64,000 nucleotides of DNA, taken from contig CAMAFY010000011.1 in the NCBI GenBank assembly GCA_945833885.1, positions 1 through 64,000 of the forward strand, given 5' to 3'. This document shows, one piece after another, positions 1 through 64,000 of the stretch. The notes beneath the pieces are model-generated. The model worked only from the letters and a program-made list of their open reading frames with translations. It was not told the origin of the DNA and made no database searches. Source of the DNA: an uncultured Bacteroidales bacterium. Its GTDB lineage: Bacteria; Bacteroidota; Bacteroidia; Bacteroidales; Bacteroidaceae. Position 1 is the stretch's first letter. Every line of letters starts with the position of its first letter. The translations under genes were made by a program, and so were the position numbers.

Positions 1-1265
1 GTTTTGCCGTCATTGTCAACGACATCGGCGAGGTGAACATCGATGCCGACCTCATCGCCAAAGGAGGAATCGTCGGACAGAACGACGATTCGCTGGTGGC
101 ACTTCAGAACGGTTGCATCTGTTGCTCGCTGAAAATGGACCTTATTGCCCAACTCCACGAAATTGTCGCCCAACATTCGTTCGATTATATCGTCATCGAG
201 GCGAGCGGAATCTGTGAACCCGGACCCATTGCTCAAACCATTGAAACCATGCCTCAGGTGGTTCCGCAGTGGGAGGACGATGGTTTCCCGAAACTCGACT
301 GCATCGTCACTGTGGTGGATGCCCTGAGACTGAAGGACGAATTCAACGGCGGACACAAACTCCTCGGAGGAAATCTTGCGGAGGACGACATCGAGAACCT
401 CGTCATCCAGCAGATTGAGTTCTGCAACATCATACTTCTGAACAAGGCCTCGGAGGTTTCGCCCGAAGAACTCGCACACACCCGTGAGGTGCTCCGCGCA
501 CTGCAACCGAAAGCACAGATTGTGGAGTGCGATTATTGCGATGTCGACTTCGGACGCATCCTGCATACCCACCTCTTTGACTTCGACCGCGTGGCGACTT
601 CCGCCGCCTGGATCGACGCCATCGAGAACCATCATGGCGACGAAGAGCCGGAGCATCACCATCATCACCACGAGGATGAGGAGGGGCATCACCACCATCA
701 CCACGACGAAGACGGGGAGGACGTATGCCCGGAATGCGGACATCACCATCACCATCACGAGGATGAGGAGGGGCATCACCACCATCACCACGAGGAAGAC
801 GGGGAGGACGTATGCCCGGAATGCGGACATCACCATCACGGACACGACCATTGCTGCTGCGGACATCACCACGGCGAGGGCCATAACCACGGCGATGAGT
901 ACGGCATCTCCACGTTTGTCTATTACCGGCGTCCGGCGTTCGACATCAATGCCTTCGACCAATTCGTGGCAAGGCTTTGGCCCAAGGAGATCATCCGTGC
1001 GAAGGGTATCTGCTATTTTGCCGACGAACCCGACACGTGTTACCTCTTCGAGCAGGCAGGAAGCCAGGTCAGCCTGAAAAATTGCGGACAATGGTTTGCC
1101 AAAATGCCGGAAGACGAACTGCAACGTGCCCTTGAAACCGACGCAAAACTCCGTCGCGACTGGGACGAACACTACGGCGACCGCATGCAGAAACTGGTGT
1201 TCATCGGCCAGAACCTCGACCGTGAGGCCATCTGTGCCCTGCTCGATGCCTGCCTGACCGTCTGA
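1..1265 (+). CDS. G3E family GTPase (CobW/COG0523 type), His-rich, 5' end cut off
   Basis: P-loop GTPase of the G3E family. COG0523 members hand metal ions, often zinc, to target proteins. The reading frame is already open at base 3, so the N-terminus with Walker A lies outside the window. Visible marks: the family motif GCICCS about 30 residues in, ASGICEPGP, the base-recognition motif NKAS, and a C-terminal CobW_C-like domain (YGISTFVYYRR onward). Between the two domains (bases 654-895) lies an extreme His/Cys/acidic loop made of two 29-residue copies plus a third degenerate one; such loops bind metal. It sits 32 nt before the SpoIID-like gene and is probably co-transcribed. The metal cannot be told from sequence; zinc is the usual guess. 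Family certain, substrate inferred. Confidence 0.9.
   Translation, partial: FAVIVNDIGEVNIDADLIAKGGIVGQNDDSLVALQNGCICCSLKMDLIAQLHEIVAQHSFDYIVIEASGICEPGPIAQTIETMPQVVPQWEDDGFPKLDCIVTVVDALRLKDEFNGGHKLLGGNLAEDDIENLVIQQIEFCNIILLNKASEVSPEELAHTREVLRALQPKAQIVECDYCDVDFGRILHTHLFDFDRVATSAAWIDAIENHHGDEEPEHHHHHHEDEEGHHHHHHDEDGEDVCPECGHHHHHHEDEEGHHHHHHEEDGEDVCPECGHHHHGHDHCCCGHHHGEGHNHGDEYGISTFVYYRRPAFDINAFDQFVARLWPKEIIRAKGICYFADEPDTCYLFEQAGSQVSLKNCGQWFAKMPEDELQRALETDAKLRRDWDEHYGDRMQKLVFIGQNLDREAICALLDACLTV
654..827 (+). repeat. 87-bp in-frame tandem duplication encoding His-rich metal-binding loop
   Basis: Two near-identical 87-bp units (654-740 and 741-827). Each encodes 29 residues: six His, EDEEG, six His, an acidic stretch ending GEDVCPECG. 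A third, diverged His/Cys stretch follows to about base 895. The copies differ at only a few bases, so the duplication is recent or homogenised. Confidence 0.95.
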
Positions 1266-1297
1266 GTCCTTCACCGATTTCTCCCGACTTTCCCATC

Positions 1298-2527
1298 ATG
1301 GAAACCATCATCCGCGTAGGCATCATCGATGCCATGGAAATAGAATTCAGCACCGGCGGGCAACGACACCGGGCCATCTACGCCGGAGAAGGGGAAATCC
1401 GCATCGACGACTGCGGGAAAACCGTGGAAAAGTTCGAGGCGGACGGACCGTTTACGCTGCACAACGTGACCATAGGCAAGCAATTTCACTGGCAACAATG
1501 CGAGGACCAGACCTTCCTTGGACGGCTCAGGCTGACGGCGGAAGGCGGAATGCTGCACGCCATCAACAATGTTGACATCGAGACTTATCTGAAAAGTGTC
1601 ATTTCAAGTGAGATGGCCGCCACCAACAACATCGAACTTCTCAAGACGCATGCTATCATATCCCGCAGTTGGGTACTGCAGCAAATGGAGCCGCGAACCA
1701 CGGAAGAACTGCCCCTGGAACTCCCTGAAACGGAGGAAGGAGAAGAGGTGATCGCACGCATTTGGGACCATGATGACCACACATTCTACGATGTTTGCGC
1801 CGACGACCATTGCCAACGCTACCAGGGAATCACGCGACAGGTGGACCCGAAAGCGGAAGAAGCGGTGGAGGCCACCCGCGGACTGGTGCTCATCGACGGC
1901 AACGGCGAACTCTGCGACACAAGGTTCTACAAGGCGTGCGGCGGAACCACGGAACGGTTTTCCGCATGTTGGCAGGACCGCGACCACCATTATCTGCAAC
2001 CTGTGCACGACCCTTACTGCCATCCTGCGGCACTCGACAGGTTGCCGGGCGGCAGAAAGGAGGTGATGAACCTCGTGCTGAACCACTACGACCGCGCGAC
2101 ATCCGACTACCACGACTGGGAAGAACGCATCGAAACCTCCGTGCTTTCAGCCCGAATCGAGGAACGTCTGCACCGGGGATTGGGGGACATCGTCGACCTG
2201 GAACCCCTTGTCAAGGGGGCATCTGGCCGCATCGTCTGGTTGCGGATTAAGGGCAGGAACGGCAGTGTTGTTGTAGGAAAGGAACTGCTCATACGCAAAG
2301 TGCTGTCCGACTCCCACCTGAAAAGTTCATGCTTCACCGTGGAAAAACGTTGTGACAGCAATGGACACGCAGAGTTTGTCCTGCACGGCAAGGGCTGGGG
2401 ACACGGTGTCGGACTCTGCCAGATCGGCGCCGCCGCCATGAGTCTGCAAGGATTCGGCTGCGAGGACATCCTGAAATTCTATTTCCAGGGCGCACATATC
2501 GGACCCTATTCTCCGAAAAATCCTTAA
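1298..2527 (+). CDS. SpoIID/LytB domain protein
   Basis: 409-residue protein of the SpoIID/LytB family, whose founding member is a lytic transglycosylase acting on peptidoglycan. Seen: the core block YLKSVISSEMAA with the conserved Glu, the following KTHAIISRSWVLQQ (family AxKAQAVAARTY), FYKACGGTTERFSACW, and the C-terminal GKGWGHGVGLCQIGAAAMS motif. No signal peptide or membrane segment is visible, which is odd for a wall enzyme; the N-terminal ~85 residues resemble no domain I recognise. Starts 32 nt after the GTPase gene, so likely the same transcript. In a non-sporulating organism a cell-wall role is inferred. Confidence 0.88.
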   Translation: METIIRVGIIDAMEIEFSTGGQRHRAIYAGEGEIRIDDCGKTVEKFEADGPFTLHNVTIGKQFHWQQCEDQTFLGRLRLTAEGGMLHAINNVDIETYLKSVISSEMAATNNIELLKTHAIISRSWVLQQMEPRTTEELPLELPETEEGEEVIARIWDHDDHTFYDVCADDHCQRYQGITRQVDPKAEEAVEATRGLVLIDGNGELCDTRFYKACGGTTERFSACWQDRDHHYLQPVHDPYCHPAALDRLPGGRKEVMNLVLNHYDRATSDYHDWEERIETSVLSARIEERLHRGLGDIVDLEPLVKGASGRIVWLRIKGRNGSVVVGKELLIRKVLSDSHLKSSCFTVEKRCDSNGHAEFVLHGKGWGHGVGLCQIGAAAMSLQGFGCEDILKFYFQGAHIGPYSPKNP

Positions 2528-2586
2528 CGGAATTCTGCAAGGAGAACAGCAGGTTGCCGCCGACCTACAAAAAGAAACGTAAAAAT

Positions 2587-2618
2587 TTTGCAAGGTTATC
2601 CAAAAAACGCTATATTTG
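2587..2618 (+). promoter_or_regulatory. Bacteroidetes-type promoter upstream of lysS
   Basis: TTTG at 2587-2590, 20 nt, then TATATTTG at 2611-2618: a full match to the -33/-7 pattern. Transcription would begin near 2624, so both repeat arrays that follow would lie in a ~330-nt lysS leader. Confidence 0.75.
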
Positions 2619-2639
2619 CACTCATCTATTTATAATAGG

Positions 2640-2749
2640 ACTGCGAAGGCTTGTTTCCCGGACTGCGGAAACACGTATCCCGGACTGCGGAAGCATACGT
2701 GCAGAACTGCGGAAGCATACGTGCAGAACTGCGGAAGCATACGTGCAGA
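2640..2749. repeat. 22-nt tandem array, 5 units (core ACTGCGGAAGCATACG)
   Basis: Units start at 2640, 2662, 2684, 2706 and 2728, each exactly 22 nt. The last three are identical; the first two are diverged. Located in the lysS 5' leader. Confidence 0.95.
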
Positions 2750-2839
2750 ACTGTGATAATAAATAGTTAGAAGTGCGGAAGTACGGACCATCTTTGCCCA
2801 AACTCTCGCACATTGGATTGTGTCCATGCCACCCAAAGC

Positions 2840-2940
2840 ATTGGAAACGACAAGAGAAACCATTGAATCGACAGGAAAACTGTTGGAACAAATAGGAAAA
2901 CTGTTGGAAACGACAGGAAAAACCATTGATAAACTAAGTA
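2840..2940. repeat. Degenerate ~21-nt tandem array (core TTGGAAACGACAGGAAAA)
   Basis: About five copies with lags of 20-22 nt, immediately upstream of the lysS start codon. Confidence 0.8.
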
Positions 2941-2953
2941 GAAACATCCAAAT

Positions 2954-4762
2954 ATGATTAATCTCGAACTCAGCGAACAGGAGATTGCACGCCGGGCTTC
3001 GCTCGCTCAACTCCGCGAACGTGGGATAGAACCTTATCCTGCTGCCGAATTCCCAGTCAACGCTTGGAGCGATGACATCCGCGAAAACTTTACAGAACTC
3101 CCGTATCAGACCGATGAAAACGGGCAGATTGTGACCGACGAAGCGGGAGAACCGCTACGAATCGCGGCAAATGCCGACAACAGCCGCAACGTAACGATTG
3201 CCGGACGTCTGATGGGACGACGGATTATGGGAAAGGCTGCCTTCGCAGAACTGCAGGATTCGCGCGGAAGAATCCAAGTTTACATCCAGCGCGACGAACT
3301 TTGTCCCGGAGAAGACAAAGACCTTTATAACGTTGTCTTCAAGAAACTCCTCGATTTGGGCGACTTTATCGGTGTAAGTGGCTATGTTTTCCGCACAAAG
3401 ACCGGTGAAATCAGCGTACACGCCCACTCTTTGACCCTCCTGAGTAAGAGCCTTAAGCCACTTCCTGTCGTGAAAGAGGCCGGAGGTCAGGTGTTCGACG
3501 CTTTCGATGATCCGGAATTGCGGTACAGACAACGCTATGTTGACCTCATCGTCAACAATGGTGTCAAGGAGACGTTTCTGAAACGTGCCACCATTGTACG
3601 CACAATCCGACGCATACTTGACGAGGCTGGATACACAGAAGTGGACACTCCTATCCTCCAAAACATTGCAGGAGGAGCCAGCGCACGCCCATTTATGACC
3701 CACTTTAATGCGCTGAATCAGGATATGTATATGCGCATTGCCACCGAACTTTACCTCAAAAGGCTCATCGTTGGCGGCTTTGAAGGCGTCTATGAGATGG
3801 GAAAGAACTTCCGAAATGAGGGAATGGACAAGACACATAACCCCGAATTCACCTGCATGGAACTGTATGTCAGTTACAAAGACCTGAACTGGGGTATGGA
3901 ATTCACCGAGAAAATGCTCGAAACCATCTGTACCGCCGTCAACGGAAAGCCGGAAGTGGAGATCGATGGCAAGGTGATTTCCTTCAAGGCTCCCTTCCGT
4001 CGTCTGCCAATCCTCGATGCTATCAAGGAGAAAACAGGCTACGACCTCTATCCGATGTCAGAAGATGAAATCCGCGAGACCGCAAAAAAACTGGGCATTG
4101 AGGTGGATGACACCATGGGAAAAGGCAAACTCATCGACGAAATCTTCGGAGAAACCTGTGAAGGAGACTTCATACAACCGACCTTCATCATGGACTATCC
4201 GGTAGAGATGTCACCGCTGACAAAAATGCATCGTTCAAAGCCCGGACTCACCGAACGCTTCGAGTTGATGGTGAATGGCAAGGAACTTGCAAACGCATAT
4301 TCCGAACTTAACGACCCCATTGATCAGGAAGAACGATTCAAAGAGCAGATGCGTTTGGCCGACAAAGGCGACGATGAAGCGATGGTAATCGACCAAGATT
4401 TCCTACGCGCACTGCAATATGGTATGCCTCCAACCTTTGGAATTGGCATCGGAATCGACCGTCTTGTCATGCTACTTACTGGGAAGTTTGCCATCGGAGA
4501 AGTGATGCTTTTCCCCCAAATGAAGCCTGAAAAGAAGCCACAACGCGACAAAACGGATGCTTATACCGCCATCGGCGTGCCCCAAGACCTTGTACCCGTC
4601 GTGCAGAAGGCCGGATATTATATGGTGGGAGATTTGAAGGAATCGAACCCACAGAAGATACAACAGCAGATAAACGACGTGCTGAAAAAGTACAAGATCA
4701 CCGAAGTTCAGCGCCCGAGTGTCCAGGAAATCACCGCCTGGGTAGAGGCCATCGGCGAATAA
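2954..4762 (+). CDS. lysS: Lysyl-tRNA synthetase, class II
   Basis: Charges tRNA-Lys with lysine. 602 residues, longer than the ~500 of the E. coli enzyme. N-terminal OB-fold anticodon-binding domain (residues ~60-180, with [22 protein letters not shown] split as a family hallmark), then the class II catalytic core: motif 2 at [14 protein letters not shown], motif 3 at [17 protein letters not shown]-terminal extension of ~75 residues after the core (from about KTDAYTAIG) resembles the extension seen in Bacteroidetes LysRS; its role is unknown to me. Preceded by its own promoter and a repeat-filled leader. Start ATG gives the expected N-terminus. Confidence 0.97.
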
Positions 4763-4800
4763 TGTACGGACATTTCCCACAGGAAATCGCGCATTACAAG

Positions 4801-4890
4801 CCCGAAAGAACGGCACAATGCGAGGGAAGGACAGGCAGCGACAATAAAAACGACTGACCTGACAGCCCGAAAGAACGGCATGATGCGAGG
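4801..4890. repeat. 65-nt spaced direct repeat downstream of lysS
   Basis: The 17-nt core CCCGAAAGAACGGCA..ATG plus GCGAGGGAAGGAC occurs at 4801 and again at 4866, a lag of 65 nt, close to three times 22. Confidence 0.75.
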
Positions 4891-4988
4891 GAAGGACGGA
4901 GATTTCCATGCCTTTCCCCCGCCATCTGCCTAATCCCCACCGACAAATCCGACCTCATTCATCCAATTTCTCCCATAAAAACACCGCT

Positions 4989-5246
4989 ATGGCCATCGTA
5001 CATTTCAAGACATGCAACAACAGTTTTGAGGCAGAACTCCTGAAAGGACGCCTGGCATCGGAGGGAATACCCTGCGTTCTCCAAGGCGGAAACACATCCA
5101 TCTTCAATGCAGGATTGGGAGTTCAGACGGCATTCTCCGTAAATGTCCTTATCGATGAGCAGGACATGGAACGCGCCCTGCGGATGTTGGAAGACGACAA
5201 TGCCGGAGAAGAGCCGGACGACCTTCCCTATGAAGACCCCGAATGA
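4989..5246 (+). CDS. DUF2007 family protein
   Basis: 85-residue protein matching the DUF2007 (putative signal-transducing protein) pattern: it opens with a conserved strand (VHFKTCNNSFEAELLKGRL), then GIPCVLQGG, a central FSVNVLID strand and an amphipathic end (DMERALRMLED). This is a small ferredoxin-like fold with no known biochemical activity. I take the ATG at 4989 because the open frame upstream is low-complexity and homologues begin at this strand. It stands alone between repeat-containing gaps. Confidence 0.8.
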   Translation: MAIVHFKTCNNSFEAELLKGRLASEGIPCVLQGGNTSIFNAGLGVQTAFSVNVLIDEQDMERALRMLEDDNAGEEPDDLPYEDPE

Positions 5247-5325
5247 CGGAAAACCTTCCCGGATTTTCCCATAAATACAACCTGAAAGAAACGGTATTCC
5301 ATCTCGTTTTTCCGCCATCTTCAAA

Positions 5326-5525
5326 AGAGGAACTCCGGAAAAATTGCAAGAGATTTCCGTTTTTCTTCTAAGGAATTCCGACAACGGCAGAAAGAAATTC
5401 CGGCAATATCACAAAAGGATTTCTGAAAGATTGCAAGAGAATTACAACACACTGACAAAGTTTTTCCAGCAAAAAACGAACAGGAATTCTGACCTTAATA
5501 CAAGAAAGATCCCGCAAAAGGGATT
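5326..5525. repeat. Degenerate 22-nt array upstream of queC (core AAGGAATTCCGACAACGG)
   Basis: Diverged units begin near 5326, 5348, 5370, 5392, 5414, 5435, 5457, 5479 and 5502; lags are 21-23 nt, mostly 22. They fill the DUF2007-queC gap. Confidence 0.75.
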
Positions 5526-5564
5526 GGCGAGTACTTGAAAACCTCCATAAAAAAACAAGACATC

Positions 5565-6287
5565 ATGAACAATACCCCCATTTCCTCATTGCCAAAGCCC
5601 CTGCTCCGACTGAGCGGAGGTGCGCGTGGCGACCGTGCTCTCGTCGTACTTAGCGGCGGACAAGACTCCACTACCTGCCTGTTTTGGGCGAAACATCACT
5701 TCAAAGAAGTCTATGCCATCACCTTCATCTACGGACAAAAACATAGCGAAGAGGTGAAACTTGCAGAAGGAATATGCAAGGATTACGGTGTAAACTTCCG
5801 ACTTATGGACGTCAGTTTCATATCATCACTGAACCATAATGCGCTGACGGACTCCACAATCACCATGGATCAGGAGAAACCGTCCAATGCTTTGCCCAAC
5901 ACTTTCGTGCCCGGCCGCAACCTTTTCTTCCTGAGTATCGCCGCAGTATACGCCAGAGAAATCGGAGCGTACGACATTGTCACCGGCGTAAGTCAGACAG
6001 ATTTCTCAGGATACCCCGACTGTCGCGACTCATTCATCCGCAGTCTCAACGTCACACTCAATATGGCGATGGAGGAACAGTTCATCATTCACACACCTTT
6101 GATGTGGATTGACAAGGCGGAAACCTGGAAACTCGCCGACGACCTCGGCGTTCTCGACGTCATCCGCCAACGGACCCTCACCTGCTACAACGGTGTTGCC
6201 GGAGACGGATGCGGACATTGCCCGGCCTGCAAACTGCGAAAAGCCGGACTGGAACAATATCTTTCCACAAAAAACTCAGCAAAATGA
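5565..6287 (+). CDS. queC: 7-cyano-7-deazaguanine synthase QueC
   Basis: ATP-dependent synthase that turns 7-carboxy-7-deazaguanine into preQ0 in the queuosine pathway. 240 residues from the ATG at 5565; an in-frame TTG at 5535 is less likely. Seen: PP-loop [12 protein letters not shown] near residue 30, [25 protein letters not shown], and the zinc-binding cluster [16 protein letters not shown] near the end with four Cys. It overlaps queF by 4 nt (ATGA), so the two are translated together. Confidence 0.97.
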
Positions 6288-6745
6288 GCAACAGAGAAGC
6301 GGATGGCCTGAAAATTCTCGGCCGAAAAACAGAGTATAAAAGCGACTATGCACCCGAAGTGCTCGAAAGTTTCGTCAACAAACATCCCGACAACGACTAC
6401 TGGGTGCGCTTTAATTGCCCCGAATTCACCAGTCTTTGCCCCATCACCGGACAGCCCGACTTTGCGGAAATACGCATCGCATACATCCCCGATGTCCGCA
6501 TGGTGGAATCGAAAAGTCTGAAACTCTACCTCTTTTCATTCCGTAACCACGGCGATTTCCACGAAGATTGCGTGAACATTATCATGAAAGACCTCATCCG
6601 ATTGATGGACCCTAAGTACATAGAGGTCACAGGAATCTTCACGCCGCGCGGAGGAATCAGCATCTGGCCCTACGCAAATTACGGACGACCTGGGACAAAA
6701 TACGAGGCGTTGGCGGAATATCGTATGCAGCACCACGACCTTTAA
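6284..6745 (+). CDS. queF: NADPH-dependent 7-cyano-7-deazaguanine reductase QueF (short type)
   Basis: Reduces the nitrile of preQ0 to preQ1, the step after QueC. 153 residues, the single-domain (YkvM-like) form. Seen: catalytic Cys in [16 protein letters not shown], with the downstream Asp, and the substrate region [21 protein letters not shown]. Start ATG overlaps the queC stop. The C-terminus ends [15 protein letters not shown], typical of the family. No other queuosine genes are nearby. Confidence 0.97.
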
Positions 6746-6950
6746 GGTGGATTTCATCAGTTGCCGCCATAAAAACTTATTGTTGTCCTGTGGATGATGC
6801 TTTGCCGTTTCCCGGTCGTTTCCCAGAGAAAAACCCGGCTCATGCAGCCAAACAGCACGCCATGTTCCGCTGTTCACGGAAGTCCTCACCCTGAAAGACA
6901 GGATCAAATTCCGGCATAGCCACCCCCCACACACAATCTTGACACCTCAA

Positions 6951-7104
6951 AATCCTGATAAAAGGAAATTAAAATTCCGACAAAAGGTATTCCAAGTCCT
7001 GATAAAAGGAAATTAAAATCCCGATAAAAGGTATTCAAAGTCCCGACAAAAGGTATTCAAAATTCCGACAAAAGGTATTCAAAGTCCCGACAAAAGGAAA
7101 AGAA
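6951..7104. repeat. 22-nt tandem array, 7 units (core CCGACAAAAGGTATTCAA)
   Basis: Units at 6951, 6973, 6995, 7017, 7039, 7061 and 7083. The last copy changes into AAAAGGAAAAG and ends 3 nt before the next start codon. Confidence 0.97.
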
Positions 7105-7107
7105 ACA

Positions 7108-7401
7108 ATGAAAAGAGCCCTCACCATCTGGAACTTTTTCTGGAAAAGACGAAGCCTTTGGTGCTTCATTTTCCTAAGCATCACGCTGGGATTCTTCGAT
7201 GACAACAGCCTGAAAAACCTGCTCACGCTGAAACACGAGAACGAGGTTTTGAAAAGCGAAGTGGAAAGATACGAGCGAAACTACAACGAAGCCCAAAAGC
7301 AACTTCAGACAATGGAGAACTCGCAAGAGGCTATCGAACGCATCGCACGCATAAGATTACAGATGAAAACCAACGATGAAGACATCTATATCGTGGAATA
7401 A
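7108..7401 (+). CDS. DivIC/FtsB-like septum formation initiator family protein
   Basis: 97-residue bitopic membrane protein of the FtsB/DivIC type, which bridges early and late cell-division proteins. Seen: short basic N-terminus, one membrane segment (about residues 12-30, LWCFIFLSITLGFF), then a coiled coil (about 36-80, LKHENEVLKSEVERYERNY), and the family-like ending AIERIARIRLQMK..DEDIYIV. The start codon lies directly after the last unit of a 22-nt array, which supplies a purine-rich stretch. Probably in one unit with the next gene, 78 nt on. Confidence 0.85.
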   Translation: MKRALTIWNFFWKRRSLWCFIFLSITLGFFDDNSLKNLLTLKHENEVLKSEVERYERNYNEAQKQLQTMENSQEAIERIARIRLQMKTNDEDIYIVE

Positions 7402-7479
7402 TCCACCCCGAAAATCGTCAAATTCATTCTGCCGCACCAACACTTCCACCCTTCCGAAACCGACATTCCCCCCTTTTTC

Positions 7480-7842
7480 ATGAAACTTCAGAACATCATC
7501 TTCCAAATTGGCGGACTGCTTCTTGTGGCAGGTGCCATCATGCCTATGGTTCCTGGCATGTCAAACATGGCGGCTCTGTGCTTCGCCATTGGGGCATTGT
7601 GCTTCGCAGGTATGCAGATGTTGCAGCGCTACGACGGCAAAAGCGTCATCCTCCGACGCCTGTTCCGGCAGCAAAAACTCGGTGCGCTCCTCATCATCGT
7701 CAGTGCTGCCATGATGAATCTTCCCCAATACTTTCCCGAACTCCTGCAAGGCGACGAATGGAAAGTGACGCTCATCGTGGCCGCCGTGCTCGAGGTCTAC
7801 ACCTCATTCCGCATTCCTCAGGAAATGGAAAAGGCGGAATAA
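7480..7842 (+). CDS. Small conserved membrane protein
   Basis: 120 residues with four likely membrane segments: IIFQIGGLLLVAGAIMPMV, AALCFAIGALCFAGM, LGALLIIVSAAMMNL and WKVTLIVAAVLEVYTSFRI. No signal peptide or catalytic motif. I do not recognise a named family; similar four-helix proteins follow divIC in related genomes as far as I recall. Follows divIC by 78 nt and precedes another membrane protein by 68 nt, so the three may form one transcript. Confidence 0.7.
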   Translation: MKLQNIIFQIGGLLLVAGAIMPMVPGMSNMAALCFAIGALCFAGMQMLQRYDGKSVILRRLFRQQKLGALLIIVSAAMMNLPQYFPELLQGDEWKVTLIVAAVLEVYTSFRIPQEMEKAE

Positions 7843-7910
7843 TCCGCTTTATGACCGTAAGAATCAACTAAAAGCATCCATAATCAACCACAAAAACACC
7901 CGTTAACATT

Positions 7911-8567
7911 ATGCAAGACCTTAGCGTTTCCTACATTTTCGGCCAGGCTTGGGAACTGACAAAGAAGAATTTCCTCAATCTTGTGTTGGGATTTTTCCTC
8001 ATTGTCATTGTAGAATTGATTCTCATGTCCGCGCTAAACATCAACACATTCATGAATGCGTTTTCAAACAGTACGAACATTGAGAGCAATCCTGCCGTAT
8101 CCTTGCTGACATACATCATAAACTCCTGCTTGACTGTCGGATTTTTCACCGGATGTTTCCGCATCTGCCGCAACGAAGGCACCTTCAATTTCAACTGCTA
8201 CAGCCGTACTTTCAGCGTATACCTCAAGTATATCTGCACGATTATTCTGATTTCTGTCATCATCGGCATTGGATTCGTGCTGCTCATCATCCCCGGTATC
8301 TACCTCACAGCACGCCTCATGCTTGCCCCTGTCCGCGTCATTGACAACGAAGAGACGGGCATTATTGAGGCCTTAAAGTACTCATGGAATGCCACCAACG
8401 GCCATGCTTTGGAACTCATTGGTCTGGGATTCATCGCCCTGTTGGTGGGAGTTTTGGGCTATCTTGCCTGCTGTATCGGTATCTTTGTTGCCGCACCTGT
8501 CATTTATGTTGCCCATGTTCTCATCTATCTTGTGCTGAAACAGATGAATGAAGGAGAGGCCATCTGA
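7911..8567 (+). CDS. Multi-pass membrane protein, DUF975/YciC-like
   Basis: 218 residues, about five to six membrane segments. The pattern resembles DUF975 and glycerophosphodiesterase-membrane-domain proteins: an N-terminal segment AWELTKKNFLNLVLGFFLIVI, a central helix pair ending LLIIPGIYLTARLMLAPV followed by VIDNEETGIIEALKYSWNATNGH, then further helices. The LxIPGIYLxARLxLAPxxVxD block is shared by these families. Function unknown. A strong terminator follows. Confidence 0.75.
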   Translation: MQDLSVSYIFGQAWELTKKNFLNLVLGFFLIVIVELILMSALNINTFMNAFSNSTNIESNPAVSLLTYIINSCLTVGFFTGCFRICRNEGTFNFNCYSRTFSVYLKYICTIILISVIIGIGFVLLIIPGIYLTARLMLAPVRVIDNEETGIIEALKYSWNATNGHALELIGLGFIALLVGVLGYLACCIGIFVAAPVIYVAHVLIYLVLKQMNEGEAI

Positions 8568-8593
8568 TCCTCAAATACCGAAAATTAAACGAC

Positions 8594-8625
8594 ACGCCCC
8601 CCGAAAGTACTGATGGCTTTCAGGG
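8594..8625 (+). terminator. Rho-independent terminator after the membrane protein gene
   Basis: Inverted repeat ACGCCCCCCGAAAG with CTTTCAGGGGGCGT, short loop, then TTTCTTT. Confidence 0.85.
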
Positions 8626-8638
8626 GGCGTTTCTTTGC

Positions 8639-8792
8639 GAATTATCGAAAACTATGCGGAAATTTTCCATTGTCCCGTTGTAATTCTGCCGTACTTTATC
8701 GCGCAAAGTGCGGAGGTTTAAGACAGAAAGTGCCGTACTTTTTCACACAAAGTACGGCACTTTCTATTGAAGAATGCGGAGGAATTTATTCC
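8639..8792. repeat. 22-nt array, about 7 units, AAAGTGCCG sub-family; contains a bidirectional hairpin
   Basis: Clear units at 8705, 8727, 8749 and 8771, and degenerate ones at 8639, 8661 and 8683. Units 8727 and 8749 are inverted relative to each other. The unit at 8771 extends over the stop codon (8786-8788) of the minus-strand Sel1 gene. Confidence 0.85.
8725..8765. terminator. Hairpin between convergent genes, probable bidirectional terminator
   Basis: AGAAAGTGCCGTACTTT pairs with AAAGTACGGCACTTTCT; T- and A-rich flanks allow use on either strand. Confidence 0.75.
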
Positions 8793-9673
8793 AGAATTTC
8801 GACGTCGACGCTGTCGGTGTCCAACGAATCCACCGTAATTACCAGCGGCGTCTCCTTATACTGCGACTCCGGCGTCTCGTATTCTCCGATTCTTTGCAGG
8901 TATTTCTTTGACGCCTCATCACCGGCAATGGCGGCTTTCTTATACCATTTCAGGGCCTCCGCCTTGTCTTTGTCCACGCCATTTCCCGTAGAATAGCAAC
9001 CTCCGAGGTTACGCATGGCGTCGGCGCTGCCGTACATTGCGGCATGCAGGTACCACTGGACGCCCAAAGCGGGGTCCTTGACGCAGCCCAATCCGTTGGA
9101 CATCATGTAGCCTATGTTCACCAGGGCCGGAAGATAGCGCTTCTCAGCGGCGCGTTCGAACCACGTCATTGCCTCGCGATAGTCCTGGTCCACGCTGGTT
9201 CCGTTGAAATAAAGGCAACCGATCTGGTAGAGGGCATCGGCACATCCGCGGTCAGCCGACAACGCCAGCCATCGGCGAGCCTCCTTGAAATCGCGCTTCA
9301 CGCCCTCACCTTTCAGATAAAACGTGGCGACATTGAAGGCCGCGCCCCCATCTCCGAGGTCCGAAGCACGGCGATAATAATCGATTGCGCGCTCATAATT
9401 GCGCTTAACTCCGTAACCGAAACGGTAAATCATCGCCAACCGGTTGTTGGCCTTCACGTTCTTACTGTCAATTTGCAGGGCTCGCTCGTAGTATTTGCGC
9501 GCCACATCGTAATCGCCGAAACTGAAACTGCGGTCGCCAAAGAAGACATTGTCCTTCGCTGTTTCGCCACGACGCTGCTCAACCGCCGCATTACCTTCCA
9601 CAGAGGTGGACACAAACGCCGTGAGGACACCGACAATAAGCAGACCATGAAGGAGAGTTCGGAACATAGACAT
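8786..9673 (-). CDS. Exported Sel1-like repeat protein
   Basis: 295 residues from the ATG at 9673. N-terminal signal peptide (MSMFRTLLHGLLIVGVLTAFVS then a likely cleavage site), one TPR-like unit (FSFGDYDVARKYYERALQID), then about five Sel1 repeats recognisable by their ~36-residue spacing and motifs such as AFNVATFYLKGEGVKRDF and AMRNLGGCYSTGNGVDKDK. Sel1 repeats form helical scaffolds for protein binding; the partner is unknown. The acidic C-terminal tail (SLDTDSVDVEILE) is unusual. The last repeat unit of an intergenic array overlaps its stop codon. Confidence 0.85.
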   Translation of the reverse strand: MSMFRTLLHGLLIVGVLTAFVSTSVEGNAAVEQRRGETAKDNVFFGDRSFSFGDYDVARKYYERALQIDSKNVKANNRLAMIYRFGYGVKRNYERAIDYYRRASDLGDGGAAFNVATFYLKGEGVKRDFKEARRWLALSADRGCADALYQIGCLYFNGTSVDQDYREAMTWFERAAEKRYLPALVNIGYMMSNGLGCVKDPALGVQWYLHAAMYGSADAMRNLGGCYSTGNGVDKDKAEALKWYKKAAIAGDEASKKYLQRIGEYETPESQYKETPLVITVDSLDTDSVDVEILE

Positions 9674-9897
9674 GGGATATTGGGGAAAGGGGATTCGGAA
9701 AAATGTTGTGGAAATGATGGCGAAACCTGATGTCCGCACGGGCACGGCGCCGGAGGAAATGCGGCGGCCGGAGCGGATTCCGCCCGTATGCTCCGCCTCG
9801 GACAGCGGAAAATTCCGCCAGTCTTCCGCCTTGCCGGCAACCTGCTGTTCAGGACCGTCCGAGACGTCTGTCGGAAGGTTTCGTGCAAAAATTTGCG

Positions 9898-9928
9898 CAA
9901 AATTATGAAATTCTTCTGACCCGACAAA
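9898..9928 (-). promoter_or_regulatory. Bacteroidetes-type promoter for the Sel1-repeat gene
   Basis: On the minus strand TTTG (9928-9925), 19 nt, TAATTTTG (9905-9898). The leader would be about 220 nt. Confidence 0.65.
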
Positions 9929-10380
9929 GCATAACTTTCCATAACCACCTGAAACAGAGTGAGAATCTTGACTTTCGTCATCCCGGAAAATCATTGCTAC
10001 CTTCCGCACACCCAAATCCACTCCTCCGTGTCCTCGTTCGCGGACACCGGAACCATCCTCCGCCGATGCCCGCATCCTCGTCCATAGACTCCCGCCCTTC
10101 CGCGCGCGGGCATCCCGTTTTCCCACATGCAATCCTCAACATTTTCGCAAAGCCTTTCCGCATTTCTCAGCGTCATCAGCCCGGCATTTTCCGCCCTTTC
10201 CGCCCATGTCCGTCCCCGCTTTTCCCGCGCTTTCAGAAAACAAAAACCGATGTCCCGACCTCACCGCACGGGCAAGGCAGGGCATGGCATCGGCAGAGCC
10301 CAGAACCACGAACCCGTCTTTAATGTTGGACATCGTGTAAAAATTACCGAATTTACACAGCAAAATTGCGAAAAAATCTG

Positions 10381-10388
10381 TATTTTTG
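10381..10388 (+). promoter_or_regulatory. -7 box upstream of the antiporter gene
   Basis: TATTTTTG fits TAnnTTTG; a -33 match at the ideal spacing is not obvious. Confidence 0.45.
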
Positions 10389-10467
10389 CCCTACAACCTT
10401 CGGCCTCGGGATTTTTTCCTCAAAATTCCGCGCCAGAAACCACCGTCAACCCTAATCCCAACCTCCC

Positions 10468-12837
10468 ATGAGTCCACTGATTTCCGACCTTGCCCTCATC
10501 CTGATTCTCGCAGGAATCGTCACCATCGTCTTCCGCCGTCTGGGCCAACCTTTGGTACTTGGCTACATCGTCGCCGGCTTCCTTGCCGGTCCGCACATGC
10601 CTTATACGCCCACAATCAGCGATACGGAGAGCATAGAACTTTGGAGTTCCATCGGCGTAATTTTCCTCATGTTCAGCCTCGGACTGGAATTTTCGTTCAA
10701 GAAGATTGTGAAAATGGGTGTGAAACCCATCGTCAGCGCCTGTCTGGTCATGGCATTCATGGCCGGCATGGGCAGCACCGTCGGACGATTGCTCGGATGG
10801 TCCGACTCGAACTGCCTGTTCCTTGGCGGCATGTTGGCGATGTCTTCCACGACCATCATCTACAAAGCCTTCGCTGACCTCGGACTCCGCACCCGCAAGT
10901 TCGCGGCCGAGGTGCTGTCAGTGCTGATCATCGAGGACATTCTCGGCATACTTCTGATGGTCATCCTCTCCGCTTCCGCCGCCAGCGCCCGCTTTGAGGG
11001 CGGCGAACTTGTGATGAGCATGCTGAAACTGGGGTTCTTTCTCATCTTTTGGTTTGTGGTTGGCATCTGGGGGCTCCCACTCCTTTTGGCGCGGGCACGG
11101 CGCTGGCTGACGAGCGAGACGCTGCTTATCGCCAGTCTTGGCCTGTGTTTCCTGATGGTTGTGCTCGCCGACAAGGCGGGATATTCCAGCGCTTTCGGTG
11201 CGTTTATGATGGGAAGCATCCTGGCGGAGACCATTGAAGCCGAACGGATTGACCACGTTGTGACATCCGTAAAGGACCTCTTCGGCGCCATATTCTTTGT
11301 CAGTGTGGGCATGTTGGTCAGTCCTCAGGTGCTCATGGAGCATTGGTATGCCATCCTTCTCATCACACTTGCCGTCATTTTGGGCCAGACAATGCTGGGC
11401 ACTTGCGCCTTCCTCCTCTCCGGACATCCGCTGAAAATCGCCCTGCAATGCGGCTTTTCGCTGGCACAAATCGGAGAGTTCGCCTTCATCCTTGCGGCAC
11501 TCGGGCAAAGTCTGGGCGTCACTTCCTCCTATCTTTATCCCATCGTCGTGGCGGTAAGCATCATCACCACCTTCCTCACACCCTACATGATCCGTGCGGC
11601 AACGCCGGCCTATACGCTGCTCAAGCGCCATCTTCCCGCCCTCGTGCTCCACAGAATCACCGGGCGTGGCGGCACTTCCGCCGGAGCCTGCGGCACTTCC
11701 AAGGACAAAGAGCGGAGCGCCGCCAGCGGGAATGCGGAGAGAGCGGTGACGCTGCGACACGTTTGGGCACGTTTTCTGCGGAACATCGTCATCCAGACGG
11801 GGGCATACATGGTCATGGCCATTGCTGCCGTCACCCTCAGCCTGAACATTCTCCTACAGGTTTTCCGCCACATTTTCGAGCCCGGAGGCGTAAATGTGCA
11901 TCATCCCATCCATTGGGTGAGCAACGCATTGTGCTGCTTGGTGAGCGTAAGTGTGCTGAGTCTTTTCCTGCGCCCCATAGTCATGCGTAAAAACCACTCC
12001 GTCGATGCCCAGGAAATCCTGCGTTCCAGCACGCTGCACCGCGTGGCCTTCTACCTTCTGCTCCTGTTCCGCTTTGCGCTTGCTACGGTGTTCGTCTTCC
12101 AGATTGTGGAATATCTCTGCCCATGGCGCTATTATTACAATGCCCTTATTGCGGCTGTCATGATGCTGATTGCGGTACGTCTGCGCTGCGTCAAGTACTA
12201 TTCCATACGCATGGAACGGGTGTTTACCCACAATCTGCGGAACCGCGACGAGATGGCACGCCGCGAATCGGCAGGCAAACCCGGGTATGCCCGCCGTCTG
12301 CGAGCGCATGACATTCACATGGAACGCGTGCGTGTGCCGTCGCGTTCGTTGTGGGCGGGGCACCGACTTTCCGACCTCGACTTCAGCAACCGCAATGGAG
12401 TGACGGTGGCGGCTATCGCACGTCACACGGGAGAGGACGGAGATTTACCCCTGAGAATCGACATTCCCTCAGCCGCCACACCGATATATCCCGGCGACAT
12501 CCTGGAGATTATCGGCGACGACGCCAGCATAGAATCATTCGTTGAACGGAGCCGCTTGGAGGTGATTTCCGCCAATCCCGCCCCTGCAAGCCAGACTCTC
12601 CCCGATGGTCTGCGGCTGCAACGGATGGTGACCACAGATGGCAGCCCGCTCGTTGGCCGCACTTTGGCGGAAAGCGGTCTGCACAATGTCTACCATTGCA
12701 TGCTCATCGGCATAGAAGACACCGACGGACACATCGTCCGCGTCGGAGCAAAGCACGTCATTTCACGGCATCAGGTGCTGTGGATTGTGGGCAAAAAGAG
12801 CGGAATCGACGCACTCGAAAAGGCTACCGCGCCATAA
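10468..12837 (+). CDS. CPA2 family cation:proton antiporter with RCK_C/TrkA_C domains
   Basis: 789-residue inner-membrane antiporter exchanging K+ or Na+ for protons (KefB/YbaL relatives). Residues ~1-395 form the Na_H_exchanger core (YIVAGFLAGPHMP, IGVIFLMFSLGLEFSFK, FGAFMMGSILAET, GFSLAQIGEFAFIL). After a polar linker (~400-430) come about four extra membrane segments (~435-580), then two TrkA_C/RCK_C-like domains (~612-695 and ~705-789). No TrkA_N nucleotide-binding domain lies between, unlike Kef. Ion and ligand are not predictable. Probably transcribed from the -7 box about 80 nt upstream. Confidence 0.9.
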   Translation: MSPLISDLALILILAGIVTIVFRRLGQPLVLGYIVAGFLAGPHMPYTPTISDTESIELWSSIGVIFLMFSLGLEFSFKKIVKMGVKPIVSACLVMAFMAGMGSTVGRLLGWSDSNCLFLGGMLAMSSTTIIYKAFADLGLRTRKFAAEVLSVLIIEDILGILLMVILSASAASARFEGGELVMSMLKLGFFLIFWFVVGIWGLPLLLARARRWLTSETLLIASLGLCFLMVVLADKAGYSSAFGAFMMGSILAETIEAERIDHVVTSVKDLFGAIFFVSVGMLVSPQVLMEHWYAILLITLAVILGQTMLGTCAFLLSGHPLKIALQCGFSLAQIGEFAFILAALGQSLGVTSSYLYPIVVAVSIITTFLTPYMIRAATPAYTLLKRHLPALVLHRITGRGGTSAGACGTSKDKERSAASGNAERAVTLRHVWARFLRNIVIQTGAYMVMAIAAVTLSLNILLQVFRHIFEPGGVNVHHPIHWVSNALCCLVSVSVLSLFLRPIVMRKNHSVDAQEILRSSTLHRVAFYLLLLFRFALATVFVFQIVEYLCPWRYYYNALIAAVMMLIAVRLRCVKYYSIRMERVFTHNLRNRDEMARRESAGKPGYARRLRAHDIHMERVRVPSRSLWAGHRLSDLDFSNRNGVTVAAIARHTGEDGDLPLRIDIPSAATPIYPGDILEIIGDDASIESFVERSRLEVISANPAPASQTLPDGLRLQRMVTTDGSPLVGRTLAESGLHNVYHCMLIGIEDTDGHIVRVGAKHVISRHQVLWIVGKKSGIDALEKATAP

Positions 12838-12883
12838 AAGCGCAGCCTTTTTCCAAAGCATCGGCGGACAAGACTTTGGCATA

Positions 12884-13080
12884 TCGCTGTTGTTTTCCCC
12901 CAAAAAAACTGATTTTGGGGGGAGAATAACAGATGTTTTCCAAAAAGAAAAAGAGAGATTTGGAGGAAAATAACAGATGTTTTCCAATGCAAAAACGGAG
13001 ATTATAGGGGAAAACAACTGCTGTCTTTCGAATGAAAAAGATTGTTTTTTGGGGAGAGGAACAGATGTTTTCCAAAGCAT
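12884..13080. repeat. 44-nt tandem array, about 4 units (core AACAGATGTTTTCCAA)
   Basis: The core recurs at 12928, 12972, 13016 and 13060, exactly 44 nt (2 x 22) apart, with a weaker copy before 12928. Each 44-mer can be split into two diverged 22-nt halves. Confidence 0.9.
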
Positions 13081-13271
13081 CAAAAAGCGTTTCGTTGTGA
13101 AGGCACGGACGATTTCCAAAAACCACAAGACCGATTTTCCGTCCTCATTTATATAATGCACAGTGTTTTGAAGCGATAAAAATTGCACGCTTTTATATAA
13201 AAACACAGCACTTTTATTGCCATCATACCCGTTTTTCAACCAAATCCGCAGTGTTTTCCGCTACAAATCCT

Positions 13272-13279
13272 TAACTTTG
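13272..13279 (+). promoter_or_regulatory. thrA: -7 box and structured leader of thrA
   Basis: TAACTTTG fits TAnnTTTG; the -33 is weak. The ~105-nt leader holds two small hairpins, AAGCCTCCCCGAGGCTT (near 13296) and GTGGG..CCCAC (near 13340). Confidence 0.5.
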
Positions 13280-13383
13280 TAGGAATTTTCATCAGAAGCC
13301 TCCCCGAGGCTTTACAACCAGACTTACGAACAACTACGGTGGGTTTTACCCCACACTTTCCAAACAAGCCCCTTCAACGAACT

Positions 13384-15843
13384 ATGCATGTACTGAAATT
13401 CGGCGGCACTTCCGTTGGCACCATCAATAGTCTTAAACAGGTAAAACGCATTGTCGAGAGCCGGACCGAGCCCGTTGTGGTGGTGGTCAGCGCACTCGGC
13501 GGCATCACCGACCAACTGATTGACACAGCAAAACTGGCATCCTGTGGCGACGAAGGCTTTCATACCAGTCTGCAAAGCATAAGAAACCGTCACCACGAAC
13601 TGGCCTTTGGCATGCTGAATGCCGAGGATTTGCAGGCAATGCTCATGTTTATCGACCAGAGCCTCGACGAACTCTACAACATCTTCAAAGGTGTTTTCCT
13701 CATTCGTGAACTCTCGCCGCGCACACTTGCCGCAATCGTCAGTTACGGAGAGCGCATATCGAGCCGACTGGTGGCGCAGATCATCTGCGGAGCACAGCAC
13801 ATCGACAGCCGGGATATCATAAAAACCCACCGCGTCTACGACAAAAACGTCTGCGACTTCGACACTACGGCACCCCTTGTACGCCAACGCATCACGGAAA
13901 TGTTTGAGGTTGCACAGGATTCCGGCCTGCCACAGCGCATCGTCATGGGAGGTTTCATTGCCGCTGACCAAAGCACTGGCGAGACAACCAACCTTGGTCG
14001 GGGCGGATCGGACTATACCGCCGCCATCGTTGCTGCGGAGATGATGGCCGAACAGTTGGAAATTTGGACCGACGTCGACGGATTCATGACCGCCGATCCG
14101 CGGGTCATCAACAACGCATACGTCATTGAAGAACTGTCGTTTGAGGAGGCAACCGACCTCTGTAACTTTGGTGCCAAGGTCATTTATCCCCCAACTATCT
14201 TCCCCGTATTCCACAAGAACATACCCATCATCATCAAGAATACGATGAATCCTGAGGCACCGGGAACCCTCATCCACAACAAAACGCGCAACAGTTCCAA
14301 GATCATCAAGGGTATTTCCTCCATCAGCGACACCTGCCTTGTCACGGTAAACGGACTGGGAATGGTGGGTGTCATCGGTGTGAACAAGCGCATTTTCTCC
14401 GCACTTGCCGACCATGGCATCTCCGTTTTCTTTGTCAGTCAGGCGTCATGTGAGAACAATTCCACCATCGGCATCGGAAGTTGTGATGCCGAACGTGCGA
14501 AGGAAGTGCTGACGGAAGAGTTCAAAAGCGAGATTGAACAGGGCGAAATCTATCCCATCAGCGTGCTCTACGACCTAGCAACCGTGGCAGTTGTGGGCGA
14601 AGGCATGAAGGATGTGCCGGGCGTAGGCGGCAAACTTTTCCGAATCCTCGGACGTGCCGGCATCAATGTGGTGGCTTCCGCACAGGGTTCACGCGAGACG
14701 AACATCTCGTTTGTCGTACGTCGCGCCGACCTTCGCAAGACTCTCGGAGTCATTCACGACGGATTCTTCATCTCGGAATACAATGTCCTCAACGTTTTCC
14801 TCACGGGTGTGGGGCTCGTTGGCAGCCATCTGATTGAGCAAATCCGCAACCAACAGGAGTATCTGCTCAAACACAAGAACCTCAAACTCCGCGTCGTCGG
14901 CCTCTCGAACAGCAGGCGGATGGTTGTGGACCGCGAAGGTATCGACCTCAATTCCTGGCAGAATCTCCTCAACAGTTCCACAACCGCCTCCTCCCCTGCC
15001 GATGTCCGCGACGCCTTTGTCAGCATGAACCTCTACAATGCCGTGTTCGTCGACTGCACAGCATCGCCGGCGGTAGCGGAAATCTACCATTCTTTGCTCG
15101 ACCATAACATCAATGTTGTCTGCGCAAACAAGATAGCTGCATCCTCAGACTACGGCAATTACGAGCGATTAAAACTGACTGCGCACAAAAGAGGTGTGAA
15201 GTATCTGTTCGAAACCAACGTAGGTGCGGGCCTTCCCATCATCAATACCATCAACAACCTCATCAATTCGGGCGACGAAATACTGAAAATCGAGGCCGTC
15301 CTCAGCGGAACGCTCAACTACATCTTCAACACCCTCAGCCCCGAAATCCCCATGTCGCGTGCCATTGCTATGGCAAAAGAGGCCGGATATGCGGAACCTG
15401 ACCCCCGACTTGACCTTAATGGCAGCGACGTTGTCCGCAAAATCGTCATACTTAGCCGCGAAGCCGGCTACCGCATCAACTGTGAGGATGTCGAAAAGCG
15501 GCTCTTCCTGCCGAAAAGTCTCTTTGAAGGCACCATCGAAGCCTTCTGGAACGACGTAAAGAGCGTTGACGAGCACTTCGAAATGCTGAGGAAAGAGGCG
15601 GAAACAGCGGGAAACCACTTCCGTTTCGTGGCACGTTACGAAAAAGGTACGGCAAGTGTCGGGCTGGAACAGGTTGCTTCTGACCATCCTTTCTATCATC
15701 TTGAAGGCAGCAACAACATTATCCTGCTCACAACGGCGCGTTATAAGGAGTATCCCATGTGCATTAAGGGCTACGGAGCCGGCGCTGCGGTGACGGCAGC
15801 AGGGGTGTTTGCCGACCTGATATCCGTAGCGAACATCCGTTAA
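13384..15843 (+). CDS. thrA: Bifunctional aspartokinase/homoserine dehydrogenase
   Basis: Catalyses the first and third steps from aspartate to threonine and methionine. 819 residues from the ATG at 13384, which gives the canonical start MHVLKFGGTSVG; the open frame upstream is not coding-like. Aspartokinase ~1-290 (KFGGTS, GRGGSDYTAAI, DVDGFMTADPRV), two ACT regulatory domains ~310-450 (MVGVIGVNKRIFSAL, DVPGVGGKLFRILGRAGINV), homoserine dehydrogenase ~460-819 (GVGLVGSHLIEQI, NVVCANKIA, EPDPRLDLNGSDVVRK). ACT domains suggest feedback by threonine. No thrB or thrC follows; the gene is flanked by repeat arrays. Confidence 0.97.
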   Translation: MHVLKFGGTSVGTINSLKQVKRIVESRTEPVVVVVSALGGITDQLIDTAKLASCGDEGFHTSLQSIRNRHHELAFGMLNAEDLQAMLMFIDQSLDELYNIFKGVFLIRELSPRTLAAIVSYGERISSRLVAQIICGAQHIDSRDIIKTHRVYDKNVCDFDTTAPLVRQRITEMFEVAQDSGLPQRIVMGGFIAADQSTGETTNLGRGGSDYTAAIVAAEMMAEQLEIWTDVDGFMTADPRVINNAYVIEELSFEEATDLCNFGAKVIYPPTIFPVFHKNIPIIIKNTMNPEAPGTLIHNKTRNSSKIIKGISSISDTCLVTVNGLGMVGVIGVNKRIFSALADHGISVFFVSQASCENNSTIGIGSCDAERAKEVLTEEFKSEIEQGEIYPISVLYDLATVAVVGEGMKDVPGVGGKLFRILGRAGINVVASAQGSRETNISFVVRRADLRKTLGVIHDGFFISEYNVLNVFLTGVGLVGSHLIEQIRNQQEYLLKHKNLKLRVVGLSNSRRMVVDREGIDLNSWQNLLNSSTTASSPADVRDAFVSMNLYNAVFVDCTASPAVAEIYHSLLDHNINVVCANKIAASSDYGNYERLKLTAHKRGVKYLFETNVGAGLPIINTINNLINSGDEILKIEAVLSGTLNYIFNTLSPEIPMSRAIAMAKEAGYAEPDPRLDLNGSDVVRKIVILSREAGYRINCEDVEKRLFLPKSLFEGTIEAFWNDVKSVDEHFEMLRKEAETAGNHFRFVARYEKGTASVGLEQVASDHPFYHLEGSNNIILLTTARYKEYPMCIKGYGAGAAVTAAGVFADLISVANIR

Positions 15844-15883
15844 TACGGCCATCCTTTTTCAAGGCTTTTGAAAGGCGCGGAAA

Positions 15884-15993
15884 AAAGTACGGAACTTTTG
15901 GACACAAAGTACGGAACTTTCGGACGCAAAATGCGGAACTTTCGGACACAAAGTGCGGAACTTTCGGACGCAATGTCCGGAGGTTCTCCAAGA
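15884..15993. repeat. 22-nt array, 5 units (core AAAGTGCGGAACTTTCGG)
   Basis: Units at 15884, 15906, 15928, 15950 and 15972, exactly 22 nt each. Each contains AAAGT..GGAACTTT, a near-palindrome. Lies just after thrA. Confidence 0.97.
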
Positions 15994-16263
15994 AGGGGTC
16001 AAAGCACCATACCACCAACGTCAGCGCCTCCTGAAAACAGCCTTTGAAACGCGGATTCCGCGCTATTGGCATTCCCCCGCGCACGTCCCGAAAATGCCGC
16101 CAGAATTTACTGACGGTCTAATAAAGAAAATGGGAAGTGCCCACAATTTCTCCCACAAAAACACGCCTGGAAATCCTGAAAGAGTCATAGGAAAAACGGG
16201 ATTTCCGCGCGTGTTTTTTCATACCTTCCAATTCAGCAATCCCCCAGAACAACAACAAACAAT

Positions 16264-17904
16264 ATGGTTTCCATCGACGGACTTGCCGTGGAATTCAGCG
16301 GCACCACCCTTTTCAGCGATGTCAGTTTTCAAATCAACGAGAAAGACCGCATTGCACTGATGGGCAAAAACGGTGCTGGAAAATCCACGCTCCTCAAAAT
16401 CCTCGCCGGCGTACGACAGCCCACACGGGGCAAAGTGACGGCACCGAAAGACTGCGTCATCGCATATCTGCCACAACATCTTATGACCGAAGACGGCAGA
16501 ACCGTCTATGATGAGACGGCACAGGCCTTTGCTCATCTGCACGAAATGGAGCAGGAAATCGAACGATTGAACCTGCTTTTGGCGCAACGTACCGACTATG
16601 AGAGCGAAGAGTACATGCAACTCATAGAAAAAGTGTCGGACATGAGCGAGAAATTCTACGCCATCGACCTCACACACTTTGAGGAAGACATCGAAAAGAC
16701 CCTACTTGGACTTGGATTTGAGCGCTCCGACTTCCAAAGACCTACGAGCGATTTCAGCGGCGGATGGCGAATGCGCATCGAATTGGCAAAACTTCTGCTC
16801 AAGAACCCCGACGTCCTCCTCCTCGACGAGCCGACAAACCACCTCGACATTGAGTCCATCGGATGGCTCGAAGACTTCCTGACAAACTGCGCGAAAGCCG
16901 TGGTCGTCATCAGCCACGACCGCAAATTCGTGGACAACATCACGACGCGCACCATCGAAGTCACCATGGGACGCATCTACGACTACAAGGTAAACTACTC
17001 GCAATATCTGGTACTCCGCCGCGAACGTCGCGAGCAACAGCAGAAACAATACGACGAACAGCAGAAGATGATACAGGAGACGCGCGACTTCATCGAGCGT
17101 TTCAAGGGCACCTACAGCAAGACCCTGCAGGTTCAAAGCCGCGTAAGAATGCTTGAGAAACTCCAACTTGTGGAGGTCGATGAGGAGGACACCTCCGCCC
17201 TCAGACTGAAGTTCCCGCCCTCGCCACGCAGCGGTTCCTACCCCGTCTCCATGGACAATGTGGGGAAAAGTTACGGACCTCACGTCGTCTTCCAACACGC
17301 TTCGCTGACCATCGAACGCGGTGATAAGGTGGCTTTCGTCGGACGAAACGGTGAGGGAAAGTCGACGTTGGTGAAGTGTATCATGGGAGAAATCCCCCAC
17401 GATGGCACACTTACCCTCGGGCACAACGTACAAATCGGTTACTTTGCTCAGAACCAGGCATCGCTTCTTGACGAGAATCTCACCGTTTTCCAGACCATCG
17501 ACGAGGTGGCGAAAGGGGAAATACGCAACAAAATACGCGACCTTCTCGGCGCATTCATGTTCGGAAGTCCTGAGGCAAGTATGAAGAAAGTGAAGGTTTT
17601 ATCGGGAGGTGAGCGCACACGTCTCGCACTTATGCGCCTGCTTTTGGAGCCTGTGAACCTGCTGATTCTTGATGAACCGACCAACCATCTCGACCTTAAG
17701 ACCAAGGATATTCTGAAACAGGCCCTCATGGACTACGATGGTACCCTCATCGTTGTCTCGCACGACCGCGATTTTTTGGACGGCCTTGTCACGAAAGTCT
17801 ACGAATTCGGCCACCAGAAGGTCCGCGAACATCTTTGCGGAGTCTATGAATTCCTGGAGACACGCCGCCTTGAAAACCTTCAGGAGTTGGAACGCAAGGG
17901 GTAA
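16264..17904 (+). CDS. ABC-F family ATPase
   Basis: 546-residue soluble protein with two ABC ATPase domains and no membrane part, the ABC-F pattern; such proteins act on the ribosome (translation factor or antibiotic protection). Domain 1: Walker A GKNGAGKST, signature SGGWRMRIELAKLL, Walker B VLLLDEPTNHLD. Linker ~240-320 (ABC_tran_Xtn type, rich in Arg/Gln: RRERREQQQKQYDEQQK). Domain 2: GRNGEGKST, LSGGERTRLALMRLL, LLILDEPTNHLD. The C-terminal tail is short, unlike Uup. Closest to housekeeping ABC-F proteins; there is no sign of a resistance-type extended linker. A hairpin terminator follows. Confidence 0.93.
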   Translation: MVSIDGLAVEFSGTTLFSDVSFQINEKDRIALMGKNGAGKSTLLKILAGVRQPTRGKVTAPKDCVIAYLPQHLMTEDGRTVYDETAQAFAHLHEMEQEIERLNLLLAQRTDYESEEYMQLIEKVSDMSEKFYAIDLTHFEEDIEKTLLGLGFERSDFQRPTSDFSGGWRMRIELAKLLLKNPDVLLLDEPTNHLDIESIGWLEDFLTNCAKAVVVISHDRKFVDNITTRTIEVTMGRIYDYKVNYSQYLVLRRERREQQQKQYDEQQKMIQETRDFIERFKGTYSKTLQVQSRVRMLEKLQLVEVDEEDTSALRLKFPPSPRSGSYPVSMDNVGKSYGPHVVFQHASLTIERGDKVAFVGRNGEGKSTLVKCIMGEIPHDGTLTLGHNVQIGYFAQNQASLLDENLTVFQTIDEVAKGEIRNKIRDLLGAFMFGSPEASMKKVKVLSGGERTRLALMRLLLEPVNLLILDEPTNHLDLKTKDILKQALMDYDGTLIVVSHDRDFLDGLVTKVYEFGHQKVREHLCGVYEFLETRRLENLQELERKG

Positions 17905-18209
17905 TACTCCCGCAAACCGGCAAAAAAAGTACGACAGCCTTTTCTCACGACTGCCGTACTTTTTTTTGTGCACATACCGTTCCGGGACGCGAATTCCGCC
18001 GGGTTTTCACTGGAAAAGCATTGGATTTCGGCTAATGAATTGTTGGTTGTGCCCCTATTTTTTGAGGAAAAACACAGTGAAAAATTCTGGCATTTTCCGG
18101 TGATATTGCAGGATATTCAAGAGAAATTCTCGATTTTCCGGCATACGCTTCTACGAGGTTTCACTGCCGGATATCGCCACATCCCGACCTGGTTTCGGGA
18201 CGTTGCACC
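17905..18209. other. 305-bp gap between convergent genes
   Basis: Beyond the ABC-F terminator I see AT-rich sequence with the weakly repeated core ATTTTCCGG (18091 and 18132) but no gene and no clear 22-nt register. Confidence 0.5.
17923..17968 (+). terminator. Terminator after the ABC-F gene
   Basis: AAAAGTACGACAG pairs with CTGCCGTACTTTT, followed by a T-run. The two arms are spaced about 22 nt, like two inverted units of the AAAGTGCCG array family. Confidence 0.8.
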
Positions 18210-19334
18210 TCACTTTCCGCCCACAATGAGCAGGTGTCCGGGGATGTTTCCCGTACGGACATCCCATTTCAGCGCGCCGTCGCTGCCGAAACAATAGAGC
18301 GATCCCGGGGAAACGTAGTCGCCGGCATCGGAAACAAAGATGTCGTGGGTCGAAGGATGCACCGCCACACCATAGGGTGACATACCCTCCAACACCGCAG
18401 GATCCACCATCTGACTGCTGACGATTGCGGCTTTGCGTACGTCGACAACGGCCGACGCAGGCACGCCTTTGTTCAGGACAAAATCCCACTGATGGCTCAC
18501 AATGTACAGCGAATCGCCCTGAATTGTCATGGCAGCGACGGGCAAATCCAGCGTGGTCACCTGCTCCGACTTCGGGTCTACGCGGCACAGACTTGGCGCG
18601 ATGTCGCCATAATTTCCCGTAGCATTCACCCAGAGCATGCCCTGTGCGTCGACCAGAATGCGCTGCATATTCACCGCCACAGGTAGGGTCTTGCGGGTCG
18701 AAAAGTCGGAAAGGTCGATGACGCTCAGCGTGTTTTCATACGCCGGCATGCAGTATCCGCCGGAATTGACCACGTAGAGTTTACCGTCGACCACGGCAAG
18801 TCCTTCCGGCTGACGTCCGACGTGAAGGGTGTCGACCACGGACAATGTCGCCGTGTCCACCTTAGCAACGTAGCCGCGTTGTCCGCCGTCGGCATCGTCA
18901 ACAGGGCCGGCATAGGAGGTGACATAGGCGTATCCGCCGTCGAAAGCAACGCACCTGCAGTTGGGAATGTCCACCTGTCCGCGGCGGCGGAGCGTAGAAA
19001 CGTCCATCACTTCCACTTTGTTGCTGCCGTTGATGACCGCCCAAAGACTGCCGCCATACTGCTGAATGTCGTTGCCGACGTCGCCCAATTCGAGCACGAC
19101 ATTGGGGTTTGCCTGCACGTATGCGGAACGTTGGTACGTTCCTGTTGCGAAATCGTAGCAATCTATTGAAGATTGGTTGGAGCCCATCAGACCTTCGCAG
19201 AGCACATACAGGCGTTCAGGGTACGAAGTGTTGTCGCCGGGGCGCTCGTTGCCGCCATCGTCGATGGTGTCGTCGTCGTTACATGCCGCAAAGGCCAATG
19301 CAACGACCGTAAACATAAGGATTTTTCTGAACAT
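18210..19334 (-). CDS. Surface beta-propeller lipoprotein, BtuG-like (B12 capture)
   Basis: 374 residues from the ATG at 19334, with a lipoprotein signal (MFRKILMFTVVALAFAAC, lipid attachment at the Cys) and an acidic stretch after the Cys (NDDDTIDDGG), as in surface-exposed Bacteroidetes lipoproteins. The rest is a YVTN/DUF5074-type beta-propeller with repeating strands such as VDTLHVGRQPEGLAVVDGKLYVVNSGG and SPYGVAVHPSTHDIFVSDAG. Bacteroides BtuG proteins are beta-propellers that bind cobalamin and sit on BtuB. Lying directly downstream of a TonB receptor under a cobalamin riboswitch makes the BtuG assignment likely; ligand binding is inferred. Confidence 0.82.
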   Translation of the reverse strand: MFRKILMFTVVALAFAACNDDDTIDDGGNERPGDNTSYPERLYVLCEGLMGSNQSSIDCYDFATGTYQRSAYVQANPNVVLELGDVGNDIQQYGGSLWAVINGSNKVEVMDVSTLRRRGQVDIPNCRCVAFDGGYAYVTSYAGPVDDADGGQRGYVAKVDTATLSVVDTLHVGRQPEGLAVVDGKLYVVNSGGYCMPAYENTLSVIDLSDFSTRKTLPVAVNMQRILVDAQGMLWVNATGNYGDIAPSLCRVDPKSEQVTTLDLPVAAMTIQGDSLYIVSHQWDFVLNKGVPASAVVDVRKAAIVSSQMVDPAVLEGMSPYGVAVHPSTHDIFVSDAGDYVSPGSLYCFGSDGALKWDVRTGNIPGHLLIVGGK

Positions 19335-19505
19335 GACGTTGTCGTTTTTATGTTGAATATAGGTTTTAAGATTCGGAAATGACTGGCTGTTTCTATAAAA
19401 TGCTTTGGAATATCTCAAGGATGTTCTCAAGGTCAGGGCATGAAGTTTTCGCACATTCCGCCGCATTGGTCAATGTTTCGCGTGCAGTCCCTGCGGAGCC
19501 TTGCC

Positions 19506-21596
19506 TCATCTGCAACGTTGTGTAAGGAAACGGATGCCGAGGAGGAAGTGGCGTTGTGGCATGGGATAGTTCGGAACCACCTCATATTGCCGGCCGGAAA
19601 TGTTGTAGCAGGCGGCGGAAAAGCGGAGCCACGGCACACGAGGAACGGCAAGGAGGAGCGAAACATCGTGGGTGTTCCACGGACGGAGCCGGTTTCCCGG
19701 GGTGTTTGCTGAGGAACGGTAGCGCTCGCCCACGCCACTCCACACATAAGAGAGCGACACATCGCCCCACGACCACAGCACTGTCAACCCTCCGGCATGG
19801 CGCGGAAGGTAGGGGATCTGGCCACGGAAGGTGCCGAACTGCGGGTCGTTGTCGGTGGAATCGCTGCGATCCTCGGCACGGATGAAACTGTAATGGGCGG
19901 AAACATCGAAGGTCATCGCCCCGGTGACGCGCCAAACCACCTTGCCTTTGAGGTCGATTCCGCGCGAAAACACCTTGCCCACGTTGAGCATCATCCAACG
20001 CCATTGCCCCGAACCCCGCGGCACCGCCACGATTTTGTCGGTAATCCGGTGCAAAAAGGCGTCGGCGGAGAGGGAAAACGTCCATGCCCGTTGGCAGAAA
20101 GTACGCTCGAAATCACCCCCGACACTGTATTGCCAGCACTGTTCGGGCAACAAAGAGACGTTGCCGATTTCGTGATAATAGAGTTCGTTGAACGTAGGTC
20201 GGCGCTGATGACGCCGCACCATGGCACGCAAAGAGAGGGACGGCAAGGGGCGGAGGGTTGACATCACGACGGGCGAGAGGAAGTGTTGGCGCCGCACTTC
20301 GGGCTGCAAATCCGTGGCATCCGCTGTGAAAGTGTGGTGAAATGTCGCCACCGTCCGCCAGTTTCTCCAGGACATACTCCCCACGACCGCCGACATCAGC
20401 GTATGGCGTTTCGGATGTTGGAGGCTGCCATAGGGCAAATTCCACCTCGAAGACTGGTGAAGAGTGTTAAAAGCATAGTCGGTCGCCACGGCGAACTCGT
20501 AATGTGCGCCATACGTTCCACGGCCCAACGCCACGCGATGAACGGCAGAAAGGTAGAGGGCCGGCTGCGTAAAGGTGCGGTCAACACGGAGTTGCAGGGT
20601 GTCGGGATTGCGGTAATGGAGGCGTTCCATGACGCCCTTTCCTGCCAGACGCAGCGTATAACGGTTGCCGAACGTCCGTTGCCAACGTCCCTGTATCCAA
20701 ATGTCGGTGTCGCCTTGTCGCTGTGAACTGCCCCAGACATTGTTGACAATGGCAGCGGGAATGCCGCGCTCCGAGGTGTAGACATAGGCCTTTGCCTGCC
20801 ATTTTGCCGCACTTTCCACCGGACTGAACAGGTTCATTTCCGCCCTGAAAGCGCTGATGTCTCCCCCCTCGCGCACGGCAGTGGTGTCGTAAGCCACGGA
20901 ACCGTCGGGGAAGGTTTTCCGAAGTCTGAAGGTATATCTTCCGTGTGCGTGCAGATAAGCCGCGTCAGTTGTCAGGGCAAAGCCCCGCCGGAAACGCCGT
21001 TCCCACCGCACGGAGGGTTCCACACGTCCGAAGGAGCCAGCCCGAAGTGCCGCCTCCACCCTGCCGAAGCGCGCGGAATCAGCAAATTCCGGCCGCCGGC
21101 TGACCATCTCAACGCTGTTGCCTGCCGCCCATTGTCGCGCGCTCTGCATCATGTTCGACGCCCCTCCGTGGTAGAGTTCTACGCGTTCGAAGGCCCCGGT
21201 GGCAAACCTTCCGAGGTCAACCTGCCCGTTCTGCTCGTTGGAGAGCGGCATTCCGTCGCAGAAAACACCGGTGTGCGAGGTGCCCATGCCGCGGACGTCG
21301 ATGGTTTTCAGCCCACCCACACCGCCATAGTCCCGCACTTGCAGCCCAGCCATCGTGGACATGGCCTCGGCGACACTGCGTCCTGACAGATGAAGGAGCG
21401 CACTTCCGCTGAGACTTTGCCGCGCCGCCGGCAGACGGTCCGGCACATAGACCACGTGAGCGGGGGAAAGCAGCGAGTCGCGTTCCGCAGGACGAAGGCT
21501 GTCGACGCCAACTTCCGACGGAAAACACCGGGCATGGACAGCCGGACATGCGGCCGCCACTACCCACACTGCAAGGATGCGGATAACGGAGTTCAT
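19506..21596 (-). CDS. btuB: TonB-dependent outer-membrane receptor, vitamin B12 type
   Basis: 696-residue outer-membrane beta-barrel that takes up ligand with TonB energy. Start at 21596 gives a signal peptide (MNSVIRILAVWVVAAACPAVHA). The plug domain spans ~75-190: SVAEAMSTMAGLQVRDYGGVGGLKTIDVRGMG, then LGRFATGAFERVELYHGGAS. The remaining ~500 residues are barrel strands (for example FNELYYHEIGNVSLLPEQ, NKP-like GNRLRPWNTHDVSLL). A cobalamin riboswitch lies upstream on the same strand and a BtuG-like gene downstream, so cobalamin or a corrinoid is the likely cargo. The ~450-nt gap from riboswitch to start codon holds 13 repeat units. Confidence 0.88.
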   Translation of the reverse strand: MNSVIRILAVWVVAAACPAVHARCFPSEVGVDSLRPAERDSLLSPAHVVYVPDRLPAARQSLSGSALLHLSGRSVAEAMSTMAGLQVRDYGGVGGLKTIDVRGMGTSHTGVFCDGMPLSNEQNGQVDLGRFATGAFERVELYHGGASNMMQSARQWAAGNSVEMVSRRPEFADSARFGRVEAALRAGSFGRVEPSVRWERRFRRGFALTTDAAYLHAHGRYTFRLRKTFPDGSVAYDTTAVREGGDISAFRAEMNLFSPVESAAKWQAKAYVYTSERGIPAAIVNNVWGSSQRQGDTDIWIQGRWQRTFGNRYTLRLAGKGVMERLHYRNPDTLQLRVDRTFTQPALYLSAVHRVALGRGTYGAHYEFAVATDYAFNTLHQSSRWNLPYGSLQHPKRHTLMSAVVGSMSWRNWRTVATFHHTFTADATDLQPEVRRQHFLSPVVMSTLRPLPSLSLRAMVRRHQRRPTFNELYYHEIGNVSLLPEQCWQYSVGGDFERTFCQRAWTFSLSADAFLHRITDKIVAVPRGSGQWRWMMLNVGKVFSRGIDLKGKVVWRVTGAMTFDVSAHYSFIRAEDRSDSTDNDPQFGTFRGQIPYLPRHAGGLTVLWSWGDVSLSYVWSGVGERYRSSANTPGNRLRPWNTHDVSLLLAVPRVPWLRFSAACYNISGRQYEVVPNYPMPQRHFLLGIRFLTQRCR

Positions 21597-21675
21597 AAGT
21601 TCATGGGAGAGCCTTAGGATGGTATCCATCCAAAGCCCTCGTCTTTCAAAATCAAGAGCCGGAAAACACTTTATT

Positions 21676-21961
21676 AAAGTCCGACACCTATGATACCAAA
21701 GTCCATAGCCTATGATACCATTGTCCGAAACATCTAATACCACTTTCCGAAACTTTTAACCTTAATGGCTGAGAGATTTTACCTTAATGGCCGAGACTTT
21801 TAACGCTAATGGCCGAGACTCTTAATACTTATGGCCAGGACGTTTAACCTTTACGGCCGAGGCATTTAACACCAAAGACTCATCTTTTTAATATTAAAGC
21901 ACAGCCTTTCCACTCCAAGACCCAAAACTTTTTATAGCAAAAGCGCGGACCTCAGACTGAA
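21676..21961. repeat. 22-nt tandem array, 13 units, in the btuB leader (core AATGGCCGAGACTTTTAAC)
   Basis: Units start at 21676 and every 22 nt to 21940 without a register slip. Sequence drifts along the array: outer units begin AAAGTCC or AAAGC, inner ones AATGGCCGAG. Lies between the riboswitch and the btuB start. Confidence 0.97.
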
Positions 21962-22045
21962 AACTTCTGTTCCAAGCCTAATCATTTAGGGATGTTTGTG
22001 TCAGACCGCTGCCCGTAATCCCGCAGGCGGAACGGCTTTTCAACG

Positions 22046-22305
22046 TTCACGGCAGGTCTTCTGGCTCGTCCTTGTTGCGATACGCCTTCCCGAAAGTTCC
22101 GCCGTTTTCCACCCGGAAAACAGCGGACGGCGAAAACTTCCACCATGAAATTTTGCGCCCTCTCAGTGGCCGGGGCATTGATGCCCCATGTATCACAACG
22201 AAAAAAAGGACTCACAGCTACGGGTATAGCCGCAGTTTCTCACTGCGTTCCCTCTTGGCTCCAGCCCAAACCTCGGCAGTTTGCGGCGGAGAACCGTGGT
22301 TGCTA
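22046..22305 (-). promoter_or_regulatory. Cobalamin riboswitch
   Basis: Read on the minus strand: GAGCCAAGAGGGAACGCAGT near 22260, GCGGCTATACCCGTAGCTGT (the B12-box region) near 22215-22235, then GCCACTGAGAGGG, GGGAAGGCG, and the closing element GAGCCAGAAGACCTGCC at about 22048-22064. These are the conserved landmarks of the class in order. It precedes btuB, which it should repress when cobalamin binds. Confidence 0.93.
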
Positions 22306-22453
22306 TGGCAAAATTGGAGAAAAATTCGCGATGAAACAAGGCTTTTCGCGTTTTTTTCACAAACAGTTGTCATACAAACCCCCGTACGGGCTTTTTTGAA
22401 AGCCGTCATCACATTATTCTAAGGTTCGATGAACAAGAGAAGAAAGATTTTCG

Positions 22454-22461
22454 TACTTTTG
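22454..22461 (+). promoter_or_regulatory. -7 box upstream of murF-alr
   Basis: TACTTTTG, 45 nt before the start codon; the -33 is not clear. Confidence 0.5.
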
Positions 22462-22505
22462 CACGCATACAACGAAACATCCCGCAAACCATTGCATTTT
22501 ATACC

Positions 22506-25043
22506 ATGTCATACTCCATCGAAAAGGTGGCAACGCTGATAGGCGCCCATCGTTATGGCCATTTCGATGTCCAAATCGATTGGCTTCTCACCGACAGTCG
22601 TTCGTTGGCTTTCCCTGAAACCACGCTGTTCTTTGCCCTACGCACCCGCACTGGCGACGGCCACCGCTACATCGATGACCTATATCGCCGTGGTGTCCGC
22701 AACTTTGTTGTGAGTGCTGTGCCCTGGACTTCCGACGGAAAAATCGGGAATACGGCACTTTCCTCCCTCTCCACCGCCAACAGCGTGGAGACAGAGGCGT
22801 GTCTGGCGGCGAATTATCCCGGTGCGAACTTCCTGAAAGTGGTATCTCCCATGAAGGCGCTCCAACGTTTGGCGGAAAGACACCGCGAAGAATACGACGT
22901 GCCCGTCATAGGAATCACCGGAAGCAACGGCAAAACGACCGTAAAAGAATGGATTTACCAACTGGTTTCGCCAAAACGCTTCATCACACGTTCCCCACGA
23001 AGTTACAATTCTCAGGTAGGTGTCCCCCTCTCAGTATGGCTCATTAACGCCCGAAGTGAGGCAGGAATGTTCGAAGCCGGCATATCCCAGCCGGGAGAAA
23101 TGCAGAGTCTCCGCGCCATTATTCAGCCCACCATCGGTGTAATGACCAATATTGGCGAGGCGCATCAGGAGAATTTTGCCTCGATGGAGGAGAAATGCCT
23201 GGAGAAACTGTCGCTCTTCGACGATGCGGAGACGCTGGTTTTCGATGCCGACAACGACATTATCCGCCAATGTCTCGATGCAAGCCGCTTCCATGGTCGG
23301 CGTTTCGGATGGTCGCGCCGCGACAATAAGGCGCCACTCTTTGTAAAAGACGTCAAGCGCAGCGAAGGTCACGCCCTCATACGCTACCGTTTCAATGAAC
23401 AAGAGGATGAGGCCGGCATCCCATTCTCCGATGATGCCTCCATAGAGAACGCAATTCACGCCATCGCCGTCGCGCTTCTTTTGGGCGTTGCGCGGGACGA
23501 CATTGCCCGGAATGCGGCAAAACTGCAACCGGTTGCCATGCGTCTGGAGGTAAAGAGCGGCGTTCGTGGCATAACTCTCATCAATGACGCCTACAATTCC
23601 GACCTTACCGGACTCGATATTGCCCTTGATTTCCAGCGCCGACGCCGCGAACAGCAGCGCGCGGTCGTCATTCTCAGCGACCTTTTGCAGACCGGCATCA
23701 GCGACGATGCCCTGTATCGCCGCGTGAACGCCATGCTTCGCAGCCGGGAGGTCAGCATGCTCATAGGAATTGGTCCGGCATTGAGCGAGGCACATTCCGT
23801 ATTTTCCGGCATCGAGAAGCACTTTTTCGCCACCACCGCCGACTTTTTGAAGAGCAATCTCCTGCAAACGCTGCACGATGACGTGGTGTTGCTGAAAGGA
23901 GCGCGGGACTTTGAGTTCGATACCATTGCAGAACTGCTCGAACTTAAGGCACATGAGACCGTGCTTGAGGTAAATCTCGGCGCATTGGCCGAGAATGTCC
24001 GCTACTACCGTTCGTTCATGCAGCCCGAAACGCGGCTCACCTGCATGGTAAAAGCGGGAGCCTACGGCAGCGGAAGCGTAGAAGTGGCCCGAACCCTCCA
24101 AGATCTTGGCGTAGACTACCTTGCTGTCGCCAACGCAGACGAAGGTGCTGAACTCAGAAAGGCGGGGATTACGATGGGAATCATCATCATGAATCCCGAA
24201 TTGTCGGCACTTCACACCCTATTCCACTATCGTCTCGAGCCGGAGGTCTACAGTTTCCGCCTCCTTGACGCGCTCATTCAAGCGGCACGCCACGAAGGAA
24301 TCACGGAATTTCCCGTACATGTGAAACTCGATACGGGAATGTGCCGCCTGGGATTCAGTCCCGAGAGCGACATGTGCGGACTTATCGAGCGGCTGAACCG
24401 GCAACAGGCGCTGAGAGTGCGGTCGGTCTTCTCGCATTTCGTGGGAAGCGACGACGAATGCTTTGATGATTTCTCCAGAAACCAGTACGAACGCTTCGAC
24501 AAAGCCTCGAAAACGTTGCAGGAAGCGCTGCCTTATCGCATATTACGCCACATCTGTAACTCCGCAGGCATTGAACGTTTCCCCGAATACCAACTTGATA
24601 TGTGCCGACTTGGCTTAGGTCTTTATGGCATTGCTCCGTTCGGCAACCGCCGTTTGTCGTGTGTCACCACCCTGCGCACCACAATTCTGCAAATCCGCGC
24701 CGTACCTGCCGGCACAAGTGTCGGATACAGCCGCCGCACCATTCTGGAACGTCCGTCGCGGATTGCCGCCATTCCCATCGGTTATGCCGACGGTTTGGAC
24801 CGGCACCTCGGAAACGGCGGGGGATATGCCCTCGTCAACGGCAAGAAAGCGCCGTACGCCGGAAACATCTGCATGGATGTCTGCATGCTCGACGTCACGG
24901 ATATTGATTGCCAAGAAGGGGACAGCGTGGAGATTTTCGGCGAACAATTGCCGGTAAACGTCATTGCCGAGCAACTCGGAACCATACCTTACGAGATATT
25001 TACCAGCATCAGCGAACGCGTGAAGCGCGTATATTTCCAATAA
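22506..25043 (+). CDS. Bifunctional MurF ligase / alanine racemase
   Basis: 845-residue fusion typical of Bacteroidetes. Residues ~1-460 are UDP-MurNAc-tripeptide:D-Ala-D-Ala ligase (ATP loop GITGSNGKTTVKEW, then TRSPRSYNSQVGVPLS, TNIGEAHQENF, and NDAYNSDLTGL). Residues ~470-845 are a PLP-dependent alanine racemase (EVNLGALAENVRYYRS, the PLP lysine in CMVKAGAYGSGSVEVA, VHVKLDTGMCRLGF, catalytic Tyr in GTSVGYSRR, IPIGYADGL, GNICMDVCMLDVT). It thus makes D-Ala and adds D-Ala-D-Ala to the wall precursor. It is a monocistronic unit with its own promoter box and a terminator. Confidence 0.97.
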   Translation: MSYSIEKVATLIGAHRYGHFDVQIDWLLTDSRSLAFPETTLFFALRTRTGDGHRYIDDLYRRGVRNFVVSAVPWTSDGKIGNTALSSLSTANSVETEACLAANYPGANFLKVVSPMKALQRLAERHREEYDVPVIGITGSNGKTTVKEWIYQLVSPKRFITRSPRSYNSQVGVPLSVWLINARSEAGMFEAGISQPGEMQSLRAIIQPTIGVMTNIGEAHQENFASMEEKCLEKLSLFDDAETLVFDADNDIIRQCLDASRFHGRRFGWSRRDNKAPLFVKDVKRSEGHALIRYRFNEQEDEAGIPFSDDASIENAIHAIAVALLLGVARDDIARNAAKLQPVAMRLEVKSGVRGITLINDAYNSDLTGLDIALDFQRRRREQQRAVVILSDLLQTGISDDALYRRVNAMLRSREVSMLIGIGPALSEAHSVFSGIEKHFFATTADFLKSNLLQTLHDDVVLLKGARDFEFDTIAELLELKAHETVLEVNLGALAENVRYYRSFMQPETRLTCMVKAGAYGSGSVEVARTLQDLGVDYLAVANADEGAELRKAGITMGIIIMNPELSALHTLFHYRLEPEVYSFRLLDALIQAARHEGITEFPVHVKLDTGMCRLGFSPESDMCGLIERLNRQQALRVRSVFSHFVGSDDECFDDFSRNQYERFDKASKTLQEALPYRILRHICNSAGIERFPEYQLDMCRLGLGLYGIAPFGNRRLSCVTTLRTTILQIRAVPAGTSVGYSRRTILERPSRIAAIPIGYADGLDRHLGNGGGYALVNGKKAPYAGNICMDVCMLDVTDIDCQEGDSVEIFGEQLPVNVIAEQLGTIPYEIFTSISERVKRVYFQ

Positions 25044-25126
25044 GATTCCCCGAGGCCGGCGGCCCGATGTCCGGATTTCCCAACCCGATGAATGGCGAAG
25101 GCTGCGACAGACCGCCACACCTACAG

Positions 25127-25160
25127 ACGCGGATTACCCGATGGTAGTCCGCGTTTTTTT
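25127..25160 (+). terminator. Terminator after murF-alr
   Basis: ACGCGGATTAC and GTAGTCCGCGT with a 6-nt loop, then a run of seven T. Confidence 0.85.
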
Positions 25161-25481
25161 GGCTTCCGTAACGGCAAGCGCCGGGTGCCGTCTCAGGGGA
25201 TGCCGGGGACGGTTACGGAGATTCCGAACATGCGCCTACGGGAATGCCGGTTTCAGCCTTCCAGACTACCGAGAATGCCGTCTGCCGACCGACAGGAGTC
25301 CTCGGGAACTACGGCACATCGGATGAACGGAAGAAAAGGATTTTGTCAAAAAAAACGATGGAAAAAGCAGAAAAAAAGCCTTGAAATTGCCTTCCGGAAC
25401 CAACATCCCACACATCGGATGCAAAAATCCGATGTTCCATACAGCGTGGCTTTCAGCATGAAGATTAGAGGTAAAAGGAGA

Positions 25482-25591
25482 AAACAACCGAGGTTTATGA
25501 TGGAAAGTACGGAAGTTTGCAACGGAAAGTGCGGAAGTTTGCAATGGAAACTACCGATGTTTGCAACGGAAAGTGCCGAGGTTTACATCAG
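25482..25591. repeat. 22-nt array, 5 units (core AAAGTGCGGAAGTTTGCAA)
   Basis: Units at 25482, 25504, 25526, 25548 and 25570; related to the AAAGTGCCG sub-family. Degenerate copies continue to about 25650. Confidence 0.93.
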
Positions 25592-26221
25592 AAAACAGGG
25601 GAGATTTCGGCATCGGAAAAGAAGATGTTTTCAGGAATTCTCCACAATTCCGGCATCGGAAAGCAGCATTTCGCACCATCATCACAGCATTCCAAGCAAC
25701 ATGAACCTGCAAAAAAAACGGCGAGGACAATGGTGAACGCCTGTATTTCCGACCGGGAAACGCGCTGGAAGGAGCAAAAGGCGTTGTCAACAAAATTTAA
25801 GATTCGCAATGCGGATGCCGGCCATAGGTATGCGGCAGCACCGAGCCTCATCGCCGGTCTTCGCGAAGTGGCCCTGCAAACGTGTTGCCGCCCGCACGGA
25901 ATGCCCTGCAGATGCCGATGGATGTTGCAAACGTCCGGGCGGAGAAGTGCCGTGGAAATTGAGGCAGCAGCCCGTTGCAGGTTGGGCTAAACACCATAGA
26001 AGCCCTGGCACCTCATCATGGAGGCATGGGCAAGGCATCAGAAAATGCGCGACGGAAAACCGCAAGATGCGCGGAGCGATGCCGCGAAAGCCCCGCCAAA
26101 AGACGGAACGGCAACAACGGAACAGCGTAAAGGACGCTGCGGAAGGTTGCGTCCCATACCCACGGGAAACAACTGCCGGAAGCCTGATAAACGGGAATTG
26201 TATTTATAAACGGTAAATATA

Positions 26222-26254
26222 CAAATGTAAGAAAACCGCGTGTTTTTTATCAAA
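26222..26254 (-). promoter_or_regulatory. Bacteroidetes-type promoter reading leftward into a gene-free region
   Basis: Minus strand TTTG (26254-26251), 21 nt, TACATTTG (26229-26222). No recognisable gene lies downstream for 1.1 kb. Confidence 0.55.
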
Positions 26255-26331
26255 CATCAAGCACAGTTGTAGCGTTTTGACACGAAAATCGGCCGAAACG
26301 TAGACATTTTTATATTTTTTCACGGATTTTC

Positions 26332-26362
26332 TTGCGTGTTTCATCAGAAAGCCATACCTTTG
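26332..26362 (+). promoter_or_regulatory. Bacteroidetes-type promoter of a putative small RNA
   Basis: TTG at 26332-26334, 20 nt, TACCTTTG at 26355-26362. Confidence 0.65.
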
Positions 26363-26367
26363 CACTC

Positions 26368-26552
26368 GTAAGTCGGAGACAAAGATACCCCGAAACACAA
26401 TAACATTTGACAGACTATTTACATATTTATACACAGAAACTAACTACAGAACTTCTCTAAACTGCGTTATTTTTCGCGATACTACACTTTTGGTTAGTAG
26501 TGAGGGCCGCTGCAATTCATCTGCGTGAGCAGAAAGCAGCGGCATTTTTTTG
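26368..26552 (+). ncRNA. Putative ~185-nt small RNA
   Basis: Bounded by a consensus promoter just upstream and a strong terminator (GCCGCTGC at 26506-26513 with GCAGCGGC at 26536-26543, then T7; an inner CTGC/GCAG hairpin inside). No convincing open frame. Near the 5' end CACT and GTAAG can pair with TTAG..AGTG near 26490-26502, giving a long closed structure. Its length and shape would suit a 6S-like RNA, but I cannot confirm that identity. It converges with the BASS transporter gene. Confidence 0.5.
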
Positions 26553-26594
26553 CCCTCTTTCTCCAAAGGTTCCGAGGGGACTTCTCCAAACTCC

Positions 26595-27551
26595 CTACTC
26601 CGTCCGCCCGTTTCTTTCGTGCCGATAGACCTGATATGAATTGATGACATTGTGCCAAATGCTGTAAAAACCTCCGGCAACGGAGGTGATGGGACTGAAG
26701 AAAGCATAGCCCAACCATATTGCCAGCACCGTATTCTTTTGACCTAACGACTGTCCGCCCGCGATTTTGTCGTCGTAGTGTCCGCCAATTTTCCGACCAA
26801 TCCAGAACTGCATGACGCAACTTGCCAACGATACCGCCACCAACCACAACTGTACGGACAGGGGAATGGCGCTATGGACGATGTAACGTGTGGTGACGCC
26901 CATCGCAAGTGCAAGGGCTACGACCCAAAGATAAAAGGCCAGGTCGCGGAGTTCCGTGATTCGACGGTGGAAGGTCGGAAGAAACCGGCGCACAAGAAAG
27001 GCAAACAGCAGAGGAAGCAGAAGCAAAGGGAACACTTTGCACAGAATCAGCGCAAAGGCATTCCAGCGCGTCATAAGCGGATTGGGGTGGACAAAGGGCA
27101 CAACCGTGGGAATAAGCAGGGCGGCGAACAGGTTGATGAGTATCGTATACGTGATGATGTGCGAGGCATTGCCGCCAAGTTTTCGCGTAATGACCGCACC
27201 CGCCGTCGCCGTAGGACAGATAAAACAAATCATGGCTCCCTCAATGACGACGCGCATTCCGCTGTCAGGCATCGCCAAAAGCAGGCATCCGAGGGCGACG
27301 AACACCGAACATTGAAAGGCAAGGAGCCACCAATGATAACGGCAAAGGCGGAGGTGGCGAGGGTCGACCTTGCAGAAAGTGATGAAAAGCATGAAGAAAA
27401 TGAGCAACGGTTGCAGGGTCTCCACACCGGAAACCACAAAATCCCGCACCACCGGAGAGGGATGAAGGGCACGGCAACACAGATAACCTGCCACTCCGGA
27501 AAGGATGGAAAAGATGAGAATCCAGTCCTTAATGAATCTCATTATTCGCAT
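26595..27551 (-). CDS. BASS/SLC10-like transporter
   Basis: 318 residues from the ATG at 27551 (MRIMRFIKDW). About nine to ten membrane segments throughout. The pattern fits the bile acid:sodium symporter superfamily: FICPTATAGAVITRKLGGN (the family's P-T-A-xx-G region) and, near the end, GGQSLGQKNTVLAIWLGYAF, which matches the conserved xxGxQNxxLA motif. Cargo unknown; bacterial members carry bile acids, pantoate or other organic anions. A possible minus-strand promoter (TAATTTTG at 27713-27706) lies about 155 nt upstream. Confidence 0.8.
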   Translation of the reverse strand: MRIMRFIKDWILIFSILSGVAGYLCCRALHPSPVVRDFVVSGVETLQPLLIFFMLFITFCKVDPRHLRLCRYHWWLLAFQCSVFVALGCLLLAMPDSGMRVVIEGAMICFICPTATAGAVITRKLGGNASHIITYTILINLFAALLIPTVVPFVHPNPLMTRWNAFALILCKVFPLLLLPLLFAFLVRRFLPTFHRRITELRDLAFYLWVVALALAMGVTTRYIVHSAIPLSVQLWLVAVSLASCVMQFWIGRKIGGHYDDKIAGGQSLGQKNTVLAIWLGYAFFSPITSVAGGFYSIWHNVINSYQVYRHERNGRTE

Positions 27552-27959
27552 AATGCCGAAAAAATGTTTTGAAAAGAATGTCGAGAAGGAACGTTGTTCC
27601 CAATCCGCGAATCCGCAATGTCCGGCAGGAAACACCGGGCATCAGAATCGCTACGGCGGACGAAGGGAGCCTGCGGATGCGGCAACCCGCACGGAACAAC
27701 GGGTACAAAATTACGAAACCCTCGACAGACGCAGAGCAAATGTGGGGTAAAAAGGGGCATCGGACACCACGAAACACCTATGATTTGCCAATAACCGGAA
27801 GCAACTTCCACGGCACTACGGGGGAGTTTCCTCGGATGCCGGAAACGGAAAACGCGGAACCGGTATAAAACGTTTTTTGGGAAAAGGATGCGAAAAAGCC
27901 GTACTTCGATGTGAGAAGTACGGCTTTTTCAATAGGTAAATGCTGATGCCGGCAGGCGA
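27552..27959. other. 408-bp gap
   Basis: Contains the likely BASS promoter and the rhodanese-gene terminator. No gene or array seen apart from the hairpin at 27892-27930. Confidence 0.5.
27892..27930 (-). terminator. Hairpin terminator after the rhodanese gene
   Basis: GAAAAAGCCGTACTTC pairs with GAAGTACGGCTTTTTC; symmetric, so usable on both strands. The arms are 22 nt apart, echoing the array register. Confidence 0.85.
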
Positions 27960-28349
27960 TTATTCCTTCACCACGGGCATTCCCGCCTGCTCCCAGGCCA
28001 GAAAACCTCCGCGAAGGTCCACCACGCGCAGCCCATGTTGCGTCATCAACTGCGCTGCACGCTGGCTGCGACGTCCGCTGCGGCAATAAATATAATAGGT
28101 GTGGGCGGCATCAAAACGGGCAATTCCCTTCGTAAATGCCGCCTCGTCGAGGACATTAAGGTTGAAGGCTCCCGCCAGATGTCCGGCAGAAAACTCCTCG
28201 CTACGACGCACATCCACCACCACAGCCGTGGTGTCGCGCTTCAAGGCCGCGTCATATTCCGCCACAGAAAGCAAAGTGCCGGAATCCTCGGCACGGCACG
28301 ATGTGCAGAGACCGAGCAGGGAAAGAATGGAGAACAACAGACTTTTCAT
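27960..28349 (-). CDS. Rhodanese-like lipoprotein
   Basis: 129 residues from the ATG at 28349. Signal sequence MKSLLFSILSLLGLCTSC with a likely lipidated Cys, then one rhodanese domain: VVVDVRRSEEFSAGHLAGAFNL, the active-site loop YCRSGRRSQRAA with the catalytic Cys, and VVDLRGGFLAWEQAGMPV at the end. Sulfurtransferase or thiol-related role outside the cytoplasm; the actual substrate is unknown. Ends in a terminator. The gene upstream (unknown protein) is 47 nt away on the same strand, so they may be co-transcribed. Confidence 0.9.
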   Translation of the reverse strand: MKSLLFSILSLLGLCTSCRAEDSGTLLSVAEYDAALKRDTTAVVVDVRRSEEFSAGHLAGAFNLNVLDEAAFTKGIARFDAAHTYYIYCRSGRRSQRAAQLMTQHGLRVVDLRGGFLAWEQAGMPVVKE

Positions 28350-28396
28350 GATGTTTCGATGGTTTTCAAGCATTGTCGGATCAACGTTCCCACCCG

Positions 28397-29044
28397 CTAT
28401 CCTTTGATTTCCTCAGCCGAAATTCCAAGTGCCGCCATCAGGCTGAATCCGAGGATTTCCTGATTGAATCCGCGTCCGGTCATGGGAGTCATGGTGAAAA
28501 GCGTGATTTCCTTCCGCGGAAGTATGATGCGGATGCCGTTGGCGTCGGTCATCGGAGAGCCATCCTGGTTCTTGGGTTGCGGCGGTGTGGCACAAAGTTC
28601 CTTGACGGTCGCCGTTATTTTGCGGCTGTCTTCGGTGAGACCATCAAAGTCTGCCACCACCATCAGCGACTCAATGTCCTTGTCGAGCAGGAGTGCTTCC
28701 AGACTTTCCTTGAAGAATTCGACGGAAGTGGTGACCCTTTCGATGGGACATGCCGCCATTGTGAATTCCGCAAGGTGGTCTTTGAAGGCCTTTCCATCGA
28801 GTTCGCGGGCGAAATTGCCGGGCGTGAAGTAACGGAGTTCCGTCATTTCGCGGGGATGGATGAAGACTGCCTGCACCTCATTGTCGCCTTCGCGAAGTCC
28901 ACCATCAAGGCTTACGCAGTCGAGCCACTTGGCAAGGTCGGCCTTTGGTACGCGACGTCCGATCATAGGTTCAAAGTTTACAGTAAGATCGAAGGCCACT
29001 CTGTCGAGGTATTCAGCGTCAATCAGTATAACGTGTGGGCTCAT
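28397..29044 (-). CDS. Conserved protein of unknown function (possibly DUF6621)
   Basis: 215 residues, soluble, no signal peptide. Opens MSPHVILIDAEYLDRVAFDLT, a hydrophobic strand with an Asp that recalls PIN-like or NYN folds, and includes LMVVADFDGLTE in the middle. It has the look of a Bacteroidales-wide hypothetical protein; I think it is DUF6621 but am not sure. The middle region LPRKEITLFTMTPMTGRGF is notable. Likely co-transcribed with the rhodanese gene. Confidence 0.6.
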   Translation of the reverse strand: MSPHVILIDAEYLDRVAFDLTVNFEPMIGRRVPKADLAKWLDCVSLDGGLREGDNEVQAVFIHPREMTELRYFTPGNFARELDGKAFKDHLAEFTMAACPIERVTTSVEFFKESLEALLLDKDIESLMVVADFDGLTEDSRKITATVKELCATPPQPKNQDGSPMTDANGIRIILPRKEITLFTMTPMTGRGFNQEILGFSLMAALGISAEEIKG

Positions 29045-29109
29045 TTTTCGTGCAATGTATGGATAAAATTGTTCAGCGTATAGGTAAAAAGGGACGCCGG
29101 GAATGGGGA

Positions 29110-29225
29110 ATCAAGGTATGAAGATGCAGTGATCAAGCGCGAAGATGCTGTAATCAAAGCATGAACGTGCTGCAATCAAAGCGGTGAAGATGCAGTAATC
29201 AAGGCGCGGGAATGCAATCATGAAG
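29110..29225. repeat. Degenerate ~22-nt array (core GAAGATGCAGTAATCAA)
   Basis: Copies at 29120, 29141, 29163, 29186 and a partial at 29210; lags 21-24 nt. It lies just upstream of the minus-strand unknown gene and fills most of the 332-bp gap to pepT. Confidence 0.8.
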
Positions 29226-29376
29226 ACGGATTGTGCCAATCTGCGCCGTAGTTGCTGTTGTCGCTTTGAGGCTTACGTTTTGACGTCCGTCTGCATTCTT
29301 TCGGTAAAACAGGCTCGGAAACCTGCAACGCCCATTCACAGAATCCCTCTGAACGGACAGGAAGTCACGGCCTACG

Positions 29377-30612
29377 TTACGCCTTCCACTGACGTTGTGC
29401 GGTGAGACGTACGATGTTCACCACCACTTCACAGGCCTTTTGGAGGTTGGGGATGGGCAGGAACTCGTGAGGACCATGGAAATTGAGGCCTCCGGCAAAG
29501 ATGTTCGGGCAGGGAAGTCCCATGAATGAGAGTTGCGCACCGTCGGTTCCGCCACGGATAGCACGGACCTTCGGCTCGACTCCCGCCTCTTCCATCGCCT
29601 CCTTGATAAGGTCAATGACGTGCATTACGGGCTCGATTTTCTCGCGCATATTGTAATATTGGTCCTTGATGTTCAGCACCAGCGTGCCTTCACCGTACTG
29701 TCTGTTCATACCTTTCACAAGACTTTCCACCATCTGTTTGCGCACTTCGAAGCGCTCGCGGTCGTGGTCGCGGATGAGATAACTGACAGTTGCCTTCTCA
29801 ACTCCGCCCTCAATGCCGGTAAGATGGAAGAACCCTTCGTAGCCTTCTGTGGTGGAAGGAGTCTCCGAGGCCGGCATCCGGTGTATGAAATCTGCGGCAA
29901 CGAGTGCGGCATTCACCATCTTTCCCTTGGCATAACCCGGATGGACGCTGACACCGTTTACGGTAATTTTGGCACCGGCAGCATTGAAGTTTTCGAACTC
30001 AATCTCGCCCAATTCGCCGCCATCCATTGTATATGCCCAGTCACATCCGAACTTTTTGACATCGAAATGATGGGCCCCGAGACCGATTTCCTCGTCAGGA
30101 TTGAAGCCGACACGCACCTTTCCGTGCTTGATTTCAGGGTGGTTTATGAGGTATTCCATAGCAGAAACTATCTCCGCAATGCCGGCCTTGTCGTCCGCTC
30201 CAAGGAGAGTATGACCATCGGTTACTATGATGTCTTCACCGACATGGTCAAGGAGTTCGGGGAAAGTCTTCACATCACTGACTATGCCAGCCTCGGCATC
30301 GAGGACAAGGTCCTCGCCATTATAGGCCTTGACGATGCGTGGTTTCACATCGGCACCGCTGGCATCAGGACTGGTATCCATGTGTGCGATGAAGCCGATA
30401 GTGGGGATGTTTGCGTCGGTGTTTGCAGGCAAAGTGGCATAGACATATCCCATGTCGTCCATCTCAACCTCGGTAAGTCCGAGGTCTTTGAGTTCCGTTA
30501 CGAGATGCTCTGCCAAAGCAAATTGCTTATGAGTGCTGGGAGTGGTGCTGCTATCTTCGCTACTTTGCGTGTCGAAGGCCACATACGATAGAAATCTTTC
30601 GGTAATATCCAT
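29377..30612 (-). CDS. pepT: Peptidase T (tripeptide aminopeptidase)
   Basis: Zinc-dependent M20 peptidase that removes N-terminal residues from tripeptides in the cytoplasm. 411 residues, normal length. Seen in order: metal ligands in [25 protein letters not shown], the catalytic [33 protein letters not shown], and the C-terminal [14 protein letters not shown] followed by HGPHEF with the last His ligand. Divergent from the GH84 gene across a repeat-filled gap. Confidence 0.97.
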
Positions 30613-30784
30613 AATTCGTTTCTTTGTCTTTATGGTGGGAATGCTGAATCACCACCGTAAATTTTTATTGGTTTCCTGTGTGAAATGCTTTGACGTCCTC
30701 CGGTCGCTTCTCAGATATCGGCACCCCGACATTCCGTCGTTTACCGTAAGTATCACCTCGAAAATGGGGCCAAATTGCCGCAAA

Positions 30785-30930
30785 CCCGATTTACAGAAGC
30801 CTATATCCGAAGGAATTTCTTCCATGAAAACGGCGGGGAATTACGGCAAACCCGATTTACAGAAGCCTATATCCAAATGAATTTCTTCCATGAAAACGGC
30901 GGGGAATTGCGGCAAAACGATTTTACGGTT
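30785..30930. repeat. 66-nt tandem repeat (core CCCGATTTACAGAAGCC)
   Basis: Copies at 30785 and 30851, exactly 66 nt (3 x 22) apart and nearly identical, with a third diverged copy starting at 30917. Lies between divergent pepT and GH84 genes. Confidence 0.93.
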
Positions 30931-31043
30931 CCGCGCCTTATTTTCGCCAAGTTTGGGACCCTTTCCGCTCATGTGCGGCGTCAATGCAGGGGCAAAATTA
31001 CTAAAAACTCCCGGTTTTATGCGGGAAAGCCGCGGAAAAAACG

Positions 31044-31051
31044 TATTTTTG
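31044..31051 (+). promoter_or_regulatory. -7 box of the GH84 gene
   Basis: TATTTTTG, 20 nt before the start codon; short leader. The -33 is not clear. Confidence 0.5.
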
Positions 31052-31071
31052 CACAGCAAACCTTTCATCTC

Positions 31072-33276
31072 ATGAAGAAAAACCTCCTACTCGCCGCCCT
31101 AATCGGCCTGGCTTCTCCTGCCGTAAATGCGCAGATAAGCCTCGTAAACCCTGTACCCCACCAGGTGACATCGCAACAGAATCTCATTGAATTGCCCACG
31201 GAATGGCAGGTGATTTCCACGGCCTCCGTGCCCGAATATGTGCTGTCCGCCGTCGCGGAGTCCCGCCCTCAGCAAGTGGGAAAAGCGGACTTCACGCTGC
31301 GTTTGGGCGTTGTGAAGGACAACGCCCTCAAGCGTTTCAAGCGACAAGTGCCGCAACATGCCGAGGGATACTTCCTGAAAGTGACGCCGGAAGGTGCCGT
31401 CATTGTCGGCGCCGATGCCCGCGGACTCTACTACGGAGTGCAGACCCTGCTGCAAATGATGGGGGAAGGCCGCCTGGAAATCTGCGAAGTTTCGGACTGG
31501 CCTGACGTGGCTTTCCGCGGAAGCATCGAAGGTTTCTACGGAAGACCTTGGAGCCATGAGCACCGTTTGCGCCAACTCGACTTCTACGGTCGCCACAAAA
31601 TGAATGTATATATATATGGTCCCAAGGACGATCCTTACCATCGTGCGCACTGGAGAGACCCGTATCCCGAGGATGAAGCCGCGCGCATCAAGGAACTCAA
31701 CGAGCGTGCTAAACTGCGCGGAGTGCACTTCTATTGGGCCATTCATCCGGGACTTGACATCAAATGGAACGATGAAGACCGCAAGCATCTCGTGGCAAAA
31801 CTGGAGAAAATGTACGACCTCGGCATACGTTCCTTTGCCGTCTTCTTCGACGACATCTGGGGCGAGGGTGCCAAAGGTGAGAAACAGGCGGCACTTTTGA
31901 ACTATGTTGACGACGTGTTTGTCAAACGTCATGGCGACGTTGCTCCGCTCTTGCTCTGCCCCACGGAGTACAACCGGGCATGGAGTTCGGACGAAAGCCC
32001 CTACTTGCGCGCCCTCGGCGATGGACTTCATCAAGGCATTGAGGTGATGTGGACGGGAAATTCCGTCGTACATAACATATACAAAGAGGGTATGGAATGG
32101 ATAAATTCCCGCCTCAAACGTCCGGCATATATATGGTGGAATTACCCGGTTTCCGACTTCGTCCGCGACCGTTTGCTGCTCGGACCTACGTATGGCAACG
32201 ACCTCGACATTGCAAATCTCCTCAGCGGTTTCGTGAGCAATCCCATGCAATATGCCGAGGCTTCGAAGATCAGCCTCTACAGTGTGGCGGACTATACTTG
32301 GAACATGCAGGCCTACAATGCCGATGATTCCTGGGAACGTGCCCTGCGCGAGGTGCTGCCTTCTGCGGCATCCGCCCTGCGCACCTTCGCCACTTACAAC
32401 GAGGATTTAGGGCCGAACGGACACGGATTCCGCCGCGACGAGAGCCGCGAAATCGCAGACATCTGCAAGCGTGCCGCCGAGGGTGACGCTGCAGCAGTGC
32501 GTGCACTTGATGCCCAAAGTTCGCTTCTCGCGGCAGCGGCTGACCGACTTCTGCAGGACAAGACCAATCCTTTGCTCATCGAAGAGATGCGCCCATGGCT
32601 CACGCAGGCAAAAGTTGTGGCCGACTATGGCCGCACCGTCTGTGCCATGCACCTTGCCATGGAGGAGAAATGGACAAAGGAAAACTTCGAAGACCTCTAT
32701 GCTCAGGCACGTTTTCTGAAGCGGAAAATGTATGAAAACGAGAACGATGCCGCTCAACTTCACGAGTACCAGACCGGAACGAAACTTGCCACCTTGCGCT
32801 ATTTGCCCGCCGTCGACCGCCTCTTCACGCGGCTCGTCGAGCAGCACAATGCCGCACATGGCACCGCACTCGACGCCGTCAGCGACTACGCACCCTTCCA
32901 CATTGAGAGCACAGTGCCCCAACTTGCGCTGCTGCCCATCAGCGTAAACGGCAGCGAAGTGAAGGTGACGCCCTCGAACGAAGTCATCAAATGGGCTCCA
33001 GAAAGCCAGTTCACCATCCTCTGTGAGCGGCCCACGCGCCTGGCAGGTATGGACTTCAACTTCGATGCCACCGGTTCCGCCAGCGACTTCCGCCTTGATA
33101 TCCGCCTCGAAAACGGCGAATGGCTCACCATTCCTCTCCTGCATTACGGCGAAAACGACCCCGTAATCCATACCGCAGACGAACTCGGCGGCAAGACCGT
33201 CACCGCCATCCGACTGACAAACATCAGCGGAAAGGAACTGCAATACTACTTCCGCCACTTCAAAATCAGCAAGTAA
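31072..33276 (+). CDS. GH84 beta-N-acetylglucosaminidase (O-GlcNAcase/hyaluronidase family)
   Basis: 734 residues, close to the Bacteroides thetaiotaomicron GH84 enzyme in length. Signal peptide MKKNLLLAALIGLASPAVNA. N-terminal GH20b-like domain (~25-140, ending GLYYGVQTLLQMM), catalytic barrel from ~150 (FRGSIEGFYGRPWSHEHRLRQLDFYGRHKMN, YGPKDDPYH), with the catalytic Asp pair in SFAVFFDDIWG, and LLLCPTEYN, PAYIWWNYPVSDF. The C-terminal region is helical then beta-sandwich. Start fixed by the signal peptide and the -7 box 20 nt upstream; the frame open further upstream is array sequence. Likely periplasmic or surface, acting on host glycans; exact substrate inferred. Confidence 0.95.
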   Translation: MKKNLLLAALIGLASPAVNAQISLVNPVPHQVTSQQNLIELPTEWQVISTASVPEYVLSAVAESRPQQVGKADFTLRLGVVKDNALKRFKRQVPQHAEGYFLKVTPEGAVIVGADARGLYYGVQTLLQMMGEGRLEICEVSDWPDVAFRGSIEGFYGRPWSHEHRLRQLDFYGRHKMNVYIYGPKDDPYHRAHWRDPYPEDEAARIKELNERAKLRGVHFYWAIHPGLDIKWNDEDRKHLVAKLEKMYDLGIRSFAVFFDDIWGEGAKGEKQAALLNYVDDVFVKRHGDVAPLLLCPTEYNRAWSSDESPYLRALGDGLHQGIEVMWTGNSVVHNIYKEGMEWINSRLKRPAYIWWNYPVSDFVRDRLLLGPTYGNDLDIANLLSGFVSNPMQYAEASKISLYSVADYTWNMQAYNADDSWERALREVLPSAASALRTFATYNEDLGPNGHGFRRDESREIADICKRAAEGDAAAVRALDAQSSLLAAAADRLLQDKTNPLLIEEMRPWLTQAKVVADYGRTVCAMHLAMEEKWTKENFEDLYAQARFLKRKMYENENDAAQLHEYQTGTKLATLRYLPAVDRLFTRLVEQHNAAHGTALDAVSDYAPFHIESTVPQLALLPISVNGSEVKVTPSNEVIKWAPESQFTILCERPTRLAGMDFNFDATGSASDFRLDIRLENGEWLTIPLLHYGENDPVIHTADELGGKTVTAIRLTNISGKELQYYFRHFKISK

Positions 33277-33299
33277 CGGCCGGTGAATGCCGCATGGAT

Positions 33300-33480
33300 A
33301 ACGGACATGCCCGGAAGCGCATTCCTGCACATCCGACATCGCGCACCCGGACATCAGTAAAAACGCATTCAGACATCGGACATACGCACCCGGACAACTG
33401 AAAAAACGCGTTTACACATTGGGCATAACACGTTCATACATTGGTCGTGCACACCCGGATGTCAGAGGGCATCCTACCCA
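33300..33480. repeat. Degenerate repeat, lags 43 and 65 nt (core CACCCGGACATC)
   Basis: Core at 33344, 33387 and 33452, near multiples of 22; ACATTGG copies at 33416 and 33438 are 22 nt apart. Confidence 0.6.
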
Positions 33481-33566
33481 AACACAGGCAATACACAGCC
33501 TGACATCGGCACCGGTAAAAACGAGTTTCAACACCTGCTGTTCCCGACATTGGAACACCCCGTAAA

Positions 33567-33654
33567 AAAGTGCGGCACTTTGTGACAGAAAGTGCCGCAC
33601 TTTTTGCTTGAAAGTTCCGTACTTTCTTGCCGAATGTTCCGAGGTTTCAAACCC
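33567..33654. repeat. 22-nt array, 4 units, AAAGTGCCG sub-family, with terminator-like hairpin
   Basis: Units at 33567, 33589, 33611 and 33633. The first two are inverted copies (AAAGTGCGGCACTTT, AAAGTGCCGCACTTT) and form a strong hairpin followed by TTTTT, a plausible end of the GH84 transcript. Confidence 0.92.
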
Positions 33655-33773
33655 CGAGGATTTGAGGATGGTAAAAGCCCGTCCGGAACATTCTATTCGG
33701 ATAACTTGAAGAACTTTAACAGATGCCTTGATGCACCCTGAAGAATCTACTGAAAACGCAGGAAAAGAATACA

Positions 33774-33814
33774 GAAAAAGGCCTCCTGTCCCGCCGCTTG
33801 GGGATAGGAGGCCT
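33774..33814 (-). terminator. Terminator after the HAD phosphatase gene
   Basis: AGGCCTCCTGTCCC pairs with GGGGATAGGAGGCCT; on the minus strand a T-rich run follows. Confidence 0.85.
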
Positions 33815-33859
33815 TCTGATTTTTAAGGATATTACTGTGGCTTCGACGGCTGAAGAGGC

Positions 33860-34675
33860 TTAGAGGAAGCGCTCCAAAGCATAGGCAATGCCATCGGAAT
33901 CGTTGTCGAGCGTGACGAAATCTGCGGCATCCCGCAGGCGTTGTGTGGCATTTGCCATGGCAATGCCAAGGCCGGCATAACGGATCATGCTGAGGTCGTT
34001 GTCGCCATCTCCGAAAGCCATCAACTGCGAGGCTTCGGCATTGCGGTCCCGAAGTATGTGCTTCAGGGCAGTGGCCTTGTCGATTCCTGCCGCCACAATC
34101 TCCATGAAATTCGGGGTGGAACGGCACACTTCGAGACGTCCGGCAAAGGCGTTCCGCAGCAGAAGTTCCGCCTCGGCAAGGGGAGAAGCCTCGCCCAGCA
34201 TGAGGAATTTCACAGGGCTTTGCGGCACGTCGCGCAACACTTCCGCCATGGAATCCGTGCCTACGATGGGCATACCGTTGATGCCGGCATTGCGGACGAC
34301 GTGGACATCGTGCGGAGAATTCGTGAGGATGTTGCCGTCGACATGGGTAATCAGGGGCAGACCGAGCCGATGGCTCCAAGCGCAAACCTCGGGAATGACG
34401 TCGGCGGGAAGGGGATGACGGAAGAGGATTTCCCCATCCTCTGCCCTGACAACCTCGCCTCCGTTGTAGGCCATGACGTAGCCTCCACGCTCCGCAAGGC
34501 GCAATTCGCGGGCAACAGGTACGATGCCTTGGGGCGGACGTCCGCTGGCAATGATGAGCGTCACCCCCTTTTCCTGCGCCGAAGACAGGGCGTCGAGGGT
34601 TCGGGGCGTGATGGTCTTACGGCTGTCGGTCAGCGTTCCGTCAAGGTCGAGTGCGATGTATTTTATAGCGTCCAT
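33860..34675 (-). CDS. HAD superfamily Cof-type phosphatase
   Basis: 271 residues, Cof/SupH-like sugar-phosphate or nucleotide phosphatase. Motif I IALDLDGTLTDSRKTI at the N-terminus (nucleophile Asp), motif II at LIIASGRPPQG, motif III Lys in DKATALKHI, motif IV at MAFGDGDNDLSMIRYAG. The C2B cap lies between. Substrate cannot be predicted. It overlaps the upstream phosphodiesterase gene by 13 nt, so both belong to one operon. A strong terminator follows. Confidence 0.92.
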   Translation of the reverse strand: MDAIKYIALDLDGTLTDSRKTITPRTLDALSSAQEKGVTLIIASGRPPQGIVPVARELRLAERGGYVMAYNGGEVVRAEDGEILFRHPLPADVIPEVCAWSHRLGLPLITHVDGNILTNSPHDVHVVRNAGINGMPIVGTDSMAEVLRDVPQSPVKFLMLGEASPLAEAELLLRNAFAGRLEVCRSTPNFMEIVAAGIDKATALKHILRDRNAEASQLMAFGDGDNDLSMIRYAGLGIAMANATQRLRDAADFVTLDNDSDGIAYALERFL

Positions 34676-35205
34676 TGGCTGATGATGTCGCCGGAAAGGT
34701 GATGGATGCTGAAAGTGCCGTCACAAAGCGTGGCGAAGGTGGGAGGATTGCCGCCTTTGGGAAAGGTCGGGCTGCCGGGATTGACAACCAATGTGCCCGA
34801 AGACGTCTGGGTAAAGCCCTGCAGATGGGTGTGGCCGTGGACGATGGCATCGTAATTTCCGTGGGGAAGTGCCAAGGCATTATAGTGGTGACCGTGGGTC
34901 AGGAAGTAGCGGCGTCCGTTGTCGACGACGACGGCATACGTGGCCATGATGTCGAAATGCAGCATCATCTGGTCCACCTCGGCGTCGCAATTACCACGGA
35001 CAGCGATGATGTCCTGCGCCCGGGCGTTAAGAAGTTGCGCCACTTTCTGAGCATCCATGTCGTCAGGCACGCTGTTACGCGGACCATAATAGAGGAGATC
35101 GCCCAGAAGGAGCAGTTGGTCGAAGTGTCCGGCATCGTAGAATCGGAGGATATCCTCCAAAGGACGCAGGGCGCCGTGGAGGTCGGAGGCTATGAGATAA
35201 CGCAT
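34663..35205 (-). CDS. YfcE-like phosphodiesterase
   Basis: 180-residue calcineurin-like metallophosphoesterase close to YfcE. Metal-ligand motifs in order: IASDLHGALRPL, LLLGDLLYYGPRN, AVRGNCDAEVD, FLTHGHHYN, and VHGHTHLQGF. YfcE hydrolyses model phosphodiesters; the natural substrate is unknown. First gene of a two-gene operon with the HAD phosphatase (13-nt overlap). Confidence 0.92.
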   Translation of the reverse strand: MRYLIASDLHGALRPLEDILRFYDAGHFDQLLLLGDLLYYGPRNSVPDDMDAQKVAQLLNARAQDIIAVRGNCDAEVDQMMLHFDIMATYAVVVDNGRRYFLTHGHHYNALALPHGNYDAIVHGHTHLQGFTQTSSGTLVVNPGSPTFPKGGNPPTFATLCDGTFSIHHLSGDIISQWTL

Positions 35206-35408
35206 ATATTGGATTAGGAAATGAGCATGATGATGGGGTAAGACAAGTTACCGCCGCAAAGAATCATTGATGTATTGCAGATGACGCTCTGCCGTCTTCC
35301 GCACTTTCTTGGGCCATGACAGGCTCGGAATCCGGCAAATCCGGTTTCAAGGGTCTGGCATGATGGAGCGGTTTCGGGAGGCCACGTCATAAATTCTGCC
35401 AGGAAACG

Positions 35409-36212
35409 CTACCGGAGTTGGAAGTGGAAAGGCACGGTAATGCGGGTGCAGGTGAGTTCCCCGTTCATGGTTCCGGGCTTCCACCGCGGCATTTCGCGCA
35501 CAGCCTGCAACACCGCCGCATCGAGAATGGGGTGAAGCCGGCGGGTAATTTGGGGGTCGACGACGCGACCTTCGGTATCGATGATGAAACTGACCTCGAC
35601 ATCGCCCTCGATTTTGTCCCTGATGGCGCGCTCGCTGTAGACACAATGGGTGTCGAGGAAGCGGATAAGGGCCTTCAGTCCTCCGGGGAACACGGGCATT
35701 TCCTCCACCGCTTGCGTGGGAATGAGTTGCGGCCCCTCCACGGGAAGCGACTCATCGGCCTCGGAATGGTCGGTCGCACGGTCGACAATGCTGCTCTCCG
35801 GCACGAAATCACCGTCGTCGGGTCCCTTGATGCCAATGGGTGCCGGCTGAAGTTCCGGCTGCGGGGCATCCACCACCTCGGGAATCTCCTCCACGGCATC
35901 GGGTGTGGCATGGGGAATGGCCCGGCGTCCGGCGGCGACATAGCGCTCCGTCTCGTCGCGGAGAGGCGCAAGACGCACCACATGCTGCATCTCATCCGCC
36001 ACACGGTTGACGGCACGTCCGGCCAAGAACATGGTAAGGAGCAGCAGAGAGGTCAGCACAACGAATATGCCACCTACGACCATCAGGGCAAAACGATAGC
36101 GACGTCCTGCCCGAGAGCGCAGGACGTATGCTCCGTATGCACGGTTGCGGCCTTCGAAGACCATGTCGCACCATGCCCGGGTGTACAGCGGAGATTCCTT
36201 CAGTATTCGCAT
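35409..36212 (-). CDS. TonB family energy transducer-like protein
   Basis: 267 residues from the ATG at 36212. Short cytoplasmic N-terminus with the Bacteroidetes pattern VFEGRNRAYGAYVLRSRAGRRY, one membrane segment (~48-70, FALMVVGGIFVVLTSLLLLTMFL), a Pro/Glu-rich periplasmic linker (EEIPEVVDAPQPELQPAPIG), and a C-terminal TonB domain (EGDVEVSFIIDTEGRVVDPQITRRLHPILDAAVLQAVREMPRWKPG). Such proteins power outer-membrane receptors; which receptor is unknown. Divergent from porQ. Confidence 0.93.
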   Translation of the reverse strand: MRILKESPLYTRAWCDMVFEGRNRAYGAYVLRSRAGRRYRFALMVVGGIFVVLTSLLLLTMFLAGRAVNRVADEMQHVVRLAPLRDETERYVAAGRRAIPHATPDAVEEIPEVVDAPQPELQPAPIGIKGPDDGDFVPESSIVDRATDHSEADESLPVEGPQLIPTQAVEEMPVFPGGLKALIRFLDTHCVYSERAIRDKIEGDVEVSFIIDTEGRVVDPQITRRLHPILDAAVLQAVREMPRWKPGTMNGELTCTRITVPFHFQLR

Positions 36213-36384
36213 TTTCTGCTTGCCTTCAACCACAAGGCGAAAGCCATTTTATCAGATGTTTCACAACGGGTTTCCGGAGTTTTTTGCCAACTGACCGCAA
36301 CGTTTTCAACAATGCTACGGCACTGTTACCGGTTTTTGCCCGCTTTTATGGTGCAAAAATACGGCAGATTTCCAAATTATATCG

Positions 36385-36392
36385 TAATTTTG
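36385..36392 (+). promoter_or_regulatory. -7 box of porQ
   Basis: TAATTTTG, 15 nt before the start codon, implying a very short leader. Confidence 0.5.
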
Positions 36393-36407
36393 TCGCAATA
36401 TTTGAAG

Positions 36408-37424
36408 ATGAAAATGAAAAAAATATTAATTCCTACTGTTTTCTTTTCCGTTTGTCATTTGGCGAATGCCCAAGGCGAGAGTTCCGCCATGCGGGTGTTG
36501 TCGCTTCCCACCACGGCACATGTTGTGGCATTGGGCGGCGAAAACATCACCGCCATCGACAATCAGCCGGGCGTGGGTCTGCACAATCCGGCGCTGCTGG
36601 CGGGAACCGACAGCCGAAGTGCGGCATTGCAGTTCATGACCTACGCAGATGGAGGGAAATGGATGGGAGCAGAATACGCAATGGCCTTTGGAGAGCGGCA
36701 CACAGGTGCGGCATATCTTCACTATATGGGCTATGGAGAGATGGAAGAAACGGACGTTTCGGGTACGGTTATCGGAACTTTCGCCCCGAAGGACGCTATT
36801 TTAGGGGTGGGATATTCGTATCTCCTTTCAGAACATTGGGCAGGCGGGGCGAATTTCAAGGCAGCCTATTCGCGGATTGCCGACTTTTCATCGGCGTCCA
36901 TCGCGGTAGACCTCGGTCTGAACTACTATGATTCGGAGAAAGCCGTGAGCCTTTCGATGGTCATGCGCAACATCGGCGCACAGATAAAGACGTATGACGG
37001 CGTGGTGGAACGCGTACCCTACAACCTGCAACTCGGACTTACGAAGGGGCTTGCCCACCTGCCGGTGGAGTTCAACATCACACTTACCGACCTGACACGT
37101 TGGAAAAAGAGCGACTATGTGGCGATTCCCGACGCCGACAAAGAGCAACAAAGCAGCGAAGAGGACGCGGCATTGAGCACGGGAAGACTGATGCTCAACC
37201 ATCTGGTGTTCGGTGTTGAGGTGAAGCCGCGCGAGAATATCTGGATTGCCGCGGGCTACAATTTCCGCCGAGGCTACGAACTTCAGGCGGCGGGCAAGGG
37301 ACATCTTGCCGGACTTTCCGCAGGAGCGGGCATCAAACTCCAGAAGTTCAGCATCGGACTGGCATGGGCTAAGTACCACATGGCAGCGCAATCGCTGATG
37401 GGAAATGTCGCCGTCTCATTCTGA
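36408..37424 (+). CDS. porQ: Type IX secretion system protein PorQ
   Basis: 338 residues. Signal peptide MKMKKILIPTVFFSVCHLANA, then a FadL/PorV-like beta-barrel. Family marks: VLSLPTTAHVVALGGENITAIDNQPGVGLHNPALL near the N-terminus, and a barrel ending AQSLMGNVAVSF with a terminal Phe. PorQ is an outer-membrane component of the type IX secretion attachment complex that handles sugar donors for cargo anchoring. The next gene is ispH, 46 nt on; in related genomes cmk often sits between porQ and ispH, and it is absent here. No other por genes in the window. Confidence 0.85.
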   Translation: MKMKKILIPTVFFSVCHLANAQGESSAMRVLSLPTTAHVVALGGENITAIDNQPGVGLHNPALLAGTDSRSAALQFMTYADGGKWMGAEYAMAFGERHTGAAYLHYMGYGEMEETDVSGTVIGTFAPKDAILGVGYSYLLSEHWAGGANFKAAYSRIADFSSASIAVDLGLNYYDSEKAVSLSMVMRNIGAQIKTYDGVVERVPYNLQLGLTKGLAHLPVEFNITLTDLTRWKKSDYVAIPDADKEQQSSEEDAALSTGRLMLNHLVFGVEVKPRENIWIAAGYNFRRGYELQAAGKGHLAGLSAGAGIKLQKFSIGLAWAKYHMAAQSLMGNVAVSF

Positions 37425-37470
37425 AAACTCCGGAATTTCACCCAACGGTGCCGACAAAAGACAAGAAATC

Positions 37471-38322
37471 ATGAAGATAGAAATCGATGAACGTTCCGGA
37501 TTTTGCTTCGGAGTGACCCGCGCAATACAAAAGGCAGAGGAGGAACTTTCACACAGCGAAAGCCTGTTTTGCCTCGGAGACATCGTACATAACGGACGGG
37601 AATGCGACCGTTTGCGTGAAATGGGACTCGAGATGATCAACCATTCCGCCTACGAAAAACTGCACCACACCAAGGTTTTGCTGCGCGCACACGGCGAACC
37701 GCCAGCCACATACCGGAAAGCGGAAGAGCAGGACATCACCATCATCGATGCCACATGCCCCGTCGTCCTCAACCTGCAACGGCGCATCAAGAAGGTTTTC
37801 ACGGAACATCCCGACGCGCAAATCGTCATTTACGGCAAGCCGGGCCACGCGGAAGTGCTCGGACTTGTGGGACAAACCGACGGAACCGCCATCGTTGTCG
37901 CCAACATCGACGAGGTAAGGCAACTCAATCTTCAACGCACCACCTACCTTTTCTCGCAGACTACGAAATCAGTCACGGGATTCAGCGCCATCGTCGACTA
38001 CCTTACGGAGCACATTCTGCCGCCTGCCGAGTTCCATTATGCCGACACCATCTGCCGACGTGTTGCAGGACGCCTGCCGGACATTGAGAATTTTGCCCGA
38101 CGTCACGACGTTGTCATATTCGTGGCTGGGAAGAAGAGCAGCAACGGCCGCGTGCTTTACGAGGCTTGCCGCAACGTAAATCCCAACGCCTACCATATCG
38201 AGGATGCCGATGAACTGAAAAAGGAATGGTTCGACAAGGTGGAAACCGTAGGAATATGCGGAGCAACATCCACCCCGAAATGGCTCATGGAGCGCTGTGC
38301 CGAGCGTATCGCCACACTTTGA
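37471..38322 (+). CDS. ispH: 4-hydroxy-3-methylbut-2-enyl diphosphate reductase
   Basis: Last enzyme of the MEP isoprenoid pathway; a 4Fe-4S reductase making IPP and DMAPP. 283 residues from the ATG at 37471. Three cluster Cys: GFCFGVTRA (Cys-12), DATCPVV (~Cys-96) and GICGATSTPKW (~Cys-263), plus His residues in RAHGEPP and KPGHAEV. Likely in an operon with porQ. The prenyl synthase encoded ~1.6 kb downstream uses its products. Confidence 0.97.
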   Translation: MKIEIDERSGFCFGVTRAIQKAEEELSHSESLFCLGDIVHNGRECDRLREMGLEMINHSAYEKLHHTKVLLRAHGEPPATYRKAEEQDITIIDATCPVVLNLQRRIKKVFTEHPDAQIVIYGKPGHAEVLGLVGQTDGTAIVVANIDEVRQLNLQRTTYLFSQTTKSVTGFSAIVDYLTEHILPPAEFHYADTICRRVAGRLPDIENFARRHDVVIFVAGKKSSNGRVLYEACRNVNPNAYHIEDADELKKEWFDKVETVGICGATSTPKWLMERCAERIATL

Positions 38323-38411
38323 ACGCCGCAAAATTCCCGTAGGATTCCCGCAGACCTATCCCTGAACTCCGTAAAAGAACATAACAGATTACCGGAAAAA
38401 AACACTAATTG

Positions 38412-39566
38412 ATGAACATTGCACTACTACTTTCTGGGGGCGTTGACAGCGCCGTTGCCTGTCATTTGCTCATGGAACACGGCATCACACCCGACCTTTA
38501 CTACATAAAAATCGGTATGGATGGCGATGATGAACTCACCTGCACCGCAGAAGAGGACCTCGAAATGTGCCATTCCATAGCCCATCGTTACGGACTTCCG
38601 CTGGAAGTTGTTGACCTTCAGCGCGAATATTGGGAACGTGTCGTCACCTATACCATGGACCACGTGAAGAAAGGTCTGACACCTAACCCCGACGTCATGT
38701 GCAATCGTCTCATAAAGTTCGGCGCTTTTGAGGAGCGTGTCGGACATCAGTATGACAGAATCTGCACCGGCCACTATGCAAGATGCGTGAGAGACAACGA
38801 AATCTTCTGCGACAGCGCCGCCAAAGAGCCGGAACTTGCACGCCTGCTCCGCGAAAAAGGGATGGACACGTGCGGCACTTGGCTTGCCACAGCACCCGAT
38901 CCGGTGAAGGACCAGACGGACTTTCTGGCACAACTTTCGGCACAACAGGTGGAGAAGGTCATGCTTCCACTGGGACATCTTATGAAGGATGACGTGCGAC
39001 GCATTGCAAACGAGGCGCACCTTGCCCCGGCACGCCGGAAGGATTCACAGGGAATCTGCTTCCTGGGTAAGATAAATTACAGCGATTTTGTCCGACGTTT
39101 CCTTGGAACACGTACGGGAGATGTCATCGAAATCGACACAAACCGCAAGGTAGGAGAGCACAATGGCTACTGGTTTCACACCATTGGGCAACGCAAAGGT
39201 TTGGGGTTGGGAGGCGGACCGTGGTTCGTCGTGAAGAAAAACATTGAAGAAAACATCCTATATGTCTCACATGGCTACGACAACCTCCTACAATACGGAA
39301 AAAGTTTCAACATTTCCGGCTTTCATTTCCTGACAGGCGACCCCTGGCCTTCGGAAGGTAGGATGGAAATCACCTTCAAAGTCCGCCACACCGACCGCTG
39401 GCGGACAGGCATTCTTACGCGCACCGCCCCCGACGATGCCCATCCCGAGGGAACATTCCATATCGATGGCGACGCACCCATCCAAGGCATCGCGCCCGGA
39501 CAGTTTGCTGTTGTCTACACCCGCGACGGACACATCTGCATCGGAAGTGGGGAAATAGCGGTTTGA
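38412..39566 (+). CDS. mnmA: tRNA-specific 2-thiouridylase MnmA
   Basis: ATP-dependent enzyme that thiolates U34 of Lys, Glu and Gln tRNAs. 384 residues. PP-loop [15 protein letters not shown] at the N-terminus; [18 protein letters not shown] with the first catalytic Cys; [10 protein letters not shown] with the second. A stretch of the central domain, [14 protein letters not shown], is family-typical. The ATG at 38412 is preferred over an in-frame TTG one codon earlier. Bacteroides often carry two MnmA copies; whether this is the only one cannot be told. Confidence 0.95.
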
Positions 39567-39677
39567 ACCTCCTGACGTCCTTGAAAAACACACCACAATC
39601 AAATATGCGGACAACGCGAAGGCATACCTGAAACACCAACAGTTCCAAGCGGATTCCGCCCGTAAGACGACTGGCAC

Positions 39678-39878
39678 ACTACGTGCAATCACAACGAACA
39701 CTACGTGCCATGCCAACTGACATGCGGGGCATGTAAATCGATTTCACAAGCCATTTGAATGACTTACTGCGTACAACGTAAATGGATTTTTCGTAATACG
39801 TAATTGAATATTGCGTACAACGTAAATGGATTTTACGCAATACGTAATTGTATATTGCGTAAAACGCAAATGAATGGC
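39678..39878. repeat. 22-nt array, about 9 units, partly 44-nt higher order (core GCGTACAACGTAAATGG)
   Basis: Units at 39678, 39700, (39725), 39747, 39769, 39791, 39813, 39835 and 39857. From 39769 two unit types alternate, so the best repeat is 44 nt. It fills most of the mnmA-prenyl synthase gap. Confidence 0.93.
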
Positions 39879-39973
39879 AAGACAAAAGCAGCCGGAAAAC
39901 ACATACTATAAGTGTGGAAGATTTGCTTTCACCTTCTTCGAATACCCTATCGTTTAATCCTGTTCACTAACCT

Positions 39974-40933
39974 ATGATTGGAAAAATACGGTCGGCCATT
40001 GCCGAAATTCCCTATCCCCAGCGTCCGGAAGGGCTATATGAACCCATCGAATACGCCATGTCCATGGGTGGAAAACGTCTGAGACCCATGCTCATGCTCC
40101 TATGTTACAGTGTGTTCCGTCCAGACTGGGAACAGGCAATTCCCGCAGCAACGGCCCTGGAACTCTACCATAACCATACGCTTCTGCACGACGACCTGAT
40201 GGACCGTGCCGATGTTCGCCGCGGAAAACCCACCGTTCACCGCAAATGGAACGAGAACACCGCCATCCTTTCCGGCGACACCATGCTCCTGATGGCCGCA
40301 CAACAGATGGCTCGACAGCGCGTAGGACGATATGAGGATGCCAACGAATGCTTCCTGAAAAGCGCCATCGAAATATGCGAAGGCCAGCAATACGACGTGA
40401 ATTTCGAGCAACGCCACGGTGTGACCGAGGAGGAATACATCGAAATGATCCGCCTGAAGACCAGCGTTCTGCTGGGATGCGCGGCAAAAATCGGTGCCCT
40501 GCTGGCCGATGCCTCCGACGATGCCTGCGACATCCTCTATGCTTTTGCCGAGAAAATCGGACTGGCGTTCCAACTTCAAGACGACTATCTCGACTGTTTC
40601 GGCGATGAAAAGACCTTCGGGAAACGCATCGGAGGCGACATTCTGTGCGGAAAGAAGACATTTATGACCGTTGCCGCCATGCAACGTATGGGAGATGACA
40701 GCGAAAGAGATTCGTTCTTGGCAATCCTCGATGCCGAAGCTGGAACTCCGGAGGCCGAGGAAGAGAAGATCAAGCGCGTCATTTCCATCTACCAGAAACT
40801 GCACATTGCCGACGTCGCCAACGCACGCATCGGGGAATTGTACGACGAAGCCCACCGGATTCTGCGCAACCTTGATGCCGACACCTCGGCACTATGGGAC
40901 TATGCCACCTCGCTGCTCGGCAGAAAATCCTGA
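39974..40933 (+). CDS. Polyprenyl (farnesyl/geranylgeranyl-type) diphosphate synthase
   Basis: 319-residue trans-isoprenyl diphosphate synthase. First Asp-rich motif HDDLMDRADVRRGKPTVHRKW, second DDYLDCFGDEKTFGKRIGGDI. Also GGKRLRPMLMLL near residue 35. Product chain length cannot be set from sequence alone; farnesyl or geranylgeranyl is usual for the group. Followed 42 nt later by tatD, so probably co-transcribed. Confidence 0.93.
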   Translation: MIGKIRSAIAEIPYPQRPEGLYEPIEYAMSMGGKRLRPMLMLLCYSVFRPDWEQAIPAATALELYHNHTLLHDDLMDRADVRRGKPTVHRKWNENTAILSGDTMLLMAAQQMARQRVGRYEDANECFLKSAIEICEGQQYDVNFEQRHGVTEEEYIEMIRLKTSVLLGCAAKIGALLADASDDACDILYAFAEKIGLAFQLQDDYLDCFGDEKTFGKRIGGDILCGKKTFMTVAAMQRMGDDSERDSFLAILDAEAGTPEAEEEKIKRVISIYQKLHIADVANARIGELYDEAHRILRNLDADTSALWDYATSLLGRKS

Positions 40934-40975
40934 TATTTTTCCAACGCATCGCAACACCATCCTCCTCCATTTCCC

Positions 40976-41767
40976 ATGGAATTCATCGACACACACTGCC
41001 ATATCTATGGCGAAGAATTCGATGCCGACCGCAACGATGTGGTACAGCGCGCCATCAATGCCGGCGCTTCGGCACTGATGCTTCCGAACATTGATGCGGC
41101 AAGCATCGACACCATGATGGCGCTCTGCCGACAATTCCCCGGTGTCTGCCATCCTATGATGGGACTTCATCCGACGGAATTGCCGGAAGACCCGATGCCC
41201 CTGCTGGAAACGATGGAGCAACTCATCGCCAACGACCGCCAACAGGCCTCCCCGCTGCTGAAAGCCGTGGGCGAAGTGGGCGTCGATCTCTACTGGGATT
41301 CCTCACGTCGCGAGGAGCAACTGCAAGTATTCCGCCACCAGACCCTCTGGAGTTGCCGATACAGGTTGCCGCTCATCGTGCATTCAAGGTCGGCACATGC
41401 CGAACTCATCCACGTGCTTTCTCCCCTGAAAGACCAACTTTGCGGCGGCATTTTCCACTGCTTTGGCGGCACTGATGACGAGGCCCGTGAACTGCTGACA
41501 TTTGATGATTTCGTGCTGGGAATCGGAGGTGTCGTCACCTTCAAGAAGAGTTCTCTGCCGGGAGTACTGCAACGTAGCGTACCATTGGAGCGCATTGTCA
41601 TCGAGACGGACGCGCCCTATCTGGCACCGACTCCGCACCGTGGCAAGCGCAACGAGCCGTCTTTCCTGCCCATTGTCCTGCAACGTCTGGCCGATATCTA
41701 CGGCACCACGGCGGAAAACGTGGCAGCCGTCACCACCGAAACGGCAAAAAGAATCTTCAGCCTCTGA
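40976..41767 (+). CDS. TatD family metal-dependent hydrolase
   Basis: 263 residues, TatD/YcfH DNase family (amidohydrolase-like TIM barrel). Metal ligands: FIDTHCHIYGEEF (His pair), GEVGVDLYWD (Glu), LIVHSRSAHAE (His), GGIFHCFGGT (His), and IVIETDAPYLAPTPHRGKRNEP (Asp). Family members have 3'-5' exonuclease activity and are linked to DNA repair. Likely the second gene of a unit with the prenyl synthase. Confidence 0.95.
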   Translation: MEFIDTHCHIYGEEFDADRNDVVQRAINAGASALMLPNIDAASIDTMMALCRQFPGVCHPMMGLHPTELPEDPMPLLETMEQLIANDRQQASPLLKAVGEVGVDLYWDSSRREEQLQVFRHQTLWSCRYRLPLIVHSRSAHAELIHVLSPLKDQLCGGIFHCFGGTDDEARELLTFDDFVLGIGGVVTFKKSSLPGVLQRSVPLERIVIETDAPYLAPTPHRGKRNEPSFLPIVLQRLADIYGTTAENVAAVTTETAKRIFSL

Positions 41768-41848
41768 ATTCTCCGGCCCGATTTCCCGTCCGTCCCACCC
41801 CTTTCCTCCATCCTCTCCCCTCCCCACCTCTTCCGTTTTCCCATCCAC

Positions 41849-42265
41849 ATGCCCTACTATATCACCAACTATTCCGAGGAACGCACCCTGAAACTCTACA
41901 ATGCCATCCTCTCCCTCTTGAAGGACGAAGGGCTTTTCCGCGAGCCCAATCTCACAGCAAGGAGCATTGCCGAGCGCTTAGAGGTGAACCCTGCCGCCAT
42001 CAGTGCCGCCGTCGCCTACAAGACCGACAGCAATTTCAACCGACTGTTGGCGAGAATCAGGGTACGCGAAGCCTGCAATATGCTCCGAAACCACAAATAC
42101 GACAACTTCACTTCCGAGGAGATCGGACTGCGTTCCGGCTTTGCTTCAAGGCAATCCTTCTACAATGGCTTCACAAAAGAGATGGGGATGACGCCACGAC
42201 AATACAGGAATGCCAGTGCGAAGGACAGGGAAAAGGTGGACAAAATGCTGCGTATCCACCTGTAA
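41849..42265 (+). CDS. Small AraC-type HTH protein
   Basis: 138 residues. After an N-terminal ~35 residues, nearly all of it is an AraC-like double helix-turn-helix: LTARSIAERLEVNPAAISAAV, RIRVREACNMLRNHKYDNFTSEEIGLRSGFASRQSFYNGFTKEMGMTPRQYR. It lacks a sensor domain. May partner another protein or act as a stand-alone regulator. The C-terminal basic tail (KDREKVDKMLRIHL) is extra. 81 nt after tatD; separate regulation is uncertain. Confidence 0.85.
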   Translation: MPYYITNYSEERTLKLYNAILSLLKDEGLFREPNLTARSIAERLEVNPAAISAAVAYKTDSNFNRLLARIRVREACNMLRNHKYDNFTSEEIGLRSGFASRQSFYNGFTKEMGMTPRQYRNASAKDREKVDKMLRIHL

Positions 42266-42285
42266 GTCCTTGAGAAGCCTTCACC

Positions 42286-42395
42286 CGAACGCCGTACAAT
42301 TATTTTTAGAACACCGTACAGTTAATATTAGAACACCATACAATTATTTTTAGAACACCATACAGTTAATATTAGAACTCCATACAATTAATATT
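42286..42395. repeat. 22-nt array, 5 units (core AGAACACCATACAGTTAATA)
   Basis: Units at 42286, 42308, 42330, 42352 and 42374. The second half alternates between ACAATTATTTTT and ACAGTTAATATT, a 44-nt higher order. Confidence 0.96.
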
Positions 42396-42540
42396 AAAGG
42401 TGGGTGCCATAATTTACCATCGCAAATCTTTAGGTGTGTTCTATAAGTCAGTTTTGCCACCTTTCGCCCTGTTTCAGGCTTAAAAACGGGGAGCGGTGGA
42501 AGCGATTTTACGGAACATCTTACCCCAACATTCCCACACC

Positions 42541-43875
42541 ATGATTGATTTCCAGACCAGAAAACGACTGATTTCATTGGTACAGCAGCAGGTGGTTCCC
42601 GCCATCGGCTGTACCGAACCCATCTGTGTGGCCTTAGCCTGCGCCCGTGCCACCGAAAGACTTCAAACGCTCACCGGCCGCGATGCCCTTGTCCCGAGCC
42701 GCATCGACGTACGCCTTTCGGCCAATATCCTGAAGAATGCCATGGGTGTCGGCATTCCCGGCACCGGAATGGTGGGACTTCCCATCGCCATTGCCCTCGG
42801 AGCCCTCATCGGAAAGAGCGAATACGGACTGGAAGTGCTCCGCGATTGCACCCCAGAAGCCGTGGAGCGCGGACGCCGATACATCGACGAAGGACGCATC
42901 GACATCCGACTCGCCACAGCCGAAGACTTCGAGCGCAGCCATGTCACACCCGATGAAAAACTCTTTGTCGACATCTGTGTCCACGACGAAGACGGGCATT
43001 GCGAACGTGCAACCATCGCACATGAGCACACACACTTCACGGGTTGCGGGCAGGAGGCCAGCACTTCCATACAACCCGCTGGGGAAAACACACCGGGAAA
43101 TGCCGAGGAAATGCCGGAACTGAACATGAAACTGGTCTACGATTTCGCCACTACCGCCCCGATTGAGGAGATAGATTTCATCAACGAAGCGGGAAAACTG
43201 AACATGGAAGCGGCAAAACGCAGCCTGGAACACAACTATGGCCACTGCCTGGGCAAAGCAATGCACCGCCCTCTTGGGCGCGGACTGCTGGGCGATACCA
43301 TATTCAGCCACGTATTGATGGCGACAAGCAGTGCCTGCGACGCGCGAATGGCGGGGGCAATGATTCCGGTTATGAGCAACAGCGGCAGCGGAAACCAGGG
43401 CATTTGTGCGACAAACCCGGTGATGGTGTTTGCAGATGAGAACCACAACACCCATGAAGAGCGTACGAGAGCCTTGATGCTTTCGCATCTGACCGCCATA
43501 TATATCAAGCGACACTTGGGAAGTCTGTCGGCACTCTGCGGATGTGTCGTCGCATCCACCGGCAGTAGCGTCGGAATAACCTACCTGATGGGGGGCAAAT
43601 ATGAGCAGATTACGGCTGCAATCAAGAATATGATTGCCAACTTGACCGGCATGATCTGCGACGGTGCCAAACCTTCGTGCGCCCTGAAACTGACCAGCGG
43701 CGTCACAACTGCCATGCTTTCCGCCATGCTTGCCATGCAAGGCGAATGCGTCACCGAGGTGGAGGGCATCATCGACCGCGATGTCGACCGCAGCATCCGC
43801 AATCTTGCCACCATCGGTTCCAAGGCCATGAACGAGACGGACTTGTGCGTGCTCAACATCATGACGAACAAATAA
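42541..43875 (+). CDS. L-cysteine desulfidase-like protein (UPF0597/CyuA family)
   Basis: 444 residues from the ATG at 42541. Family of the 4Fe-4S enzymes that break L-cysteine into pyruvate, H2S and ammonia (serine-dehydratase alpha-like). Seen: VPAIGCTEPICVALACA with the N-terminal cluster Cys, IPGTGMVGLPIAIALG, SNSGSGNQGI, and the C-terminal CGCVVASTGSSVGITYLMGG and ICDGAKPSCALKL with further Cys. It stands alone after a 22-nt array, with no visible regulator. Activity is inferred from the family; E. coli members (CyuA/YhaM) support this. Confidence 0.88.
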   Translation: MIDFQTRKRLISLVQQQVVPAIGCTEPICVALACARATERLQTLTGRDALVPSRIDVRLSANILKNAMGVGIPGTGMVGLPIAIALGALIGKSEYGLEVLRDCTPEAVERGRRYIDEGRIDIRLATAEDFERSHVTPDEKLFVDICVHDEDGHCERATIAHEHTHFTGCGQEASTSIQPAGENTPGNAEEMPELNMKLVYDFATTAPIEEIDFINEAGKLNMEAAKRSLEHNYGHCLGKAMHRPLGRGLLGDTIFSHVLMATSSACDARMAGAMIPVMSNSGSGNQGICATNPVMVFADENHNTHEERTRALMLSHLTAIYIKRHLGSLSALCGCVVASTGSSVGITYLMGGKYEQITAAIKNMIANLTGMICDGAKPSCALKLTSGVTTAMLSAMLAMQGECVTEVEGIIDRDVDRSIRNLATIGSKAMNETDLCVLNIMTNK

Positions 43876-44033
43876 CTGACCGGCATCACGACTTTCCGGC
43901 ACGATACGCTGAACTTGCGGGCAAAACATACCGACTTTCCGGCACGATACGCCGGGCATGACGGGAGCATTCACGGAAACACACTTCCCCAACTACGGAT
44001 TTGCCATAGGGAAGAACCCACAAACAGACAAAG

Positions 44034-44774
44034 ATGAAAGAGAAAAAAATGACGTATCCTCTTGCAGTCGAACCCTTTCAAGAGGACTATTCCGGCCATC
44101 TTTCGTGGTCGAATATCGGAAATTTCACCCTACGTGTGGCATCACTTCACGCCGAAACCCACGGATTTGGCATAAGTTACATGATGGAACACCAGCGCGG
44201 CTGGGTGCTTTCAAGGCTTGCCATCGACTTAAAGGAGCGTCCCCGCAGCCTGCAACACTACTCTATCTCCACATGGGTGAGCCGGATTTTCAGGCAATTC
44301 ACGGAACGTAACTTCGAATTCCGCAACGCTCAGGGCGAGAACATCGGATACGGCATCAGCACATGGGCGCTCATCGACTACAATACCCGCCAACCTGTCA
44401 ACCTCGAATCCCTTCCGGACGGCGGATTCCACGAGGCTCTGCTCGACGAGGTGCCGCCCATCGCATCCTACAGCCGCGTCAGAGTGAAGGAGCCTGCCAT
44501 GGTTCTCCACCACCACTGCGGCATGACGGACCTCGACATCAATGGTCACGTCAACAGCATCCGGTACATTGACTGGGTACTCGACGCACTTCCCATGGAG
44601 TGGCACAACACCCACGCTGTAAAACGCATAGAAGCCGCCTTCGGACTGGAAGGTTATGGCGGCGACGACCTTGACATTCTGGTCGAGGACGCCGGAGAAA
44701 ACCGCTACGCCGCCGAGATAAAACGGTGCAAAGACGGGGCAACGCTTGTGAAAGTGATGCTCTTCTTCGACTGA
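44034..44774 (+). CDS. Acyl-ACP thioesterase
   Basis: 246 residues, double hot-dog thioesterase of the FatA/FatB-like bacterial family; releases fatty acids from acyl carrier protein. Seen: FTLRVASLHAETHGFGISYMMEHQRGWVLSRLAIDL in the first fold, and the catalytic loop LDINGHVNSIRYIDW (Asn-His pair) in the second. Start could be 44034 or the ATG at 44049 (MTYPLAVEPFQ), which better matches homologues. Chain-length preference unknown. Stand-alone gene. Confidence 0.9.
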   Translation: MKEKKMTYPLAVEPFQEDYSGHLSWSNIGNFTLRVASLHAETHGFGISYMMEHQRGWVLSRLAIDLKERPRSLQHYSISTWVSRIFRQFTERNFEFRNAQGENIGYGISTWALIDYNTRQPVNLESLPDGGFHEALLDEVPPIASYSRVRVKEPAMVLHHHCGMTDLDINGHVNSIRYIDWVLDALPMEWHNTHAVKRIEAAFGLEGYGGDDLDILVEDAGENRYAAEIKRCKDGATLVKVMLFFD

Positions 44775-44868
44775 CACCGCTGCCTCTGCAACCGGCTTTC
44801 TCCACACAAGCCGGCCGGCAGCGCAACACTTACCGGAAAAGCCTGCGGAAACCGCCGTCAAGGACTGC

Positions 44869-44978
44869 GGAAACCACCTTACGAAAAGTGCGGCACTTTC
44901 CATCACGAAATGCGGCACTTTCAGCCATAAAGTACGGCACTTTCTGACGGAAAATGCCGTACTTTTTTCAGCGTCCTC
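44869..44978. repeat. 22-nt array, AAAGTGCCG sub-family, ending in a terminator
   Basis: CGGCACTTT cores at 44891, 44913 and 44935, and an inverted copy CCGTACTTT at 44957, exactly 22 nt apart. A diverged unit precedes. Confidence 0.92.
44929..44967 (+). terminator. Terminator after the thioesterase gene, built from two array units
   Basis: AAAGTACGGCACTTT pairs with AAAATGCCGTACTTT, then TTT. Confidence 0.75.
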
Positions 44979-45172
44979 CGAAATCCTCCTCCGCAAGACC
45001 GGAGAAAGCGGAAACGAATCCCCACATTCCAGCGCCTCCTTCCCCACTCTTCCAAGCGCCGCCAACGCAGAACAAGCGGGTTCTGCGCGCCCACACTTTT
45101 GCTTTTTCCACTAATCAAAACATTTGCAATTCAAAAGAAATTGATATAAAACACCGTTTTTCTTGCACACTT

Positions 45173-45206
45173 ATTGCGCTTTTGAGCAAAAATCGTCGTA
45201 ATTTTG
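45173..45206 (+). promoter_or_regulatory. Bacteroidetes-type promoter upstream of trmO
   Basis: ATTG at 45173-45176, 22 nt, TAATTTTG at 45199-45206. The leader to the trmO start codon would be about 230 nt and holds no obvious gene. Confidence 0.5.
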
Positions 45207-45438
45207 CACAGCAAACTTCAAAGTGAGCAATATTTTAGTGCTATGTTATTGAAGTACTCTGCACGACTTTAAGAGTACAGTTAAGTGTTTTTCAATTGAC
45301 AGAAGACGGTTGCAGCCTCCCTCCCCTCCAAACATGATGGGAAAAAAGGACTGTGACCGTCGTTTTTTCTTATCACGCTCCGAACCGCCGCGCCCCCATT
45401 CCGGAGGCAGAAGGCTTGAATCAAGCATCCCCTTTCGT

Positions 45439-46107
45439 ATGAACATCATCGCCCACATCCTTACAGATTTCGACAGCAAATTCGGCATTCCCCGCCAGAG
45501 CGGTCTCGTGGAGAGCCTGCGGGGCACCATCGTGTTCACCCCGCCCTACCGCAACGCCGACGCCCTGCGCGGGCTTGAGGGCTTCTCGCACCTGTGGATT
45601 ATCTGGGATTTTTCCGAATCGCACCGCCCGGAATGGTCGCCTACGGTACGCCCGCCACGCCTCGGCGGCAACCGACGCATGGGTGTTTTCGCCACGCGCT
45701 CCCCGTTCAGGCCCAATCCCATCGGACTTTCCTGCGTGAAGATTGAGAAGATTGAGTTGCAGACTGCGGATGGTCCCGTCATCCACGTCAGCGGTGCCGA
45801 CATGCTCAACGGCACTCCCATCTACGACATCAAGCCTTATCTTCCCATCACCGACGCTCATCCCGAGGCTTCTGGGGGCTTTGCCGAGGAGACATCCAAG
45901 CAAGAGCCGCTGACCGTGGAGATTTCCGACAGCATGCTCCGCCGATTTCCCGCCGACCGCCGCGATGCCCTCACGGCCATTCTGGCAGATGACCCCCGAC
46001 CTCACTACCATTCCGATGCCGACCGCGTGTATGCCTTTGAGTTTGCCGGAGTACATCTGCGCTTTACCGTGGACGATGCCACACGCACACTGCGCGTTCT
46101 GGACTGA
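45439..46107 (+). CDS. trmO: tRNA (N6-threonylcarbamoyladenosine(37)-N6)-methyltransferase TrmO
   Basis: 222 residues from the ATG at 45439 (MNIIAHILTDFDSKFGIP). TrmO/YaeB/TsaA family: SAM-dependent N6-methylation of t6A37 in tRNA-Thr. Seen: the core FSHLWIIWDFSESH and the hallmark RMGVFATRSPFRPNPIGLS, then NGTPIYDIKPYLPITD, and a C-terminal domain (RVYAFEFAGVHLRF). The frame upstream of the chosen start is probably leader. Convergent with the next gene. Confidence 0.95.
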   Translation: MNIIAHILTDFDSKFGIPRQSGLVESLRGTIVFTPPYRNADALRGLEGFSHLWIIWDFSESHRPEWSPTVRPPRLGGNRRMGVFATRSPFRPNPIGLSCVKIEKIELQTADGPVIHVSGADMLNGTPIYDIKPYLPITDAHPEASGGFAEETSKQEPLTVEISDSMLRRFPADRRDALTAILADDPRPHYHSDADRVYAFEFAGVHLRFTVDDATRTLRVLD

Positions 46108-46118
46108 AAAGAACAAAA

Positions 46119-46166
46119 GAATCCCCTATGCCCTGTCACGGTTCACGTGGCGGACATAGGGGATTC
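46119..46166. terminator. Bidirectional hairpin between convergent trmO and thioesterase genes
   Basis: GAATCCCCTATG pairs with CATAGGGGATTC; the U-tract is weak on both sides. Confidence 0.65.
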
Positions 46167-46192
46167 CCATGTTTTCCCGGCGGGGTTTTCAC

Positions 46193-46591
46193 CTAAAGGT
46201 GGAAGATGTTGTTGAGCATCTCGCAGTCGCGCAGGCGGCCATGGTCAAGGACTACGGTGGTGATCTCCGAAGTGAAGACCAGCCGTTCGTCGGACGCGCG
46301 GTAGATATCTTGCAGGAAAATGTACTTCAATCCCTCCTTTCGGAGATTGAGTGTGCAGATGAATTCGTCGCCGCTGCGGAGGGGCATCTTGAAATTCATG
46401 GTCATCCGCGCCACGACAGCGTCGAGTCCCTGCTGGTGCATCTCGGCAAAATTCACTCCGTTGGCTTGCAGAAACTCATGGCGGGTGTGCTCGGTATAGT
46501 GCTGATAATTGGCATTGTTGACAATACCTTGCAGGTCGCACTCATAGTCGCGCACCTTGAAACGGAGGGTAAACAGTGCTGGTTTTATCAT
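46193..46591 (-). CDS. Hot-dog fold acyl-CoA thioesterase (YbgC/FadM-like)
   Basis: 132 residues from the ATG at 46591 (MIKPALFTLRFKVRDYECD). Single 4HBT domain; the conserved DLQGIVNNANYQHYTEHTRHEF matches the D-x-x-G-I-V-x-x-x-x-Y motif with the catalytic Asp. Members hydrolyse acyl-CoA or acyl-ACP esters; substrate unknown. It follows a YfcE-like phosphoesterase gene by 67 nt on the same strand. A longer open frame upstream overlaps that gene and is not used. Confidence 0.9.
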   Translation of the reverse strand: MIKPALFTLRFKVRDYECDLQGIVNNANYQHYTEHTRHEFLQANGVNFAEMHQQGLDAVVARMTMNFKMPLRSGDEFICTLNLRKEGLKYIFLQDIYRASDERLVFTSEITTVVLDHGRLRDCEMLNNIFHL

Positions 46592-46658
46592 GGAAGCGTG
46601 GAGGGGAAAATGTTTTTTCGGGGAAGTTGCTGTCCGGAAGTGCCGTCCGTTTCGGGCA

Positions 46659-47195
46659 TCAAGGCTCCACAGCGGAGTGGCGTCCGCCGAGTTCGATGAC
46701 CTCAAGGTCGCGGAATTTGGTGCCGTCGACCACCAGTCGCACCAGCGTTCTCACGGTCTGCCACCCCTGCAGCCCTGCAGCACCGGGATTGATGTGCAGC
46801 ATCGGCGTATTCGGAGAGGAGGCGGGGCGGAGCGTCTGGTCGGACATCACTTTGAGGATATGGCTGTGACCGTCGACGAAAAGATGCGGAGGATTGTTCA
46901 ACAACAGCCGCACCGCACTGGCATCATAACGGCCGGGATAGCCTCCGATGTGCTTGAGAAGCACGTCGGCTTGCTCGCATCGGAAGCGCAGAACCTCGGG
47001 AAACAGGCGGCGGACATCGCCACTGTCGATGTTGCCATGCACGGCACGGAGGGGGGCGATGGCGGACAAACGGTCGGCAACCTCAAGGCTTCCGATGTCG
47101 CCGGCGTGCCATATCTCGTCGCATTCGCGGAAATGCTGGGCATAACGTTCGTCCCAATACCCGTGGGTGTCGGAGAGGATGCCGATGAGTTTCAT
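46659..47195 (-). CDS. YfcE/MJ0936-type metallophosphoesterase
   Basis: 178 residues. Calcineurin-like fold with motifs IGILSDTHGYWDERY, IWHAGDIGSLEVAD, AVHGNIDSGD, HIGGYPGRYDA and FVDGHSHILKV; the block INPGAAGLQG follows. The fourth motif has GGYPG where most have a longer HG-type loop, as in MJ0936-like enzymes. A second, different YfcE-like gene lies at 34663-35205. Operon with the thioesterase downstream. Confidence 0.9.
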   Translation of the reverse strand: MKLIGILSDTHGYWDERYAQHFRECDEIWHAGDIGSLEVADRLSAIAPLRAVHGNIDSGDVRRLFPEVLRFRCEQADVLLKHIGGYPGRYDASAVRLLLNNPPHLFVDGHSHILKVMSDQTLRPASSPNTPMLHINPGAAGLQGWQTVRTLVRLVVDGTKFRDLEVIELGGRHSAVEP

Positions 47196-47229
47196 GGCTG
47201 AATGTTGTGGAATCTTCGGAAAAAACGGT

Positions 47230-47922
47230 TTACTTCAGGCTACCCGTATAGGTGATATTGACGGGATTTGTATAGTTTTCACCGTAATAAACGGTCATGT
47301 TCAGGCTCAGTTGGCTGGCGCTGACACCGGCAGAAGTGATGTAAACCGTCGCAGCATTGTAGGCCTTTCCATTGACCGTGCAGGTGCAGTTTGTGCCGAA
47401 ACCACTGTTGTCGGTCAGCGCAATGGTGGTGTTCGAACCGCTGTGGGAGAGTCCGAGATTGGCAATGGTGAGTTGGCTGACGCTGATGTTGCTGCCTATA
47501 TTATAGGCACTCAGGGTAAGGGATGCCGTAGTGCTGGCGGCCACGGTCTGGGCGTTGGTGGTGAGGGTTGCGGCAATGGTGGGGGTGGATTTGCCGATGG
47601 AATTGTAGGCCATTGGCTCATAAGTTCCCGAAAGGGCCTCAACATTGGCGCTACCAGTATAATTGAATGCGGTGCCCTGATTGGCGAAAGACTTGATGAG
47701 TTCGGCGGCAACGAGTCCGAGATTGCCGTATTTCTCGTTGCTTGCGAGTTGGTTCTTCAAGGCTTCTCCCACAACAGAAGAGAGAGAAGTGCTCTGTCCG
47801 GAAGCCAGTTGGTTGACGTATGCGTTGGCAAGTGCGCTGCCGGCAGTGCCGAGGTCGCACGATGTGAGGCACATGCTGCCTGCAGCCACGAGCAGAAGGG
47901 CGGAAATTGTTTTGGTTTTCAT
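47230..47922 (-). CDS. Lipoprotein of unknown function
   Basis: 230 residues. Lipoprotein signal MKTKTISALLLVAAGSMCLTSC, then a Gly/Ala/Ser-rich N-terminal half (TAGSALANAYVNQLASGQ, SLSSVVGEALKNQLA) and a Thr/Ser-rich beta-strand-rich C-terminal half (STPTIAATLTTNAQTVAASTTASLTLSAYNIG, TYTGSLK). I do not recognise the family; it could be a DUF4923-like secreted protein. It is the only gene between sialidase and phosphoesterase genes on this strand, and 34 nt separates it from the phosphoesterase gene. Confidence 0.75.
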   Translation of the reverse strand: MKTKTISALLLVAAGSMCLTSCDLGTAGSALANAYVNQLASGQSTSLSSVVGEALKNQLASNEKYGNLGLVAAELIKSFANQGTAFNYTGSANVEALSGTYEPMAYNSIGKSTPTIAATLTTNAQTVAASTTASLTLSAYNIGSNISVSQLTIANLGLSHSGSNTTIALTDNSGFGTNCTCTVNGKAYNAATVYITSAGVSASQLSLNMTVYYGENYTNPVNITYTGSLK

Positions 47923-48241
47923 TTTTTATCTGTTGTTAAGATTTTTGATGTTCTGTTTGCAAATGTACGAAAATCATTCCGCCTATTACCGATTTTTGGG
48001 GAAATATCCCGAACATCTGCCGTAAAACATACAAAAATGTCATACCGACAATTCCCGTCGCACAGAAAGGAACTGCAAGTCTCCGTGGCGGAAAGCCCGG
48101 TGGGAGGATGCGAAAAAGGGCAGACAACGCAACCGGAAATGCTGCGATGTCTGCCCTGAACAGGAATTATGACGCGGAAAAACGGCGGCTTGCGGCAGGC
48201 GAGGTGTCAATGGTGCTCACCGGCCGCAGCGGTGGAAAATG
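47923..48241. other. 319-bp gap
   Basis: Holds a possible minus-strand -7 box (TACATTTG at 47967-47960) for the lipoprotein gene. No gene or clear array seen. Confidence 0.45.
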
Positions 48242-51200
48242 TCAGAGGTTCACCACCTTCTTGCCGTTGACGACGTATATGCCACGGCGCGAAGGCAGGG
48301 CTTCGAGGCGACGTCCGTCGAGGGTGTAGATGCCCTCTGCGGCACGGCTGTCCTCAACCTGGGCTTCCTGAATGCCGACAATCACCTTTTCGGCAAACTC
48401 AACGTCGGCCTCAACGTTGGGATTTTCAATCAATTGCCAGCAAGATCCCGCATCGCTCGAGGTCCAGACACTGACGGGATAGTCAAGTTGCGGGGATGCG
48501 CAGAGCCAATCGTTGGTGCTTCCCGACGTGCTGAACGCAAAGCCGTTGCTGATTTCCTGGACGTTCACCGGTGAAGATGTGGCAAACATGCAGTGACGGG
48601 TGCCGGTATTGGTTCCGACAACGAGGCACTTTTCGGCTCCGACATTGTAGAGGTAATACTCATTGTTGAGATAAACGAGCATCCAAGCATTGTTGGGGTC
48701 GGCAGGATTTACCTCTTCTGAATAGGCTTCGTTCGAAAGTTCGTGGGTAGCATCTCCAATCATTTCGCCCGTCCACAGCATATTATCGTTGTACTGAGGC
48801 GCATAAATGGCCTTGGCAGTGTAGTGGGGATTGTAGAGAATGTAGGTCTTTTCCTCACTGACATCGCTGAGTTTCGTGACGGTTTCGCCCAAGGGTTCGA
48901 TGTCGGTAGGCAGCACGCGGAAGGTGCAACTTACGGCTTCGTTCACCTGACCGTCGGCATCCATCACCGTACCTTCGGGAAGTTCCAGGGTGTACTTGCC
49001 GGCTGCCAGCGGATATTCATAGGTGAGTTTCACCTCCTTGTCCTCACAGGTGACATAGGCCTTGACGCTCTCGGAGAGGCTGATGGCGGCATCCTCGAGT
49101 CCGTTTGGCTGGACAGGCTTGTTGAAGACGACGGTCATGCTCTCGGAATCTGCCGAAACCTTAATGGCGGTGAGGGGCAGAATGGTGGTGGCAGGGTCGT
49201 ATTCGAGGTCGTAAGTGTAGCGTCCTTCGGTGATATCCTCAATGGTATAGTTCTTGTATGCAATGGTATAGCCTCCGCCGCCCGTACCACAGAAGGTCTC
49301 TTCTTCGTAGATGAAGCCGATAGACTTGTCACTCTGCACGGTCATTGTGCTATATGCCGACCCAATCTTCGATACTGTGTGGTAGCCATCCCAGTCACGG
49401 GCGAAGTTGGCAGGCGTATTATAGGTGCTGGTCTCCGTAAGATCCTTATAGAAAATGCTGACATTCGTGCGTCCGCTACCACGTGGAAGCGACTGGAGAG
49501 CCAGCCAAGTCTTCTGTCCATCTTCCTGACGAACCACGGGAACCATCTGAATTTCACCGTTGCAACCATTGTTGGCTGTCACACCATTGTTGGACTTGCT
49601 GGAGAGAGCATACGTACCCCATGAGCCTTCAGCCTTGTCGGAATCGGTGAAACTGAAGATGTTGAACTTGCGACCTTCCGTACAACGGCTTGAAAGCACA
49701 AGGTTTCCGTTGGGAAGTTCCTCCACTTTGGGTTCGTCACCACCGGGGATGGGGCTCGAATCACAGCCACCGAGGAACGCCCAGGTCTGACCAAAGTCGT
49801 CGGAATACAGCACCCAGTTGGCGGTTTGTACGCCGTTGTAGGTGGAACCGGCGCAGTAGAGGCGGTAATAATCGCCAATTTTGGTATAGCGGCTCTGATG
49901 AATCTTACCGCTTCCTACGAACCATCCCTTGACGGCTCCGTACTTTGAGTTGTCAAATGGGGCATAAATGAATTCTTCATCAAGATATTCAGGCTCTGTC
50001 CACGTCTTTCCGTCATCATAAGAGTACCATCTTGCCCATCCTTGATGGTGAGTTCTACTGCCAGAGAAGAAGCCTGGCGTACCGGAACAACTGGTGACCA
50101 TGATGATATCACTCTCACGGTCGGCCACGATACACGGGTCTCCGAAACCGGCTTCCTGGTGTCCGGCGGTGGTGTTGCCGTCACCTTCCATCACTTTGGG
50201 CTTGATATTGTCTCCCCAGTTCTGACCATTGTCGGCCGAAGTGCGGATATGGAGGTCAATGCGTCCGCTTCCGATGTCGGCACGACTGGTACGATAGTCG
50301 GCAATGGCCAGCACAACACCGTTCTTTGTGGTGGTGATGGCGGGAATTCTGTAGGGGATGTCGCTGGTAGTACGCGTCTCAAAGACGTTGAACTGCCACT
50401 CGGGCTCCTCCAAAGAACGCTTCACGCAGAGGCGGAGATTGCCGAAAGTGATGCCCTTGTTCGCACCGGAGAGGGTCATTGTGTAGACCTGGTCCGCCAG
50501 ACCTTCGACACTGACGTGCTGAGCATCGGCACTTGGCTTGTATTCTGTGCCGTCTGCCATGGTGAGAGTCATGAGACTTGAGGCGCCATCTACAAATGTC
50601 AGGTCGAAACTGAACGCTGAAACGACATAGTTTGCATCGGTAGTTTTCAGATTATAACTGGAACTGTTGGTCAGACCTCCGTAACCTGTGATGTCTTTTC
50701 CCGTGTAAGTCATGTTGTTTGCACCGGCAGTTACCTCCACACCTACGGGAGTTACATCCGTGCTGGACCATACCGAGGCCCACGTTCCACTGGTATTCGT
50801 AGCAGTCCATGCGCCAGTATCGGCATTGACATCGAACTCTTTTGCTGCCCATCTGAAGACAACGCTCGAGCCAGTGTCCTGACCTGTTGACCAGAATGCA
50901 AGATAACCGTCGCGGTTGTTCAGAGCATACGATGTGCCTTTCTCGAAGATGTAGAATTCTTCTCCGTCCTCGGGGCTGAGATTGTTGGCAGTGGTCAGCG
51001 TCCACTCCGCAGTATAACCGGCAGGAACGTTGTCCTTTTCCACCATTTTCGGGAAAGTGCTTCCACCGGTTTTCCCAGACATGGTGGTGCTTGCTGCGAG
51101 GACCTTGTCCGGACCTGCGGCTTTGTTGTAGAGAGAGTAACTGCCATCGTCGTTCTGAACGCGGTACCAAAGGTCGGTATCATCGAGTTGCGAAGTCATT

Positions 51201-51364
51201 TTCGACAGTTCCAACTTGCTCTCCGTACCGTCGGTGGAGATGTAATAACCGGCAGCAGCAATCTGCATGGTCTCCCAATTTATGCCCGTTGGCCAAACCG
51301 CTTCGGCCCAGGATGCGGAACCGAAGCCCAATGTCAATGCGACAAGAGTAAGGATTTTCTTCAT
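48242..51364 (-). CDS. Large secreted sialidase (GH33)
   Basis: 1040 residues from the ATG at 51364, with a signal peptide (MKKILTLVALTLGFGSASWA). Architecture: N-terminal ~1-330 beta-rich region, possibly two carbohydrate-binding or lectin-like domains; GH33 six-bladed propeller ~335-700 with the RIP motif (IPYRIPAITTTKNG) and Asp-boxes (SADNGQNWG, SYDDGKTWTEP, SDDFGQTWA); an Ig/Big-like stretch ~715-810; a second binding-like domain ~830-970; and a C-terminal tail (GIYTLDGRRLEALPSRRGIY, then VVNGKKVV) resembling Bacteroidetes sorting or CTD tails. Removes sialic acid from host glycans. Two 22-nt repeats abut its start codon. Confidence 0.93.
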   Translation of the reverse strand: MKKILTLVALTLGFGSASWAEAVWPTGINWETMQIAAAGYYISTDGTESKLELSKMTSQLDDTDLWYRVQNDDGSYSLYNKAAGPDKVLAASTTMSGKTGGSTFPKMVEKDNVPAGYTAEWTLTTANNLSPEDGEEFYIFEKGTSYALNNRDGYLAFWSTGQDTGSSVVFRWAAKEFDVNADTGAWTATNTSGTWASVWSSTDVTPVGVEVTAGANNMTYTGKDITGYGGLTNSSSYNLKTTDANYVVSAFSFDLTFVDGASSLMTLTMADGTEYKPSADAQHVSVEGLADQVYTMTLSGANKGITFGNLRLCVKRSLEEPEWQFNVFETRTTSDIPYRIPAITTTKNGVVLAIADYRTSRADIGSGRIDLHIRTSADNGQNWGDNIKPKVMEGDGNTTAGHQEAGFGDPCIVADRESDIIMVTSCSGTPGFFSGSRTHHQGWARWYSYDDGKTWTEPEYLDEEFIYAPFDNSKYGAVKGWFVGSGKIHQSRYTKIGDYYRLYCAGSTYNGVQTANWVLYSDDFGQTWAFLGGCDSSPIPGGDEPKVEELPNGNLVLSSRCTEGRKFNIFSFTDSDKAEGSWGTYALSSKSNNGVTANNGCNGEIQMVPVVRQEDGQKTWLALQSLPRGSGRTNVSIFYKDLTETSTYNTPANFARDWDGYHTVSKIGSAYSTMTVQSDKSIGFIYEEETFCGTGGGGYTIAYKNYTIEDITEGRYTYDLEYDPATTILPLTAIKVSADSESMTVVFNKPVQPNGLEDAAISLSESVKAYVTCEDKEVKLTYEYPLAAGKYTLELPEGTVMDADGQVNEAVSCTFRVLPTDIEPLGETVTKLSDVSEEKTYILYNPHYTAKAIYAPQYNDNMLWTGEMIGDATHELSNEAYSEEVNPADPNNAWMLVYLNNEYYLYNVGAEKCLVVGTNTGTRHCMFATSSPVNVQEISNGFAFSTSGSTNDWLCASPQLDYPVSVWTSSDAGSCWQLIENPNVEADVEFAEKVIVGIQEAQVEDSRAAEGIYTLDGRRLEALPSRRGIYVVNGKKVVNL

Positions 51365-51374
51365 AAGCATATTA

Positions 51375-51418
51375 GATTTATTTGATTTGTTTTCTGGATT
51401 TATTTGATTTGTTTTCCG
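51375..51418. repeat. Two 22-nt repeats directly upstream of the sialidase start codon
   Basis: The core GATTTATTTGATTTGTTTTC occurs at 51375 and 51397, exactly 22 nt apart; the first begins 4 nt beyond the alternative ATG. Confidence 0.93.
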
Positions 51419-51485
51419 TCATGTCCGGAAAAAAATCCCGTCCGATTCCCATATACGTGTCTAAGACTTCCGCTGTTTTTGCATA

Positions 51486-51617
51486 GGATATCCTAATAAG
51501 TCACCTGGAATCGCCTAATCTTCAGCATAGAATCGCCTAATCTTCAGCATAGAATTGCCTAATCTTCAACATAGAATTGCCTAATCTTTAGCCTAAGATT
51601 GCCTATATACACCTCGG
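51486..51617. repeat. 22-nt array, 6 units (core AATCGCCTAATCTTCAGC)
   Basis: Units at 51486, 51508, 51530, 51552, 51574 and 51596; the second and third are identical. It lies between the sialidase and Rel/SpoT genes. Confidence 0.96.
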
Positions 51618-51753
51618 CTTTCCTATATTTTCCTCGGCTTTCCTGAATGCAATCGCCAAGGCTTTCCAACAAGCCTCACGGAATGTTCGGAAGTCCTCGC
51701 CAGCGAATGGTGCCCTCCGCCACGGCTTTCACCGTTTCGGAAGGCCAAAAGAC

Positions 51754-53709
51754 TCATTTGCTGACCTCGTCCACGCCGCGGATGCTGGCAAGAAGCCGCA
51801 CAGTATCACGGAGTTCTTCGGCGGAATGCACGGTATATCCTATGGTACAATCGAAGATCTCATCCTGCGATTCGATATTCATATAACTGATGGATATGTG
51901 CATAATGTCGCTCAAACAGGTGACGATGTCCTTGAGGAGTTGGGGGCGATCTACGCCACGAATGTGCGTGGTGACCGGGAAAACGCGTTCCTCACAGGCG
52001 GGGAACAGGACGTTACGTATGCGGTCGCCCTGCTGCGCTGCCTGACTAATGACATACCGACAGTCGCGTCTGTGGACGATTGTGTTGCCGTCGTTCTCGC
52101 GGAAACCAATGACTTCGTGCCCCGGCAACGGCTTGCAGTGTTCACAACGTCGGTAACGTCCAGCCATTTCCGGGTGACAAAGGGGCTTAAGATAGTTCTT
52201 TGCCTTATAGGTTTTTGCCCAAGCATACCACTCGCCATGCGGCACTGCGTCGGGGTTTACACCGATTTCCACGCAGTCGCCATGCTGGAGAATGGTCTTC
52301 AACGACTGCAATTTACCATTGACACGTGCGTACTGTGCGTGCTCACCCTTGCCGATTTCGAAGGCATAGTCCAATGCCGTACCATTAAGAGGCAGACGTG
52401 TGGGGGTGCCAGTGGTGTCATATACGGTGATATCCTCGCTATAAAGCGCGGAGACTACGCTGTCCATGAACAGCGCATCGGCGTTGCTTTCGGAAATATC
52501 CTGGAGCATCACCTTGAATTTGTCAATCCATCGATAGTCAGTATGCCGGTGATGGCAATCCTGAGGTTTGCCTTCGTCGATACATTTCTGGGCAGCGCGG
52601 CGCTCTTCCTCAATATGGTCGAGGATAAGTCCCAAACGACTGCGCTCCACCATGTGCTCCGAAGAGATGTGAATTTCCTCCCAATGACCATAATTGTTCA
52701 GCAGTCTGATGTGAAGACTCTGGTATCCGTTCTCCTTAGGGTTGTCAATATAGTTGATCATTGACCCAGGACGCTCCTTGAAATGGTCGGTTAATATGCT
52801 GTAAATCTTGAGACTTAGCGCCTTTTCATCGCTGGCTGCCTCGTCAGGCATGAAGATTGGGCGGGTGACATTTTGGGCATCGTATATCAAACGTATGATG
52901 TGTCGGAAGTCAACATGCTGGAAATCGCGGCCATGGCGTTGCATTGACTGATAGATACTGTAGGGTTGTCGCCATCGAATCTCGGTACGTACGTTGATTC
53001 CTCGCTTCTTAAGGATGCGGACAAGGTGGTCTGTGAAGTCGGAAAGACGGGCCTCGTTATCCTTTTGGTCGGCTTCCAGTTGCCGCGAAAGGCGCTCATA
53101 GCGGTCGGGACAACGGTATTTGAAGGAGAGATTCTCCAATTCGCGGCGCACACTGTGCAGCCCCAAGCGGTTGGCAAAGGGGGCGTAGAAGTAGTCGGTT
53201 TCCCCGGCTATCTTCATCTGTTTCTCAGGTTTCATGCTTGCAAGTGTGCGCATATTGTGCAGACGGTCGGCAAGTTTGATCAGGACGGCGCGGATATCGT
53301 ACTGCAAAGATTTGAGAAGTTGGCGGAAATTGCTCTCCTGTTTACGTCCGTCATCGCCAATATACTTGCGTTTTGTCACGACATCGACAAGGAAAGCAAC
53401 GTCAGGACCGAAGCGTTCACTGATTTCCTGGATGCTGTGTGGCGTATCTTCCACCACGTCGTGCAGGAATCCGGCGATGATGGGATTTGGACCGAGTTGC
53501 AGTTCGAGCGCAATAATGCGTGCCACGGCTACGGGATGTGTGATATAGGGTTCGCCACTTTTACGCCGTTGTGGCGCATGGGCTTCGTGTGCAAATTCAA
53601 AGGCATCGCGTATGCGTGCAACATCCTTAGGGGTGGTGTGCCCTGCTATTTGCGCAATCATATCGTCAACCTGATCGCGCACCACCTGTTCATAGTCTAT
53701 TTTCACCAT
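51754..53709 (-). CDS. Rel/SpoT family (p)ppGpp hydrolase with diverged synthetase domain
   Basis: 651 residues: HD hydrolase (~20-190), synthetase-like (~225-360), TGS (~430-490), zinc-finger-like and ACT (~575-651). The hydrolase looks intact: RRKSGEPYITHP, FLHDVVEDT and KLADRLHNMRTL. The synthetase does not: the usual G-R-x-K-x-x-Y-S-I reads IRWRQPYSIY (Lys to Arg), the usual EIQIRT block reads EIHISS, and the AAHW block is missing; PKENGYQSLH remains. I infer a mainly hydrolytic enzyme; a second Rel elsewhere would be expected to make (p)ppGpp. Preceded by a good promoter at 53822-53855. Confidence 0.85.
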   Translation of the reverse strand: MVKIDYEQVVRDQVDDMIAQIAGHTTPKDVARIRDAFEFAHEAHAPQRRKSGEPYITHPVAVARIIALELQLGPNPIIAGFLHDVVEDTPHSIQEISERFGPDVAFLVDVVTKRKYIGDDGRKQESNFRQLLKSLQYDIRAVLIKLADRLHNMRTLASMKPEKQMKIAGETDYFYAPFANRLGLHSVRRELENLSFKYRCPDRYERLSRQLEADQKDNEARLSDFTDHLVRILKKRGINVRTEIRWRQPYSIYQSMQRHGRDFQHVDFRHIIRLIYDAQNVTRPIFMPDEAASDEKALSLKIYSILTDHFKERPGSMINYIDNPKENGYQSLHIRLLNNYGHWEEIHISSEHMVERSRLGLILDHIEEERRAAQKCIDEGKPQDCHHRHTDYRWIDKFKVMLQDISESNADALFMDSVVSALYSEDITVYDTTGTPTRLPLNGTALDYAFEIGKGEHAQYARVNGKLQSLKTILQHGDCVEIGVNPDAVPHGEWYAWAKTYKAKNYLKPLCHPEMAGRYRRCEHCKPLPGHEVIGFRENDGNTIVHRRDCRYVISQAAQQGDRIRNVLFPACEERVFPVTTHIRGVDRPQLLKDIVTCLSDIMHISISYMNIESQDEIFDCTIGYTVHSAEELRDTVRLLASIRGVDEVSK

Positions 53710-53821
53710 AAGATCCTAAATGAAGTTTACATGGTTTTCATATAAAGGAACGGCGTATTCCGCCGGCATCACAAAACTTTCACCATCATTTCATCGCCGC
53801 GGATTACACGTTATTTGGTGG

Positions 53822-53855
53822 CAAAGATAATGTTTTTTTGGAAAATCTATACAAA
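53822..53855 (-). promoter_or_regulatory. Bacteroidetes-type promoter of the Rel/SpoT gene
   Basis: Minus strand TTTG (53855-53852), 22 nt, TATCTTTG (53829-53822). Confidence 0.65.
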
Positions 53856-54154
53856 AGCCCCTGTTTTTTTCGCACTTTTTTCCCGTCTTCCGCAGGCATC
53901 TTCGCATTTCCGCCCACGGATTTCCCGAAAGTCTTGGAAAGGGGAATCCGGAAAATTCGCGCAAAACACGGCATCATTCGTCCTTTTCACCTTTGTTTCC
54001 GACCTGAGAAGACGGCATCCGCAATGATGGAAACGGGGGAAAAAACGGGAAAAGTTCCATAAACCGGACATTCTACAACAACCTTAAAGGGAGGATTTAC
54101 GGCAAAAGCGTGCATTCAAACCGCCGGGAAGGACGTTTTTCGCCGTTTTATTCG

Positions 54155-54162
54155 TAATTTTG
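54155..54162 (+). promoter_or_regulatory. -7 box of the GSCFA gene
   Basis: TAATTTTG. Transcription would start near 54168, about 9 nt before the first in-frame ATG (54177). Confidence 0.5.
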
Positions 54163-54254
54163 CACGCATCTTTCCGATGCCCGCCGCAAAGCCCTTATGC
54201 CCCGCTACCGCAGCATTCACCCCCACACTACCCCATCCTATGCCCGCTTCCTCC

Positions 54255-55223
54255 ATGCTTTTCCGCACGCCGGTCGAACTTCCCGCCCAAAGTCCAGCCC
54301 TCTCCGCCGACACTTCCGTGGTGCTTCTGGGCTCCTGCCTCGCCATCCACATGGGCGAGCGTCTGACCATTGACCTCGGAACCACCCGCTGTTGCGCCAA
54401 TCCTTTCGGGGTACTCTACAATCCGCGTTCCATATTCGGGGCACTGAAACTCCTGCTCGCCCCCGCCGAAGATGCCGAGAATTGCCTGAGAGACGCCCTC
54501 TTCGAAGGTCGCGACGGGCTGTGGCATTCGTGGCTTTTCTCCACACATTTTTCCCACAACACCGCCGAAGGTGCCCTGCAACGTATGAGGGAAAGCGTGG
54601 AAAACGCGCGCAGACTGCTCCTGGGAAACGGCAACCGGACCTGTGAAAAGCCGCCGATGCTCATCCTCACCTTTGGCACCGACCATCACTACCGCCTTAC
54701 CGACAGCGACGGACTGCGCGTGGTGGCGAACTGCCACAAGGAACTTCCGGCACGGTTTTCCGAGCACACCGACGATGTGAATGCGCTGACCGCACTCTTC
54801 GAAGACGTCTTCAACAGCCTGCAAGAGCGGATTCCCGGCCTCCAGACCGTGCTGACCGTGAGCCCTTACCGCTACAAAAAATACGGCTTCCATCCGTCAC
54901 AACTGAGCAAGGCACGCCTGCTTCTCCTCTGCGACGCCGCATGTAAGGCCCATCCGGAACACGTACATTACTTCCCGGCCTACGAGATTCTCAACGACGA
55001 ACTCCGCGACTACCGCTTCTACGATGCGGACATGCTGCACCCTTCACCGCAGGCTGTCGACTACATCGCCGCACGTTTCGAGGAATGGTGCTTCGACAAT
55101 GCCCTGCTGCCATTGGCGGAAGAACGCAGGAAGGCCCACAAAAGGGCACAGCACCGACGGATCTCGCCGGCGGAAACGACGGAAGACAACACTTCCAGGG
55201 GCGAAACCACACGGGGGAAGTGA
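54255..55223 (+). CDS. GSCFA domain protein
   Basis: 322 residues from the ATG at 54255 (MLFRTPVELPAQ); the frame is open back to an ATG at 54177, so a longer protein is possible. GSCFA proteins are SGNH-hydrolase-like. The name motif reads LLGSCLAIHMGERL here (Phe to Leu), followed by NPFGVLYNPRSIFGALKLL. Later motifs include MLILTFGTDHHYRLTDS, LTVSPYRYKK and FPAYEILNDELRDYRFY, then DMLHPSPQAVDYI with the likely Asp-xx-His pair. Substrate unknown; acyl or O-acetyl esterase activity is a guess. Followed 76 nt later by an unknown gene. Confidence 0.88.
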   Translation: MLFRTPVELPAQSPALSADTSVVLLGSCLAIHMGERLTIDLGTTRCCANPFGVLYNPRSIFGALKLLLAPAEDAENCLRDALFEGRDGLWHSWLFSTHFSHNTAEGALQRMRESVENARRLLLGNGNRTCEKPPMLILTFGTDHHYRLTDSDGLRVVANCHKELPARFSEHTDDVNALTALFEDVFNSLQERIPGLQTVLTVSPYRYKKYGFHPSQLSKARLLLLCDAACKAHPEHVHYFPAYEILNDELRDYRFYDADMLHPSPQAVDYIAARFEEWCFDNALLPLAEERRKAHKRAQHRRISPAETTEDNTSRGETTRGK

Positions 55224-55299
55224 CGGCTCCGGCAACAAACACGACCGGAACCTTGCCGGCATCAAGACCGAACTTTTCAACTGAAACTACCGCATAACG

Positions 55300-55866
55300 A
55301 TGATACCCGAAAACACAAATTACCTGAAACTCTTTGAGGAACGCCTCGAACAGACCCTGCTCAAACAGTGCAAAGAGCGCGGAATTCTGGAAGGGAAACT
55401 GCTTTCCACACCCGATATCGACGAATGTTGGATGGCGTTTGCCCCCGATTATCTTGCCAATGCCGTACCAGAAATCGCGAAATATCCCCTCGTGGCGCTC
55501 GGATGGGCCATGTTTCTCGGCATGGCTGTGGGCAAACTTTGGGACACGGATTGGAACCAATATGGCAAAAATCCGGAGGAAATCTACCGGCAACTGCGCG
55601 ACAAGCGCGGATTTGACTGCATGGACGAATACATTCTGGAGGAAGTGCTGCGACTCAATGCCGATGCCGCCCGCCAACTGACGGGACATGTGCAGCACTG
55701 TGCCCAAACCGTAGAGACGGCGATTCGGAAGGAAGAGGTGGAACCCTCCACTCCCCTCGCCTTCAACATCTTCACCACGTCCATCAATGTGCTGTACCGC
55801 CTCGGAGCAGCCATCGAACTCCATGCCCTGGGTTACCGTTTCGAACGCATCGACCCCAAGGCCTGA
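55300..55866 (+). CDS. Conserved protein of unknown function
   Basis: 188 residues, largely helical, no signal peptide. One hydrophobic helix in the middle (PLVALGWAMFLGMAVGKLWD) that could be buried or membrane-associated. The sequence looks like a conserved Bacteroidales hypothetical protein (regular codon use, clean start), but I cannot name a family. It follows the GSCFA gene by 76 nt and could share its transcript. Confidence 0.65.
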   Translation: MIPENTNYLKLFEERLEQTLLKQCKERGILEGKLLSTPDIDECWMAFAPDYLANAVPEIAKYPLVALGWAMFLGMAVGKLWDTDWNQYGKNPEEIYRQLRDKRGFDCMDEYILEEVLRLNADAARQLTGHVQHCAQTVETAIRKEEVEPSTPLAFNIFTTSINVLYRLGAAIELHALGYRFERIDPKA

Positions 55867-56017
55867 CGCCTCTGCACACCGCACTTCCGCAGGCTTTTGG
55901 GCCGCATCGCAAGTGGTATCCCCGAACCGGTCCGGTCCCCTTTTCAAACATTTTGAGATTGAGGTTTCCGAAAACATAGGAACCATGTCCGCCATACGGC
56001 TGAAAGAACCGGGGCAT

Positions 56018-56131
56018 TCCACCAAAGAACAGCAGAAAGGCGACGAAACGCTACCCACAAAAACATACGTGAAGATTTGGGGTAGTAATGTATAGAAACC
56101 ACCTGTCCACCAAAGAACAGCAGAAAGGCGA
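56018..56131. repeat. 88-nt spaced repeat (core CCACCAAAGAACAGCAGAAA)
   Basis: A 26-nt exact block occurs at 56018 and 56106, a lag of 88 nt (4 x 22). The rest of the unit has diverged. Confidence 0.8.
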
Positions 56132-56152
56132 CCATACGCAAGCCGCCCGAAG

Positions 56153-56207
56153 CAAAAGCATCCGCCGCGAAACCACAACGGTTTCACGGCGGATGCTTGC
56201 GTTTTTG
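56153..56207. terminator. Terminator hairpin between convergent genes
   Basis: GCATCCGCCGCGAAACC pairs with GGTTTCACGGCGGATGC, with GTTTTTG after it on the plus strand and A-rich sequence before it. Confidence 0.85.
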
Positions 56208-56211
56208 TCCG

Positions 56212-57561
56212 TCATTTCCCAACGTCCTTACGGTCATTCTCGCGCAAAGCCTTGCGGAATTCGCGGTGGAAAAGCACGCCGGCGGTGGTCAAACCAAAGG
56301 GAATGCCCCACCATACTCCCACGGCTCCGAACCCGAAGACGAAGGCAAAGACATAACTTAACGGGATGCTGACGACCAAATACGCCACAAAAGCCGACCA
56401 CATCATCGTGCGGACCCGGGCGAGACCACGCAGGACATTGGCGAAAATGATTTGAAGACAGTCGCCCGCCTGATAGAAGATGAAGGGGAGGATGAGCGTC
56501 AACACCATGAGCGACACCTCGCCACTGGTGGTGAAAAGTGCGGTAAGGGGACGGATGCCCGCAACGATTCCGAAGGTGAGGACCACGATGCAGCATACGG
56601 CAAGTGCCAATGCCGTATATGCCACTCGCGGCACTTCCGCCCATTCGTCGCGCCCGGCAAACTGGCTGATGCGCACAGCGGCGGCGGCACCCACGCCATA
56701 AATCACCTGAAAGCACAACGTGGAGATGGTGCACATCACCTGATGGGCGGCCAAAGGCACGGCACCTATCCACCCCATGAATATGCCACTGACATTGAAA
56801 GACGCCGTCTCCAGGCATAATTGCAGGGATATGGGGAGTCCGATGAGCCACAAACGGCGCAGACCGCGCAACGTCGTCCGCCCCGGAATGCTGACCACCG
56901 GACGGTAGACCTTGTGGCGGAATACGACAATGCCCATTGCCGCCGCCATGAAAATGCGGCTCACCAGAGTGGCGATGCCGGCGCCGGTAAGTCCCATGGC
57001 GGGAACAAGGAGGGCGGGACAGCCGAAGATGAGGACGATGTTGAGGAGGATGTTGAGGGCATTTGCCGCCACCATCACCCACATGGGCAGACGTGTCTCA
57101 CCAAGAGCGTCGGAAAACTGCTTGAGGGTGTTGAACACCGAGAGAAAAGGTAGGGAAAGCAGGAGGCAAAGATAGTAAGGACGCGCCACGGGAAGCAGTT
57201 CTGCAGGCTGACGAAGCACCTCCATGTCGATATAAAGCCAGGTCAACGGCACCATGACAACAAGTGCCGTGCAGACATTCACCACCAGACTTTCGTGCAA
57301 TGTGCCGGAAGCCGCCGCCATTTCGCCGCGTCCGAAGAAGGAACCCACAACGGGAGTGGTGCTATATGAGATACCTAAGAGGAAGAAGATGAACATGTTG
57401 AACACCGTACTTACGAATCCGGCGGCGGAGAGTTCGGACGTTCCGTAATGGCCTACCATAGCCGTATCGGCGAACTGCTGGACAATGATGCCCAACTGGC
57501 CGATGATGAGGGGGATGCTGAGCCGGATGATGGGAAGAAGGTGGGAGGTGTTCGGTTTCAT
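56212..57561 (-). CDS. MATE family efflux transporter
   Basis: 449 residues from the ATG at 57561 (MKPNTSHLLPIIRLSIPLI). Twelve membrane segments; MatE pattern with IGQLGIIVQQFADTAMVGHYG near the N-terminus and a second half-repeat near LPISLQLCLETASFNVSGIFMGWIGAVPLAAHQV, the NorM/DinF type. Drives drug or metabolite export with Na+ or H+; cargo unknown. A possible minus-strand promoter -7 box TATTTTTG lies at 57689-57682. Terminator shared with the convergent gene. Confidence 0.92.
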   Translation of the reverse strand: MKPNTSHLLPIIRLSIPLIIGQLGIIVQQFADTAMVGHYGTSELSAAGFVSTVFNMFIFFLLGISYSTTPVVGSFFGRGEMAAASGTLHESLVVNVCTALVVMVPLTWLYIDMEVLRQPAELLPVARPYYLCLLLSLPFLSVFNTLKQFSDALGETRLPMWVMVAANALNILLNIVLIFGCPALLVPAMGLTGAGIATLVSRIFMAAAMGIVVFRHKVYRPVVSIPGRTTLRGLRRLWLIGLPISLQLCLETASFNVSGIFMGWIGAVPLAAHQVMCTISTLCFQVIYGVGAAAAVRISQFAGRDEWAEVPRVAYTALALAVCCIVVLTFGIVAGIRPLTALFTTSGEVSLMVLTLILPFIFYQAGDCLQIIFANVLRGLARVRTMMWSAFVAYLVVSIPLSYVFAFVFGFGAVGVWWGIPFGLTTAGVLFHREFRKALRENDRKDVGK

Positions 57562-57853
57562 TTTTCGGTTTAGATTGTCGCGGGGCAGGCTGTGAAACGG
57601 GGCGATTTGCCGAAACCGGAGCATCGTTTTCCGGCATTCCCTGACAGGGACGTCCGTTACCGCCTGCGCAAAAACGTTTTGCAAAAATACGTTTTATTTG
57701 TCATTCAAAGCCTATCCACGCCTTTCAAACCGACCATATTTCGCTTCGCGATATCCGTTTCTCCGCCGAATGCCCACGTTTTTCAAAGAAATGGCTTTAT
57801 CGTTCCGCAGGCTTTCCGTAACTTTGCCGTGTTTTTTTCCAATTTCTACCGCT
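57562..57853. promoter_or_regulatory. Divergent promoter region for the MATE and AraC-type genes
   Basis: Minus-strand -7 box at 57689-57682 and plus-strand TAACTTTG at 57819-57826 with TTTA about 20 nt upstream. The plus box supports the AraC gene start at 57854. Confidence 0.5.
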
Positions 57854-59011
57854 ATGGACCCGCTTTTCCTCCTGCAATATTCCTGCTTTCTCTTCACGAC
57901 CATGTGTGCGTTGATGCTCGTTATCGCACGGATTCATTTGCCCCGCGTCTACCGGAACTACGAACGTATGCGCTGGGGGGTCTGCGCCGCCATGGCGATT
58001 CTCGCCATCCACTACTTCCTGCAAATGCGTTTCGGGCTGCGGGCCTCCGGTGACGACGTCGGACTGGTGGTGAATATCCTGTTCTACACTCCTGCCATCA
58101 TCCTCATGTGCTTTGCACTCAGCCACTCAGGACACAGCCCCCGCTACTACCGACGTTTCCGGATTTCCGCCATCGTGGCGTGCTCTTTGGTGGCAACCAT
58201 CTTCCTTACGGGGTGGCTTTCCCACAAATCGCTGCACATGGGCAGGTACGGCACCGTACTCCACATTGTATATTTCATCACCATCTCCGGATTCATCACA
58301 TCGACCATCCTCAACATCCGCAAGACTTTCAGAGGCATCATCGGACTCATCGGCGGCGATTTGAAACCTCTGGTACGGCATTTCTGGACAGGATATTTTG
58401 TACTTTGCACGACAGGCTTCGTGGGTTCGGCGTCCATTTTTTCGACCAGCCTCCTGCTTTTCATCGGTCCCCTCTGCATGCTCTCCATATTTTTTTTCAT
58501 CATGAACATCATTGCCCTGGGGAATTTTCTGATGCCCATCGAGGAACTGATGGAGGAAGATGAAGAAAGCACGGAAACGCCGATGCCGGCTGACGGGTTG
58601 ACGAAAGGCGATGAGCCACGGAATGCCCCTTGCGCACCGCAACTTTCCGACATTGAGAGCGCCCTGCAACAATGGATCGGACAGGAAAAATATCGCGATG
58701 CAACCGCCACTATCGCATCGCTGTCGCACGATACGGGCATCGCCAAACAGCATCTGACGGCGTATTTCGAGGAAAAAGGACTGGGAAATTTCCGCATGTG
58801 GCTCGGCGACATCAGGTTTGAGAAAGCGAAATGCCTGCTGACGAAACACCCGGAATACAGCAATGACGCCATCTCCGCCGCGTGCGGGTTCTCGTCAAGA
58901 AGCCACCTTTACAGGATATTCCGCAACAGAACGGGCATGAGTCCGGGCGAATGGCAGGCTGCGCAGGGCGAAGATTCCGCGACAAGCCATGAGGGAAGCG
59001 CAGAAGGTTGA
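57854..59011 (+). CDS. Membrane-bound AraC family regulator
   Basis: 385 residues from the ATG at 57854 (MDPLFLLQYSCFLFTTMC); the frame is open further upstream but the promoter box lies there. N-terminal ~1-240 has six or seven membrane segments (AAMAILAIHYFLQMRFG, NILFYTPAIILMCFALSH, IVYFITISGFITSTIL, FFIMNIIALGNF). After a linker with acidic residues comes the AraC HTH (~290-370: SLSHDTGIAKQHLTAYFEEKGL, FEKAKCLLTKHPEYSNDAISAACGFSSRSHLYRIFRNRTGMSPGEW). A membrane sensor-regulator; signal and targets unknown. Confidence 0.88.
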   Translation: MDPLFLLQYSCFLFTTMCALMLVIARIHLPRVYRNYERMRWGVCAAMAILAIHYFLQMRFGLRASGDDVGLVVNILFYTPAIILMCFALSHSGHSPRYYRRFRISAIVACSLVATIFLTGWLSHKSLHMGRYGTVLHIVYFITISGFITSTILNIRKTFRGIIGLIGGDLKPLVRHFWTGYFVLCTTGFVGSASIFSTSLLLFIGPLCMLSIFFFIMNIIALGNFLMPIEELMEEDEESTETPMPADGLTKGDEPRNAPCAPQLSDIESALQQWIGQEKYRDATATIASLSHDTGIAKQHLTAYFEEKGLGNFRMWLGDIRFEKAKCLLTKHPEYSNDAISAACGFSSRSHLYRIFRNRTGMSPGEWQAAQGEDSATSHEGSAEG

Positions 59012-59198
59012 AGGGGATGACGATGGCGTTCTGCAAGGATTCAGGATAGCCCGACGAGGTCCCTGGAAATCGTTCTTCCAGGCTTTTTCTACCGTGCCGC
59101 CGGACATTCGGCACCCTTCTCCCGAGCATTTCAACACCAACAACAGAGCATCATCCATCGATTTCAAGGCATTCCTACCGGTTTCTCCATATTATGCT

Positions 59199-59390
59199 TA
59201 AGGTTTCACACGCTTTTCAATAAGATTTCACACGAATTTCGATAAGGTTCCACACACACTTTGGTAAGGCTCCTCACACTTTTCGATAAGATTTTATGCG
59301 AATTTCGATAAGATTTTACACATACTTTGGTAAGATTCCTTACGCTTTTCAATAAGATTTTACACGAATTTCGATAAGATTTTACACGCA
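59199..59390. repeat. 22-nt array, 8 units (core AAGATTTTACACGAATTTCG)
   Basis: Units every 22 nt from 59199 to 59353 and a partial at 59375 that runs into a terminator. The second half rotates among three variants (TTCAAT, TTCGAT, TTTGGT). Confidence 0.97.
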
Positions 59391-59459
59391 AAAAGCCCTC
59401 CATTCTCCGGTGAACCGCACACGAAACATGCGGACTTCACAGGGGGATGGAGGGCTTTT
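59391..59459. terminator. Strong hairpin terminator between AraC-type gene and recA
   Basis: AAAAGCCCTCCAT pairs with ATGGAGGGCTTTT, with an inner GGTGAA/TTCACA pairing. Usable in both directions. Confidence 0.85.
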
Positions 59460-59532
59460 CTCATCTACAATTTCATTTGAAGCCTTGGGGAACTATCGTC
59501 TTGACCGTACGACTCCTTTGTTAGCACACAAA

Positions 59533-59773
59533 AAAGCACGGACCTTTTGGGCAAAAAGCATGGAAGTTTATCATAGAAACCTCCGTACTTTTCTACCAAA
59601 AGGTCCGTACTTTGTATCAGTAAGTTCAGTACTTTATGTCCGAATGTTCAGCACTTTGTATCAGTAAGTTCAGTACTTCGCGTTCGAATGTCCAGCACCT
59701 TATGTCCAACAGATTTGAAGTCGTCATCCGAAAGGTCCGTACACTCCATCCGGAAAATCCGCACCTTTCAGCG
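59533..59773. repeat. 22-nt array, 11 units, related to the AAAGTGCCG sub-family
   Basis: Units every 22 nt from 59533 to 59753. Cores vary (AAAGCACGGACCTTTT, AAAGGTCCGTACTTT, AATGTTCAGCACTTT), but the register holds across all. Confidence 0.95.
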
Positions 59774-59878
59774 AAAAGCACAATCTTCCCGCATGAGCGG
59801 ACCACGTTTCGACAACCATAACGCCATCAAAGACGGCAGGAAGATCAGCAACAGAGGATAGGAATGACGGTCGACCGA

Positions 59879-61015
59879 TTACTCGAAATCCACCTTGTCG
59901 GGGTCAATGCCGTCGAAATCGGGCATCTCGCCATCGTAGTCTTCCACGGCCATGGCGGCAGGAGCGGCAGCGGGTTTCTGCGCTTCGACCTCCTCACCAC
60001 GGAGAAGAATCTCGCGAACACGGGCTTCAATCTCGTTGCAGAACTCAATATTGTCCTCCAAAAACTTCTTGAGTTTCTCACGACCTTGGGCAATCATGTT
60101 GCCATTGTAACTGTACCATGAGCCGCTCTTCTTGATGATGTCGTGCTCTTCTGCAAGGTCGATGATCTCGCCCAGCAGAGAAATTCCGGTGCCATATATG
60201 ATTTCGAGGTCGCAAGAACGGAAGGGAGGAGCCACCTTGTTCTTGACAACACGTACACGCATGTTGTATCCGTACTCGGTTTCTCCCTCTTTAAGGCGCG
60301 TTCCGCGCTTCACTTCCAGACGCTGTGTGGAGTAGAATTTGAGGGCATTTCCGCCGGTTGTGGTCTCGGAAGGCCCGTACATGACGCCGATTTTCTCGCG
60401 AATCTGGTTGATGAAGATGCAGCATGTCTTCGAGCGTGCAATGGTTGCCGTGAGTTTTCTCAGTGCCTGGCTCATCAGACGCGCCTGAAGTCCCACCTTA
60501 CTGTCGCCCATTTCGCCCTCGATTTCCGCCTTCGGGGTAAGGGCTGCCACAGAGTCGATGACGATAATGTCGACGGCTCCGGAACTGATTACCTGATCGG
60601 CAATCTGCATGGCCTGCTCTCCGTTGTCGGGTTGCGAGAGGTAAAGCGAATCAATGTCCACACCCAGACTCGAAGCGTAGGCAGTGTCGAGCGCATGTTC
60701 CGCATCAATGAATACGGCACATCCGCCTTGCTTCTGGCATTCTGCAATGGCATGGAGGGCAAGTGTGGTCTTACCGCTCGATTCCTGTCCGTAGATTTCA
60801 ATGATTCTGCCGCGCGGATATCCGCCGACACCAAGCACTGTATCTAATTTGATGGAACCTGTGGGGATAACCGCCACCTTTTCATGGGTCTGGTCACCGA
60901 GACGCATGATGCTTCCCTTGCCAAACTGCTTTTCAATCTTTGACATCGCCGTCTGCAATGCCGCAAGTTTTGCATTGCCTTCCTTGGCGGCAACGGCTTT
61001 TTCTTTCTTTGCCAT
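59879..61015 (-). CDS. recA: Recombinase A
   Basis: 378 residues; the homologous-recombination and SOS protein. Walker [13 protein letters not shown]-type motif region GKSSGS-like GRIIEIYG, the L1/L2 loops near [17 protein letters not shown] and [28 protein letters not shown], and an acidic C-terminus ([21 protein letters not shown]). It begins 24 nt after the end of the saccharopine-dehydrogenase-like gene and is probably transcribed with it from the promoter at 62581-62611. Confidence 0.98.
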
Positions 61016-61039
61016 AGGATAAAAGTGTGGGAAATGGGA

Positions 61040-62275
61040 TTAGAGTTCAAGGTCGACGTCGTGGAGTTCATGCCAAGGCAGACCCTGCTTGTTCAGTTCT
61101 TCCATGAAGGGATCGGGGTCAAACTCCTCGACATTATGCACACCCGGCTTGTTCCAAAGCCCAAGCATGAACATGCGGGCTCCGATACATGCGGGAACAC
61201 CCGTGGTATAACTTACGCCTTGCATGCCGGTTTCTTCATAGGCAGCCTGGTGAGAGCAGTTGTTATAGACGTAATATGTGTGCTCCTCTCCCCCACGAAG
61301 GCCACGGATACGACAGCCGATTGAGGTCTCGCCATCGTAGTTCTCACCCAATTCCTGCGGATTCGGGAGGACTGCTTTGAGGAACTGCAAGGGCACAATC
61401 TTCACATCCTCCATGCCGGTTCCATCGGCTTTGGGGGCACGATATGTGATCTCGTCGATGCGACTCATGCCGATATTCTGGATAACATCGAGATATGTGA
61501 GGTACTGTTGTCCGAAAGTCATCCAGAAACGTGCGCGCTTAATGGTGGGATAGTTGATGACAAGGCTCTCGATTTCCTCGTGGTGCAGGAGGTAACTTTC
61601 CCGTGGTCCGACATTGGGATAGTTCAATGTCTTGTGGATTTCCATGGGTTCTGTCTCGACATACTTCCCATCTTCGTAGTACAAACCCTTCTGGGTGATC
61701 TCGCGGATGTTGATTTCGGGGTTGAAATTCGTGGCAAAAGCCTTGTGATGGTTTCCGGCATTGCAGTCGACAATGTCGAGATACTGGATCTCATCAAAGT
61801 GATGTTTTGCGGCATAAGCCGTGAAAATGGAGGTGACACCGGGGTCGAATCCGCAACCGAGGATGGCACAAAGGCCGGCCTTCTCGAAACGTTCGCGGTA
61901 AGCCCACTGCCAGGAATACTCGAAATGTGCCTCATCCTTAGGCTCGTAGTTCGCGGTATCGAGGTAGTTGCATCCGGTCTGGAGGCAGGCTTCCATGATG
62001 GTAAGGTCCTGATAAGGCAAGGCAAGATTCATGACAAGGTCGGGCTTGAATTCGTTGAAGAGCGCGACAAGTTGGGGAATCTCGTCAGCATCGACCTGCG
62101 CGGTCTTGATGTCGGAACGGATTCCTTGGTCCTTTATATACTTGGCAATGGCATCGCACTTCGATTTTGTGCGGCTGGCAATCATGATTTCGCTGAAGAC
62201 GTCAGCATTTTTTGCCACTTTTACTGCGGCAACGGTGGCAACACCTCCCGCGCCGATGATGAGTACTTTTCCCAT
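61040..62275 (-). CDS. Saccharopine dehydrogenase family protein (carboxynorspermidine synthase-like)
   Basis: 411 residues. N-terminal Rossmann fold VLIIGAGGVATVAAVKVAKN, then LVMNLALPYQDLTIMEACLQTGCNYLDTAN, LGCGFDPGVTSIFTAYAAKHHFDEI. The pattern matches Bacteroidetes Lys1-like proteins that make carboxynorspermidine or carboxyspermidine, rather than a lysine enzyme. No decarboxylase (nspC) in the window. Followed by recA after 24 nt. Function inferred from family. Confidence 0.85.
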   Translation of the reverse strand: MGKVLIIGAGGVATVAAVKVAKNADVFSEIMIASRTKSKCDAIAKYIKDQGIRSDIKTAQVDADEIPQLVALFNEFKPDLVMNLALPYQDLTIMEACLQTGCNYLDTANYEPKDEAHFEYSWQWAYRERFEKAGLCAILGCGFDPGVTSIFTAYAAKHHFDEIQYLDIVDCNAGNHHKAFATNFNPEINIREITQKGLYYEDGKYVETEPMEIHKTLNYPNVGPRESYLLHHEEIESLVINYPTIKRARFWMTFGQQYLTYLDVIQNIGMSRIDEITYRAPKADGTGMEDVKIVPLQFLKAVLPNPQELGENYDGETSIGCRIRGLRGGEEHTYYVYNNCSHQAAYEETGMQGVSYTTGVPACIGARMFMLGLWNKPGVHNVEEFDPDPFMEELNKQGLPWHELHDVDLEL

Positions 62276-62580
62276 TTTATATAGATGCGTTTTATTGATA
62301 ATTCTGATTTGATGGGGGATTTAATTCGGATTCGCCGGATTTTCAAGCCTGTCTTCAGCCGGAAAAGGCCGGAAGGCTGTATATCGAAAGCCACGGAACC
62401 GACAAGGAAGATTTGCGGCGGAAATTTACAAGACCGGCATATCTCGACGGACAACAAGGTCCGACTAACCGAAAATGCCGTGCAAAATGACTTCGGAATC
62501 TGGCTTTTCCGCTGGAAAATGCGGCATTCTCCACACGCTGTGACCTATATCGTGAAGGAATCCGCGTATGTTTTCATCGG

Positions 62581-62611
62581 CAAATGTACGTACATTTAGC
62601 AAAACGTGCAA
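62581..62611 (-). promoter_or_regulatory. Bacteroidetes-type promoter for the SDH-like gene and recA
   Basis: Minus strand TTG (62611-62609), 20 nt, TACATTTG (62588-62581); gives a ~300-nt leader. Confidence 0.65.
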
Positions 62612-62913
62612 CATTTTTCGGAGAAAATACCGAAAAATTCGTTCATTGTTCCATTATTTTGAACACAAAACCCGCATTTTGACTTCAAAACCACGTGTTT
62701 TGATGCTTTTCAACCGGGCATTATCCCTCGATTTTGTCACCGAAACACCCTCAATTTGCACATTTTTTCCGCACGGAAGTGCTGGCGGCGTTTTTCGCAG
62801 TAACCATTATATAGTACATTGCTTTTGGAACATACGTCTTCCAAATTCTCCTCCTTTAAGGACGCAAAGTGCTGATTTTCTGTATTTTCGCTGCATTTTA
62901 CACCATAAATGTC

Positions 62914-62921
62914 TAAATTTG
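62914..62921 (+). promoter_or_regulatory. -7 box of the DUF2582 gene
   Basis: TAAATTTG, about 60 nt before the start codon. Confidence 0.5.
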
Positions 62922-62982
62922 CAGCGTGATAAAAGGGAGCATTACCGCTCCTATTCCATAAACAACCTAAAAATTTACAGAA

Positions 62983-63186
62983 ATGATCAACGAAAAGGCC
63001 GGTGTTATTGCCGGTAAAATCTGGAATGCTCTCAACGAGCAGGGCACGCTTACTGGCAAGGATCTCAAGAAGGCTGCCGGTAAACTTAACGACAAGGACC
63101 TTTTCCTTGGACTGGGTTGGCTTGCACGTGAAGGCAAGATTGCTACCGCTGAGACCGAGAAGGACATCACCGTTACGCTGAAATAA
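62983..63186 (+). CDS. Small winged helix-turn-helix protein (DUF2582)
   Basis: 67 residues, the normal length of the family: MINEKAGVIAGKIWNALNEQG, then TLTGKDLKKAAGKLNDKDLFLGLGWLAREGKI (recognition-helix region) and TVTLK. The Bacteroidetes DUF2582 proteins are abundant small winged-helix proteins of unknown role, perhaps nucleoid or regulatory. It has its own -7 box. Confidence 0.9.
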   Translation: MINEKAGVIAGKIWNALNEQGTLTGKDLKKAAGKLNDKDLFLGLGWLAREGKIATAETEKDITVTLK

Positions 63187-63454
63187 TCGGCAGAACCCTG
63201 AGGTTTCTTACTTACTGAAATGATTGAGGCCGAGAACAAATGCCAGTATGGGCATCGTTCTCTACCTCTTTTTTTTGTGCCTTTTCCAAACATTCTGACT
63301 CAAACCGCCGCATTCCTGACCGCCGAACACAAACAACCGCCACAAAATCACCCGGGAAGCCCACGCAATGTGCGGGGAAACCCGTGGAAAAGATTTGATA
63401 ACGATACGGAACCATTTGAATGTTGTTGTCGAAACCCCTTGAGATGATTATCGG

Positions 63455-63564
63455 AAAGTGTCGCATTTCCTATGCAAAAGTGCCGTGGTTTGCAACGCAA
63501 AGTGCCGAGGTTTGCAACGTAAAGTGCCGAGGTTTGCAACACAAAGTGCCGTGGTTTAGATTTC
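63455..63564. repeat. 22-nt array, 5 units (core AAAGTGCCGAGGTTTGCAA)
   Basis: Units at 63455, 63477, 63499, 63521 and 63543. Close to the arrays at 25482 and 15884. Confidence 0.95.
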
Positions 63565-63592
63565 AAACAGCAACGGAGTTTGCTAACAGATA

Positions 63593-63645
63593 CGGAAATC
63601 CCCCTTTCGCCTCCTGTATTTTTCGGAGTCGAAAGGGGGATTCCT
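63593..63645. terminator. Hairpin near the 3' end of the UDP-GlcNAc 2-epimerase gene
   Basis: GGAAATCCCCCTTTCG pairs with CGAAAGGGGGATTCC; on the minus strand there is no long U-run, so termination is likely but not certain. Confidence 0.65.
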
Positions 63646-63697
63646 ATAATCATTTCACGCATCGGGAGCCTGCGGCTTCCCAAAATCCGTGACACGT

Positions 63698-64000
63698 TTA
63701 CGCAAGGATTTCCACTATACGCTGGCACGCTTTGCCATCGCCATACGGATTTACGGCCTTGTGCATACGCTGGTATGCGTTGTGATCATCAAGCAATGTG
63801 CTGACCTCCATCGTGATGCGGTCGTAGTCGGTTCCCACAAGATGCACCGTTCCGCTCTCGAGGGCTTCGGGGCGTTCCGTGGTATCGCGCATCACAAGGA
63901 CCGGCTTTCCGAGGCCCGGAGCCTCCTCCTGAATGCCGCCACTATCGGTAAGTATCAGGTGAGCCTTCTCCATAATGTATACGAAACTCAGGTATTCGAG
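63698..64000 (-). CDS. wecB: UDP-N-acetylglucosamine 2-epimerase, C-terminal part
   Basis: The last 100 residues of a non-hydrolysing UDP-GlcNAc 2-epimerase, which makes UDP-ManNAc for surface polysaccharide. The frame runs off the right edge of the window. Seen: [44 protein letters not shown], the family's SGG-x-Q-E-E and TERPE-x-x-x-x-G nucleotide-binding motifs, and [13 protein letters not shown] near the end. Start codon outside the window. Confidence 0.92.

Follow-up and report, generated by a model that had tools for sequence, protein, structure and literature searches.

Short arrays of dyad sites, evenly spaced along the chromosome, built on cores that have a narrow species range where tested, and placed beside genes of HU-HIG proteins (PF18291), populate the intergenic gaps of a genus of mostly uncultured Bacteroidales, and they seem to be docking sites of this fast-changing HU family. 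Sequence patterns make it rather probable that the arrays are docking platforms of sequence-specific HU-HIG proteins, and the HU-winged-helix proteins thought to dock there would probably organise the chromosome. The new part is the pairing of HU-HIG with the arrays, the HU-HIG family itself being already known, and a search of openly licensed papers found no description of such an array system.

The 22-nt register and its dyad family

In the window (the whole 64,000-nucleotide stretch of DNA analysed), the intergenic autocorrelation is 0.382 at lag 22 (z 9.0) and remains in excess at lags 44 (z 7.2), 66 (z 4.9), and 88 (z 4.4), whereas coding sequence has 0.266 and 0.261 at lags 22 and 44. 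In 855 kb sampled out of the 3,109 kb of the same genome (176 kb intergenic and 679 kb coding, genes called with a custom dicodon script), the best period of intergenic lag segments scoring at least 16 is 22 in 78 cases, 44 in 26, and 66 in 7, the others of the eight commonest being 21 (6), 43 (5), 23 (4), 45 (3), and 65 (2), while whole-sequence Markov shuffles return no segments at lags 21, 22, 23, and 44. The contrasts with coding sequence and with shuffles bear out the preliminary description, which had proposed a 22-nt register with multiples: it is real, intergenic, and genome-wide. At each of the five example loci given there, TRF returns a period of 22 or one of its multiples; at 21676-21961 the 22-nt periodicity is supported up to 21870. 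The accompanying statement that no single dispersed element is involved is correct only in part because a common dyad core is present in half of the arrays: it stands for about half of them, whereas 61 of the 111 arrays form one similarity component and 57 carry at least two copies of the common core. The arrays of the window belong to both classes:

8683..8763, unstranded: dyad array, core AAASNNCSGNNSTTT, 4 units of 22 (first degenerate)
15884..15986, unstranded: dyad array, 5 units of 22 (last degenerate)
25482..25584, unstranded: dyad array, 5 units of 22
33567..33647, unstranded: dyad array, 4 units of 22
44885..44965, unstranded: dyad array, 4 units of 22
59533..59706, unstranded: dyad array of 6 units as far as 59657 and degenerate ones thereafter, in the convergent gap that follows recA
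63477..63557, unstranded: dyad array, 4 units of 22
2638..2753, unstranded: class B (coreless) 22-nt array
6947..7100, unstranded: coreless 22-nt array, best period 44
12904..13120, unstranded: coreless 22-nt array, best period 44
21676..21870, unstranded: coreless 22-nt array flanked by a cobalamin riboswitch (22034-22313, minus) and by a TonB-receptor gene (minus)
39765..39875, unstranded: coreless 22-nt array, best period 44
42287..42396, unstranded: coreless 22-nt array
51353..51416, unstranded: coreless 22-nt array
51508..51605, unstranded: coreless 22-nt array
59199..59390, unstranded: coreless 22-nt array, best period 66

The 57 core-bearing arrays are one family that combines a 15-bp dyad, AAASNNCSGNNSTTT, with a nearly free 7-nt spacer. 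The exact core occurs 165 times in the 176 kb of intergenic sequence, 4 times in the 679 kb of coding sequence, and 0 times in shuffled gaps, and successive cores lie exactly 22 nt apart in 164 of the 184 spacings below 200 nt. The core is kept (identity 0.79 within and 0.73 between arrays) and the spacer almost free (0.41 and 0.30, respectively). Four units are the commonest size, with a four-unit span in 41 of 72 own arrays, and array orientation has no clear bias relative to transcription or replication. All core patterns, here and below, were hand-written after sequence inspection, except that of G040, which was taken from a gene-side array alone before the genome scan. AAA and TTT alternate within the family core, 12 and 10 nt apart, and the A- or T-tracts 11 nt apart that had been put forward as frequent are not a general trait (circular A+T autocorrelation at lag 11 of 0.01 in the family and -0.07 in other arrays). 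Phased bending, proposed on that basis, likewise fails as the shared factor: the net bend predicted with wedge parameters reaches z 3.05 in one G064 family but 0.27 and 0.80 in two further ones, and the own family has 0.91 versus 0.56 for other gaps.

Cores and periods of sister species

Most of the sampled sister species, whose comparison genomes (G-numbers) are partial sequences, display the same architecture with different cores and with periods of 21, 22, or 23. Across species, the cores are degenerate and 12-18 nt long, with linkers of 4-10 nt; in family F1 of G064, 20 of 23 arrays have 4 units, and the G027 core, by inspection, ends in GTAG. The tested cores are restricted to one or two species, G008 and its sister G036 having cores in common. 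G004 (400 kb) and G006 (60 kb), the two species in this sample that lack HU-HIG, lack the arrays as well, the 9-nt arrays of G004 having been rejected as members since they look like another repeat, and G065 has four HU-HIG matches, yet only 2 detector matches in 100 kb. G029 likewise gives no HU-HIG match at 1e-10. Order-level outgroups (12-20 kb each) yielded low-score A+T-rich matches only.

HU-HIG genes beside the arrays

The HU-HIG clade was reportedly found to be expanded in Bacteroidetes in a 2017 paper; to our knowledge, no DNA target of its proteins has been described, and the arrays, if the docking reading is true, would be the first targets of this HU branch. The 10 proteins scanned all exceed the Pfam gathering cut-off (57-103 bits versus 26.2), and the HU-HIG profile matches HU/IHF structures, while its tail matches winged-helix regulators in the PDB at E about 1e-3; HTH-type models match four of seven long HU-HIG proteins, all below cut-off.

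Long HU-HIG genes (called length at least 197 aa) have a 21-23-nt array upstream in 12 of 13 cases, 70-192 bp before the start. Moreover, the best upstream lag is 21-23 at all of 19 further HU-HIG genes, chosen by open-frame length (201-263 aa) and part of the eligible ones among the matches listed, versus 181 of 677 control genes (27%) from other species of the genus, and an upstream score of at least 16 is reached by 11 of the 19 versus 82 of the 677 (Fisher 4e-6). This test covers the upstream DNA alone, with the start assumed at the HU match, and at four of the 19 genes (L205, L206, L211, L219) the score is not above the best of 40 shuffles.

The gene-side core of G040 recurs as 160 in-register pairs in its own genome and 0 in 57 others, and that of G002 (protein L178) as 67 pairs in its own genome, 2 in G023, and 0 in 56 others. 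By weight matrix, the gene-side cores of L188 and L189 recur in G036 and its sister G008, that of L187 in G007, and that of L193 in G009, while the L140 array has 12 matches to G064 F1 versus 2 in its own genome. The L188 protein of G036 shares 91% identity with L177 of G008, and the arrays next to their genes have different centres. The arrays of L191, L195, and L198 have one match each, plus one or two in other genomes; that of L190 has three matches in its sister species and none in its own genome, and those of L182, L186, L192, L197, and L200 have no or background-level matches elsewhere in the small samples covered. Of the seven short HU-HIG genes present in 500 kb of G064, six have an F3 array no more than 1 kb away, when 0.26 would be expected. 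In total, 22 of 34 HU-HIG genes have a dyad array within 500 bp (L196 and L201 excluded as other repeats, L195 and one G064 gene included), and the 12 that have none are mostly short forms.

In the genome of the window (assembly 87% complete), the cognate HU-HIG gene of the arrays was not found. Its one HU-HIG match at 1e-10 is a short form without the tail, and no AAAS array accompanies it over about 7 kb on the upstream side and 4 kb on the downstream side; in this genome HU-HIG is, therefore, no more than a candidate partner. Other candidate partners were rejected, as no HU is present in either of two sets, the 10 proteins next to rare or unclassified G064 arrays and 8 own-genome proteins that are among the nearest downstream of arrays (LolA, YccF, DbpA-type helicase, ValRS, others); ParB paralogs were discarded as makers or binders, most genomes having one ParB.

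Placement along the chromosome

Core-defined arrays are non-randomly placed, in G064 by exclusion only and with exceptions. Those of the window's genome lie about 11 kb apart, more evenly than by chance. Under a null model that preserves the gap-length preference (69 own arrays, 70 in the companion test, F3 of G064 left out), 0 of 64 own distances are below 3 kb (null 0.11, P 0.0005), as are 0 of 70 in six other species (null 0.13, P <0.0005), and two core-defined arrays never share one gap in 7 species (142 of 145 arrays assignable to a gap). Different core families of G064 keep apart too, with a minimum distance of 4.1 kb among 48 classified arrays; its coefficient of variation is not low (0.94 versus 0.86 without F3; 0.79 versus 0.84-0.97 with F3, P 0.06-0.34), and the addition of its 12 unclassified arrays produces three pairs below 3 kb, one of them formed by a two-unit F1 match and an F2-like array at a distance of 1.9 kb. 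In G009, two arrays of one family are 1.4 kb apart. The generic detector, which also counts class B arrays and some double hits, gives neighbours below 3 kb in 23 cases in the own contigs, 2 in G064, and one each in G008, G036, and G009.

The placement bears on whether HU-HIG proteins are ordinary transcription factors and the arrays the operators of their regulon. The arrays just upstream of nearly all long HU-HIG genes do resemble autoregulation, but own core-defined arrays all keep at least 100 bp away from gene starts (median about 485 bp), arrays are present in 23 of 34 convergent gaps of at least 350 bp and in 0 of 39 divergent gaps below 600 bp in the own genome, and their spacing is even, which makes an operator role unlikely.

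Docking platforms and their alternatives

As docking platforms, the arrays would each offer 3-5 (often 4) dyad sites on one helix face, 21-23 bp apart, i.e., two turns; the sites being in phase, it is proposed that HU-HIG dimers can therefore sit side by side, possibly with cooperativity. Recognition of the dyad core would fall to the winged-helix-like tail, and bending of the linker between sites to the HU body. Protein binding at two turns of the helix per unit, one of the roles suggested in the preliminary description, is retained as a putative function. The own-array copy just before the start of long HU-HIG genes would probably provide self-control, and the same core, which recurs in long intergenic gaps roughly every 10 kb, may mark chromosome domains, as anchors or supercoil barriers, rather than switch genes. 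The chances are about even that this amounts to an address system, in which most species would write a private dyad code through their own HU-winged-helix proteins, the steps of about 10 kb would bound domains or mark self, and the codes of one genome would be interchangeable for spacing. What forms bacterial supercoil-domain barriers is an open question in the accessible part of a nucleoid review (PMC6907758), and the arrays are candidate barriers with positions readable from sequence and a candidate protein per core. If true, many natural protein-site pairs would become available to follow how an HU-winged-helix protein changes specificity.

Alternatively, the arrays may be dispersed mobile palindromes (REP/BIME- or MITE-like) whose target immunity gives spacing without a chromosome role, which is also unlikely. 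The conserved gene pairs separated by a gap number 51; at 6 of them the array is present in one species only, and the array-bearing gap is the longer one in 5 of these 6 (1320/90, 435/43, 362/59, 583/148, and 221/91; exception 639/707), including that of the array 33567..33647 (583 bp here; 148 bp, without array, in the orthologous L023 gap). The company that F3 arrays keep with short HU-HIG genes, the flanks common to a few loci (up to 361 bp at 78%), and the over-cut-off though partial Y1_Tnp (RAYT) match of the own genome (39-121 of 121) point the same way. Conversely, most flanks are unshared, the masked-array flanks hold weakly enriched k-mers and no common element, spacers are nearly random, distinct G064 core families also avoid each other, and no more than 26 of the 58 genomes have a RAYT match that passes the cut-off. 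The array-less G004 is among these 26, and the array-bearing G002 has none.

It is quite doubtful that the arrays label DNA as self, for uptake or defence, and are recognised in that role by a protein family that diversifies. Three tested cores are nearly confined to one species each and the own core pair is found in 1 stretch only of a viral contig collection, but the rarity in viral DNA may merely reflect host sampling, and sister species can have cores in common, as noted for G008 and G036.

Minisatellite slippage under length constraint is very unlikely to make the arrays. It fits the 54 of 111 own-genome arrays without core, which have nothing but length in common, often have best periods of 44 or 66, contain more copies (median 4.8 versus 3.8 in the family), and lack dyad excess (5 of 54 at p<0.05), but it misfits the preferred unit number, free spacers, and kept cores of the family arrays.

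Least probable is the RNA role also suggested beforehand, considered here as hairpin arrays that serve as terminators or stability elements. Own arrays do surpass shuffled sequences in folding (mean z -2.68, below -2 in 55%), which is expected of any dyad consensus, but inner triplets that are self-complementary occur less often than expected (14 versus 25.6 +/- 4.3 in the own family, 5 versus 11.0 +/- 2.9 in F1) and units pair less with themselves (2.46) or their neighbours (2.71) than with units of other arrays (3.16 of 7).

Comparison with known systems

CRISPR was rejected, the degenerate 12-18-nt cores and 4-10-nt linkers differing from near-identical repeats and unique spacers of about 30 nt. 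MatP/matS and Noc/NBS are site-specific chromosome organisers in which a dimeric DNA-binding protein recognises many dispersed palindromic sites; these are single sites with a conserved core, whereas the arrays are multi-dyad, belong to several core families in some genomes, and have cores that differ between most species.

BIME/REP elements resemble the arrays as intergenic near-palindromes that are grouped and species-specific, and BIMEs are proposed as supercoil barriers (PMC6907758). Compared with published REP features (PMC3733652), the own core has no GTAG/CGTC tag and hairpin complementarity is depleted rather than selected; the arrays keep a strict 21-23 register and have HU-HIG genes beside them. 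BrickBuilt of Porphyromonas gingivalis, mentioned in the preliminary description, is likewise an intergenic tandem repeat of Bacteroidales with a 23-nt unit, but it is one sequence family, in 19 copies, within a MITE that has a leader, a tail, and terminal inverted repeats, and a dyad-plus-free-spacer structure is not described for it in the available part of the paper (PMC4596501); the arrays do not belong to it, their flanks sharing little between loci and no strong motif. Lastly, the proteins scanned are members of HU-HIG (PF18291) by the Pfam cut-off and have an HU/IHF-like profile.

Intergenic register and the dyad core

The intergenic sequences of the window repeat themselves at a lag of 22 nt (autocorrelation 0.382), with z scores of 9.0, 7.2, 4.9 and 4.4 at lags 22, 44, 66 and 88, while the coding sequence is free of self-repetition at these lags and whole-sequence shuffles yield no arrays at lags 21, 22, 23 and 44, bearing out the intergenic excess claimed in the preliminary description. 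In 855 kb of the window's own genome (3.11 Mb, 87% complete, the window being part of its contig C11; the nearest named relatives found for its RecA are uncultured Bacteroidales), the best-scoring intergenic period is most often 22 (78 cases), followed by 44 (26), 66 (7), 21 (6), 43 (5) and 23 (4).

The same description held that unit sequences differ between loci, which applies to the 54 arrays that have only unit length in common, but not to the 57 of the 111 own-genome arrays (period 22, 44 or 66) in which the core AAASNNCSGNNSTTT is present two or more times; by circular comparison, one similarity component takes 61 of the 111. This core has dyad symmetry, its half-sites including AAAGTGC, AAAGTTC and AAACATC. 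There are 165 occurrences of it in 176 kb of gaps and 4 in 679 kb of genes, and shuffled gaps have none. The distance from one core to the next (at most one mismatch) is 22 in 164 cases, 44 in 14, 66 in 3 and another value in 3, and four units are the commonest row length (41 of 72 own family arrays, i.e., those with the core). Since the cores are conserved, the spacers nearly free and the cores mostly 22 nt apart, the family arrays resemble sites lined up at a constant pitch rather than a copied minisatellite.

Among the 54 arrays without the core (class B), a dyad is detected at p<0.05 in 5 and likeness to the family core at p<0.05 in 14; some of the 54 are probably decayed family members. 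Class B arrays are rarer in gaps of at least 350 bp that hold a family array (7/67 vs 23/96). Individual features of the window are the following:

649-839: 87-nt in-frame tandem repeat within a gene, with abundant His, Asp and Glu codons, perhaps a metal-binding stretch
21676-21870: class B array
22034-22313, minus strand: cobalamin riboswitch (Rfam)

Flanked by the riboswitch on one side and a TonB-receptor gene start on the other, the class B array is probably transcribed within the leader.

Position and spacing on the chromosome

In the own genome, family arrays are housed in long gaps (23/34 convergent gaps of at least 350 bp, 25/33 tandem gaps of at least 600 bp); they are absent from all 39 divergent gaps shorter than 600 bp, never lie less than 100 bp from a gene start and never share a gap. 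Their 65 neighbour distances average 11.1 kb, with a minimum of 3.0 kb and a coefficient of variation of 0.41 against 0.75-0.95 in nulls drawing random places or gaps, and distances above 20 kb are rarer than in the null (0.046 vs 0.124, P 0.006). Moreover, none of 70 distances between core-defined arrays in six other species is below 3 kb (null 0.132, P<0.0005), and four genomes of the genus pooled (G027, G002, G007, G036) give a coefficient of 0.41 vs 0.75 (P 0.001); evenness is not significant in G008 alone (10 distances).

In G064, spacing is not even by this coefficient (0.94 vs 0.86 in the null), yet no distance is below 4 kb. When its core family F3 is included, 48 classified arrays occupy 48 gaps with a minimum of 4.1 kb (coefficient 0.79, P 0.06-0.34), and thus different core families also keep apart. 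Adding the 12 unclassified G064 arrays brings three pairs below 3 kb, including an F2-like array and a two-unit F1 match separated by 1.9 kb; G009 has two same-family arrays 1.4 kb apart. Close neighbours also turn up in several genomes with a generic detector, whose hits include class B arrays and double hits. Mutual exclusion is therefore strong, not absolute. Array-bearing gaps are longer than their array-less orthologues in 5/6 cases, and arrays are thus gained and lost. The spacing may stem from selection on chromosome domains, or from a process of placement in which arrays exclude one another.

Cores in sister species

The architecture recurs with other cores in most sampled genomes of the genus.

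Cores of arrays in other genomes of the genus
G002: TTCACASTGTGAA, period 21
G027: TACCTCWGAGGTA, period 21
G008 and G036, first core: TCTGCA-type, period 21
G008 and G036, second core: TCATGCGCATGA, period 22
G064: GTTTG-N7-CAAAC, period 21, plus several 22-nt families
G007: TAACCCTAGGGTTA, period 22
G010: GGCCACAGCTGTGGCC, period 23

The own core pair has 206 occurrences in the own genome and 3 in G053; 56 other genomes lack it, and the viral collection holds it in one stretch. In the sampled parts, G004 and G006 are devoid of the architecture and G065 nearly so; among order-level outgroups, sampled at 12-20 kb each, no convincing array was seen. G004, the only single-contig genome sampled in the genus (regions L060-L078), has no 22-nt arrays and instead holds 9-nt units (GAAGTTAAC and others) in 24 intergenic arrays, of which a part lies inside a dispersed element.

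HU-HIG genes as candidate partner

HU-type proteins of the HU-HIG family (PF18291), in long and short forms, are candidate partners of the arrays. They occur at E<=1e-10 in 51/58 genomes of the genus; a family search gave many strong matches in several array-rich genomes and no more than weak ones in G004 and G006. In a test set of 19 HU-HIG genes, chosen by open-frame length, the strongest upstream lag (12-33 tested) is 21-23 in all 19, vs 181/677 genes of other species; the score reaches at least 16 in 11/19 vs 82/677 controls, and 4/19 stay at or below the best of 40 shuffles. Outside the test set, flanks were examined for 20 HU-HIG genes, plus five more, and long forms there have arrays upstream; an array lies within 500 bp of 22/34 HU-HIG genes with flanks vs 78/419 control genes (300-800 bp). 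The association is less regular for short than for long forms, 12/13 of which have an upstream 21-23 lag scoring at least 16.

Several gene-side cores recur elsewhere in the genome: in G002, G036 (two families, common to G008), G010, G009 and G064 (family F5). The G040 core, taken from the gene-side array alone, forms 160 in-register pairs in G040 and none in 57 other genomes; the G002 core forms 67 pairs in G002 and 2 in G023, and is absent from 56 others. In the own genome, the sole HU-HIG match at 1e-10 (contig C25, short form) has no own-core array nearby, and none of eight scanned proteins, among the nearest downstream of own arrays, matches HU.

Pyrimidine-purine steps bend easily, so bendable linker steps would suit an HU body placed over the linker. 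Own linkers favour such steps (positions 2-3 in 39/70, 5-6 in 42/70), and the 6-nt linker of G040 has one at both ends in the 34 plus-strand places listed (counted by eye), which may partly be an extension of the dyad.

Repeats beside individual HU-HIG genes are the following:

L177:1333-1418 (G008) and L188:524-612 (G036): four-unit arrays at matching positions upstream of orthologous HU-HIG genes (91% identical)
G000:C25:36252-36331 and 40054-40156 (own genome): odd ATTCGTGTTCG-like repeats flanking the short HU-HIG gene
G053:C86:4302-4434: odd ACACGAATT-like repeat flanking a short HU-HIG gene

The L177 and L188 arrays differ at the centre in all four units, an instance of concerted change. 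In 500 kb of G064, an F3 array lies just downstream of 6/7 short HU-HIG genes, within 1 kb (0.26 expected for random genes), and eight HU-HIG matches whose open frames are all exactly 140 aa long are scattered over contig G064:C6; short gene and F3 array are possibly a mobile gene-array unit.

Comparison with known repeat systems

Of the closest published systems looked at, BrickBuilt and REP/BIME, each differs from the arrays in at least one of its defining features.
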